Source: Selaginella tamariscina
Lineage: Eukaryota > Streptophyta > Lycopodiopsida > Selaginellales > Selaginellaceae
DNA length: 64,000 nucleotides
NCBI GenBank assembly: GCA_003024785.1
Contig: PUQB01000210.1
Location: 334,998-398,997, forward strand
Direction: 5' to 3'
Every line of letters begins with the position of its first letter. Position 1 is the stretch's first letter. Position numbers and translations under genes: made by a program. The notes below the pieces were generated by a model that had not been told where the DNA came from, did no database searches, and worked only from the letters and a program-made list of their open reading frames with translations. Shown here in pieces: positions 1-64,000 of this stretch.

Positions 1-520
1 AACATAAGGTGTTGACTGTTTTGCAACAAGGAAAGTTAAACACATTTCATACTTACAATAATTACTTCTTAAGATGGATTAGTGTGTGAAATTCTTTATC
101 TTGATAAGCTTTTGCAATACAATTTAACATGTCATATTAAGAACTAATCATGATAAAACAAATCGTCTTCTCTTAGTTATACTGTATATATGAAATTAAC
201 ATATTCGCATTCTAATTATTAAATTTAAATATTCAACTAATATATTTATTCGAAGTTTTAAAGTTTAAAATGAATTAGTAAAATAAAAAACCCTGATTTT
301 ATATATGAATAGCGAATTCAAATTCAATTATTGATAGATAGAGAGAGAGAGAGTTAAAGTTATAAATGTATACTTATATAATGTGGTTTAAAATCTTATA
401 AATTGGTTTTAAAATATTAAATCAATCTTGCCAATCCGTATAAGTTTTAAACTTACGTGTGTGTGTGCGTGTGCGCGCAATTATATAAATGAACATAAGA
501 ACCCTAAAACAGAGTGCTGT

Positions 521-613
521 GAAGGATGCAAGGAGGCCGCTCACGATTTTAGGGTTTTAGCTTTGAAGGATGCAAGGAGGCCGCTCACGATTTTAGGGTT
601 TTAGCTTTGAAGG

Positions 614-637
<24 letters not shown>
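521..637 (+). repeat. 44-bp direct repeat, 2.7 copies, with duplicated start codon
   Basis: Units start at 521, 565 and 609 and share GAAGGATGCAAGGAGGCCGC. Each unit contains the same ATG (526, 570, 614). In the first two units the frame reads MQGGRSRF and stops at TAG. In the third the same frame runs on into the O-fucosyltransferase signal anchor. The repeat also carries a TTTTAGGGTTTTA telo-box-like motif. It looks like a tandem duplication of the start-codon region that created two short upstream ORFs. Confidence 0.85.
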
Positions 638-3743
<3,106 letters not shown>

Positions 3744-5153
3744 CCAGGTCGGTTTTGTTTAACTTAGTTATATTATAAATGTTTACAGTTTTGTTTAACT
3801 TAGTTATATTATAAATTTGTTTACAGTTATTGTAAGACTTAAGAAGATTGACAAAATGAGTACATTTTTAAACATGTTCGTTATGAAGAAAAAAGAAAAT
3901 CTGTTCAGTAATAAGGACTTAATTGGAATTGAAACAAAATAAAAAAAATAAGATATACATTAATTTAATATATAGTGTATACACGGTTAAGAATTTATTG
4001 ATGTATTTCCGAAGCATTTGGGATCGCACACATCTTTTGTTTTATTGTGTGTGTGGTAAACCATCGTTTTTAACACAATGAATTTGATAAACTTTCGATA
4101 ATGTTTAATGTACACAAATTTGATGCATATAAATTAATACTAAGATTATATAAAAGGATATTCATGCAGTTTTCAAATTATAAATCTCAAATTTATAAAT
4201 AGTTTATATATAAATATAAACACAAAAGCATATGCATATATATATATATATAGTATTAGTGGTAATTAATTAAAATCTAATTAATTGATAACACTAAAAA
4301 TCCTGAAGGTCTTTTTCATTTATATTCTTTAAATGCATATAAAATCATTAAATAATTAACTTAATTAATTGGAGGGGGGACCTACCCTCTATATATATAT
4401 ATATATATATTATATATTATAAAAGAGAATTAAGAAATAAGATATAGCTTTGTATAAAGCATCTACATTAAGACAATCAAGACCTCCGAAAAGAAAATAA
4501 AATAAAAAGAAATCCGTGGAATAATTAATTTCATCAAATGCCCGAATTGGGTATAAGCAGTTAACATGGCAGTCCCCGAGATCGACACAATGGACCCACG
4601 GACTGCCATGCTAGCTGCATAGATCCAAGGCGTGCATCAACAATGCCCTAACACATGAACCCTAAACCCTAATCATGCGGCTGTTAAACACATAATCACT
4701 TTAAAACTTTAATTTTAAAATCGTTACCTTAATAATTAAAGTTATATACGGAGTTAATTTTATAATTAGGATAATTTATTATTGATTTATAAAATAATTT
4801 AAATATGATTAGGACTATACCTTTTACTTATATATATAAACTTTGATGTTTATCCTTAGTTTTATATAAACTTTAATGTATATCCTTTTCTTTGTGTTCT
4901 TACTATATATGTCTATATGTTGTTTGGGTCCTTACAGCACAGTTACATTTTAAATGTAATTTAAATTAAAATTATATATATATAATTTAACTGGTTTAGG
5001 GTTTAGGGTTTATACAATGTTTTGTCAATATTCGGTTGAAGATTACCACAATGGAGCATTTATTAATAAAGTATGATGCTAAACTATGAGATTCACGTCA
5101 ATTTTGTCCTCTTATTACATAATAAAAAGCTTACACTTGATATAATCATTAAG
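3744..5153. other. AT-rich intergenic region with telo-box motifs
   Basis: No coding sequence recognised. A 30-base direct repeat (TTTTGTTTAACTTAGTTATATTATAAAT type) occurs twice just after the O-fucosyltransferase stop (about 3755-3785 and 3789-3820). Telomere-like CCCTAAACCCTAA occurs near 4660 and TTTAGGGTTTAGGG near 4996; the latter lies about 150 bases upstream of the next gene, where plant promoters often carry telo-boxes. Confidence 0.6.
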
Positions 5154-5563
5154 ATGAAGTTTTTGATAGTCATAATCATTTGTATATTATCTATTGTAAA
5201 TGCTCAAGATTCTCCTTCTCCATCTCCATCTCCTTCAATTAATTTAACTCCATCTCCGCTAAATAATTTAACACCAAAACTTCAGTTACTTCAAGTGCAT
5301 CTCCGTTAAATGAATTAACACCAAGTTTACCTCCATCTCAGTTACCTTCAAGTGCATCTCCATCTCCTTTAAATAATTTAACTCCATCTCCGTTAAATCA
5401 TTTAACACCACAGCTAATTGGATTTGGCAAAGGGACAGTTGCATCTGCTATTGCCATGGGAACAGTTTTCTGTGGAGGTATTTCATGGTTTTGCTATATA
5501 AAAAGCAAGAACAAGTCAAGATACAGGGGATATAAGAAGCCAGATGATGATCATATTTTATAA
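5154..5563 (+). pseudogene. Small arabinogalactan/proline-rich membrane peptide gene with one frame break
   Basis: Starts with a signal peptide (MKFLIVIIICILSIVNAQ), followed by a Ser-Pro-rich domain (SPSPSPS, then NNLTP/NHLTP repeats typical of O-glycosylated arabinogalactan peptides). It continues to a C-terminal hydrophobic segment (GTVASAIAMGTVFCGGISWF) and a basic tail, stopping at 5561-5563. The frame breaks near 5290: TTACTTCAAG there corresponds to TTACCTTCAAG in the next internal repeat near 5342, so one C appears to be missing. With one frame change the gene is about 136 codons. It may be a real pseudogene or a consensus error. Wall/plasma-membrane location is inferred from composition only. 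Confidence 0.6.
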
Positions 5564-6555
5564 ATTGAAGTTTTATAATGTATTTATATATAATAATAAT
5601 AATAATGTGTGTGTGTTATAATATAAATTTGAAAAAAATCCACACATCATTTTAAATTTTAAAAGGAAATTTCTATATTTACAATTGACCCGTTTTTCTT
5701 AATTCCTCAGTTGTCAAACGTACTGTGAAATAAAAATTAAATTATCTATAAATAATATCTCTATAATAATAAATAAATGTAGAAATGCTTTAAATCAAAT
5801 TAATGAATTATATAGATTTAAATAAATACCTTTTATTTGTAAACATTATTAAATAATAAACGGATCAAGCATTTAAATAGAAATTAATTTGATTCATCGC
5901 TTTAAATTGAATTAATAATTTAAATGATTTAAATAAATATCTCATATGTCCCAAAACATCTATTATTTAAATAATGTCATAAGTTTGTCGCAAGATTAAT
6001 TGTGGATTTTTTTTAAAAAATGGAAATAAGTAACACGTTTTTTTTTAAGTATAGAAAATAAATAATTGAAATATCTAAAAATTAGATTATCTTAGTCTAT
6101 ATATATATATATATATATATAAATCTCTATATCTATAAATAATGCTTTAAATTAAATTAATGGATTAAATAAATTCAAATAAATTATTTATTTATTTATG
6201 AAAATAATAAACGGAAAAAACATTTAAATAAAAATTAATCATGATTGATTACTTTAAATTAAATTAATGAAATTTTCTTTACTAAATTAATGGATATATA
6301 AAAAATTCAGAATCATAACTCATAAATTCAATAATAATAAGAATTACTACTAAGAATTAGAAACCATCGAAATGCACTTTTCTAGATTAACCGTAAAAAA
6401 TGGAAATAAGTAAACCGTGTTTTAAAGTATAAACCATGTATTATATAAATCAATCTTCTGCTTTACAAAGCATATCCCGTAGCCAACAGGCTCTAAACTA
6501 GTAAAAATGGCAATAACAAAGAAGGGAGAAAAAAAAGGGTAAAAAGGGAAAAGAA
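5564..6555. other. AT-rich intergenic region
   Basis: Nothing coding is seen. There are two related A/T-rich segments (about 5740-5960 and 6130-6320) sharing TTTAAAT(T/C)AAATTAATG motifs, likely an old tandem or dispersed duplication, and a (TA)n run at 6100-6120. Confidence 0.5.
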
Positions 6556-9512
6556 TCAATGTATGTTGCACTGTTGAACATAAGCATGCCCATAATTTAC
6601 ATATCTCTCCCACAACGGTTTGTATCTACTCATAGCGAGCTTTAACCATGGCTTCATATTGCCATTAAAATGCACCACATACGCGCTGTCTATTTGCTGT
6701 GCGTCTATATTCGGATCGTATCCCAGTCCCAACACATGTAGTCTCCTGTCCAGTGGCTCCGTTAGTCCGTAAACGTGAGTAAACCAGGTGGCAGTGTCCC
6801 CAGCTTCCACAGTGTCCTGTCCACGTTCTGTTCTTGCCAATAGTGATACCTGCATGTATACATTAGATAGATAGATATATATATATATATACATATAGCT
6901 GTATGTGTGTGTGTGTGTGCTAGAGAGAGAGACAGAGTATGCATAACATGTATGAACACAATAACACTGCAAAATCTGTAGTGTGAATGTGTGGAACAGA
7001 ATAACAATATGAGACAAAGCTTGATTGCTGCATAAGCCGGGGGGGGGGGGGGGCGGCGCTACAAAGATGATTCTAATAAGCTTTTATCCATCTTTAGCGC
7101 GCACACACAAAATAATACACATACAACACATACTGATGAAGGAAACTACGTAGATACACATAAGTTGTATCTGAATAACATTTATTATATACAATATATT
7201 GCTTATAAACCTGCTTAAATAAGAAAACATCCACATACTAATTTAAATACAGAACAAGGATAAATACAGCCGCTATATGTATATAATGGAATATGGGCTA
7301 ACTATATGTATTGAATTGCTACTAATATGTACGAGAACACAAAAATATATATATCAGCCAGTAACATTGGCTGTCTCTGCATTTGTCTATTACATAAGCG
7401 TAGCAAACAGAGTATATATAATGATAATGCATAATACCTGCTAGTAACGTTAACCTCCTTCCAAGCAACAAGATCGAAGACGTTCATCCCAAAGGCCCAT
7501 CCACAAGCATCAGGGTCGAAATTCGCCTTAATCTTCGGATGAGAAAAGTTCAAATACTTGTAGTACCGATGAAAGTTGTCTAAACACGTCTCCACAGCAC
7601 CATTAACGTTCCCGTGTAAATCAATCTTAAACAGTGAGGTCAAGTCCTTCTGAACGACTACATCGTCGTCCAGAAACACCACCTTCTTGAGCTCCGGGTA
7701 AACCTCGGGTATGTAAAACCTCAGATGGTTTAACATTGAGAGGTACTTAGGGTTCCGGAACTTAACTGCGCTCCTGCTCTCCTGCCCCGACTTGAAGTAG
7801 TAGCTCTAAAGCTTGACTTATGGAGATACAAGTGTGAAAACACGGAGTTTACAACTACGTATTTATTGTTAACTATATTGTTTGATATAACATCACATCA
7901 CACACACACATACACAGCGATTACCAAACTAATAAGCATCTCAACTCATAGCAACTATATAGTTCATATAGCACGTGTGTGTATGTGTGTGTGAGAGAGA
8001 TAGAGATGATCGTAGCAAAGCATAAAACGCTGTAAATGCACATAGTTATTTGAAACAATGTAATTATAAATATGCAAAAAATACAACTTACTTGTGTTTC
8101 AGCATCTTGCAGTTGCTTGAGAACGGGCACATAAGAAGCATTCAACCAAGTAAAAGTGTCAATGTTTTGAACCTCAATAGTGGCACCTTTGAAGTCATTG
8201 GTTGCAAGCCATACACGCATTGCACCAAAGTTGACAGAGTCGGTAACAATGTGAAACACCAGCTCTCGAGGATGCTTTGAGTTTACCACCGTTGAATTTA
8301 CCACCACTGATGTCCCAAGTATGTTGTCTGAGAACACCACAAAGTGGTAAAGCCGGTTGTCGATCAAAGCTGGTAAATCTTGATCTTTATATCTATCTGC
8401 ATAACCGTAACATCATATAACACACATATCACATATATGTATAGTGTAAATCATACATATGTTAGTCTGATAATTTAGTACCTTGAGTTCGTGTTTCGGC
8501 CCATTCAAGAGTTAACTGCATACCGAAGCAGTAGAGGCTCTTAGGAACAGCTTCAGCAGCTAACTGTCCAAATGTCGTGCTTTGTACGGCTGCGTTGCTT
8601 GCACGTTCTTCCAAAGCTTGAATTTGTGCCTTAAACTGCACACAATTAATGCATAGGAAATCAATTCCGTTGTAAACACTACTATACACATGATCTTTAC
8701 AGCCCGTGGTATATTATTACGTCAATACTAATAATACAAACCACTTACATAGCAAATATATCAGTTTAAAAACTACAGCTTGTAGCTTTATGTAAGTCAT
8801 ACTGACAATATAAATACACATTCTAAATAAGGGATGTTTGTATCAACATGTGTATGTGTATGTACAATCAACACATATCAACACGAAAATGCCAACCAAT
8901 ATAAACACATCTCTAATATCTAAGATCATATATGTGTATACCTTCATTATCACAGTTGCAATGTCGTAGTGAAGTTCTCGAGCTTGAAATATCAACGAGG
9001 CCATCTGCTTCATTACAGGCTCAGCTTCTTCTGAGGAAATGGGGGTGGTTCGAGTTGCTGCTTGAGATAAGAGTAATTGACAGGCCTTTATCTGTATTTA
9101 AGCAATAACATATCCATATATGTATGTGTGTGTAGCATAGATTAATATGTACCTGTGAGCTGAGATCCCACGCCAATTGTAAGTTGTTTTTTTCTTTTGC
9201 AATTACTAAGTAAGCCTTTGCTAATACCATCTGGTCCCCAAGCTGCCTTGCGTAAGAATGTACATCCAGAAGCTCTTCTGTTATATTAAGGGACTCCCCT
9301 GCTGTCCATGGTGCTTCTTTAAACTGCAAAAAAGTAGCTTTGATCTCAAAAACGCAACTATTATGAGAGAAACAGGTAATCCTTACCAATGAAGGTTGCC
9401 GGGACAAGGCAAAGAATGCAATCAGCATGAGACCCAGCAGCCCAATAGTAAGAAGAATAGATACTAGTGAAAATCTCCTTCTACGACGAATGTCGTATGC
9501 CCGCCGCCTCAT
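6556..9512 (-). CDS. Galacturonosyltransferase, GAUT10/GAUT11-like (GT8), with a one-base phase break in the last exon
   Basis: Family role: Golgi GT8 enzyme transferring galacturonic acid from UDP-GalA during pectin synthesis. Seven exons in transcription order: 9512-9387, 9323-9153, 9091-8942, 8635-8482, 8396-8092, 7805-7438, 6849-6556. The first encodes a short basic tail (MRRRAYDIRRRRR) and one transmembrane anchor. The next two form the stem region. GT8 landmarks are LYHFVVFSDN, the metal-binding VFLDDDVVVQKDL, CGWAFGMNVFDL, YHYWQEQN and the terminal HFNGNMKPWLK. The exons total 1568 bases, one short of 523 codons. The break is near 6771, where GLLTF should continue into YGLTEPLDRR but one T is lacking, giving an early TAA. 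The downstream part remains well conserved, which suggests a recent lesion or a consensus error. Intron 6 contains a run of about 15 G (7039-7053). Confidence 0.88.
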
Positions 9513-10055
9513 TGTAGCTCAAAGAATCATCCCTACTCCTAATCTGTTGCCCTAGAAACTAGAATTCTGACCCTAAACAGTAAAGAATCCTTGCAAAAGA
9601 GCAAATATGCGCCCCTCTGTGAAGCGCGTACCTTGTGAAGGATCCAGAAGCTCCCGCAGCTCAGATCTGCCGATTCTTGAGCCTCCGAAGAAATGCAAGA
9701 ATCATCGATCGATCCACAGCCGCCCCGATCTCTCCCATCGATCTCATCTTGCGCTTATTACTGCTCGATTACCTATTAAAGTGGCCTATTATGGATCAAT
9801 CCTTCCCAAAACCAGGGCGAATGCCGACCGTTGATTGACGAAAATGAATCGTAACTGTCGGATTCCGGTCCGCGTACCATATCCGTTAGATCTCTCGTTA
9901 TACGTGCAATACGAGCAGGTGTTGAAAAACGAAAACTTGGAAAATTTTAAGTATTAACAGGGTATCTAAAAAGAAATATCCATGAGTATCTAGAAGGAAT
10001 ATCCAAATCAATGTATTTGTATAATTACCTATGAACTATATATCGTGGAGATAAA
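9513..10055. promoter_or_regulatory. Upstream region of the GAUT gene / gap to the convergently ordered PHD gene
   Basis: This stretch is less AT-rich than the other intergenic DNA and contains several open but unrecognised short frames. It lies immediately 5' of the GAUT start (minus strand) and 3' of the PHD gene, so 5' UTR and promoter are the likely content. No specific element could be assigned. Confidence 0.35.
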
Positions 10056-13054
<2,999 letters not shown>

Positions 13055-15160
13055 AATTCACTAACTGCGGAAAAAGTATACTAATGATCTATCACATATT
13101 TAATACGAGGAGCATACAACACAGAACCTAAATTGGCAAACAATACGCATCAAAGAGCATGTTATGGCAATGACCTATATGCGTCAGTCACATCTACACA
13201 TGCATATGCGTGTGCCTGTATAGGAACATATGCATGAGTTGATCTATAAAATACATATAACAACAAAATGAGTTAGTAGATTGAGAAGGATTATAAAAGA
13301 ATTGCGCTTACCGCAAGGCACCTTCATCTGCGCGTATAGTGACCTATCCCTAGGCAGAGTATCCTGTATATGTAATTATATATGAGGCATTTAAGGGAAA
13401 CTGTTAATATACCGAGTGTTCTAAGAATTCAACAGCAAGTCCGCCTACATCGGCGGCAATTGATGTATCTTCATAAGAACTACACCCAGAGAAGTGTGTG
13501 TGTGTGTGTAGTTATAGCTATGTGTGTCTTTTCTGAGCTAAAACACTGTGTATTGTATATGTATGCAACACTTGGATTGAAATTATCCTTTAGGGCGTTC
13601 TCTATTGGGCTTCTGTTATTACCTAATTCAATGTCAAAATACGCTTACCGGCAGGAGCAAGCCCTCCGTGTACCTATCCCTAGGAACAACCTAACATAAT
13701 GAAACGTATATAATAATTTTATACTGTTAAGTATTCTCTCTATATATATATATATACAAACAGCACGCCGCAAGATAAAGCCGGCTTACCGGAAAAAGCT
13801 TGAAATGGAGAAGAATCTGAACAATATCAATTTAGCAGTCTGGGTATGTAAAAGCACATCCCAATCTTGAAATGGAGAGGAATCTGCACAATATCAATTT
13901 AGCAACACATCACACACATACACACACAAACACGTTCTAATTTATATTTATGTGAACCCAGTTCTGTCTTTATAAACGAAAGTCAACACATACACACGCA
14001 CAGAGACACACAGATAGAAGCTCAAATGCTCCTTGTAACGAAAAAAATAACTTAAAGCAGAATATTTATTTATCACACGCACGCACGCACAAAAATTCAT
14101 ATTATGTTAATCTTTGACGCATCACATACACACACAAACACAATGTATATGCATATATGACAACAGAAAGAGGCTTCAATAAGGTAGAAAAAAATCATAT
14201 TATATATATACTTTATGTCCTAAACACCGAAATTCTATCACGTCCACATCATACACACAATGTATATTTATATATTGATTGCATTTGAGTGATTCTTCAT
14301 ACCGAAAAAGTTCAGATGCCTTGTAGCGAGATAATCCAGAGGAATCTGCAATTTACACACACACACACTTATTTTGCATACTTAAATATACAACAGCTTA
14401 TCTCACAATGCAGAGAACACAATGTATCTGTATATGTATAGATCAGAGAGAGAGAGAAAGCAGTGTGATTTGAAGCTTGGGGATAGCAAGGTAGTGCAAA
14501 GGAATCTGCTGTATAATATTTAGCAATCTTCACAACATACACACATACAAATTTCTTAAACACATACGAAATTCGAAATACACACGCATGCACACAGAAT
14601 GCGTATATACCGTACGAGCTTAGGAAGCTAAATAAGAAAAAATACATGAATGCAACCTGACTAAAGCACTGATCCGACAAGCATTTTATATATATATAAT
14701 ATATATAGACACACACACACACCCTTCCGCTACATGTACATACAAACAGATATTGATATCTTTCATTGGTGAACCAAATAACTTTAAATCATTTAAAGCT
14801 AAATCGCTCATAACCCATCTAAATAAGTCACCGCCCTAAAATATAATAAAATAAATCGAAAAAACCCGTAATTAAATGTCAAATAATCCATAAAACAATT
14901 TAGAATTTCTTTTAAAAAAATGGATTAAGACCAATACACTTACCATAAAAAGAAGCTCAAAGACGCCCTAGCGACCTATCCCTAGTTACCAAAATCTGCA
15001 AAATGTCATAGATATATTTTACAATGTGGGCGCACTAAACTACTAACTATGATTTTACCTCTTCTCGAGAACTAGCGCCTCAATCAACCTACAACATTTC
15101 ATATATGCATGAACTCCGTACACGTGTCCCGTCCGTACCGTCTGCACTCTGTTTAGGGTT
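13055..15160 (-). promoter_or_regulatory. Probable 5' leader and promoter region of the PHD gene with repeated non-coding exon-like units
   Basis: On the minus strand, similar units reading (A)GGGATAGGT...(C/G)G and ending at a GTAAG donor occur with donors near 13310, 13645, 13787 and 14941. A further duplicated block (CTTGAAATGGAGA.GAATCTG) occurs at about 13798-13840 and 13867-13905. They look like tandemly copied 5' UTR exons separated by (CA)n-rich introns. No long reading frame is present. Expression evidence would be needed to confirm exon status. Confidence 0.35.
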
Positions 15161-15958
15161 AGGGCACATCTGGACAGTCGCCGGCATATTCTTCACATTA
15201 TGGATAAATACATACATATTTGTTATAATTCACGTTATATGAGATTGGATTTTAGGGAATCTGCACGTCTCACGTGTTATCCTATATAAATCAGTATATT
15301 TTAATGTTAAGCGATAAGCTGAGATATAAACTATTCAACTAAGGTATATTCTTAAATATAATTTTAATTACTTGAGTTAAAACTGAAATTATTATAATAC
15401 CAAATTCGATAAGATATTGCATCATTAGTGTCTAAATCTCCTTATTAACAACATTAAATGTTATTAATATATTTGAACTTTTTGAACTTTTATATGATTA
15501 CCATTTTTCCAAGCAAAATACCCAATATCGGAGTATATCCTTTAATTGTCCTTATTAAAATTTATAAATTATTATTCTTAAATTTTAAATTTTTATGATT
15601 ATCATTAAAGAACCTTAAATTAAAATTAACATAAACTTTATTTGAAATATATATGCCTATTAATATTAAAATTCTCAAACAATTGAGTGTAAAGCCACTA
15701 ATATGTAAGGTTTATTATTAAGAAGGATAAATTAATAACTTGTTATTGCTATTATATATTAGAAAAATTATGTAATTAATTCATTAGCATTAGTGTACCT
15801 CTAATACTTTTCAAATGCTCATTAGTCACAAATTATAAGTCATATTACAAAAAAAACATTTGCATATTCTATACAATTGCACACTCCATACACATATGAA
15901 CGAGTACACAAATAGTCATCCTCTAACTACACTTATTTATAATAATAATACATATGAA
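15161..15958. other. AT-rich intergenic region
   Basis: No gene, RNA or clear repeat recognised; mostly A/T with short poly-A and poly-T runs. Confidence 0.5.
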
Positions 15959-16254
15959 CATTGTAATTAAAATGGGAATGATACATAAAAATGAAATATA
16001 AAAAAAATTATTAATTAATACTTACGTATTAATTATTAATATTTTAAACATACATTTTAAAGAGTATTATTTCTTTAAATATAAATTATTCTAAACATTA
16101 TTTCTTTATATTAAAAAATGATTAAAATTATTAATTATTAAGAAAATAAAACTATAAACATTCCCATTTTATATTAAAAAATATTAATTAAATAATTAAA
16201 ATTATTAATTATTAAAAAAATAAAACTATATACATTCCCATTTTAATTACAACG
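15959..16254. mobile_element. 296-bp MITE related to the giant TIR element
   Basis: The two ends are inverted repeats of about 22 bases (C-ATTGTAATTAAAATGGGAATG at the left; the complement with GTTGTAATTAAAATGGG at the right). The left subterminal bases (ATGATAC..., ATTAATACTTA) match the outer end of the large elements at 26,068 and 58,611. The right subterminal bases (AATTATTA...ACTATA) match their inner ends at 40,600 and 43,803. An internal duplication of the right end is seen (about 16,120-16,190 versus 16,190-16,254). There is no coding capacity. It is probably a deletion derivative mobilised by the same transposase; no clear target-site duplication was found. Confidence 0.7.
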
Positions 16255-17258
16255 TTGGTACCTACGTCTACCCATCCTAGTAATACTACGTATTTAAAAA
16301 TAAGTAAATACATTCTTTCACGATGTAATACATTGGCTATATATTCATGCTGCATGTTTTGTGTGTATATATATATGTTAATTTTGCCTGCCAAACAATA
16401 AACGTTTATGTTACGTAGCTCTAATAAGACATTTAGGCTGGTAATGCACAATATATATAAACTAAAAGATTTGAATAAAAATGAATAATATATTTATAAC
16501 GTGAGTGTAATATATTTTTATGTACACCTATCACTTAAAAAATTTTAAGTATGTAAAATATATACATATTTTATAATGTATCTTTAAAATGCATGAACTT
16601 CTACGGTTAAGTGCGATTATTATAGATCGACCAAAAATAAAGGAGAGAGGCCTTAGTGCAAATCATAAATAAAATATGAAAAAAATAATCTATTTCATTA
16701 GTATTTAATCATGTATAATTTTGGATTTATTATTTTCTGGTTTAGTACGAATTGTAACGATATTAAATCATTTATAGATTAAATATTAATATATACATAT
16801 GTAAACATATATAAAGAAGTTTCTTAAAAAACCCTCAACAACATACTAAATGTATGTATATGCATTTATATATACACAAGAATAATTTATATATGCCTAT
16901 ATATGTGATCTACTTATTTATAAATATGTTAAAATATTAAATATAAAGCTCACTAATATGTACTGTATATACAATAAATTTAAAATATAAATACAACCAC
17001 GTCCTAACACTTTATTAGGATCAACTTGCATACATTTCCAACGTAGACTAGTCTCTCCTTTTACTTATATATGCACTATACCCGTACAAATCACTCAATT
17101 CGAATTATACATATTGTCAAATTCCAGAATAGAGTAATAGGAGTGCAAAACACTAATTTTGTGTATTTCTAATGTAACGTATCGTTAATAAAATGAACCA
17201 GTATGATACAGTTTTAGAATCGTTAAAGAGGGATGATATTAAGTAAAATTTAACAATG
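16255..17258. other. AT-rich intergenic region
   Basis: No coding sequence recognised; very AT-rich with scattered TATATA runs. Confidence 0.5.
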
Positions 17259-18290
17259 TTATGCCATATTTCCACGATATATTGAGTACAACGTAAAAAT
17301 TACATACGTATGCATATGTTCATGTTGAGAAGACATATGTACGGAAAAGTGAGGTGGTACCTGCTTTAAGGTACAACGTTGTAGTTTACAATGAGTTTCT
17401 GGTCTAGCAATGTTCTCCAGACCATCTGCAACTGAGAAATATAATGACACTTACTTCCAGTAGAGATAACCTGTGGAGACTGTGACACGAGTTACCATTC
17501 CTTCTTGTCCAACACATGTTTGAACACTCCAATCCTTGTGTCATTGTCCAGGAACTTAAGTACAAACGTTCCATGATCATTACATGTCATTGTGTTCCGA
17601 CAACTTGGATATGGCACATCACCCTCGAGATTTCTCCACGAGTCCTCCTCAAAATCATATGTATAGGCTGTCGGACTGTCATAATCCCAAACCGGAACCG
17701 GGTTACTCGAGCCTGGCTTGCCCATTCCGCCCCTAGAGTCATACCTGACCCAAACACCCACTGTTGAGCTGAATATATGCACCTGCTTGAAATGTTTTTC
17801 ACTTGAGTCAAAATCGAATAACAACACCTCCCATTCTGCCCTCCCTCTGTAGGCCTTGAACTTGAAGAACTACATTCGTTGCAAAATCACTAGAGTACAG
17901 AAGCCCTAATGGTAAAACATTCTTAAATCCCTGCATTAATGTCACCGGATTATAGACCATCAACGGTTTGCAACCTTTATATTAAAGACAGAATAACCCT
18001 TCTGATATCATCGATGACTCCATTAGGTACCATCCTATGGGAAATTCAATGTCGATCCTTGGGAGTGGGGAATTGTTCATTGGATCATAATTTGTTAATA
18101 TGTAGCAAGGATCCAAGACTCCTTTGGAGATGCTGCATCGTGCTTGGTAAGGAAATTTTTGTCGGATAGACAGCTCTTCCATGACTTGCACACAGCTTTA
18201 GCAACTAGTATCCATCTAATTGGCAGCTTGAAGAAAATATGCCTAAAGGGCAATTTAAAAGGGAAATCTATGATAAACAACAATCAAAAA
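17259..18290 (-). pseudogene. Decayed F-box/kelch-type gene
   Basis: Read on the minus strand, the 5' part (about 18,280-18,100) matches an F-box: LPIRWILVAKAVCKSWKSCL followed by FLTKHDAASPKESWILATY. Frames then change (about 18,100 and 17,850). The frame at 17,827-17,492 gives VGVWVRYDSRGGMGK, YDSPTAYTYDFEEDSWRN and TMTCNDHGTFVLKF, as in plant F-box-associated or kelch-like C-terminal regions. A last conserved-looking fragment lies near 17,370-17,440. Several frameshifts and stops indicate a pseudogene. Living relatives act as substrate adaptors of SCF ubiquitin ligases. Confidence 0.6.
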
Positions 18291-18639
18291 AAGAATCACC
18301 TGAAAAGATCAATACCGAGATCATCCATATGGCTATGCTAAATTACATCACCTGAAAAGATCAATACCGCAACCTGCTCCCTACCTTTAACTTCTCACGT
18401 ATTGATCGGCTCTTTGAGTGGATTCTTGCCGTCAACCCAACAGTGTGCTAATCGGCTTCCTGCTAATGTCCACTGTCTTCTTGTGCTGCAGCTCCTTGGC
18501 AGCATCGTCCACTTTGTCGACCCATCGCATCCACCCAGTCGACTATCTTCTTGCGCTGTTTAGAACTTTGCACAATGTCAATTCTATTTCTGCAACCATC
18601 CATTTTGTTAAGACAGTGGGCTGCTTAGGTTAAAGTAAT

Positions 18640-21600
18640 AACAATAATAACAACAATAGTAATAATAATATTTTGATTTAATGCCCACTTTGCATAACAT
18701 GGAATTAATTAGAAAACCTTAATGAAACCCTAAATAATTTATTAATTGTATTAGGCAATTTGCTTTATCAAATGGACAAGATTATATAACAATTAATATT
18801 TACGTTATAATTATAACTAACATAGAACCATATTCTTGTAAATTTAAATTAAAAATGATGTAACATATATATAATTTATACATTTCTCACTTTTTAAGAA
18901 GTTCGTACTAAAGTATTATAAATATTAATTTATAAGTTTGTTCCTTTAAGAAGCGCTCCTACATTCTTAAAGTATAAATCATGTAAGTAAAATATTAACA
19001 AGTAACTTGTTTAATCAAGTCATAATTCTTTATTTATTATTATTTTTTGTTTATTTACTAATATATGTGAAGCATTAAGTTCATGTTATTTGTTGCTGAT
19101 TTGCCTTTAGGTAAACCTGTTGGGGAGATATACTATATTTTCATTAATTTTATTATTATTATTATTGATTTTGTTTAATTATAAGTTTAAGAAATTTTAA
19201 TTTTTTTTGAAATATTCAAAAATTATATTTTTACTAGCACATGCCCATCATTGTTGGACTTAATTATTTAATAATAATTAATTTTTATTAATTAATAGAC
19301 TATTATTCTTAACTTAGTAAGTTTATTCTTCAAATGAACCCTTAACCTAATTATTATCCTTAAACTGGTGAGTTTATATCAACTCATTTATTATCCTTAA
19401 TTTATTTTTAAATTATTAGGTTTGCCCATATTTAACCTTAACTGTTATTTTTAACTCAATATCCTAATAACTTAAATAGTATAATCTTTATTTTAATGAG
19501 TTTATTATTTGAATTTAAACTATTTAACGACTCTTAACCCAGTTATCTCCTTAACCTCTTATATTTAATGACCCTTAACCTTTATTATTCTTAACTTAAT
19601 AAGTTTACTTTAATCTAATGAGTTTATTCTCAAGCACCGATGAATAATACCACGTGGGTATATGATTCACATGGTTGAAACACAAACAAACACATTGAAT
19701 AAACATATTATATAAGATATTAACTTTAGTTTTTGTCAATAATAGTTTTAACTTATGACTAAATAAAATAGCAAAAAATAAATGGATGACATTATGAATA
19801 TATATTTATTAGTATCATATAAATATTAATCTTAAATACATGAAATGTATTTATATTACCTCTTAATTTATGGGTAGTTGCAACTTACTATTAAATTAGT
19901 GGCTTCTTTAATCTTGATTAGTTTGCGCTAATGGGGTTGTGTTCTCACAAACCATTACTTTAAACTTTCAAATTACATTAGCTCGTGACTAATTTAACAA
20001 CTCCCTCGTTCAATTAACATGAATAAGTTTAGGGCTCTCTATTCTTGTGACTCACTCATGTTCACACGGAGATACTCTACCTTATTCTAATTTTTAGTTT
20101 GCTACATTATTAAAACACGACCTAGTCGAATATGGCTTCATATAAAGCTAGAAGAAATGTTTAAATGCCATAGTTTTTTACAATAAATAAAGGATTTAGA
20201 TGATAATATTGTAGATTAGGTACTTCCATGGCAAGTGGTAGTGGCTTTAAAACAGCGTAAAGAACATGTGTGGTGAGTTAAACCATGGAGTAATGTCAGA
20301 GTTTTAACCTAGATGGCTAACACATGGCAACACGTGGTCGCCAAATGGACTTCCGATGTCAATTCTTTGTGTGAGCAATATTAAGTCTTCCAAGATGACC
20401 CTAAGAGTCTGACTTAAATACATAGTTAAACAGAATACTTAAAAGTCCTACCCTAAGTCCCTTAAAATGACCATCCCCGAACCATAAAGGATATCTGAGT
20501 AAACTTTAAGATACTATATTAGTAAACTTAAACATGCTCATGCCTTAACGTCAAAAAGGAGATGTGTCAAAGCTAAGACATCGTCACTTACCCCTTGAGG
20601 AATCACCCTCATCCGAGAGTACAACCCTTTTAGGGCGATAAGGGGTACCCTAAACCACGATGACCAAGTCATACCTTAGATCTAGGGCTAGTACTTAGTG
20701 AGAACATGAGTATGCGTTGTAGATGGACATAAGTGTTTTGTTAAGCAAACTCTCTAAGGTTAGGTTTGAATAACCCTAAATACATGACCTTGTGAGTGCC
20801 TCACGAAAGGGTTCATGCTAACAAGCTTAGGTTGTTCAACCCCTTAGATCCCAATGAGAACACCTAAACCCAAAGCACACCTAGTTATGAGACCTAACCT
20901 TCCTTGAGCTTATGTTAGTGCGAGCACAAGCATGCTTATTTATTAGAGTAAAGGGCATGCCTCAGGTGTTGTATCGTGTGATGTTTAGCCCAATGTCACA
21001 TCTCCATGTGACATTACCTTCCACGATGTGGGCTATCATGCCATAGCCCTTTAAGTGCCACAAATGTGACTCATAAATGTCAACTCTAGAACCCCTTAGT
21101 GAACCCTCATGAACTGGGTAACGTGAACCTGTCAAACAAGATCCCATGCACACAGTTGGACAAGGACACAAATGTGTCTTACTTGGCCATGAGTGCTACA
21201 CTTAACTTGACGTGGAGGAGGAGGCTGAAGACAGGCCTCAACCTCTGCCTCTTGCAACGTGCATTCCAACAAGACCTTTCATGCATGGATTTGCCAACAT
21301 TAAAGGTGAGCTACCTCAAGGGTGGGACATACCCCTGTTATTTGGAAGTTAGGGCGGCACAATAGAGGGTTGTACCTTAATGACACAAGTTAAAGCTTGC
21401 ATTGGCAGAAGAGCAATGAACTTAATCATGAACCGAAGAGCTCTCCTACTCATACTTTACCTTATTTATGTGACGGACCACCCCCTCCCCCCCCCCCTCT
21501 CTTTTCTTAAATGTGTAAATGGGTTGGCACGGAATTAACTAACCCATTATTTAATTAATGAGACGAGTGTTTAACTTAGCCTAAACCCTACCCAAGGGGG

Positions 21601-22536
21601 TGGGGGTTCTAGGGTGTGGGTTAGGACGTAACATGCCAAACTCATCTACGTTAACTAATTAACTTAACTGGAACATCAAAATTGGGGGTGGGTTTTTTAG
21701 AAGGTAAGTGCTACCTTCGCTTAAAGTTTCTTGCGATACCTAAGGACAGCCGACCGAACTACCTATAAATACCTAAGTGCACTAAGCAGGGTTGTTTCGC
21801 ACTACATCTAAGGTCCGTCAACATATTACAACAAGTAACAACAATCGACCTCCAAAATAAAGGGTCGAGTCATAGTAAAAACTATGACAAGTAATGTTTA
21901 GTTTATTAAATTTGTTGAACATGTTTACAAGAATGATAGATTAAAATAGCTTTTTGGAATGAGGAAGGAGGCATGTCCTAAAGTTGGTATTCAATTGGAT
22001 GGTCAAATTATCGACAAACATATGAAACATGTTAAAAGAAAATTGTCTATTCCAATTTCGGAAGGTGATTCATACAGGCTGGACTATATAAATTGCACAG
22101 CTTCCAGAAGGTCAAAATTAGCAATTTTGTGGCAACACCTTCCAAGCTTAATTTCAACAATGTTGACCATGTCCAAAACAATATTATTCATGAGGAAGTT
22201 GTACATAATAAAAATTGAGTTATACGTTGATATACATAAAGTTCCATTCCTAGTTTCTTTGGTGTCGTGAAAATCAGTGTAGAGAACAAAGTTACGCAAT
22301 TGGTTTAGACTTGCTCATGTAAATAGCGCCTTTGGCATTGAGGGTGACAGTAAAACTTACATGAACAATCTTTTACTATATGTATTTTCCTAGGTGCTGA
22401 GGACAACATACTATTTCTCCTCAAGAACACATATATGAACAAATAAATGTCAACAAGTTGAAAATAATATTAACGACTAATAAATTCATTTATAGGAAAT
22501 ATCTTATATTCCTACACTATTGTGGTTAACATGTTT
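18640..22536. other. AT-rich non-coding DNA, no gene recognised
   Basis: At 18,640-19,900 there are (TAA)n patches and an imperfect family of CTTAACCTAATTATT / AATAAGTTTA units (19,250-19,630). At 20,200-21,900 the composition is more balanced and could be the body of an old transposon, but none of the short open frames resembles a protein family I know. A C-rich run lies at 21,480-21,500. A small hairpin GTCATAGT..ACTATGAC lies at about 21,868-21,887. Confidence 0.4.
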
Positions 22537-22745
22537 TGTTACGACCCGTATAACGAATCAAAGAATATTCCCCAGAAAGGTATAAGCTAGAATATTCTTA
22601 AAGAGCTATACCAAGATCTAAAAGAATTAAGGGCACCCTAATATTAGAAACCTTTTTGGAGATTAACATGTGGAGACTAGAAACAGCTTGGGGGAGGTCG
22701 GGTGGTTTTGTGAAGGTCTCTAGTTTGTAAGTAGTGATGCCTAAC
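22537..22745 (+). repeat. Possible 5' LTR of the Ty3/gypsy element
   Basis: Begins TGTTACGACCCG and ends just before the primer-binding-like site, with CA close to the junction. No second LTR copy is visible because the element is cut at 26,064, so the borders are tentative. Confidence 0.3.
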
Positions 22746-22747
22746 AA

Positions 22748-22775
22748 TTGGTATCGGAGGCAAGGTTCGAGATGA
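22748..22775 (+). promoter_or_regulatory. Primer-binding-site-like motif (initiator Met tRNA type)
   Basis: ATTGGTATCGGAGGCAAGG resembles the TGGTATCAGAGC.. primer site complementary to the 3' end of initiator tRNA-Met used by many plant LTR retrotransposons. It sits directly after the putative LTR. Confidence 0.5.
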
Positions 22776-23131
22776 GTGCCTGGTGGATACCACCTATGTG
22801 GAGACGTTGGACACTGAAAGGCAAATTGTCCAAGGAGAAGCAAGCCCAAGGGCAAAAGTTTCAATGGCAGCAAGGACAAGTAAATGCTTAAGAAGCTTTA
22901 GGAGATGGAGCGTGGAGAGGAGCACAAAGGAGACTTCTCTAAACCACAAGGTAAATTTCTATTTGTTCTTGCTCATTAGGTAAATTATATGGCACGGGAG
23001 GAGTCACACACACGTGCTATTATGGTGGAGGGACGACTGGTGAGTGTCTAGTGCGAGTCCTTGTGGATAGCATGAGTAGTGATAACTTTGTGTCAACAAA
23101 GTTAGTGGAGGAGTGTAGCTTGCCCACAAAA

Positions 23132-23796
23132 GACTGTGCCTCAATATGAATTTGAGGGCTCATCTATCACACAGAGCTATAATGCTTGTGTGGAGGAGTT
23201 ACAATTGTAGGTTGGCAAAACCTAACTGGTGGAGCTGCATGAAGACTGTGCCTCAATACAAGATTGAGGGCTCAGCTATCACATAGAGCTATAGTGCTTG
23301 TGTGGAGGAGTTACAGTTGTAGGCTAGTAAAACCCAGCTGGTGGAGCTGCACAAAGACTGTGCCTCAATACGAGATTGAGGGCTCAACTATCACATATAG
23401 TTACAATGCTTGTGTGTAGGAGTTACAGCTGTAGGTTGGCAGAACCCAGCTGGTGGAGCTGCACGAAGATTGTGCCTCAATACGAGATTGAGGGCTTAGT
23501 TATCACACATAGCTATAATACTTGTGTGGGAGGAGTTACAGCTGAAGGTTGGCAAAACCCAGCTGGTGGAGCTGCACGAAGATTGTGCCTTAATACGAGA
23601 TTAAGGGCTTAACTATCACACAGAGCTATAGTGCTTGTGTGGAGGAGTTATAGATGTAGGTTGGCAAAACCCACCTGGTGGAGTTGCACGAAGACTGTGC
23701 CTCAATACGAGATTGAGGGCTTAGTTGTCACATAGAGCTAAATTGCTTGTGTGGGAGGAGTTACAGCTAGAAGTTGGCAAAACCTAGCTGGTGGAG
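23132..23796 (+). repeat. 112-bp tandem repeat, 6 units
   Basis: Units start at 23,132, 23,244, 23,356, 23,468, 23,581 and 23,693, each beginning GA(C/T)TGTGCCTCAATACGAG and ending CTGGTGGAGCTGCA. The array lies within the retrotransposon between the gag and pol remnants. Divergence between units is about 5-12% by eye. Confidence 0.9.
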
Positions 23797-26067
23797 ACTT
23801 TCTTCTTGCGGAGCTAGTGTGTGTGGATCCTAAGATCTAGTGGAGCACCAAGCACATGAAGCTTGAGTATAGTGAAGTCAAAGACATTTGGTTTGAAACA
23901 AATCTTAAGTCTCCAAACAAGTTCTTTTACTGTCACCTTAAGCAAAGCTGTTGTGCGAGGAGTTTGCTAACGTCTTCCCTCTCGAGCTACCTCATGGCTT
24001 ACCACATGCAAGAGGTGTAAAGCATGAGATTGTGTTGGAACAGGGTATGAAAGCCATTTACTGTAAGCCATTCCAACTGAGCCATGCTAAAGGAGCAAGA
24101 GGTTAAGAGACAAGTGATGGAGCTATTGGAATATGGCTTCATACAACTGAGCAAGTCTCCATTTGGTGCACTAGTATTGCTTGTCAGGAAGAAAGATGGC
24201 ACCATGAGGATGTGCATAGACTATAGAGCTCTCAACAAGTAAACAGTGAAGGACAGGATGCCCATGCCACGTGTGGATACTATCATGGATCATCTCGGTG
24301 GAGCCAGAGTGTTCACCAAGATAGATTTGCACAGTGGGTATTATTAGATTGTTGTGAAAAGAGGAAGATATTTACATAACTGTTTTCAACACTAGCTTTG
24401 GGCATTTCAAGTTCACTGTTATGCCATTTGGCTTAACAAATGCCCCAGTCACATTCACTCGGTTGATGACTGAGGTGTTTGGTGACTACTTATATGACTT
24501 TGTGAAGATCTTCCTCGACAATATTCTTATTTACAATAAGAATATGAAGGAGCATGTGCAGCATTTGCAGCATTTGCGAAGAGTTCTTTAGTTGTTGAGG
24601 GAGAACAAGCTCTATACAAAGAAGAGCAAATGTGCACTTGCTCAGTATGAAGTGGAGTATTTGGGTCACATTGTGACGCCAAGTGGAGTGAAGATTGATC
24701 CACAAAAGGTGGTAATGGTGAAGCAATGGCCAGTTCCTAGCAATGCAAAAAAGTTACGGAGTTTCTTGGGCATGGTTGGTTATTATCAGCGGCATGTTAA
24801 GGATTATGCCAAGAAAGCTTCTCTGTTAACTAGGTTGTTGAGGAAGGACGTTCCCTTTGCATGAAGTGCTTGAGAGGAGCAGTTTCCAAGCTTTGAAACA
24901 AGCTTTGGTACGTGCACTAGTTTTATGTATTGCAGATCTCTAGTATCGTGTGATGCAAGTGGAGTGGCCATTGGAGTTGTACTTATGCAAGAGGAAAGGC
25001 CTATTGCTTATGAGAGTCGTACTTCTTGCATAGCAACATACTCAACGTATGAGCAAGAATTACTGGCTATTGTTAATGCATTACGAATTTGGAGGCACTA
25101 TCTTTATGGTGCAAGTTTCAAGGTGTTTACAAATCACAAGCCTTTGGTGTATTTGTTCACATAGAAAGAGTTGTCAATAAGCTCGTTAGATGGTTAAGCT
25201 CATGGATTTTGGCAAATTTCTTATTGAGCATCGTGCGGGGAAGGTTAACGTGGTGGCAGATGCTTTGTCACGTGTTAAGAGAGCCACCATAGTTGGAGAA
25301 TTCCAAACACGCTTATATAATGCATTAATAAGGACGGTCAATGAGTTTAGCCATGTAGTTCAACATGCTCAAGCACATTGTAATACAAAACTCCATCTTG
25401 AAATGAAAATGGTTGCTCTAGCTATCCTTTGAGCTCGTGTATCTTCCTCGTGTGGACCATTTGATCAACCAGGTACTATATTTTCATCATGATCGCCCGG
25501 AGGTTGGTCATTTTGGGGAGAGGAAAACGTATGAGTTGATCAAGAGGAGGTTCTATTGGAGGAATATGAAAGATGATATTATAGAGTACTACAAGACTTG
25601 TGACAAGTGTCAGCAAGTAAAGGTGCCCAGGGAGAAACCAGGTGGGCTATTAGTACCATTGCCTATTCTGGACAGGCAATGGGGCAGTATCTCTATTGAC
25701 TTTGTCACTTAATTGCCAAGGACACAGTGGCATTGGAATGAGTCCATACTATGCTATGTTTGAACGGCATACCAAGACAGCTTTTGAGTTGGGTTTAGCA
25801 AGTAAGAAAGCTCAAGGCAACATGGATGAGAAAGCTAAAGATCTGAGTGTTGAACTTAGAAACATTCAGAGTTTGTGCAAGAAGAACTTACAAGCAGTTC
25901 AGAGCCGAGCTATCAAGTTTGTTAATGAGCACATAAGCTTCCAAGAGTTCTAGGTGGGAGATTATGTATATCTCCGAGTGGTATTTGTCACACATGTAAG
26001 GCAAAACACTGTTATGGCCTTACGGAAGGGACACAATGATAAGTTGTCTCCTAGGTACTCAGATGTA

Positions 26068-26089
26068 CGTTGTAACTAAAGTGGGCATG
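26068..26089 (+). repeat. Outer terminal inverted repeat, left copy
   Basis: Contains GTTGTAACTAAAGTGGGC. The inverse complement ends the right copy at 58,590-58,611. Homology between the arms, and the retrotransposon outside, both stop here. Confidence 0.85.
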
Positions 26090-26349
26090 ATACGTGAAAA
26101 TGGGAATATAAAATAAATTACTAATTAATACTTAAGTTTTAATTATTAATTAATCATTTAATTAATATGTAATTAAGCCTTAAATATTAATTAATTAATT
26201 AATTAATCCTTCAATAACCTTACTTAGTAAGGAATATTCCTAAAATATCTTAGAATATTCATATTATTCTAAAAATAGTTTACAAAATGAAGAAATACTA
26301 TCAAACATAATTACAAATGAAATCATTTTCTTATCAACATGTTAATTTT

Positions 26350-27300
26350 TTATAAATACTTTCTTCTAATACAAGAAATCTCTCATTTTGTCTAAATCAT
26401 CACTCTCCGGATTAATCAAATCATTTTGGTCAATATCTTGATGTTGTTGCCACCACTTAACACTCTCACGAATGCAATTGGGAGTTGCCATCCTTGTTAA
26501 TACATAAGATGTAATAGAAGGTCTGCATAAAGGCTCATCTAAAAATGACGTTCCTTAAGAATAATATTATAAAGCGCCCGGTTGCTATCCTTCATTTTAT
26601 AAAATTCAAAATCACGAGAAAGAAAAGCTTCAGGAAATGTATGATACGGTGGATACTGCTCACAAAAATTTTCGAGATTCTTCTTTCTAGGCACGTATCC
26701 AAGTAGTTCACTAGCTCATCCATGATATCGGTATCAGAATATGGATCGAAAGTGATTGGATGAATACAAGCAATGTTTTGGTTGAGCATAGCCTTCTGAG
26801 GAGAGTCGTCTACTACTAAGATATGTGCATTCTTCATTATCCTTAAGCGACTGATCTCCCCATGAGTCCCAATTATTCTTTCATTCTTGAAGAAGTATGG
26901 CTTGCTTTCCTTTCTATATTGTGAAATTCGAGAGGTTTATAACATATTCGCTGGTCAAAAATCCAATCTTTACGAATCACCTCTTCTGCAACACTACAAT
27001 GTTTCTTAAGCAAATTCAACAGCGGTGTTAAGTTATGAATCTGCATGCATGACCAAATCCCCACAAGCGCACCCATCTCCTTAAGCTTTTGAAAGAGACG
27101 ATCCAACCCTGGACGAAAAATAATATCATATCGAAATTTACCATGACAAGGAATGAAATCTCCTTGTTTGATTTCTTTTTTCCTATCCTCGGGCCTTTGT
27201 CGATGAAGCAGAACACCATTGACATCCAACAACACAATATGGCCATGAGTAACATGGATAGCGTTGCCTCTTGAATACTTTGCAAATCACTTGTTTGCTC
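26350..27300 (-). pseudogene. HAD (FCP1/NIF-like) phosphatase, left copy, frameshifted
   Basis: Counterpart of the intact frame at 57,382-58,329. The HAD motif I segment LLDVNGVLLHR is at about 27,200. Frame is lost after FHNI (about 26,920), again after NYLDTCL (about 26,690) and in the C-terminal part near 26,550. Otherwise nearly identical to the right copy, so the lesions are recent or are consensus errors. Confidence 0.75.
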
Positions 27301-27339
27301 CCTTTCACATTTATCCGTTGACTATATCGTTGCCTATCC

Positions 27340-27600
27340 CTTCATCATTTAATTGTACATCATCCTTACAAGATTCAGATATTGCATGCTGAAGAAATTG
27401 ATTTCGGAACTGAAGCCAATAAAAATGATGATGAAAAACGAAGTGGCCCCATGGTAACGATGTTTTGAGCTGCATTATTATCCATTTCCTGCATGAACTC
27501 TGTCATTCTGACATGTGGCACAAGAAATTGTCGCCAAACCCCTCTCTTACCTCATGGCAATGCTGAAAATCCATGTTCTCAATGTTTCATTACATCTGCA
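27340..27600 (-). other. Conserved segment upstream of the HAD gene, left copy
   Basis: Matches the right-copy segment 57,068-57,319 and the third copy at 63,790-64,000. Contains peptide matches such as LHHHFYWLQFRNQFLQ; it may be a 5' exon of the HAD gene. No family recognised. Confidence 0.4.
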
Positions 27601-27752
27601 AAATGATAATTAGCTGACCTTAAAATTATCAAGGTATATTATTTACCTTGTTAATGTGTGACCCATGTTTGAACTAAAAGCTTCATTAATCCTTGAGAAT
27701 TTATTTTCTGTACAAATATAAACGAAATATACAAAAATGCCTTATGTTACAC

Positions 27753-30700
27753 TCATTTACAACTATTCGTCACTCTAACATTCAATAATTCTTCTTCGCT
27801 ATTACCTTCTGAGTGAGAAGAAGAAGGTCTAAGCCGCTTGTGAGATGGTTCAAGATCTTCTTTTCTATTGATGTTTCCATATGTGAATGTTCTGTACTCC
27901 TCGAGATAACTTCCGGTCTAATATTGATTGAAGTTCGTCCAGACTCCGACATTGAACCAGATTCGTCTTCAGAGCTATCGCACTTCTGGAGGGAACTTTC
28001 TCAAATACTCCTTTATGGATTCGTTGGGGTACTCAGTTGAGAACCTATCTATCCACTTGTTCAGGTCCTCAACCATGGTCTTATCCTTTTCAACGGCAAA
28101 CACACATGTATGCCGAAGGTAACACTCCTTCAAGACGGACCCCCTAGTGCAGTAGTCAAAAACCCACGCATCACTGTGAGGACCCCTGATCAAGTTGACG
28201 ATGCTCCGTGCCGCTTGACTTGTAATGTTTGGATAACGTACATTGCCGAATACGTCACTCACCTATCGGTGTATCGGATGGAGGTTCAGGGCCGTTGGAG
28301 TGCAAACAGATGCCTGGCCAGTCATTTGGAAGCTTGAAATTGTTTGGCGCATTCCTAACAACCAAGTGAACAACGGTATCAATGCACTTGGGATTAGCAT
28401 CGTTCATATAAAATCCTGTCCAACGATGTCTATTCTTCTTGGCGAAGGCGAAGGCAAAAGTATCGGTGACATGAGCAAGAATCAAGAAATAAATACCTGA
28501 AAAAGTAGGTATCAGTGAAGAGCGCAAGCATGAATTCAATAATAAATACCTTCTATGTATATGCTTGCACGGCTAAGTTTCTCCACCAGATCCTCTAGTG
28601 CCCTATCTGTCGAAAGATTTTTTGACACCCGCCGATCCATCACGAACAATTGAAACGGTTTCCTACAAGCAGTGATGTTACCCCATAAAGTCTCCGAATC
28701 TAACAACAAACATCTGTAGGGCTTGTCGTGATTCGTAGCATCCTCCTTTATAAGGTTCAATTCGGTTCTCCGCTGCTGAAGGACTGCCATAAGAGAAGGC
28801 GTCATCCCAATGTTCTCCTTTTTGGCGTTGGCGTGCAATAGATTCTTGCCTAGATCTTCCGATTGGTTCACCCATTCGACAAGCATATCATCGTTCGTCA
28901 CATGCAAATATTTGCTGACCTCTTCATATGTTGAGTCGAGGTCCAACCCAGTTTGTGGCAGTGTATTCCCAACCACTCCTTGAAATGCCTGACCGTCTTC
29001 AACTCCATTGCCTTGAGATGAAAAGGAGAGGTTGGGCTGCTGTTATTAATTTGTAGTTTGCCATCGATCACCAAATCAGCCAAGACTTCCATCTCCTCCA
29101 TCGTTGTTCCATTTAAAGGCTTCAACCATGTGAGCTTGAAATCGTTGTCTACATCCTTTGTAGATTGAACAGACTTAGCCTTCGGCGTCTTACTGGGTTT
29201 CTTTGCAGACTTTCTGAGGGCTCCCCTTCACTTGTCTGCTTCTTCTTCAGTGTTCCTTTTGAAAAGGATTCCATAATCCCCAACCATTTGGCAAAGATCC
29301 TATCTTCGGGGCAAGAAATCAACATCATCAGAAAGGATGTTTCCTTCCCGCCCACCTGGGCAAAATCAACTGCTGCAATTTCTTCAACTCTCTGAGAAAA
29401 AAGACAGATTAATATACCGGCGAGATAAATCCCGCCCAACAATTTGCTTACCCGGTAGTTCGCAGATTGTGTATTCCTGCAGTAGCTCTTTGTGGTCGCT
29501 CAAGAGATTCCCACACGGATCGCGTGTGTTTAAACTTCTCCCATATTTTGCTGTTGTAGTGGTTGGTGTCGGCAGCGTCCCATTCCGCCGATAACTTATG
29601 GTACTGCTCGATTGTGAGATTCGGCTTAGCTAAAAACGCCGATCTTTTTGTCAGCTTCTCACGGGTATGCTCGGAAAGTTTTGTTGCCATCGTTCCTTTG
29701 TTGTGTTCATCGAGAAGTCGTTGGGCTGCCGTTATTGTGTGCTGGCCACTAATGATGTAGTACTTGATAGATTTTCTATTCTCCGTCTGAATCTTCATGA
29801 GTTGTTCTGGTGTTGTGATCCAGACTTTGTCAGCGCCCTTCCTTCTTTCATAGTATGGACACAAAACAGCATTATGTGGAACGGTATAAGAATTGTCGTC
29901 CTTCATCTTCTCCATGAGCTCAGCTACACGTTCCTGGTTGAGTGGCCTGTAATTGAAGTTTGGGTTGACGCTGCAATATTTAACCCTACAAGGATAAATC
30001 TTTTCATCCAACATCATTTCCTTGTGACTTATTGCAGCATGAGATGCCACAGGTGCAGCTGACAAAACGATTGATGATTTTCTTTTGCGATCCGAATCAA
30101 CATGTGTGATCCCCGACTGCAGCTGTTCTAGTGTTCTCGGCACACTCTTCCAGCTCCCGAAGCTTCCTAAGCAAATTGAACGTGATCTGTAGAGAACCTG
30201 AGACCGAGCCACCCTCTCAATCTCCCTTATGATGTCGCTGTGTTCTTCTTCAATGTGAAGAGGGACGATTGCTCCACTTGTGGATGTTCTATATTGAAGC
30301 AATCTCTGCTGAAAATACACCTACTCGATGAGTCTGAAGATCTTCGAAGTAGACATCTAATTGGATCCCCTCCATAGATGGGCTTTCGTTGAGCTGAAGA
30401 AGAACTCCACGGTCAACATCATTAGTGAACACGTGAACATCATTATCCACAAGTCGACAACACCACCCGAGATTATTGTTGTAACTGGCGACCTCTGGAT
30501 CCGAGAACGTGACATTGGATGGCAAGGCATATCTGTCGAGAATCGTCCAATCTGGGTTCGCAGCCTGCTTTCGGGTGCTTGACTAGCGAATCTACTTTCC
30601 ATTGTTTTGCTTGTCCATGAGATGTGACAGAGGTTAATTTGACAGCAACCATGGTTGCTCCAATGCGCTTCCCATTTATCTTAAAATATGGCCAAGTTGA

Positions 30701-30855
30701 TTCCAGAATCCCCCTGCCCATCTCTTCTCCTGCTCTCGTCTTCAATGTCACCTCAATTCCACATCTGTATACAACAGTATTTAATTCTTCAAGCACATAT
30801 CCGAGTATAACAGATTTTATTTTAATTCTTACCCTGAATTTGACGACGACTCCAT
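27753..30855 (-). pseudogene. ParB-like / DNA-methylase-like fusion gene, left copy, frameshifted
   Basis: Same exon plan as the right copy: ATG at 30,853-30,855 (MESSSNSG), a short first intron, a long exon carrying the ParB-like domain (about 30,060-29,650), an intron containing a palindrome-like site (29,418-29,442), a Lys-rich region, then the C-terminal methylase-like part (28,540-27,970). In this copy the junction GGRVSKNLSTDRALEDLV (about 28,620) is open where the right copy is shifted. Other breaks occur near 30,300 (the VFSAE segment) and near 28,935 (one T missing in the TSTYEEV segment). The C-terminus ends in an acidic, Ser-rich tail (SHSEGNSEEEL). Confidence 0.75.
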
Positions 30856-31016
30856 ACTAATCACTGAATCTCCTTATTTGATTAAATCGTCCTTCTGCAA
30901 AATAATACACTATGAATACAATTTATATAAAAACGCACAAACACTTGTCTAAACCCGAATATACAAAAATAATACACTGATAAATTCACATACACCTGAG
31001 AGAAGTGGACAGGATT

Positions 31017-31106
31017 AACTGTCCGAAGCTAACATTTGTGATAGTGCAAAAAACTGATAACATTTGGTTTTAGAACCACCACAAATGTGAGCTTTGGACA
31101 GTTATA
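31017..31106. promoter_or_regulatory. Conserved inverted repeat upstream of the ParB-like gene, left copy
   Basis: Arms AACTGTCCGAAGCT.ACATTTGTG and CACAAATGTGAGCTTTGGACAGTT face each other around about 40 bases. The same structure is kept in the right copy. It lies between the palindrome array and the gene start, so a regulatory role or foldback structure is possible. Confidence 0.55.
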
Positions 31107-31224
31107 CATGGTTTACTGGCTTTTACTCAAAATATTATGATAAGCAAAATATTATGATAAGATGATAAAAGTAAACAAAATGAGATATGCAACTTATATA
31201 TAGTCATAAACATATATATTCACA

Positions 31225-32155
31225 TGGAAGGTGCGGCGGGATTTATCTCGCCACATCTTTTATGCCTCCTAAAAGAGTGGGCGGGATTAATCTCGCCACC
31301 TTTCTGGAGGCCCTGAATGGGTGTGCGGGATTAATCCCGCCACCTTTCTCGTTCTCAGAGAGAATTGGGCAGGATTTATTTCTCACACCCCTTCAGGGGC
31401 TCCAGAAAGGCGGCGGGATTAATCCCGCCCACCATGTAAGGCATGGTGAAATTAATCCCACCACCCTTCTCAGTTCCCTCCATTGGTATTTTGTAAACCT
31501 TTCCGTCTCAGACAGAGTTAGTCGGGATTGATTCAACATACCAATGGAGGAAAAAAAGAAGGGTGGCGGGATTAATCCCGCCAATCCGCCACCGATAGAA
31601 GGTTCGGAGAGATTAATCCCGCCGCCCTCTCGTAAATCATGCGCTCACACATATATATTGGCTGCGGGATTAATCCCGCGGCATTTTGAACAGGGATGGG
31701 TGGGGGCGGGATTAATCCCGCCGCTTATATCCTGCGGAAGTGCCTGAGCGGCGGATTAATCCCGCCGCCCTCCGCGAAGGGCATGAGCGTGGGGCGGGAT
31801 TAATCCCGCCGTTCATGTCCTGCGTGAATTCCCTGGGCGGCGGATTAATCCCGCCGCCTTACGCGCAGGACATGTCATGCAGGCTCTTCGGTTAGCCTTC
31901 CGTGCAGGATCTTTCATGCAGGCTCTTCGGTTAGCCTCATGAGCGGCGAATTAATCCCGCCGCCCATCCCCTGTAAATGCCCTGTGCGGAATCCGGTGGG
32001 ATTAATCCCGCCCATTAGGGCCTTCACACATGCCATTGCCGGCGAGATAAATCCCGCCGCATTCCGCGCAGGGCATGGGTGGGCGGCGGGATTAATCCCG
32101 CCGCCTTCGGTTTATCCTAGAGCGGCGGGATTAATCCCGCCGCTCGAGGCTTAGC
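31225..32155. repeat. Palindrome array A, left copy
   Basis: Roughly 20 copies or variants of the perfect 18-bp palindrome GGCGGGATTAATCCCGCC, at irregular spacing of about 35-60 bases, with partly repeated spacers (for example the GCAGG(A/G)CATG and GGCTCTTCGGTTAGCC types). Variants such as GGCGAGATTAATCTCGCC keep symmetry. Shorter than the right-copy equivalent (about 930 versus 1,550 bases). Confidence 0.9.
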
Positions 32156-32159
32156 GTGT

Positions 32160-32215
32160 GTGCAAGAGATAAAATTAATAAATAAAAAAATTATACAGAT
32201 AAAAACACACACATA

Positions 32216-32258
<43 letters not shown>

Positions 32259-33530
32259 GTATAGGAGTGTACGTGTGTGTGCAAGAGATAGATAAATAAA
32301 TAAAATTATACAGTACTGGTACACATAATATATGTGTGTTATATGTACATAGGTATATATATGTGTGTATATGTATATCGTGTGTATGCGTGTGAGCGAA
32401 ACAAATAAAATCATACAGATAAACAAACACACACACACACATATATATACACAGGAGTGTGTGTGTGCGAAAGATAAAACTAATAAATAAATAAAATTAT
32501 ACAGATAAACACACACATATATATGTGTGTATATAGATATATAACCCATAGAGAAAGAGAGAGAGTCTGTGAATATATAAGCATATATATAAACTAGTGT
32601 TGTATACTATTGTTAATATGCATTGATTATATATAATATGTGTGTGTGTGTGTGAAAGCAGTGTGCGTGTGTGTGGGAGAGATAGATCAATAAAAAATTA
32701 TNNNNNNNNNNNNNNNNNNNNNNNNNNNNNNNNNNNNNNNNNNNNNNNNNNNNNNNNNNNNNNNNNNNNNNNNNNNNNNNNNNNNNNNNNNNNNNNNNNN
32801 NNNNNNNNNNNNNNNNNNNNNNNNNNNNNNNNNNNNNNNNNNNNNNNNNNNNNNNNNNNNNNNNNNNNNNNNNNNNNNNNNNNNNNNNNNNNNNNNNNNN
32901 NNNNNNNNNNNNNNNNNNNNNNNNNNNNNNNNNNNNNNNNNNNNNNNNNNNNNNNNNNNNNNNNNNNNNNNNNNNNNNNNNNNNNNNNNNNNNNNNNNNN
33001 NNNNNNNNNNNNNNNNNNNNNNNNNNNNNNNNNNNNNNNNNNNNNNNNNNNNNNNNNNNNNNNNNNNNNNNNNNNNNNNNNNNNNNNNNNNNNNNNNNNN
33101 NNNNNNNNNNNNNNNNNNNNNNNNNNNNNNNNNNNNNNNNNNNNNNNNNNNNNNNNNNNNNNNNNNNNNNNNNNNNNNNNNNNNNNNNNNNNNNNNNNNN
33201 NNNNNNNNNNNNNNNNNNNNNNNNNNNNNNNNNNNNNNNNNNNNNNNNNNNNNNNNNNNNNNNNNNNNNNNNNNNNNNNNNNNNNNNNNNNNNNNNNNNN
33301 NNNNNNNNNNNNNNNNNNNNNNNNNNNNNNNNNNNNNNNNNNNNNNNNNNNNNNNNNNNNNNNNNNNNNNNNNNNNNNNNNNNNNNNNNNNNNNNNNNNN
33401 NNNNNNNNNNNNNNNNNNNNNNNNNNNNNNNNNNNNNNNNNNNNNNNNNNNNNNNNNNNNNNNNNNNNNNNNNNAATTATACGCACACTCCTATACATAT
33501 ATACATACATACACACACACACACACAGAT
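32160..33530. repeat. Microsatellite block around the assembly gap, left copy
   Basis: Dominated by (CA/TG)n and (TA)n with AAATAAATAAAATTATACAGATAAA units, similar to several tandem blocks in the right copy (50,800-51,900). No gene. Apparent open frames here are low-complexity artefacts. Confidence 0.85.
32702..33474. other. Assembly gap (773 N)
   Basis: Flanks align to the right copy on either side of about 50,867-51,156 (some 290 bases of microsatellite), so the true missing length may be near 0.3 kb rather than 773. Confidence 0.95.
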
Positions 33531-33916
33531 CTCACCTGTGTGGACAGCCGCCGCCGCCGATTTCACAGCCGCCGCCTCTTGAAACCCTAAGAATATACCT
33601 AAACCCTAAAGGAATTAAATATATATATCAACCCTAATAGAATATTCCTTCTGAGAATATACTTAAACCCTAAAAAGAATAAAATATAGATTCGCCCTAA
33701 ACGAATATTCTTTTATTATATTATTAGCGCGTGCGTGTGCGTGGGTGTATCACATACACCTCAAAAATATAAATCATGCAGGGATTTAACATGTGTGTGT
33801 CCATGAGAGTGTTAAAGTTTCATGTGTATCAATACATACATACACATTGCATATATTAATACACATAATATATACATACACACGTGTATACACACAGACA
33901 TACACACATATTACAT

Positions 33917-34427
33917 GGGTTTAGGGTTTAGGGTTTAGGGTTTTGGATTTAGGATGGATCATGCATGGTGTGTATGTATGAGAGAAGAGAGAGTGTTGAA
34001 AAATTATTTTTGTACACATTGCATATATTAGTACACATATATACTTACACATATTATACACAGATATACATACATAGTATATGAAGAGAGAGACAGTACA
34101 TATTATGGATCATGCATGGTGTGTATTATACACACAGACATACATACATATTAGTACATAATATTAGAGAGACCGAGTACATATTATAGATCATGCATGG
34201 TGTGTATGTTTGAGAGAAGAGAGACAGTACATATTAACATGGATCATGCATGGTGTGTATGTATGAGAGAAGACAGAAAGTACACATATATACATACAGA
34301 GTACACATATACATACAGAGTACACATATATACATGCACACGTGTATACACACAGACATACATACATATTACATGAGTAAATTCATTGTGTTACATATTA
34401 GGGTTTAGGGTTTAGGGTTTAGGGTTT
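33917..34427 (+). repeat. Interstitial telomere-like motifs and CATGCATGGTGTGTAT repeats, left copy
   Basis: TTTAGGG runs of 3-4 units at 33,917-33,940 and 34,401-34,427, with a set of GATCATGCATGGTGTGTAT repeats between them (33,957, 34,109, 34,191, 34,244). The same arrangement occurs in reverse in the right copy at 49,914-50,424. Confidence 0.8.
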
Positions 34428-34649
34428 GCTCCCAACAAGCTTAATATAAATATTACACATGTAAATTCAATGTGTTACATACAGTCACACAGATTGAGTA
34501 CATATATCATACATGCGTTGAACATGATGTTTTCAATAAAGAAGCAACCTATTTCTTCAGTTTGGTTTAGGGTTGTGCATGTGTGTGCATATGTGTTTTT
34601 GTAAGTTCTTGTAATGCGTGTGTAAATTTATGATTGTGTTTATATATGT

Positions 34650-36020
34650 GTGCAAAACAAACATCGAATAATTAAGAAAATAAAATTAATAAACACACTA
34701 GGAACATATTTTAAATTATACATAATAATATATGATTTTATCTAATATATAGCCATATATAGTTTTAATAATATAATTAATTTAATATTGATAAAAAGGT
34801 TTAACATTGAAATATTCTTGAAATAATAAGAAATTAATTGAGAAAATCCCATTAATATATACAAATGTAAATTAAGTACTCAAATAATTAACTAAATTAA
34901 TTATCATAATCATGTTTAATATTGGAATATTCTTGGAATAATAAGAAAATAATAAAGAATATCCCATTAATATAAAGAAGATTAATTACTCAAGTAATTA
35001 AGGAAATGATATTAATATATATATTATTAAAACTATATATGACTATATATTAGATAAAATGATGTATTATTATGTATAATTTAAAATATGTTCATAGTGT
35101 GTATTAATTTAATATTGATAATAAGGTTTAACACATGAATATTCTTGAAATAATAACAAATTAATTGAGAAAATCCCATTAATATATACAAATGTAGAAT
35201 AATTACTGCAATAATTAAGAACAAGACTAATTTAATTATGATAATCAGGTTTAATATTAGAATATTCTTCAAATATTAATAAAATATTAAAGAATATCCC
35301 ATTGATACTAGGAAATGAAAACTAAATACTCGAGTAATTAAGAAAATAATAATAATAAACAGACTATGAATATATTTTAAATGATACATAATAATATATC
35401 AATTTATTTATTGTATAAGTATATTTTATATATATATATAATATAAATATACTTGAATACTAAGAATGTAGAATATAGTCTAAAATTTCGTAATATTAAA
35501 CAGCTTGAATCACTTGAATAACATTAAATGCAATTTTAAAATACTCATTGGAACTGGAGAGTATATATGTCAGAGTGTCGGATATTTGTGTCAACTCATC
35601 TTAAATTTTATTTTCTGTTCTTTTTAAAAAATTTGAATTTCTGACATATGTATTGTCGGTCTGACATGTAAATTTGAAAATGCATTTAATTTCCCACTCA
35701 AATTCAGATCTGGTTCTTTCTCCGGCAAGGGTTTCTTCATTTCTGTATTTTTCACTCTTTAGATCTTCTTTTTTCTTCATAGTGATCATCTCAGGAGCGA
35801 GATTAAATTGGGTGCTATTTTTATAGGAAAGCACGGCGCCTTCAGTGCTGTTTACAAGTAAGTATTATAAACAAATTTAAAAATACTTATTAAGATTCAC
35901 TCTCTTACATTCTCTCTTAAAATTACAATTTAGGGGTTTAGAAATGCATTAGGATTATAATATATTCCGTTAGGGATTTATCACGTTTAAATATCCTTTT
36001 AACTTAATATTCTAGGTTAA
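34650..36020. other. AT-rich block with internal tandem duplications, left copy
   Basis: Related units of about 130 bases containing GAATATTCTTG(A/G)AATAATAA and ATCCCATTAATAT recur between 34,790 and 35,310. At 35,590-35,870 there is a short less AT-rich part of unknown nature, which could hold a promoter or leader of the transposase. No coding function recognised. Confidence 0.5.
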
Positions 36021-36023
36021 CCG

Positions 36024-36838
36024 GGCGGCGGGATTAATCCGGCCATTTCTTTTTCGCCTCTTTGAAGAAGTGGCGGGATTAATCCCGCCACCATCTCCCG
36101 GGCAATGCTTCTCCGCCACTGAAAAAGAGTGGCGGGATTAATCCCGTCGATAACCTTCTCAACTGATGAAGAGTTACCAGAATTTATTAGAAAGAGTTGT
36201 CGGCGGGATTAATCCCGCCAACCATTTTAGGAGGCAGGGAAGGGGTGGCGGGATTAATCTCGCCACCACTTCCCTGTTTTAAAGATTTGGGGACAGGATT
36301 TATCCCGAGATCTCTTTGAAATCATAGTTTTGGAGAGAGTTATGTGCGGGTTTAATCCCGCCACCATTCCCCGTCGTAAGAATTGTGGCGGGATTAATCC
36401 CGCCTTGGACTCCCTCCGACAAGGAAGAGCCGGCGGGATTAATCCCGCCGCCTCTTCCTCCGACGAGGAAGGGAGTCCGGCGGGATTAATCCCGCCGACT
36501 CTCTCCGGCGAGGATGAGTCGGCGGGATTAATCCCGCCGGACTCCCCCCGAGAGGAAGAGGCGGCGGGATTAATCCCGTCGGACTTCCTTGGGAGGAGTC
36601 CAAGGCGGGATTAATCCCGCCGACTCTTCCGAGCTGTTGAGTCCGGCGGGATTAATCCCGCCGGACTCCCCCCGAGGAGGAAGAGGCGGCGGGATTAATC
36701 CCGCCGGCTCTTCCTTGTCGGAGGGAGTCCAAGGCGGGATTAATCCCGCCGACTCTCTCCGAAGGGTTGAGTCGGCGGCGGATTAATCCCGCCGCCGTTC
36801 CTGTCGGAGGGATCGTGGGCGGGATTAATCCGCCCATC
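36024..36838. repeat. Palindrome array B, left copy
   Basis: About 18 units of GGCGGGATTAATCCCGCC or close variants. Many are extended by symmetric flanks, for example a perfect 30-bp palindrome at 36,639-36,668 (GAGTCC on one side, GGACTC on the other). The array lies directly 5' of the transposase gene. In translation it yields GGINPA / AGLIPP repeats on both strands, an artefact of the palindrome. Confidence 0.9.
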
Positions 36839-36987
36839 AGTTGTATTAATCAAACATGAGATATTATCTCTAACATAATTATGTATTATTGCATATGCAT
36901 ATTATTAAGTAACCGTAATTCAGATTTCTTAAAAATATTGCATAAACAGATATCATAAATAATACAATTATTTATGTGCAGGACAAT

Positions 36988-39900
36988 ATGTTTAATACTA
37001 GAGATAAAGTATGTCTTCTTCGGAACAACGAGATAGTTGGCACTGGAACTGTGGAAGTTCGAGATAATAATGCATCATGTCACAATATTTCCCAAGATCT
37101 TGTGTGTACGTTATGGGTGAACACCATTTACAAGCATGTTGAGGTTCTGGGAATGGAATTTGAGGAGGGTTCTCCTGTATTGTGGAATTTGGATGAAGTC
37201 AAGGCTGACACAAAATATGCAGAATCACAAACAAATAGTAGCACGAGTTTACCAGATGATGGCTTGCCTGCTGTAATGGATGAGGTATTCTCTTTCTTCG
37301 TGAGATTGAAGTCGGAAGAGGCATCATCACAGCTATAAATCCAATGGAAGCAGTGTCAGAAGAGAAACTAGGGTCCGACTTCGTGGGTGTAGTTGTGACA
37401 GAGGTTTCACCTAATGGCACATTGTATCCTGGATCCCTCGTGAGGTGGCGAACATCTGAATTAAGACGGCAAGATGGTTCAACATATTCTGGGTTGGATT
37501 TCAATAATAACAACCCGGAAGAACAACTCATATTTGAAGAGGTTCCTTGCATTGGTCCTATTGTAAGAAAAAGGCGATTCATGGGTTGTAGATCTTCCCC
37601 TGCAAGTTTCAGCAAGAGGGTAAAGATGGATCCTACATCTTCCGAAAGTGTTACGAGCATTTCCACGATTGACTGTTGCAAGAAGAAGTGTTGTCAGATG
37701 GCAGACCGGAATGAAATTACCCAATGTAGACATGTCTTTCGTATGCTCACCCAAAAGCAAAGGCATGAGTTTGTATATGCTGCACTAACTGGGTGTATTG
37801 ATGGAATGGCCTCGGACACAGGTTATCAGAGTACATCCATGGTATTTAATAAGGTGGCCATCTGCTTCAAAGCTTGGTACAGTATATACGGGATCCCAAA
37901 GACCACGTTCTACCGTCGGAGGGATGAGTGGCTAGATGGAGCGCGAACCTCAGTTCATGGGAACACTGGCTTGGTCAAAACCCGCTCTCACATCATGGCA
38001 GCCATAGAGATACTCAAGGCTTTTGTGGAAGCAAATGCAGACAGGATGCCTCACAAATGCCGAACCACAAATGCAGGGGTCAGGGAAAATCTCAAGGTTT
38101 TACCTTCAATCTACACTCAATTGAAACTGTGTGAACATGTGAACAAGTGCCTCAGTTTGATGGGGCTCCAAGCAATCTGCACTGGTACCTTCAACAACAT
38201 ATGGAATACTCATTTTAAGGATGTGGAGATTGCAAAACACTCTAGCTTTTCTAAGTGTGACACTTGTACATCATTGAAGGCTGCAGAGGCTTGTGCAAAA
38301 ACCTTGGTGGAGATCACTACCATTCAAAGGAAGATGGAGGCCCACATGATTGCACAACAAACTTGTCGGTCTCAGTACTATGCACACCGCATGCTTTCTG
38401 TGTCACGCCCATCAGAGTACCTGTGCTTGATCCATGACAAGATGGATCATTCAAAGACCAGCATTCCAAAGCTCTTTGCAACACCAAAGTGCCTTGGAAA
38501 TGTCATGAAACTTCCGATTTCTTTAACAGGTGTGCTAACACATGGACACGGTTGTGAGTCATATGGACACTTTTCACTTCCACATTGGTCTAGCGACTCC
38601 AATTTCACTATTGGGTCGTTAGCCATGTGTTTCAGAAACCTTGAAGCCCACACAGACAAGTCCTATCAGTGATCTCAAAGTGAAGAAACAACACCTTCAA
38701 CCTTTACATAATGCTCTCATGAACACGTCTGCACTTGAGGCTACTTGGGAATATGAGAGGCATTGTCAGCAACCTGCACAAAAAAAGATGGCCCTGTTGA
38801 GAGTTCAGGTTCAGTGGAGGGATCTAGCTCAAATAGTGTACATGTGTCCTCAACATCAAATAAGCTTCCTCGTCATTTGCTTTTACAGATGGATAATTGT
38901 GCAGGCGAGAACAAAAATAGGTAAATCATTTTACTTAAGGGTTTCTCAAGCTCATACTTACTTTTATTTTCTAGATATGTGCTAGCATACTTGTCAATGC
39001 TTGTTGCCAAAGGTGTGTTTGAAACAATCACGCTCAGTTTCCTTATGGTTGGTCACACTCATGAAGATATTGATGCGTTCTTCAGCAAGGTCTCCAACTC
39101 TACAAAAAGGACAAGTGCACTTACCTTACCGCATATGATGAATCTTTTTGAAAATTGCATCTCCAAAAAAAGTTGTGCTTTGCTTGTGACTGAGGTGCCA
39201 GACTTCAAAAAATTTCTCAAGGAGTATATAAAAGAAGGGAGTGATTCTTTAGTTGGTCACCTTGTGCCGCTACAATTCTTTTTCTCCATACGAGATGGTA
39301 TACCTATTATGCAGTACAAGTTACGGCCATCAGAGCAGGAGTGGTTACCGAAAGAGGGCTTAATGCTCTTCAAAAGTGGAGAGGATGGAAAGCCACTTCT
39401 CCCAGAAGGACAACCAGACCCTATTCCATTGAGTGCCCAGCTCAAGGAACAAGAGGTTATTATTGATGGCATCAAAAAATATGTGGCATGGGTTCAAAAA
39501 TCGATGCCAAAGAATTCTGATAAGGCAACTGGTTACTCAGAACTATATAAGCATGTGGTCAACTATTGGGAGACTGTTGTTCGAGAGTTGGAAGGGCCTA
39601 CTGTCACAAGTACAGAATTGCAACACCCTTTTGGCCTAAAACAAGGTGGCGAGAGGAGATTGAAATGACATCACTGAGCACAGACGACATAGAAGCCAGT
39701 AGTGATGTGGAAGTGCAAACCCCACACTTTGTTGGACAAAGGAACCAAAAACCTAAAGCATACTTTGATTGCTGCAAGGATCTTCAAAAACTAATGATGG
39801 TTCTCATTACTCCAGATGCGTCATATAATCAGCCTATTTGGATGGGTCAAATTATCGACACACCTGAAGTAATCACAAAAAATAGTATTGTTAAGGTTGC

Positions 39901-40102
39901 ATGGTTCAAACCACAAAAAAGGCGACACGAGAAGGAGAGCGAAAGATATAATGGATGCCTAGAGAAAACATGGTCTCCCAATCAAAAAGACCCAGCATGT
40001 TTTATAAATGTTAAATCCATTCGATATGGGTGGATGTCAAGAAGCGTTGATAAAGTCACGATTAACAAAACTGCAAGGGAATGTATGTTTTCTGAAGCTT
40101 AA
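36988..40102 (+). pseudogene. DDE-type transposase-like gene (DUF7869-like), left copy
   Basis: Homologous to 44,305-47,421. N-terminal module with KVCLLRNNEIVGTGTVEVRD, then a basic segment, a Cys/His-containing region (CCKKKCCQMADRNEITQCRH), an HTH-like stretch (GIPKTTFYRRRDEWLDG), a zinc-ribbon-like CDTC and the catalytic-type segments HDKMDHSK, LLQMDNCAGENKNR and VGHTHEDIDAFFSKVS, consistent with a DDE/RNase-H fold. A 54-base intron lies at 38,921-38,974. The frame breaks near 37,285, 38,650, 38,782 and 39,630 relative to the right copy, each by 1-2 bases. The start is uncertain: ATG at 36,988 follows a splice-acceptor-like TGCAG, so an upstream exon is possible. Confidence 0.8.
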
Positions 40103-40579
40103 AGCAATTACAAAATTATAAAATATCATATATTTAATATTCATAATTATTATAAACTCTTTAATAATAGTACCAAATTGTATACTTAACTATATAAATT
40201 TAAAAAATGATATGGAAGATTGACTATATTATTATAGGATTTTATATATATTTTTACTACTACAAATTTTTAATTAATAATGTTATATTTAAATATTAAT
40301 ATTTTAATAACAACATCAATATTTATATAATGTACCTCTTATGCTCTTCCTTAATTGTTATATTAGGCAATATATTATATAATTTAATACATTCTACTTT
40401 TATAATGTTATTAATTTTTGTTCAATGAATGCTATAATTTATTAAAGGGTAGAATACAAAATAGAATATTCTAAAGAATATTCTCTTTTCAAACATATAT
40501 TCTAAAGAATATTCCTTTAATATTAGAAAATGCTAATTAAATAGCTAAAATTGCTAATTATTAGGAAATGGGACTATAG
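40103..40579. other. AT-rich subterminal region, left copy
   Basis: Follows the transposase stop to the inner TIR. Contains repeated AGAATATTCTTTAGAATATTC palindromic A/T units; mirrored at 43,830-44,300. Confidence 0.6.
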
Positions 40580-40601
40580 CCATGCCCATTTTTAACAAAC
40601 T
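40580..40601 (-). repeat. Inner terminal inverted repeat, left copy (slightly degenerate)
   Basis: Reverse complement reads AGTTTGTTAAAAATGGGCAT, a diverged form of GTTGTAACTAAAATGGGCAT at 43,804. Followed by TGCA. Confidence 0.65.
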
Positions 40602-41084
40602 TGCATTAAATATACGACTATTTTGTTTTTTCAAGCTTTATTAAAACATTAACCTATTTCATTATAAGCAGCTTAAACATAAGCTTAAAATTCATGTTGG
40701 GGCACTCCAATGAATCAATTAGTACATATATTTTATTAATTAAATTATACACAAGTTTTAATAAATCTTTTCTCCTCTATAATAAATACGATACTGTTGT
40801 TTTTTTTTTTTTTTAAATTCTTTTGAGTGTTTTTTCTTTATAAAAAATATTGCATTGCATGTAATATAATATGTATGTAGAAGATAATGAAGTTTTTTGA
40901 ATATATATACATAGATTTACACATTTTATTTAGTGAGTTGCGAATCATAACACACCCGCGATCCAAACTTATAACAATTTATTGCATGTAAACAAGTTAT
41001 TTAAGATTTATTGTACACACTCAAATTCCAAAGTCCATATTTTAAGTATAATACGCATCAAAATTATCTCACAGACAATTACAT

Positions 41085-42196
41085 TCAAGGACAAATTAAG
41101 CTTGGAGTAAAGTAACAATATGATGTAGCTGGTTTTGGATTTAACACAGGTGTTGTCCATGTACCATCAACAATGTCATATGCTTTATATTGTATGTGGT
41201 GACCCTTGAAAAACCAAAGTATGATATCTCCTAAAAGTTCACACTTCCAAGATCCATATACACTAGAGGGTGCCTTTCCTTCGTATAATTCATCTAAGCT
41301 TTTAGAAGACACTAATTCCCATGTTGCTCTCTGCCAATCTATTTCCCACATTTGAAATTCTCTGTTACAAGTGTATGTAGTTATCATGCATCTTCCCTTG
41401 TAATTAAACAAGGTCAAGTGTATACAATTATCCAAAAGAACATCAAAATTTTTAATAGTCATGTCACACCAAGTGTTGAGGTCTTCATTGTATGTTACCA
41501 AAAGGTTACCTTCACCAATCAAATAAAGATTTGTAAGTGGCATATCACTAGTATACTGTTTACTAGTGTCAAGATCGAAGCAAGGGCTAACAACCCACGT
41601 ATTAGTTCCAGAGTCATACATATGTATATGTGTGCGGTTTTCTACGAAGCCATGTGAGACATAAACCTTGTAACCATCATAATCGGCAGTATGCATAATG
41701 AAAACACCATCTTCAAACCCATCATTGCAACATAAAGTAGGAAGTTTTTTCCAAATGTTTAAGACAGGATTCACCATAGCTAGGTCCATGTTACCACAAC
41801 CGCTTGATCTCTTCTTAACACAAACCAATCCATTAAATGATGTTACAAATTGAAACTTTTGATTAGATGGTGTTCTCTTCCTCTTTTTTGTTGACATGTT
41901 CAGCCTCCAAGAATGTATTCTTTCTTCAATTGTATAGGACATCACAATTGTTGGCCCACCTCTCTTCGGATTTCTCTCTACAATCCATAATTCTTTGTTT
42001 GCTATATATTTTTCCACATCTGCTGGAATTCTGGTGACGCTATCACTCTGCGCCACTCCTTACATACTTGTCTGACTGCAAATAAACTTTTCGGATCGAG
42101 AAGAGATAACATAACCAAGACTAAGTTGGTCCCATACAAACACTCAAACACCCCACAACAACCTATCCCATTGTTATGATATAGCATTGAATCCAT
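41085..42196 (-). pseudogene. F-box protein gene with F-box-associated C-terminal region, one frame break
   Basis: From ATG at 42,194-42,196 (MDSMLYHNN) the frame gives an F-box-like segment (LVLVMLSLLDPKSLFAVRQV, CKEWRRVIASPEFQQMW), then stops at a TAG about 42,005. The frame two bases over continues without a stop to 41,085 through ANKELWIVERNPKRGG, FVTSFNGLVCVKK, MVNPVLNIWKKLP, VYVSHGFVENRTHIHMYDSG and WEIDWQRATWELV, the pattern of plant F-box-associated domains. Total about 370 codons. The break lies in an A/T-only stretch (AAAAATATATAG), a likely place for a 1-2 base error. It is the only recognisable gene in the spacer between the two giant element copies. SCF adaptor function is a family inference. 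Confidence 0.7.
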
Positions 42197-43520
42197 GGAA
42201 AAAAGAGAGTAAAAAATTATTAAGGGAAATGAGATGAATAAATATTCCCTAGGTAGGAATGCCCTAAGTAAGAAAGTCCTTGATTTATATAGGGGTTTAA
42301 ACATGATAACACGCAAATAATTAAACCTAAGAGTTGTGCGCCATTGTATAATTCTGTACCGTAATGCTATCCTTTGGTGCCAAGGGTGTCATTCTCAGCG
42401 CGGAGGACGGCTAATTTTGTATTAAGGTGGACAAAGATCCAGACTGGCATAAACATATGACATTCATTCATACATAACAGTTTGAGTTTAATCGAGTTTA
42501 TATCCACTCTTCGTTACGACTTTAGAGTTCATTTTACATAACATAAGGAAACATGTATTCTCAGCTTTCAACTGCCACATAGGATAACATAATCTTAACC
42601 TCGTACTCGGAGAGTGCTAGACCGTGAATGAAATGTGGCGGATTTCGCTATTGGATCATGCGGAGCCCCATTGGTTTCTACCGAATGAGGGAGTGGGGGA
42701 ATAATTGGTATGGGGAACGATGGGCGTATGTGGCGGATTCCGCAAGTGGATCATGCGGAGCCCCATTGGTTTCTACCGAATGAGGGAGGGGGCATAATTG
42801 GTATGGGGAACGATGGCCGTCTTAACTGTCACTGCCCGGCGGCCTTAAATGTCCTTCTCCAAAGCCATATTAGTAAGACCTTAAACACATGCCGTAATAG
42901 ATGCGTTTTCAAAAGATGCATCCATACTTTGGAAATGTAGTAAAAAAATAAACATCGCGCAACTGCATTTAGGATAATATGATATGGTGATTGTGCATCT
43001 TTTGTTTAAAACGTCCTCATATGCAAGACTAAACAAGTGCTTGAGAGGCAACACAACACATGCTCTTCAAGAGTGGGCATCAGTGACATACTCTAATGGA
43101 TGAAATTATGTGCTTTTTTTTAATGAGTCCCGGATTTGATTTCCTTCTAGGGGTCTCTGGGATAAAGGACACGTAGTGAATAACTAGCATTTACAATGTC
43201 ACACAATATGCCCCAAATGAGAATATTTGGGTTTTCTAGATGCCCAAAACAAAATCCGTCATGAAAGCAAATTAATCAAAATGAGTTTATTAACATGTTT
43301 TTTAAATAGGTTTTTCATCATGTAGAGTTTGCATATATAAATTTTGAGCTTTTTTGTTTGAAAAGTTGGTATGCTAAATAAACTTTTTAATAAGCCTTTC
43401 ATCAAAAGGTTACCAAATTTTTAAGCTAAAATAGAAATAATTATAGTAAGACAAAACACATTCTCCTAATCGAAAATTGTCAACATCCATCATCATACAT
43501 GTTAAATTCATTAAAAACGT
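42197..43520. other. Spacer DNA between the two giant elements
   Basis: Contains a two-unit tandem repeat of about 97 bases at 42,630-42,823 (TGTGGCGGATT.CGC, GGAGCCCCATTGGTTTCTAC). No other gene or repeat recognised. Confidence 0.6.
42630..42823 (+). repeat. Two-unit tandem repeat, about 97 bp
   Basis: The second unit starts near 42,729 and repeats GCGGAGCCCCATTGGTTTCT and GGTATGGGGAACGATGG almost exactly. Confidence 0.9.
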
Positions 43521-43524
43521 GTGC

Positions 43525-43770
43525 ATGTCGAGAAGCGTTGAAAGCATCACAATCAGCAAATTTACAAGAGAATGTATATATTTTGAGGTTAAGAGTAATA
43601 AATAATTGTATCTTCTAATAAAAGGATTCCTAAAAATTAATTATGTCATTCTTTCTTTAAACATAGAATATTTGAAAGAATATTCTAATAATAAAGATTA
43701 ATTAATTATTATTAAATGCTAGTTAAATAGTTACAATTGCTCATTAAGCTATAAATATTTTCTTTTTTGA
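43525..43770 (+). pseudogene. Relic of the transposase 3' end and subterminal DNA (older copy)
   Basis: CATGTCGAGAAGCGTTGA.AAG followed by AGAGAATGTAT matches the last coding bases of the transposase (TGGATGTCAAGAAGCGTTGATAAAG, left copy 40,030-40,095). It continues with TTAAATGCTAGTTAAATAG, matching the subterminal TAATTAAATAGCTAAAATTG. It is more diverged than the two main copies and ends just left of the right element. Confidence 0.65.
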
Positions 43771-43802
43771 GGGTTGTTGTGTGCCTTCACAACACAAATG
43801 CA

Positions 43803-43824
43803 AGTTGTAACTAAAATGGGCATG
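43803..43824 (+). repeat. Inner terminal inverted repeat, right copy
   Basis: Contains GTTGTAACTAAAATGGGCAT, matching the outer repeat except for one A/G difference, and the MITE ends at 15,959 and 16,254. Confidence 0.85.
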
Positions 43825-44304
43825 GCTATAGTCCCATTTCCTAATAATTAGCAATTTTAGCTATTTAATTAGCATTTTCTAATATTAAAGGAATATTCTT
43901 TAGAATATATGTTTGAAAAGAGAATATTCTTTAGAATATTCTATTTTGTATTCTACCCTTTAATAAATTATAGCATTCATTGAACAAAAATTAATAACAT
44001 TATAAAAGTAGAATGTATTAAATTATATAATATATTGCCTAATATAACAATTAAGGAAGAGCATAAGAGGTACATTATATAAATATTGATGTTGTTATTA
44101 AAATATTAATATTTAAATATAACATTATTAATTAAAAATTTGTAGTAGTAATAATATATATATAAAATCCTATAATAATATAGTCAATCTTCCATATCAT
44201 TTTTTAAATTTATATAGTTAAGTATACAATTTGGTACTATTATTAAAGAGTTTATAATAATTATGAATATTAAATATATGATATTTTATAATTTTGTAAT
44301 TGCT

Positions 44305-47300
44305 TTAAGCTTCAGAAAACATACATTCCCTTGCAGTTTTGTTAATCGTGACTTTATCAACGCTTCTTGACATCCACCCATATCGAATGGATTTAACATT
44401 TATAAAACATGCTGGGTCTTTTTGATTGGGAGACCATGTTTTCTCTAGGCATCCATTATATCTTTCGCTCTCCTTCTCGTGTCGCCTTTTTTGTGGTTTG
44501 AACCATGCAACCTTAACAATACTATTTTTTGTGATTACTTCAGGTGTGTCGATAATTTGACCCATCCAAATAGGCTGATTATATGACGCATCTGGAGTAA
44601 TGAGAACCATCATTAGTTTTTGAAGATCCTTGCAGCAATCAAAGTATGCTTTAGGTTTTTGGTTCCTTTGTCCAACAAATGTGGGGTTTGCACTTCCACA
44701 TCACTACTGGCTTCTATGTCGTCTGTGCTCAGTGATGTCATTTCAATCTCCTCTCGCCACCTTGTTTTAGGCCAAAAAGGGTGTTGCAATTCTGTACTTG
44801 TGACAGTAGGCCCTTCCAACTCTCGAACAACAGTCTCCAATAGTTGACCACATGCTTATATAGTTCTGAGTAACCAGTTGCCTTATCAGAATTCTTTGGC
44901 ATCGATTTTTGAACCCATGCCACATATTTTTTGATGCCATCAATAATAACCTCTTGTTCCTTGAGCTGGGCACTCAATGGAATAGGGTCTGGTTGTCCTT
45001 CTGGGAGAAGTGGCTTTCCATCCTCTCCACTTTTGAAGAGCATTAAGCCCTCTTTCGGTAACCACTCCTGCTCTGATGGCCGTAACTTGTACTGCATAAT
45101 AGGTATACCATCTCGTATGGAGAAAAAGAATTGTAGCGGCACAAGGTGACCAACTAAAGAATCACTCCCTTCTTTTATATACTCCTTGAGAAATTTTTTG
45201 AAGTCTGGCACCTCAGTCACAAGCAAAGCACAACTTTTTTTGGAGATGCAATTTTCAAAAAGATTCATCATATGCGGTAAGGTAAGTGCACTTGTCCTTT
45301 TTGTAGAGTTGGAGACCTTGCTGAAGAACGCATCAATATCTTCATGAGTGTGACCAACCATAAGGAAACTGAGCGTGATTGTTTCAAACACACCTTTGGC
45401 AACAAGCATTGACAAGTATGCTAGCACATATCTAGAAAATAAAAGTAAGTATGAGCTTGAGAAACCCTTAAGTAAAATGATTTACCTATTTTTGTTCTCG
45501 CCTGCACAATTATCCATCTGTAAAAGCAAATGACGAGGAAGCTTATTTGATGTTGAGGACACATGTACACTATTTGAGCTAGATCCCTCCACTGAACCTG
45601 AACTCTCAACAGGGCCATCTGTTTTTTGTGCAGGTTGCTGACAATGCCTCTCATATTCCCAAGTAGCCTCAAGTGCAGACGTGTTCATGAGAGCATTATG
45701 TAAAGGTTGAAGGTGTTGTTTCTTCACTTTGAGATCACTGATAGGACTTGTCTGTGAGTGGGCTTCAAGGTTTCTGAAACACATGGCTAACGACCCAATA
45801 GTGAAATTGGAGTCGCTAGACCAATGTGGAAGTGAAAAGTGTCCATATGACTCACAACCGTGTCCATGTGTTAGCACACCTGTTAAAGAAATCGGAAGTT
45901 TCATGACATTTCCAAGGCACTTTGGTGTTGCAAAGAGCTTTGGAATGCTGGTCTTTGAATGATCCATCTTGTCATGGATCAAGCACAGGTACTCTGATGG
46001 GCGTACACAGAAAGCATGCGGTGTGCATAGTACTGAGACCGACAAGTTTGTTGTGCAATCATGTGGGCCTCCATCTTCCTTTGAATGGTAGTGATCTCCA
46101 CCAAGGTTTTTGCACAAGCCTCTGCAGCCTTCAATGATGTACAAGTGTCACACTTAGAAAAGCTAGAGTGTTTTGCAATCTCCACATCCTTAAAATGAGT
46201 ATTCCATATGTTGTTGAAGGTACCAGTGCAGATTGCTTGGAGCCCCATCAAACTGAGGCACTTGTTCACATGTTCACACAGTTTCAATTGAGTGTAGATT
46301 GAAGGTAAAACCTTGAGATTTTCCCTGACCCCTGCATTTGTGGTTCGGCATTTGTGAGGCATCCTGTCTGCATTTGCTTCCACAAAAGCCTTGAGTATCT
46401 CTATGGCTGCCATGATGTGAGAGCGGGTTTTGACCAAGCCAGTGTTCCCATGAACTGAGGTTCGCGCTCCATCTAGCCACTCATCCCTCCGACGGTAGAA
46501 CGTGGTCTTTGGGATCCCGTATATACTGTACCAAGCTTTGAAGCAGATGGCCACCTTATTAAATACCATGGATGTACTCTGATAACCTGTGTCCGAGGCC
46601 ATTCCATCAATACACCCAGTTAGTGCAGCATATACAAACTCATGCCTTTGCTTTTGGGTGAGCATACGAAAGACATGTCTACATTGGGTAATTTCATTCC
46701 GGTCTGCCATCTGACAACACTTCTTCTTGCAACAGTCAATCGTGGAAATGCTCGTAACACTTTCGGAAGATGTAGGATCCATCTTTACCCTCTTGCTGAA
46801 ACTTGCAGGGGAAGATCTACAACCCATGAATCGCCTTTTTCTTACAATAGGACCAATGCAAGGAACCTCTTCAAATATGAGTTGTTCTTCCGGGTTGTTA
46901 TTATTGAAATCCAACCCAGAATATGTTGAACCATCTTGCCGTCTTAATTCAGATGTTCGCCACCTCACGAGGGATCCAGGATACAATGTGCCATTAGGTG
47001 AAACCTCTGTCACAACTACACCCACGAAGTCGGACCCTAGTTTCTCTTCTGACACTGCTTCCATTGGATTTATAGCTGTGATGATGCCTCTTCCGACTTC
47101 AATCTCACGAAGAAAGAGAATCACCTCATCCATCACAGCAGGCAAGCCATCATCTGGTAAACTCGTGCTACTATTTGTTTGTGACTCTGCATATTTTGTG
47201 TCAGCCTTGACTTCATCCAAATTCCACAATACAGGAGAACCCTCCTCAAATTCCATTCCCAGAACCTCAACATGCTTGTAAATGGTGTTCACCCATACGT

Positions 47301-47421
47301 ACACACAAGATCCTTGGGCAATATTGTGACATGATGCATTATTATCTCGAACTTCCACAGTTCCAGTGCCAACTATCTCGTTGTTCCGAAGAAGACATAC
47401 TTTATCTCCAGTATTAAACAT
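44305..47421 (-). pseudogene. DDE-type transposase-like gene (DUF7869-like), right copy
   Basis: Best preserved copy. A continuous frame from 47,421 to about 46,006 covers the N-terminal module, basic region, HTH-like stretch and CDTC motif. A base appears missing near 46,006 (CTGTGTACGCCC versus CTGTGTCACGCCC on the left). The frame then carries HDKMDHSK and LLQMDNCAGENKNR, an intron at 45,432-45,485, and VGHTHEDIDAFFSKVS. Further single-base losses are near 44,837 (the NYWETVV segment) and 44,680. The C-terminal part contains a second HTH-sized or chromatin-like domain (QPIWMGQIIDTPEV, SIVKVAWFKP). Its breaks are at different places from those of the left copy. About 1,010 codons in all, of which the central DDE-like part is typical of the DUF7869 family. 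Confidence 0.82.
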
Positions 47422-47572
47422 ATTGTCCTGCACATAAATAATTGTATTATTTATGATATCTGTTTATGCAATATTTTAAGAAATCTGAATTACGGTTACT
47501 TAATAATATGCATATGCAATAATACATAATTATGTTTAGAGATAATATCTCATGTTTGATTAATACAACTGA

Positions 47573-48305
47573 TGGGCGGGATTAATCCCGCCCACGAATC
47601 CCTCCGACGAGGAACGGTCGGCGGGATTAATCCCGCCGCCGACTCAACCCCTTCGGAGAGAGTCGGCGGGATTAATCCCGCCTTGGACTCCCTCCGACAA
47701 GGAAGAGCCGGCGGGATTAATCCCGCCGCCTCTTCCCTCGGGGGAGTCCGGCGGGATTAATCCCGCCGACTCTCTCCGACGAGGAAGGGAGTCGGCGGGA
47801 TTAATCCCGCCGACTCATCCTCGCCGGAGAGAGTCGGCGGGATTAATCCCGCCGGACTCCCTCCGCGGAGGAAGAGGCGGCGGGATTAATCCCGCCGGCT
47901 CTTCCTTGTCGGAGGGAGTCCAAGGCGGGATTAATCCCGCCCACAATTCTTACGACGGGGAATGGGTGGCGGGATTAAACCCGCACATAACTCTCTCCAA
48001 AACTATGATTTCAAAGAGATCTCGGGATAAATCCTGTCCCCAAATCTTTAAAACAGGGAAGTGGTGGCGAGATTAATCCCGCCACCCCTTCCCTGCCTCC
48101 TAAAATGGTTGGCGGGATTAATCCCGCCGACAACTCTTTCTAATAAATTCTGGTAACTCTTCATCAGTTGAGAAGGTTATCGACGGGATTAATCCCGCCA
48201 CTCTTTTTCAGTGGCGGAGAAGCATTGCCCGGGAGATGGTGGCGGGATTAATCCCGCCACTTTTCAAAGAGGCGAAAAAGAAATGGCCGGATTAATCCCG
48301 CCGCC
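47573..48305. repeat. Palindrome array B, right copy
   Basis: About 16 units of GGCGGGATTAATCCCGCC and variants, upstream of the transposase. The order of distinctive spacers (TTGTCGGAGGGAGTCCAAGG, CTCATCCTCGCCGGAGAG) matches left array B in reverse, with gains and losses of units. Confidence 0.9.
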
Positions 48306-49680
48306 CCGGTTAACCTAGAATATTAAGTTAAAAGGATATTTAAACGTGATAAATCCCTAACGGAATATATTATAATCCTAATGCATTTCTAAACCCCTAA
48401 ATTGTAATTTTAAGAGAGAATGTAAGAGAGTGAATCTTAATAAGTATTTTTAAATTTGTTTATAATACTTACTTGTAAACAGCACTGAAGGCGCCGTGCT
48501 TTCCTATAAAGAATAGCACCCAATTTAATCTCGCTCCTGAGATGATCACTATGAAGAAAAAAGAAGATCTAAAGAGTGAAAAATACAGAAATGAAGAAAC
48601 CCTTGCCGGAGAAAGAACCAGATCTGAATTTGAGTGGGAAATTAAATGCATTTTCAAATTTACATGTCAGACCGACAATACATATGTCAGAAATTCAAAT
48701 TTTTTAAAAAGAACAGAAAATAAAATTTAAGATGAGTTGACACAAATATCCGACACTCTGACATATATACTCTCCAGTTCCAATGAGTATTTTAAAATTG
48801 CATTTAATGTTATTCAAGTGATTCAAGCTGTTTAATATTACGAAATTTTAGACTATATTCTACATTCTTAGTATTCAAGTATATTTATATTATATATATA
48901 TATATATAAATATATACTTATACAATAAATAAATTGATATATTATTATGTATCATTTAAAATATATTCATAGTCTGTTTATTATTATTATTTTCTTAATT
49001 ACTCGAGTATTTAGTTTTCATTTCCTAGTATCAATGGGATATTCTTTAATATTTTATTAATATTTGAAGAATATTCTAATATTAAACCTGATTATCATAA
49101 TTAAATTAGTCTTGTTCTTAATTATTGCAGTAATTATTCTACATTTGTATATATTAATGGGATTTTCTCAATTAATTTGTTATTATTTCAAGAATATTCA
49201 TGTGTTAAACCTTATTATCAATATTAAATTAATACACACTATGAACATATTTTAAATTATACATAATAATACATCATTTTATCTAATATATAGTCATATA
49301 TAGTTTTAATAATATATATATTAATATCATTTCCTTAATTACTTGAGTAATTAATCTTCTTTATATTAATGGGATATTCTTTATTATTTTCTTATTATTC
49401 CAAGAATATTCCAATATTAAACATGATTATGATAATTAATTTAGTTAATTATTTGAGTACTTAATTTACATTTGTATATATTAATGGGATTTTCTCAATT
49501 AATTTCTTATTATTTCAAGAATATTTCAATGTTAAACCTTTTTATCAATATTAAATTAATATATATTATTAAAACTATATATGGCTATATATTAGATAAA
49601 ATCATATATTATTATGTATAATTTAAAATATGTTCCTAGTGTGTTTATTAATTTTATTTTCTTAATTATTCGATGTTTGT
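48306..49680. other. AT-rich block, right copy
   Basis: Mirror of 34,650-36,020, with the same internal duplications of GAATATTC..AATAATAA units. No gene recognised. Confidence 0.55.
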
Positions 49681-51072
49681 TTTGCACACATATATAAACA
49701 CAATCATAAATTTACACACGCATTACAAGAACTTACAAAAACACATATGCACACACATGCACAACCCTAAACCAAACTGAAGAAATAGGTTGCTTCTTTA
49801 TTGAAAACATCATGTTCAACGCATGTATGATATATGTACTCAATCTGTGTGACTGTATGTAACACATTGAATTTACATGTGTAATATTTATATTAAGCTT
49901 GTTGGGAGCAAACCCTAAACCCTAAACCCTAAACCCTAATATGTAACACAATGAATTTACTCATGTAATATGTATGTATGTCTGTGTGTATACACGTGTG
50001 CATGTATATATGTGTACTCTATGTATATATGTGTACTCTGTATGTATATATGTGTACTTTCTGTCTTCTCTCATACATACACACCATGCATGATCCATGT
50101 TAATATGTACTGTCTCTCTTCTCTCAAACATACACACCATGCATGATCTATAATATGTACTCGGTCTCTCTAATATTATGTACTAATATGTATGTATGTC
50201 TGTGTGTATAATACACACCATGCATGATCCATAATATGTACTGTCTCTCTTCTCTCATATACTATGTATGTATATCTGTGTATAATATGTGTAAGTATAT
50301 ATGTGTACTAATATATGCAATGTGTACAAAAATAATTTTTCAACACTCTCTCTTCTCTCATACATACACACCATGCATGATCCATCCTAAATCCAAAACC
50401 CTAAACCCTAAACCCTAAACCCATGTAATATGTGTGTATGTCTGTGTGTATACACGTGTGTATGTATATATTATGTGTATTAATATATGCAATGTGTATG
50501 TATGTATTGATACACATGAAACTTTAACACTCTCATGGACACACACATGTTAAATCCCTGCATGATTTATATTTTTGAGGTGTATGTGATACACCCACGC
50601 ACACGCACGCGCTAATAATATAATGAAAGAATATTCGTTTAGGGCGAATCTATATTTTATTCTTTTTAGGGTTTAAGTATATTCTCAGAAGGAATATTCT
50701 ATTAGGGTTGATATATATATTTAATTCCTTTAGGGTTTAGGTATATTCTTAGGGTTTCAAGAGGCGGCGGCTGTGAAATCGGCGGCGGCGGCTGTGCACA
50801 CAGGTGAGATCTGTGTGTGTGTGTGTGTGTATGTATGTATATATGTATAGGAGTGTGCGTATAATTTTATTTATTAGTTTTATCTCTCGCACACACACGC
50901 ACACTCCTGTGTATGTATATGTGTGTGTGGGTGTGTGTTTGTTTATCTGTATGATTTTCACACACGCATACACACGATATACATATACACATATATATAT
51001 ATACCTATATACATATATACATACATATATTATGTGTACCAGTATCTGTAAATTTTTTTTTATTGATCTTGC

Positions 51073-51137
<65 letters not shown>

Positions 51138-51199
51138 TATGTGTACCAGTATCTGTAAATTTTTTTTTTTGATCTATCTCTCCCACACACGCGCACTGC

Positions 51200-51247
<48 letters not shown>

Positions 51248-51905
51248 CAACATAGTTTATATATATGCTTATATATTCATATGGGTTATATATCTATATA
51301 CACACATATATATATGTGTGTGTTTTTCTGTATAATTTTATTTATTTATTAGTTTTATCTCTCGCACACACACGCACACTCCTGTGTATGTATATGTGTG
51401 TGTGTGTGTGTTTGTTTATCTGTATGATTTTATTTGTTTCGCTCACACACGCATACACACAATATACATATACACATATATATATACCTATATACATATA
51501 TACATACATACAACACTAGTTTATATATATGCTTATATATTCACAGACTCTCTCTCTTTCTCTATAGATTATATATCTATATACACACATATATATGTGT
51601 GTGTTTATCTGTATAATTTTATTTATTTATTAGTTTTATCTTTCGCACACACACGCACACTCCTGTGTATATATATATGTGTGTGTGTGTGTTTGTTTAT
51701 CTGTATGATTTTATTTGTTTCGCTCACACGCATACACACGATATACATATACACACATATATATACCTATGTACACACATATATTAGGTGTACCAGTACT
51801 GTATAATTTATTTATTTATCTATCTCTTGCACACACACGTACACTCCTATACATACATACATACATATATATACACACACACATATATATGTGTGTGTTT
51901 TTATC
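49681..51905. repeat. Microsatellite and telomere-like block, right copy
   Basis: CCCTAAA runs at 49,914-49,939 and 50,397-50,424, ACACACCATGCATGATC repeats at 50,080-50,380, a GC-rich GGCGGCGGCTGTG segment at 50,760-50,800, then several tandem blocks of (CA)n/(TA)n with TCTGTATGATTTTATTTGTTTC and TCTCGCACACACACGCACACTCCTG. More block copies than the left arm, where this part is interrupted by the N gap. Confidence 0.85.
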
Positions 51906-51917
51906 TCGCTAAGCCCC

Positions 51918-53465
51918 TCGAGCGGCGGGATTAATCCCGCCGCTATATAGTTGGGGCCATGGCGGCGGGATTAATCCGCCGCCGAGGCCCTTCAGGCATG
52001 GGTGGCGGCGGGATTAATCCCGCCGCCGAGGCCCTTCACGCAGGCTATGGGCGGCGGGATTAATCCCGCCGCTCTACGACAAACCGAAGAGCGGCGGGAT
52101 TAATCCCGCCGCCATGGCCTGCGTGAGGGGCCTCGGCGGCGGGATTAATCCCGCCGCTCATCCATGCCCTGCGCGGAATGCGGCGGGATTTATCTCGCCG
52201 GCAATGGCCTGTGTGAAGGTTCTAATGGGCGGGATTAATCCCGCCGGATTCCGCGCAGGGCATTTACAGGGAATGGGCGGCGGGATTAATCCCGCCGCCG
52301 AGGCCCCTCACGCAGGCCATGGGCGGCGGGATTAATCCCGCCGCTCTTCGGTTTGTCGTAGAGCGGCGGGATTAATCCCGCCCCCAGGGAATTCACGCAG
52401 GACAGAACGCCGGGATTAATCCGGCCCCACGCTCATGCCCTTCGCGGAGGGCGGCGGATTAATCCCCGCCGTTCATGTCCTGCGTGAATTCCTGGGCGGC
52501 GGGATTAATCCCGCCCCCACCATCCCTGTTCAAAAATGCCGCAGCCAATATATATGTGTGAGCGCATGATTTACGAGAGGCGGCGGATTAGCCTCCGAAC
52601 CTTCATTACCCGGTGGCGAGATTAATCTCCGAACCTTCATTACCCATTGGTATGTTGAATCAATCCCGCCTAACTCTGTCTGAGACGGAGAAGGTTTACA
52701 AAAATACCAATGGAGGGAACCGAGAAGGGTGGTGGGATTAATTTCACCATCCCTTACATGGTGGGCGGGATTAATCCCGCCGGTACGCATGCCCTGCGCG
52801 AAATCGGGCGGGATTTATCCCGCCGCCATTGGCTGCCTGAAGGGCCTAGGCGGCGGGATTTAATCCCGCAAGATTTCGCACATGGCCTGGGAGGCGGGAT
52901 TCATCCCGCCGAACGCCAATGCCCTGTGCGAAATCGGGCATTTATCCCGCCGCCATTGGCCTGCCTGAAGTGCCTAGGCGTCGGAATTAATCCCGCCCGA
53001 TTCCGCGCAGGAATTGGCGTCCGGAGGGATTAATCCGCCGCATAGGGATCGAGTGAAGGCCCTGGCGGCGGGATTAATCCCGCCGAGTCTTCAATGCCTG
53101 TTGGAGAAATGAATCTCGCCACCCTTTCCTTTTTCCTCCATTGGTGAGTTGGACCAATCCCAAACATTTCTGTCTAAGACGTAGAAGGTTTACAACATAC
53201 CAATGGAGGGGACTGGGAAGGGTGACGAGATTCATTTAACCATCCCTTACATGGTGGGCGAGATTAATCCGCCTCCTTTCTGGAGTCACTGAAGGGGTGT
53301 GAGAAATAAATCCTGCCCAGTTCTCTCTGAGACCGAGAAGGGTGGCAAGATTAATTCCGCACTCCCGTTCAAGGCCTCCAGAAAGGTGGCGAGATTAATC
53401 CCGCCCACTCTTTCAGGAGGCATTGAAGGGGTGGCGAGATTAATCCCGCCGCACCTTCCATGTGA
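51918..53465. repeat. Palindrome array A, right copy
   Basis: Around 35 copies or variants of GGCGGGATTAATCCCGCC in about 1.55 kb. It ends with units of lower similarity (GGCGAGATTAATC) about 330 bases before the ParB-like gene. Spacers such as GAGGCCCTTCA(C/G)GCA and CATGCCCTGCGCG recur. It is longer than the left array by about 600 bases, so unit number has changed since the copies separated. Confidence 0.9.
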
Positions 53466-53561
53466 ATATATATGTGTATTAGTATATATAAGTTGCATAT
53501 CTCATTTTATTTACTTTTATCATCTTATCATATTTCGAGTAAAAGCTAGGAATCTATGTAA

Positions 53562-53650
53562 AACTGTCCAGAGCTCACATTTGTGGTGGTTCTAAAACGA
53601 AATGTTATCTTTCTTTTGCACTAACACAAATGTGAGCTTCGGACAGTTAA
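53562..53650. promoter_or_regulatory. Conserved inverted repeat upstream of the ParB-like gene, right copy
   Basis: Arms AACTGTCC.GAGCTCACATTTGTG and CACAAATGTGAGCTTCGGACAGTT around a loop of about 40 bases, conserved with the left copy and 140 bases 5' of the gene start. A TTTTATATAA box at about 53,715 lies between it and the ATG. Confidence 0.55.
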
Positions 53651-53788
53651 TTACGTCTACTTCTCTCTGTGTATTATTTTTGTATATTCGGATTTATACA
53701 AGTGTGTGTGCGTTTTTATATAATTTATTTATAGTGTATTATTTTGCAGAAGGACGATTTGATCAAACAAGGAGATCGAGTCATTAGT

Positions 53789-56700
53789 ATGGAGTCGTCG
53801 TCAAATTCTGGGTAAGAATTAAAATAAAATCTGTTATACTCGGATACTTGAACTAATCATTTTTGTATTCAGATGTGGAATTGAGGTGACATTAAAGACA
53901 AGAGCAGGAGAAGAGATGGGCAGGGGGATTTTGGAATCAACTTGGCCATATTTTAAGATAAATGGGAAGCGCATTGGAGCAACCATGGTTGCTGTCAAAT
54001 TAACCTCTGTCACATCTCATGGACAAGCAAAACAATGGAAAGTTGATTCGCTAGTCAAGCACCCGAAAGCAGGCTGCGAACCCAGATTGGACGATGCTCG
54101 ACAGATATGCCTTGTTCCATCCAATGTCACGTTCTCGGATCCAGAGGTCGTCAGTTACAACATTAATCTCGGGTGGTTTTGTCGACTTGTGGATAATGAT
54201 GTTCACGTGTTCACTAATGATGTTGACCTTGGAGTTCTTCTTCAACTCAACGAAAGCCCATCTATGGAGGGGATCCATCTGGATGTCTACTTCGAAGATC
54301 TTCAGACTCATCGAGTAGGTGTATTGTCAGGAGATATTGTTTCACAATACAGAAAATCAGCAAGTGGAGCAATCTTCCCTCTTGACATTGAAGAAGAACA
54401 CAGCGACATCATAAGGGAGATTGAGAAGGTGGCTCGGTCTCAGGTTCTCTACAGATCACGTTCAATTTGCTTAGGAAGCTTCGGGAGCTGGAGGAGTGTG
54501 CCGAGAACACTAGAACAGCTGCAGTCGGGGATCACACATGTTGATTCGGATCGCAAAAGAAAATCATCAATCGTTTTGTCAGCTGCACCTGTGGCATCTC
54601 ATGCTGCAATAAGTCACAAGGAAATGATGTTGGATGATAAGATTTATCCTTGTAGGGTTAAATATTGCAGCGTCAACCCAAACTTCAATTACAGGCCACT
54701 CAACCAGGAACGTGTAGCTGAGCTCATGGAGAAGATGAAGGACGACAATTCTTATACCGTTCCACATAATGCTGTTTTGTGTCCATACTATGAAAGAAGG
54801 AAGGGTGCTGACAAAGTCTGGATCACAACACCAGAACAACTCATGAAGATTCAGACGGAGAATAAAAGATCTATCAAGTACTACATCATTAGTGGCCAGC
54901 ACACAATAACGGCAGCCCAACGACTTCTCGATGAACACAACAAAGGAACGATGGCAACAAAACTTTCCGAGCATACCCGTGAGAAGCTGACAAAAAGATC
55001 GGCGTTTTTAGCTAAGCCGAATCTCACAATCGAGCAGTACCATAAGTTATCGGCGGAATGGGACGCTGCCGACACCAACCACTACAACAGCAAAATATGG
55101 GAGAAGTTTAAACACACGCGAGCCGTGTGGGAATCTCTTCAGCGACCACAAAGAGCTACCGCAGGGAATACACAATCTGCGGAATACCGGGTAAGCAAAT
55201 TGTTTGGGCGGGATTTATCTCGCCGGTATATTAATCTGTCTTTTTCCTCAGAGAGTTGAAGAAATTGCAGCAGTTGATTTTGCCCAGGTGGGCGGGAAGG
55301 AAACATCATTTCTGATGATGTTGATTTCTTGCCCCGAAGATAGGATCTTTGCCAAATGGTTGGGGATTATGGAATCCTTTTCAAAAGGAACACTGAAGAA
55401 GAAGCAGACAAGTGAAGGGGAGCCCTCAGAAAAGTCTGCAAAGAAACCCAGTAAGACGCCGAAGGCTAAGTCTGTTCAATCTACAAAGGATGTAGACAAC
55501 GATTTCAAGCTCACATGGTTGAAGCCTTTAAATGGAACAACGATGGAGGAGATGGAAGTCTTGGCTGATTTGGTGATCGATGGCAAACTACAAATTAATA
55601 ACAGCAGCCCAACCTCTCCTTTTCATCTCAAGGCAATGGAGTTGAAGACGGTCAGGCATTTCAAGGAGTGGTTGGGAATACACTGCCACAAACTGGGTTG
55701 GACCTCGACTTCAACATATGAAGAGGTTAGCAAATATTTGCATGTGACGAACGATGATATGCTTGTCGAATGGGTGAACCAATCGGAAGATCTAGGCAAG
55801 AATCTATTGCACGCCAACGCCAAAAAGGAGAACATTGGGATGACGCCTTCTCTTATGGCAGTCCTTCAGCAGCGGAGAACCGAATTGAACCTTATAAAGG
55901 AGGATGCTACGAATCACGACAAGCCCTACAGATGTTTGTTGTTAGATTCGGAGACTTTATGGGGTAACATCACTGCTTGTAGGAAACCGTTTCAATTGTT
56001 CGTGATGGATCGGCGGGGTGTCAAAAAATCTTTCGACAGATAGGGCACTAGAGGATCTGGTGGAGAAACTTAGCCGTGCAAGCATATACATAGAAGGTAT
56101 TTATTATTGAATTCATGCTTGCGCTCTTCACTGATCCTACTTTTTCAGGTATTTATTTCTTGATTCTTGCTCATGTCACCGATACTTTTGCCTTCGCCTT
56201 GCCAAGAAGAATAGACATCGTTGGACAGGATTTTATATGAACGATGCTAATCCCAAGTGCATTGATACTGTTGTTCACTTGGTTGTTAGGAATGCGCCAA
56301 ACAATTTCAAGCTTCCAAATGACTGGCCAGGCATCTGTTTGCACTCCAACGGCCCTGAACCTCCATCCGATACACCGATAGGTATGAGTGACATATTCGG
56401 CAATGTACGTTATCCAAACATTACAAGTCAAGCGGCACGGAGCATCGTCAACTTGATCAGGGGTCCTCACAGTGATGCGTGGGTTTTTGACTACTGCACT
56501 AGGGGGTCCGTCTTGAAGGAGTGTTACCTTCGGCATACATGTGTGTGTTTGCCGTTGAGAAGGATAAGACCATGGTTGAGGACCTGAACAAGTGGATAGA
56601 TTGGGTCTCAACTGAGTACCCAACGATCCATAAAGGCGTATTTGAGAAAGTTCCCTCCAGATAAGTGCGATAGCTCTGAAGGTGAATCTGGTTCAATCTC

Positions 56701-56892
56701 GGAGTCTGAGAACGAACATCAATCAGATATTAGACCGGAAGTTATCTCGAGGAGTACAGAACATTCGCACACTCCAGGACCATGGAAACATCAATAGAAG
56801 ATGCAGAAGATCTTGAACCATCTCACAAGCGGCTTAGACCTTCTTCGCCTCATTCAGAAGGTAATAGCGAAGAAGAATTGATAATGAATTGA
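53789..56892 (+). pseudogene. ParB/sulfiredoxin-fold protein fused to a DNA-methylase-like domain, right copy
   Basis: Exon 1 53,789-53,811; exon 2 53,873-55,190; exon 3 55,252-56,096; last exon from 56,149. The N-terminal region (GRGILESTWPYF, RLDDARQICLVPSNVTF) resembles the module at the start of the transposase. The ParB-like domain (residues about 265-360) has LNQERVAELMEKMKDD, YTVPHNAVLCP and YYIISGQHTITAAQRL, the last corresponding to the GxxRxxAA box. A Lys-rich linker follows. Near residue 800-850, YPNITSQAARSIVNLIRG, DAWVFDYCTRGSVLKECYL and TCVFAVEKD match the layout of the N4/N6 class-beta methylase C-terminus (KPxxLxxxLI, DPFxGSGTT, G.E.D), but the GSG loop is altered, so catalysis is doubtful. 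An acidic tail follows. One extra G near 56,015 and a missing base near 56,198 break the frame; the left copy is open at the first. Bacterial and phage ParB-methylase fusions are known. Confidence 0.75.
55206..55226. promoter_or_regulatory. Palindrome-like site inside intron 2 of the ParB-like gene
   Basis: GGCGGGATTTATCTCGCC, a variant of the array palindrome, sits between donor 55,191 and acceptor 55,251. The left copy has the same site at 29,418-29,442. It is the only such unit seen inside a gene. Confidence 0.7.
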
Positions 56893-57067
56893 TAGAGTGA
56901 TGAATAGTTGTAAATGAGTGTAACATAAGGCATTTTTGTATATTTCTTTTATATTTGTACAGAAATAAATTCTCAAGGATTAATGAAGCTTTTAGTTCAA
57001 ACATGGGTCACACATTAACAAGGTAAATAATATACCTTGATAATTTTAAGGTCAGCTAATTATCATT

Positions 57068-57319
57068 TTGCAGATGTATGAAATAATTGAGAACATGGAT
57101 TTTCAGCATTGCCATGAGGTAAGAGAGGGGTTTGGCGAATTTCTTGTGCCACATGTCAGAATGACAGAGTTCATGCAGGAAATGGATAATAATGCAGCTC
57201 AAAACATCGTTACCATGGGGGCCACTTCATTGCATCATCATTTTTATTGGCTTCAGTTCCGAAATCAATTTCTTCAGCGCATGCAATATCTGAATCTTGT
57301 AAGGATGATGTACAATTAA
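57068..57319 (+). other. Conserved segment between the ParB-like and HAD genes, right copy
   Basis: An open stretch includes DFQHCHEVREGFGEFLVPHV, RMTEFMQEMDNNAAQ and LHHHFYWLQFRNQFLQ. Present in all three element copies. Not recognised; may be the 5' part of the HAD gene or an untranslated leader. Confidence 0.4.
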
Positions 57320-57381
57320 ATGATGAAGGATAGGCAACGAAATAGTGGCAACGGATAAATGTGAAAGGGAGCAAACAGTGA

Positions 57382-58329
57382 TTTGCAAAGATTCAAGAGG
57401 CAACGCTATCTCACGTTACTCATGGCCATATTGTGTTGTTGGATGTCAATGGTGTTCTGCTTCATCGACAAAGGCCCGAGGATAGAAAAACAGAAATCAA
57501 ACAAGGAGATTTCATTCCTTGTCATGGTAAATTTCGATATGATATTATTTTTCGTCCAGGGTTGGATCGTCTCTTTCAAAAGCTTAAGGAGATGGGTGCG
57601 CTTGTGGGGATTTGGTCATGCATGCAGATTCATAACTTAACACCGCTGTTGAGTTTACTTAAGAAACATTGTAGTGTTGCAGAAGAGGTGATTCGTAAAG
57701 ATTGGATTTTTGACCAGCGAATGTGTTATAAACCTCTCGAATTTCACAATATAAGAAAGGAAAGCAAGCCATACTTCTTCAAGAATGAAAGAATAATTGG
57801 GACTCATGGGGAGATCAGTCGCTTAAGGATAACGAAGAATGCACATATCTTAGTAGTAGACGACTCTCCTCAGAAGGCTATGCTCAACCAAAACATTGCT
57901 TGTATTCATCCAATCACTTTCGATCCATATTCTGATATCGATATCATGGATGAGCTAGTGAACTACTTGGATACGTGCCTCAGAAAGAAGAATCTCGAAA
58001 ATTTTTGTGAGCAGTATCCACCGTATCATACATTTCCTGAAGCTTTTCTTTCTCGTGATATTGAATTTTATAAAATGAAGGATAGCAACCGGGCGCTTTA
58101 TAATATTATTCTTAAGGAACGTCAGTTTTTAGATGAGCCTTTATGCAGACCTTCTCTTATCACATCTTATGTATTAACAAGGATGGCAACTCCCAATTGC
58201 ATTCGTGAGAGTGTTAAGTGGTGGCAACAACATCAAGATATTGACCAAAATGATTTGATTAATCCGGAGAGTGATGATTTAGACAAAATGAAAAGATTTC
58301 TTTGTATGATAGAAAGAAAGTATTTATAA
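57382..58329 (+). CDS. HAD-superfamily phosphatase, FCP1/NIF-like, right copy (intact frame)
   Basis: Open from just after a TGA at 57,379 to TAA at 58,327, about 315 codons; the true start is not certain because no ATG precedes the motif I region in frame. HAD motif I is HIVLLDVNGVLLHR (DVNGV in place of DxDxT/V: the second Asp is Asn). Motif II is near GIWSCMQIHNLTPLL. The late acidic motif is ILVVDDSPQKAM. This matches the FCP1/TIM50-like group of plant HAD proteins. The substituted Asp suggests weak or no phosphatase activity, as in several plant relatives with DxNG. It is cargo of the element, next to the outer TIR, downstream of and co-directional with the ParB-like gene. The left copy is frameshifted. 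Confidence 0.78.
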   Translation, partial: FAKIQEATLSHVTHGHIVLLDVNGVLLHRQRPEDRKTEIKQGDFIPCHGKFRYDIIFRPGLDRLFQKLKEMGALVGIWSCMQIHNLTPLLSLLKKHCSVAEEVIRKDWIFDQRMCYKPLEFHNIRKESKPYFFKNERIIGTHGEISRLRITKNAHILVVDDSPQKAMLNQNIACIHPITFDPYSDIDIMDELVNYLDTCLRKKNLENFCEQYPPYHTFPEAFLSRDIEFYKMKDSNRALYNIILKERQFLDEPLCRPSLITSYVLTRMATPNCIRESVKWWQQHQDIDQNDLINPESDDLDKMKRFLCMIERKYL

Positions 58330-58589
58330 AAATTAACATGTTGATAAGAAAATGATTTCATTTGTAATTATGTTTGATAGTATTTCTTCATTATTGTAAA
58401 CTATTTTTAGAATAATATGAATATTCTAAGATATTTTAGGAATATTCCTTACTAAGTAAGGTTATTGAAGGATTAATTAATTAATTAATTAATATTTAAG
58501 GCTTAATTACATATTAATTAAATGATTAATTAATAATTAAAACTTAAGTATTAATTAGTAATTTATTTTATATTCCCATTTTCACGTAT
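58330..58589. other. AT-rich outer subterminal region, right copy
   Basis: Contains TTAATTAATTAATTAATTAA and AATATTCTAAGATATTTTAGGAATATTCC. Mirrored at 26,090-26,349; the last 80 bases match the MITE at 15,980-16,040. Confidence 0.6.
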
Positions 58590-58611
58590 CATGCCCACTT
58601 TAGTTACAACG
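58590..58611 (-). repeat. Outer terminal inverted repeat, right copy
   Basis: Complement contains GTTGTAACTAAAGTGGGC, identical to the left outer end. Followed by TGCA. Confidence 0.85.
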
Positions 58612-59039
58612 TGCATATATGTACTAACGTTGACACATTCACATATGTACTATGTGTGTATGTATGTATTGTGTATACGTGAAAATTAACACACTCAATA
58701 ACACCAATATGTTAAACCCATATAATAATATTGTACTATGTGTGCATGATTATATTATTTGTGTGTATGTGATACACCCACACACCTACACACACAAACA
58801 CAATAAGCTTATTGATAATATAATGAAAGAATATTTATTTAGGTTTAAATATATATTATTAATTTTTAATGTTTAGGGTATTCTTAGGGTTTCAAGGTGG
58901 TGGAGTAGAGAGGCGACGAAAGATTTGAAGCAGCGGCACCACAGATTCATAGATCCACTCTCACAAGAAGGCTAGAAGGCGTGGTGGTGTAAGAAAGCAC
59001 GACGATGCAATAAGGTTTAAAGGCAGTTAGCAAGGTTAA

Positions 59040-60280
59040 ATCTCTTTCTCACACGCACACTCCTGTATATACATATACATATATATATATGTGTGTATCG
59101 TATTATTTAATTTATTTATCTATCGCTTGCACACACACACCCGTATATACATATACAATATCAATTTATTTATCTATCTCTCACACATACACAAACACAT
59201 GTGATTGTATCTGTATAATTATTATTTATTATCTCTTGCACACACGTGTATATACATATACATATAAATGTGTGTGTGTATTGTATACTAATTTTATTTA
59301 TTATCTCACACACACACAAACACATGTGACTGTATCTAATAATTTATTATTTATTTATCATGCACACACTTGTATATAACATATACATATATGTGGGTGT
59401 CTATATACTATATTTTATTTATCCATCTCTCGCACACACACGCACACTCCTGCATATACATAAACATATATATGTGTGTGTATTTGTAGAATTTTAATTA
59501 TTTATCTACACGCACACTCTTATATACATATACAAATATATATGTGGTTTTATCTGTATAATATAATATAATATCTTGCAACACACACACACACTTGTAT
59601 ATACATATACATATATATTTGTGTGTGTATGTATATTATCTATATAATTTAATTTATTTATGTATCTCTCGCATAGACACACACCCACAAACATATATAT
59701 ACATATATATGTGTGTGTGTGTGTATGTGTGGTATCTGTGTAATATAATTTATTTATTTATTTCTTACACACACAAATTGTATATGTATGTACCTATGTA
59801 TTTGTAATATATATAATAATTACTTTATCTCTCTTGAATGTATATGTATGTGTGTATTTGTTATATATAATTTCTCTATCTTTCTCTCACACACACAATT
59901 CTATATATATACATGTTTATATAATTTTTAAAATTTTTATATTCTTTATTTATTACACACCATGCTTGAAATGGTGGCGGATTAATCCCGCTACCTTTCT
60001 AGGAGGCCAGAAGGAGTGGCCGAATTAATTCGGCCACCTTTTTGGTAGCAGGATTAATCCGCCACTCCTTGTAAGCCTCCTAGAAAGGTGGCGGATTAAT
60101 TCTGCCACACTCATATATATAATACATATACAAATATATATGTGTATCTGTATAATAAATATATTTATCTATCTATCTCACACACACTCTCATGTATATA
60201 CATATACATATTATGTGTGTATATATACTATATGTATAATTTATTTATTTAGTATCTCTCGCACAGACACACACACATGT
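59040..60280. repeat. (CA)n/(TA)n block with TTTATTTATCTATCTCTCGCACACACACGC-type units
   Basis: Several tandem units of about 95-110 bases combining a TATTTATCTATCTCT segment, a CA run and a TATATACATATACATATATAT segment, like the blocks in both main copies. Three degenerate palindromes (GGCGGATTAATCCCGC type) lie at 59,973-60,100. Confidence 0.8.
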
Positions 60281-60287
60281 ATATCTT

Positions 60288-60905
60288 ACATGCTACCATC
60301 CACGTTTTGACTTTGCTCCTCATGCTTCTCCTTCTTCCGCTCTTGCAGTACAGGATCGTTTCCAACATCTTCGTCATGTACATGAGGATCTCCGGGTTCA
60401 TCTTCAGCAGGCACAGGAATGGTACAAGCGTCATGCTGATGCCATCATCAAATCGGCACCTACATACAAGATTGGTGATCTCGTGTGGCTTCTTCGTCGG
60501 CATATTTGCACCAACAGGCTTTTCTAAGTTGGATTAGGCCCTTACAGGATTGCGACTAAGATCAATCTGTAGCTTCTGACTTAAGTTACCATCTATGTGA
60601 AACTTCATCTTATGTTCACACCTTTTTGTTAGAGCCATATCAATCCTTCTTCTCTTCCTATTGTGCTTCTTTCTCCTCCCCTCTTGTGGTCACTGACGGT
60701 GAACCTGAGTACGAAGTTACAGCCATCCTTGATTCCGTCTTCATCGCTGCCAACTTTAATACTTGGTGGATTGGAAAGGTTATTTGCCTACCGATCGCAC
60801 TTGAGAACCTGCATCTAACTTACTCCATGCTTCTTCCAAAGTTCTACTTTCCATCGGCGTTATCCTGCTAAACCAGGTCCCAAGACTCGTGGAACTCGTC
60901 CTTAG
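60288..60905 (+). pseudogene. Ty3/gypsy integrase C-terminus and chromodomain remnant
   Basis: The frame from 60,297 gives HPRFDFAPHASPSSALAVQD, EWYKRHADAIIKSAPTYK and IGDLVWLLRRHICTNRL, the usual end of integrase in plant chromodomain-type Ty3 elements. After stops, LLEPYQS, VTDGEPEYEV.AILDS and KPGPKTRGTRP correspond to the start of the chromodomain region and the polyprotein end. Many frame breaks. It is a different family from the remnant at 22,537-26,063. Confidence 0.75.
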
Positions 60906-61620
60906 GGAGGAGTGTGTGTATTAGAGTAGTATTTAGGCATCATAGAATTTCTAAGTTTACACGTGTTTCATTAGGAAAGTATAACGGGGAAATACCAAAA
61001 ACAATATATATGGTGAAAAATACGAGAGTTAGAGAAGAACATAGAATGTACATGATTCAAGTATTATCGGAATATGCAGTGCCAGAGGGAACCGGAATAC
61101 GGCAGTTCCAATTTTAGCGTATTACGTCTAAGGGAGCAGTTATCATAACGACATTAAGGAAGTTACGCAACCAACTGGATAAGATTCAAAGGAAGTTACG
61201 ATAACTGAATGTACTGGACTAAGAAGTGGGGTATAAAAGATGAATGGTTAGGGTAAGAAAGCATCCCGGTGTATATTGAATATTGTACTATGTTTTGACA
61301 ATATATACTCTCCTCTTACTCTCACTCTTTAGTATCTTACTTGATTTCTACTTCTCATTTCTACTGCGTTTGGATCTGTAGTACTACTTACTATATCTAT
61401 TCTCTTTCTACTATCTTTGGTATCTTACTTGATTCTTTGATGTCTATTGCGTCGAGATCTACAATATTACATGCGATATCTTTACTCTTCTTACTTTCTC
61501 TATGTATTTTTCTTGATTCTTTGATTCTACTTCTCATTTCTACTGCATCGAGATTGCAGTACTACTTGCTATATCTTTCTCTCACTCCCGGTTGACCATT
61601 TGAGGATTGGTTTCTAGTCT
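60906..61620 (+). repeat. Possible 3' LTR or trailer of the Ty3 remnant, then T/C-rich DNA
   Basis: Follows the polyprotein end. A purine-rich GGGAGGAGTGTGTGTATTAG at 60,904 could be a polypurine tract and LTR start, and TATAAAAG at about 61,234 could be its promoter box. No partner LTR is visible. The 61,300-61,590 part has three related TCTACTTCTCATTTCTACTGC units. Confidence 0.35.
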
Positions 61621-61925
61621 GTGAGTCGTTACCCTTATTACGGGTCTGTTTGTGAGTCTGTTACCTTATTACGGGTTTGTTTGTCTCTCTATCACCCTTA
61701 TTATGGTTTGTCTGTGAGTTTGTTACCCTTATTACGAGTTTGTTTGTTATTCTATCACCCTTATTACGGTTTGTCTGTCACCCTTATTACGGATTTGTCT
61801 ATCACTCTTATTACGGATTTGTCTGTGAGTTTGTCACCCTTATTACAGGTGTTTGTGAGTCTGTCACCCTTATTACGGGTCTGTTATATGTTAACCCTTA
61901 TTACGGGTATGTGTTAGTGCTATAC
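61619..61925 (+). repeat. Minisatellite of CCCTTATTACGGGT units
   Basis: About ten units of 25-35 bases with the core CCCTTATTACGGGT(C/T)TGT and GAGT(C/T)TGT(T/C)A linkers. Confidence 0.85.
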
Positions 61926-62139
61926 CATATACATGTATCTTAATCTTTCCTTTTATTTCTATTGTATGGGATTTGCAGTTTTCCTACTACATACCTTGCC
62001 ATCCTTACCTTTCCCGACCTTCTAAAGTCTGATCTATACTTTCATATTCCGATAGACTCTTAATACGGGTTTGTCGGTGGCAACCACTGCTATGTTTAGA
62101 CTATAGAATTTCTTGGTTCAACAGCTGTCACAACCTGAT

Positions 62140-62325
62140 ACAGGATGCAGAATACAGGATATACCTATAGAATATTCCTATAGGATATGTCTATAGGATA
62201 TACCTACATGATATACCTGCAGGAATTCCTAATGGACATGCCTAAGGATACCTACATGATATACCTGCAGGATATTCCTATAGGACATGCCTATAGGATA
62301 TACTACAGGATATGCCTAGAGGATA
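62140..62325 (+). repeat. Minisatellite of AGGATATACCTA-type units
   Basis: About 13 units of 13-15 bases (AGGATAT(A/T)CCTATAGG, AGGACATGCCTA). Each unit is nearly symmetric. Confidence 0.85.
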
Positions 62326-62609
62326 AGAGTCACATTTTTAGCTCATGACTAAGATTATACTCATGGCTAGATCAGCTTAGAGTTGTGAGTATAAAAACTC
62401 CGACTTAATTGTTGTACAATCAGTTATTATCAGCACCAGTTTTTTACGATTTAATCTTGTCTTGTCTTGCTCCTTGCCTCATGCTCTTGTCTTGTTCCTG
62501 GTTCCTAATTCCTGTCCTGCTCCTTGTCCTGCTCTTTGTCATGCTTCTGAGTCAAGCTTCCTTGTTTGCTCACTTCTTGTTCCTGGATCGGGCTTGACAA
62601 CTCCTATAT

Positions 62610-62940
62610 ATACATATCCATAATATGTTGTGTATGTATACTATCTGTATAATTTAATTTATTTATCTCTCGCACAAACACACACAACATGTATATATAT
62701 AATATGTGTGTTGTGGTGTGTGTGTCTATATAATATATTATTTATTTTATTTCTTACACACACACAAACTGTATGTGTATTACCTGTGTATTTGTATATA
62801 TATATATATATATTATATTATATATAATATATAATTTCTTTATCTCTGTCTCTCACACACACACAATTTATGTATATATTACATGTTTATATATTTTTAT
62901 AAGTTTTATATTTCTTATTTGTCACATAACACATGCTTGA
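62610..62940. repeat. Microsatellite block of the third copy
   Basis: Repeats the TTTATTTATCTCTCGCACA / CACACACA / TATATATA pattern of 59,040-59,930. Confidence 0.8.
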
Positions 62941-62969
62941 AGTGGTGGCGGGATTAATCCCGCCACCCC

Positions 62970-63600
62970 AATTGCTGATTTCAGATGTATGATACGTGTT
63001 CACTTGGTTATTAGGAATACGCCAAATAATTTAAACTTCAAATTACTGGTCAGCATTTGTTTTCACTCCAACGGCCTGAACCACCATCTAATACATTGAT
63101 AACTGAGAGGACATATTCGACAATGTATGTTATCTAAACATTACAAGTCAAGCTGCATGGAGCATTGTCAAATTGATCAGGGGCCTCACAATGATGCATG
63201 AGTTTTTTACTACTGCACTAGGGGATCCGTTTTGGAGTGTTACCGTTCGAGATACATGTGTGTTTGCCATTGAAAAGGATAAGACCATGGTTGAGACTTG
63301 GAACATAGATAAAGAGGTTCTCTTTACTACCCTAACAACCCATACAGGAATTTTTAGGAAAATTCCCTCCCGAGAAGTGCAATAACTCTGAAGAGAATTT
63401 GGTTCAATGTTGGAGTCTGAGAACAATCTTGAACCATATATTTATACTAGAAGTTATCTCGAGTACATAACATTCGCTTACTCTATTGACCATGAAACAT
63501 CAATAGAAGAATGGAAAATGTTGAAACGATCTTCCAAGCAGTTAAGACATTCTTCATCTCACTCAAAAGGTAACAGCAAAGAAGCATTGATAATGTGTTG
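62970..63600 (+). pseudogene. ParB-methylase-like gene, C-terminal fragment, third copy
   Basis: Aligns to 56,240-56,890: the ACGCCAAA(T/C)AATTT segment, TTACAAGTCAAGC(T/G)GCA(T/C)GGAGC, then an equivalent of the DYCTRGS loop and CVFAIEKDKTMVE at 63,255-63,300, and the acidic tail ending SHSKGNSKEALIM. Several frameshifts and base losses. The ParB-like part is absent. Confidence 0.75.
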
Positions 63601-63789
63601 ATAGAGTGACAAATAATTATAAATGAGTCTAACATGAAGGCATTATATATTTTCGTTTATATTTGTACAGAAAATAAATTATCAAAGATTAAAAAAGCTT
63701 TTAGTTCAAACAAGTCACACATTAACAAAGTAAATAAATATACCTTGGTAATTATAAGACCAGTTAACTATCATTTTTACAGATGTAAT

Positions 63790-64000
63790 AAAACAGTTAG
63801 AACATGGATTTCAAAAGTGCATGAGGTAAGAGAGGTGTGGCAAAAATTTTTTGTGCCACATGTTAGATTGACAGAGTTCATACAGGAAATGGATAATAAT
63901 GTAACACAAAATACATTACTATGGGACCACTTCAATTTTTGCATCACCATTTCTATTACCTTCAGTTCCTAAATCACTTTTTTCAACGTCTGTAAATATA
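63790..64000 (+). other. Segment preceding the HAD gene, third copy, cut by the window end
   Basis: Matches 57,080-57,300 (FVPHVRLTEFIQEMDNN against the right copy VPHVRMTEFMQEMDNN). The HAD gene, if present, would lie beyond the window. Confidence 0.6.

Follow-up and report, generated by a model that had tools for sequence, protein, structure and literature searches.

The window, a 64,000-nucleotide stretch of Selaginella tamariscina contig PUQB01000210.1, holds two large transposable elements of one family in opposite orientation, E1 (26063..40606, plus strand; 14.5 kb) and E2 (43798..58616, minus strand; 14.8 kb), separated by a 3.2 kb spacer (40607..43797) that carries pieces of an F-box gene (41088-42388, minus strand; F-box-like, 5.2e-07). 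E1 has its left end at 26063 and a degraded terminal inverted repeat (TIR) at its right end, 40606, and an N gap lies inside it at 32702-33474. The first-pass annotation had described two complete TIR elements facing opposite ways rather than a simple palindrome, and both the self-BLAST of the window and the TIR ends agree with this description. The self-alignment that it had proposed as a check gave an inverted similarity of 94.7-97.8% in three blocks, namely 26055-31626 versus 58624-53064 (94.7%), 33475-36750 versus 50866-47575 (97.6%), and 36433-40607 versus 47984-43797 (97.8%). The arms had also been called near-identical, which holds for the inner halves (0-1.9% substitutions per 500-base window, ~0.2% outside the palindrome array, with many 1-2 base indels), but the likeness is uneven, with 0.2-6.6% substitutions per 500-base window in the outer halves and 7-15% difference in the outer repeat region. 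Two further relatives were detected in the window: a 0.3 kb derivative bounded on the left and on the right by ends of the large-element kind (15954..16259, plus strand; left end by BLAST, right end by eye, TIRs by pattern) and a decayed third copy that is 81% identical to the accessory-gene region of E1 and E2 and is cut by the window edge (62997..63988, plus strand).

The TIR is 24 bp long, and its ends begin ATGCA. When up to 3 mismatches were allowed, a 21-mer TIR pattern matched the window five times, compared to 0.01 expected in shuffles, at 15960 and 16253 (the two ends of the small element), 26069, 43804, and 58610. The four ends previously placed at 26,068, 40,601, 43,803, and 58,611 are all present, although the one near 40,601 is degraded (GCCCATTTTTAACAAAC) and the TIR had been given 6 bases too short; the limits of E1 and E2 are therefore 26063-40606 and 43798-58616. 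The sequence TGCA was considered as a target site duplication (TSD) and rejected: found beside most ends, it shows variation on just one side and hence belongs to the TIR. An exact 4-bp TSD was observed in 15/40 elements compared to 11/686 mismatched pairs (8/22 versus 6/380 in one set and 7/18 versus 5/306 in the other) and was absent from 25/40 elements, E1 and E2 among them. The TSD of the family is 4 bp, a fixed length as in TIR transposons, even though E1 and E2 lack it.

Searching the 300.7 Mb assembly revealed 3,050 exact 18-bp ends, compared to none for the reversed control, which bears out the expectation that other genomic copies share these TIR ends; exact 24-bp ends numbered 1,093 (left) and 1,035 (right). 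Many other loci yielded single 14-15 kb units that have both ends, and the presence of terminal inverted repeats at numerous scattered loci characterises a TIR (class II) DNA transposon. This transposon family is young, with a very high abundance in the genome.

Three genes occupy fixed strands in 12/12 elements examined, and a transposase gene, a long accessory protein, and a NIF/HAD-type phosphatase were each found in all 12. The transposase gene of E1 (36988..40099, plus strand) has one intron and frames broken by 1-2 base indels, and it matches DUF7869 (PF25273) with an E-value of 1.2e-25 on 38979-39668; that of E2 (44308..47421, minus strand) has a short single intron near 45430-45486, and a spliced composite model matches PF25273 at 5.8e-47. 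Two aspartates and an HTHEDID motif are invariant across three sequences, the family transposase and two distant relatives, although the transposase core gave a poor fold model (pLDDT 35). dN/dS was 0-0.39 for exon 1 in 11 comparisons, with weaker values for exon 2 (0.23-0.84), and in-frame stops are present in some copies. We rejected the frameshifts as proof of dead genes: those in E1 and E2 are mostly 1-2 base indels without accompanying substitutions, and other copies are open at these positions. The family transposase is a DUF7869 protein that probably uses RNase-H-like D-D-D/E catalysis. A literature search under the name DUF7869 found no paper.

The phosphatase gene of E2 (57382..58326, plus strand) matches NIF (PF03031) with an E-value of 3.6e-12, confirming the HAD cargo noted earlier; its counterpart in E1 (26350..27286, minus strand; limits approximate) is frameshifted, and the phosphatase gave weak dN/dS values (0.29-0.84). 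The accessory gene was delimited approximately from open reading frames and dN/dS in E2 (53823..56892, plus strand), with its counterpart in E1 likewise approximate (27780..30856, minus strand). Purifying selection acts on the accessory protein: dN/dS in its middle part is 0.09-0.14 for the five copies whose dS exceeds 0.05, and the first exon reaches 0.93 in close copies. The description of this cargo as ParB-methylase-like reflects a likeness seen by eye (a ParB-like part at ~54621-55151 and a methylase-like tail at ~56100-56600 on the plus strand of E2) and gained no statistical support. No supporting match was found in Pfam, NCBIfam, PHROGs, PDB sequences, phages, or a fold search, in which the model had a pLDDT of 46 and no Foldseek match at E<=0.001; one search returned three matches at E ~10, and two matches to designed repeat proteins included no passing stretch. 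None of the three frames on the accessory-gene strand contained the methyltransferase motif [DNS]PP[YFW] in any of the 12 elements. Four scans of viral contigs found no relatives.

An 18-bp perfect palindrome, GGCGGGATTAATCCCGCC, occurs 28-40 times per element in 12/12 copies; its sites form two arrays, the first lying upstream of the transposase gene and the second upstream of the accessory gene. The first-pass annotation had made no mention of them. In E1, these arrays span 36027..36835 (plus strand, sites mostly 42-46 bp apart) and 31235..32141 (minus strand), respectively, and in E2 they span 47575..48302 (minus strand) and 51924..53450 (plus strand). In all 12 copies, the final site of the right array begins 169-217 bases ahead of the transposase model, and the beginning of the left array lies 461-513 bases away from the accessory model. 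The genome contains 27,128 exact copies of the palindrome; separately, one exact viral match was observed.

Tandem duplication and conversion could produce such arrays as neutral minisatellites with no bound protein, a reading that we regard as rather unlikely. Their tandem layout, varying copy number, and unequal tract lengths between E1 and E2 are consistent with it, as is the presence of 6/89 window sites (<=5 mismatches allowed) outside E1 and E2. However, across 477 sites the 18 bp remain palindromic with 1.2-1.9 bits, whereas the surrounding positions vary at <=0.5 bits, and this contrast counts against neutrality because the spacers of neutral tandem units should stay as uniform as the sites. 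Substitutions likewise amounted to 4.2% in sites versus 16.4% in spacers (66/66 pairs) for one comparison and 7.2% versus 16.2% (65/66 pairs) for the other, although the arrays easily align out of register, which inflates the apparent spacer rate, and the sites were chosen by likeness to the consensus. The placement of one array 5' of each of two genes at a nearly constant distance in every copy also argues against neutral origin.

The ends of the family bear on its relationship to known superfamilies. Sola transposases are of the DDD type, with three catalytic acidic residues. MULEs have a ~9-bp TSD and a MULE transposase domain, and this family has a 4-bp TSD and no MULE Pfam match. CACTA/EnSpm elements have CAC...GTG ends and a 3-bp TSD (PMC12730594), unlike the ATGCA ends and 4-bp TSD here. 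KDZ giant transposons resemble the elements in their very large size and accessory genes, but their TSDs are given as 8 bp for a Dileera and 7 bp for Kyakuja (PMC12730594, PMC12477816), and no KDZ Pfam match was found in the family. That the element is a MULE, CACTA/EnSpm, hAT, PIF/Harbinger, or KDZ element is therefore very unlikely: the N-terminal part has a weak match to TNP1/EN/SPM (Transposase_23, E 0.025) that falls below the cut-off, and DUF7869 is the only transposase Pfam family that passes. The first-pass annotation could not place the element in a superfamily; its view of the cargo as unusual stands, but the DUF7869 transposase and the 4-bp TSD, the length found in Sola, narrow the field.

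TIRs and a 4-bp TSD are common to this family and the Sola superfamily of Repbase (4-bp TSD of Sola2, PMC3627910; see also PMC4455052). Curated Sola1 elements in bivalves average 5.4 kb (PMC10294476), compared to 14.5 and 14.8 kb here. The closest precedent is Sola1-1_Ec32 of the brown alga Ectocarpus, a giant DNA transposon whose accessory gene lies opposite to the transposase strand, as in our plant elements, and is described as ParB-like DNA-binding plus DNA methyltransferase (PMC12477816). At 21.5 kb with a 1104-aa accessory protein it differs in size from the 14.5-14.8 kb elements, whose accessory protein has no recognisable methylase motif; the excerpted description mentions neither palindrome arrays nor a phosphatase, both of which are present here (PMC12477816).

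The mirror arrangement of E1 and E2 carries no particular significance, since other copies are nearer to E2 than E1 is and since four further facing pairs (L118-L121) were retrieved on other contigs with other spacers. When the left and right halves of 12 copies were compared separately, E2 was nearest to L020 (0.47% left, 0.13% right) and differed from E1 by 1.83% on the left and 0.23% on the right; E1 was nearest to L030 in its left part (1.61%) and to E2 (0.23%), then L020 (0.26%), in its right half. An origin by one inverted duplication, or as a composite or foldback element moving as a unit, would fit the matching end pairs and the closeness of the right parts, where E2 is the nearest copy to E1. 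However, it is largely refuted by the copy distances and is highly improbable, since in each half E2 differs less from L020 than from E1, neither the outer flanks nor the spacer occurs in duplicate, and single units with both ends lie at many other places. It is quite possible, if still doubtful, that the pair is at least partly a product of assembly in which contigs were joined through near-identical copies. E1 and E2 both lack a TSD, many of their 1-2 base indels occur without substitutions, and the N gap of E1 sits where divergence from E2 falls from 7-8% to ~1% or less, although the more divergent side lies in a repeat region, which is variable in any case; two C180 copies (L107, L109) moreover have one common 20-base right flank and different left flanks. 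Against such a join, the inner facing ends and the spacer are gap-free because no gap lies between 33475 and 64000, and the other facing pairs have their own spacers.

Taken together, E1 and E2 likely inserted independently of each other as copies of an autonomous ~14.4 kb cut-and-paste transposon, young and very abundant, with a DUF7869 transposase and palindrome arrays that would serve as sites for a dimeric protein, and their facing position would follow from high copy number (or an assembly join). The DUF7869 protein would act on the 24-bp TIRs, presumably through RNase-H-like chemistry, and make 4-bp staggered cuts that give rise to the 4-bp TSDs. Two divergent transcription units face away from an AT-rich centre, with the transposase directed rightward and the accessory protein and phosphatase leftward, and a dimeric protein, most likely element-encoded, may bind the palindromes and set the expression of both units. 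Bacterial ParB-parS partition systems use palindromic sites similar in length to GGCGGGATTAATCCCGCC; the accessory protein has a ParB-like sequence order by eye with no statistical homology, no ParA-like gene was noticed among the listed open reading frames, and the element is a nuclear transposon. More tentatively, and on balance improbably, the accessory protein itself may bind the arrays in a parS-like manner as self-recognition, acting as a switch or an anti-silencing mark that allows >1,000 copies of a 14 kb element with ~27,000 sites in the host genome.

The unnamed domain DUF7869 is now linked to a transposon that has clear boundaries, recent activity, and a measured TIR and TSD, and the domain can be read as a transposase because of this link. 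Accessory proteins of giant algal transposons have been suggested to bind and modify their own transposon (PMC12477816), and the palindrome provides a concrete candidate DNA target for accessory proteins of this kind. If the element's own protein does bind the palindrome, self-regulation of very large plant transposons would become directly testable.

Self-BLAST of the window bore out the first-pass annotation of two opposite-facing copies of one long TIR element, which we call E1 (26063-40606, forward strand) and E2 (43798-58616, reverse strand): positions 26055-40607 pair with 58624-43797 in pieces with 94.7-97.8% identity, and a run of 773 Ns (32702-33474) breaks up E1. When three mismatches are allowed, a 21-base TIR pattern matches the window five times, versus 0.01 expected. 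Of the four ends previously annotated, the one near 40,601 is present in degraded form. The window also holds a decayed third copy (62997-63988) and a short 0.3 kb element (15954-16259) whose left end resembles that of the large element by BLAST and whose right end resembles its right end by eye; having one end of each type, it indicates that the ends work as a pair. Genes flanking the elements matched Glyco_transf_8, PHD finger, F-box and, below threshold, O-FucT in Pfam, with plant-type Glyco_transf_8 (galacturonosyltransferase-like) pieces to the left (6559-9518) and F-box-like pieces in the spacer (41088-42388). This set of genes points to a plant. A tandem array with ~112-base, ~87% alike units lies outside the elements at 23130-23796.

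Across the 300.7 Mb assembly (1,391 contigs), the exact 18-base TIR occurred 3,050 times and its reversed control 0 times, such that other genomic copies with the same ends are present. Exact 24-base left and right ends numbered 1,093 and 1,035, respectively, and the TIR form of the short element occurred 66 times. We estimate that a thousand copies of ~14.4 kb would occupy ~5% of the genome, with some ends possibly lacking a full element.

To define the ends, we analyzed ten whole elements, ten flank pairs and then 18 further pairs, all selected for exact TIRs at both ends. In most copies, ATGCAC (left) or ATGCAA (right) adjoins the annotated TIR, and because deviations occur on one side only, these bases are part of the TIR. 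Outside it, 4-bp direct repeats of varied sequence flanked 8 of 22 elements in the first set, which includes E1 and E2 (both without the repeat), and 7 of 18 in the second, versus 6/380 and 5/306 agreements in mismatched-pair controls; no 5-8 base direct repeats were found at the flanks in the second set. Of the 40 elements, 25 lack such a target site duplication (TSD), which suggests that copies have recombined with one another or that some are chimeras made in assembly: two copies 46 kb apart on contig C180 (L107 and L109) have a 20-base right flank in common and different left flanks, a pattern left by assembly chimera or recombination. Between 37095-40242 of E1 and 47313-44164 of E2 there are many indels of 1-2 bases unaccompanied by substitutions, the kind of error that remains when long reads are incompletely polished.

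Did E1 and E2 arise in one event? Most likely they did not, judging by divergence among 12 elements (ten fetched copies, E1 and E2), with left and right parts taken separately. The left part of E2 is nearest to the copies L020 (0.47%), L024 and L030, with E1 at 1.83%, and that of E1 is nearest to L030 (1.61%). The right part of E2 is 0.13% from L020 and 0.23% from E1, while that of E1 is nearest to E2, with L020 at 0.26%. Low inner-half divergence is thus common to several members of the family. Facing pairs also occur elsewhere, three with right ends facing (L118, L119, L121) and one with left ends facing (L120), sharing no common spacer beyond the element ends, and ~11-24 neighbours within 3.2 kb are expected for 1,000-1,500 randomly placed elements. 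We conclude that the facing layout of E1 and E2 is incidental or, in part, produced by the assembly.

The spliced composite transposase matched PF25273 (DUF7869) at 5.8e-47, with no other Pfam transposase family above cut-off; an N-terminal piece of the composite matched TNP1/EN/SPM weakly (E 0.025). Searching the genome for DUF7869 gave 300 matches from 150 scored candidates among 4,249, and all 30 loci taken from it belong to the E1/E2 family. The gene has one GT-AG intron; exon 1 is open for 659 residues in the copy L014, and exon 2 for 391-392 residues in 10/30 loci. Exon 1 dN/dS was 0-0.39 in 11 comparisons with L014, and constraint was weaker in exon 2 (0.23-0.84 where defined). Two distant relatives, L001 and L002 (the latter matching DUF7869 at 1.1e-22), lie on contigs binned with Bacteroidetes genomes and probably come from microbial eukaryotes. 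Both keep the D in (S/H)D.M, QxD...EN and VGHTHEDID, acidic residues that we infer could form a D-D-D/E site.

Transposase, accessory and phosphatase genes occupy the same strands in 12/12 elements, scored for presence rather than intactness. The HAD-type cargo previously proposed is supported by a NIF/HAD phosphatase match (3.6e-12); its first motif reads DVNG, and DxD is the first motif of NIF/HAD-type phosphatases. For the ParB-methylase label given to the accessory protein, encoded opposite the transposase, there is a likeness by eye, in which the N-terminal part resembles ParB and the stretch after it a degenerate DNA methylase. Searches of Pfam, NCBIfam, PHROGs and PDB sequences and a fold search gave neither identity statistical support, and [DNS]PP[YFW] is absent from the accessory-gene strand in all 12 elements. 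This protein is nevertheless under purifying selection: in copies above dS thresholds, dN/dS was 0.09-0.14 for its middle (five copies, dS >0.05) and 0.20-0.40 for its first exon (four copies, dS >0.1), where close copies reached 0.93; three copies carry in-frame stops in the first exon.

Each of the 12 elements also carries two arrays of a perfect 18-bp palindrome, GGCGGGATTAATCCCGCC. With up to three mismatches it had 70 window matches, 69 of them inside E1/E2, and with up to five, 89 and 83; a set of 200 shuffles with the same base composition included the palindrome itself once, and the best of the others had 3 matches. In the right array, the last site begins 169-217 bases ahead of the transposase model, a distance that is 169-173 bases in 11 elements; the left array begins 461-513 bases 5' of the accessory model. 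Spacing was 42-46 bp in 256/357 neighbouring pairs <80 bp apart, and over 477 sites the 18 palindrome positions carried 1.2-1.9 bits, compared with ≤0.5 at neighbouring positions. Substitutions were fewer in sites than in spacers in one array (4.2% versus 16.4%; 66/66 pairs) and the other (7.2% versus 16.2%; 65/66 pairs), rates to be read knowing that arrays may align out of register and that sites were picked by consensus likeness. Exact sites numbered 27,128 genome-wide (control, 0). We compared by hand the first 100 sites in the list, every one of which is on contig C1: 95 fall in clusters located at element ends or DUF7869 matches, and 5 lie elsewhere. The arrays fit the pattern of repeated candidate binding sites for a dimeric protein.

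A single palindrome-like site, apparently intronic, lies within the accessory gene in 11/12 elements (29419-29436 in E1, 55207-55224 in E2), and four degraded sites with 4-5 mismatches lie outside the elements (59975-60089). Short telomere-type (TTTAGGG) runs occur in the AT-rich element centre (33917-33953, 34398-34427, 49910-49939, 50386-50422), on the same strand in 12/12 elements.

The element is best read as an autonomous cut-and-paste transposon that would make a staggered 4-bp cut at its target, with divergent transcription units predicted to lie under common regulatory sites. It resembles Sola in its 4-bp TSD and three acidic residues, a comparison of features rather than of sequence. 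PMC12477816 describes a ParB-methyltransferase gene opposite the transposase in Sola1-1_Ec32 of Ectocarpus and cites green and red algal cases of such proteins; its authors suggest that the proteins may bind the transposon that encodes them and modify it. Sola1-1_Ec32 is the nearest precedent, likewise having an accessory gene opposite the transposase, with the ParB-methyltransferase identity recognized by eye only here. Our literature search found no paper on DUF7869, and the portions of the giant-transposon literature available held no mention of comparable palindrome arrays, which does not prove their absence. The arrays would be a candidate target for a ParB-methyltransferase-type accessory protein. 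The real finding is the family itself, with its 4-bp TSD, DUF7869 transposase and conserved palindrome arrays.
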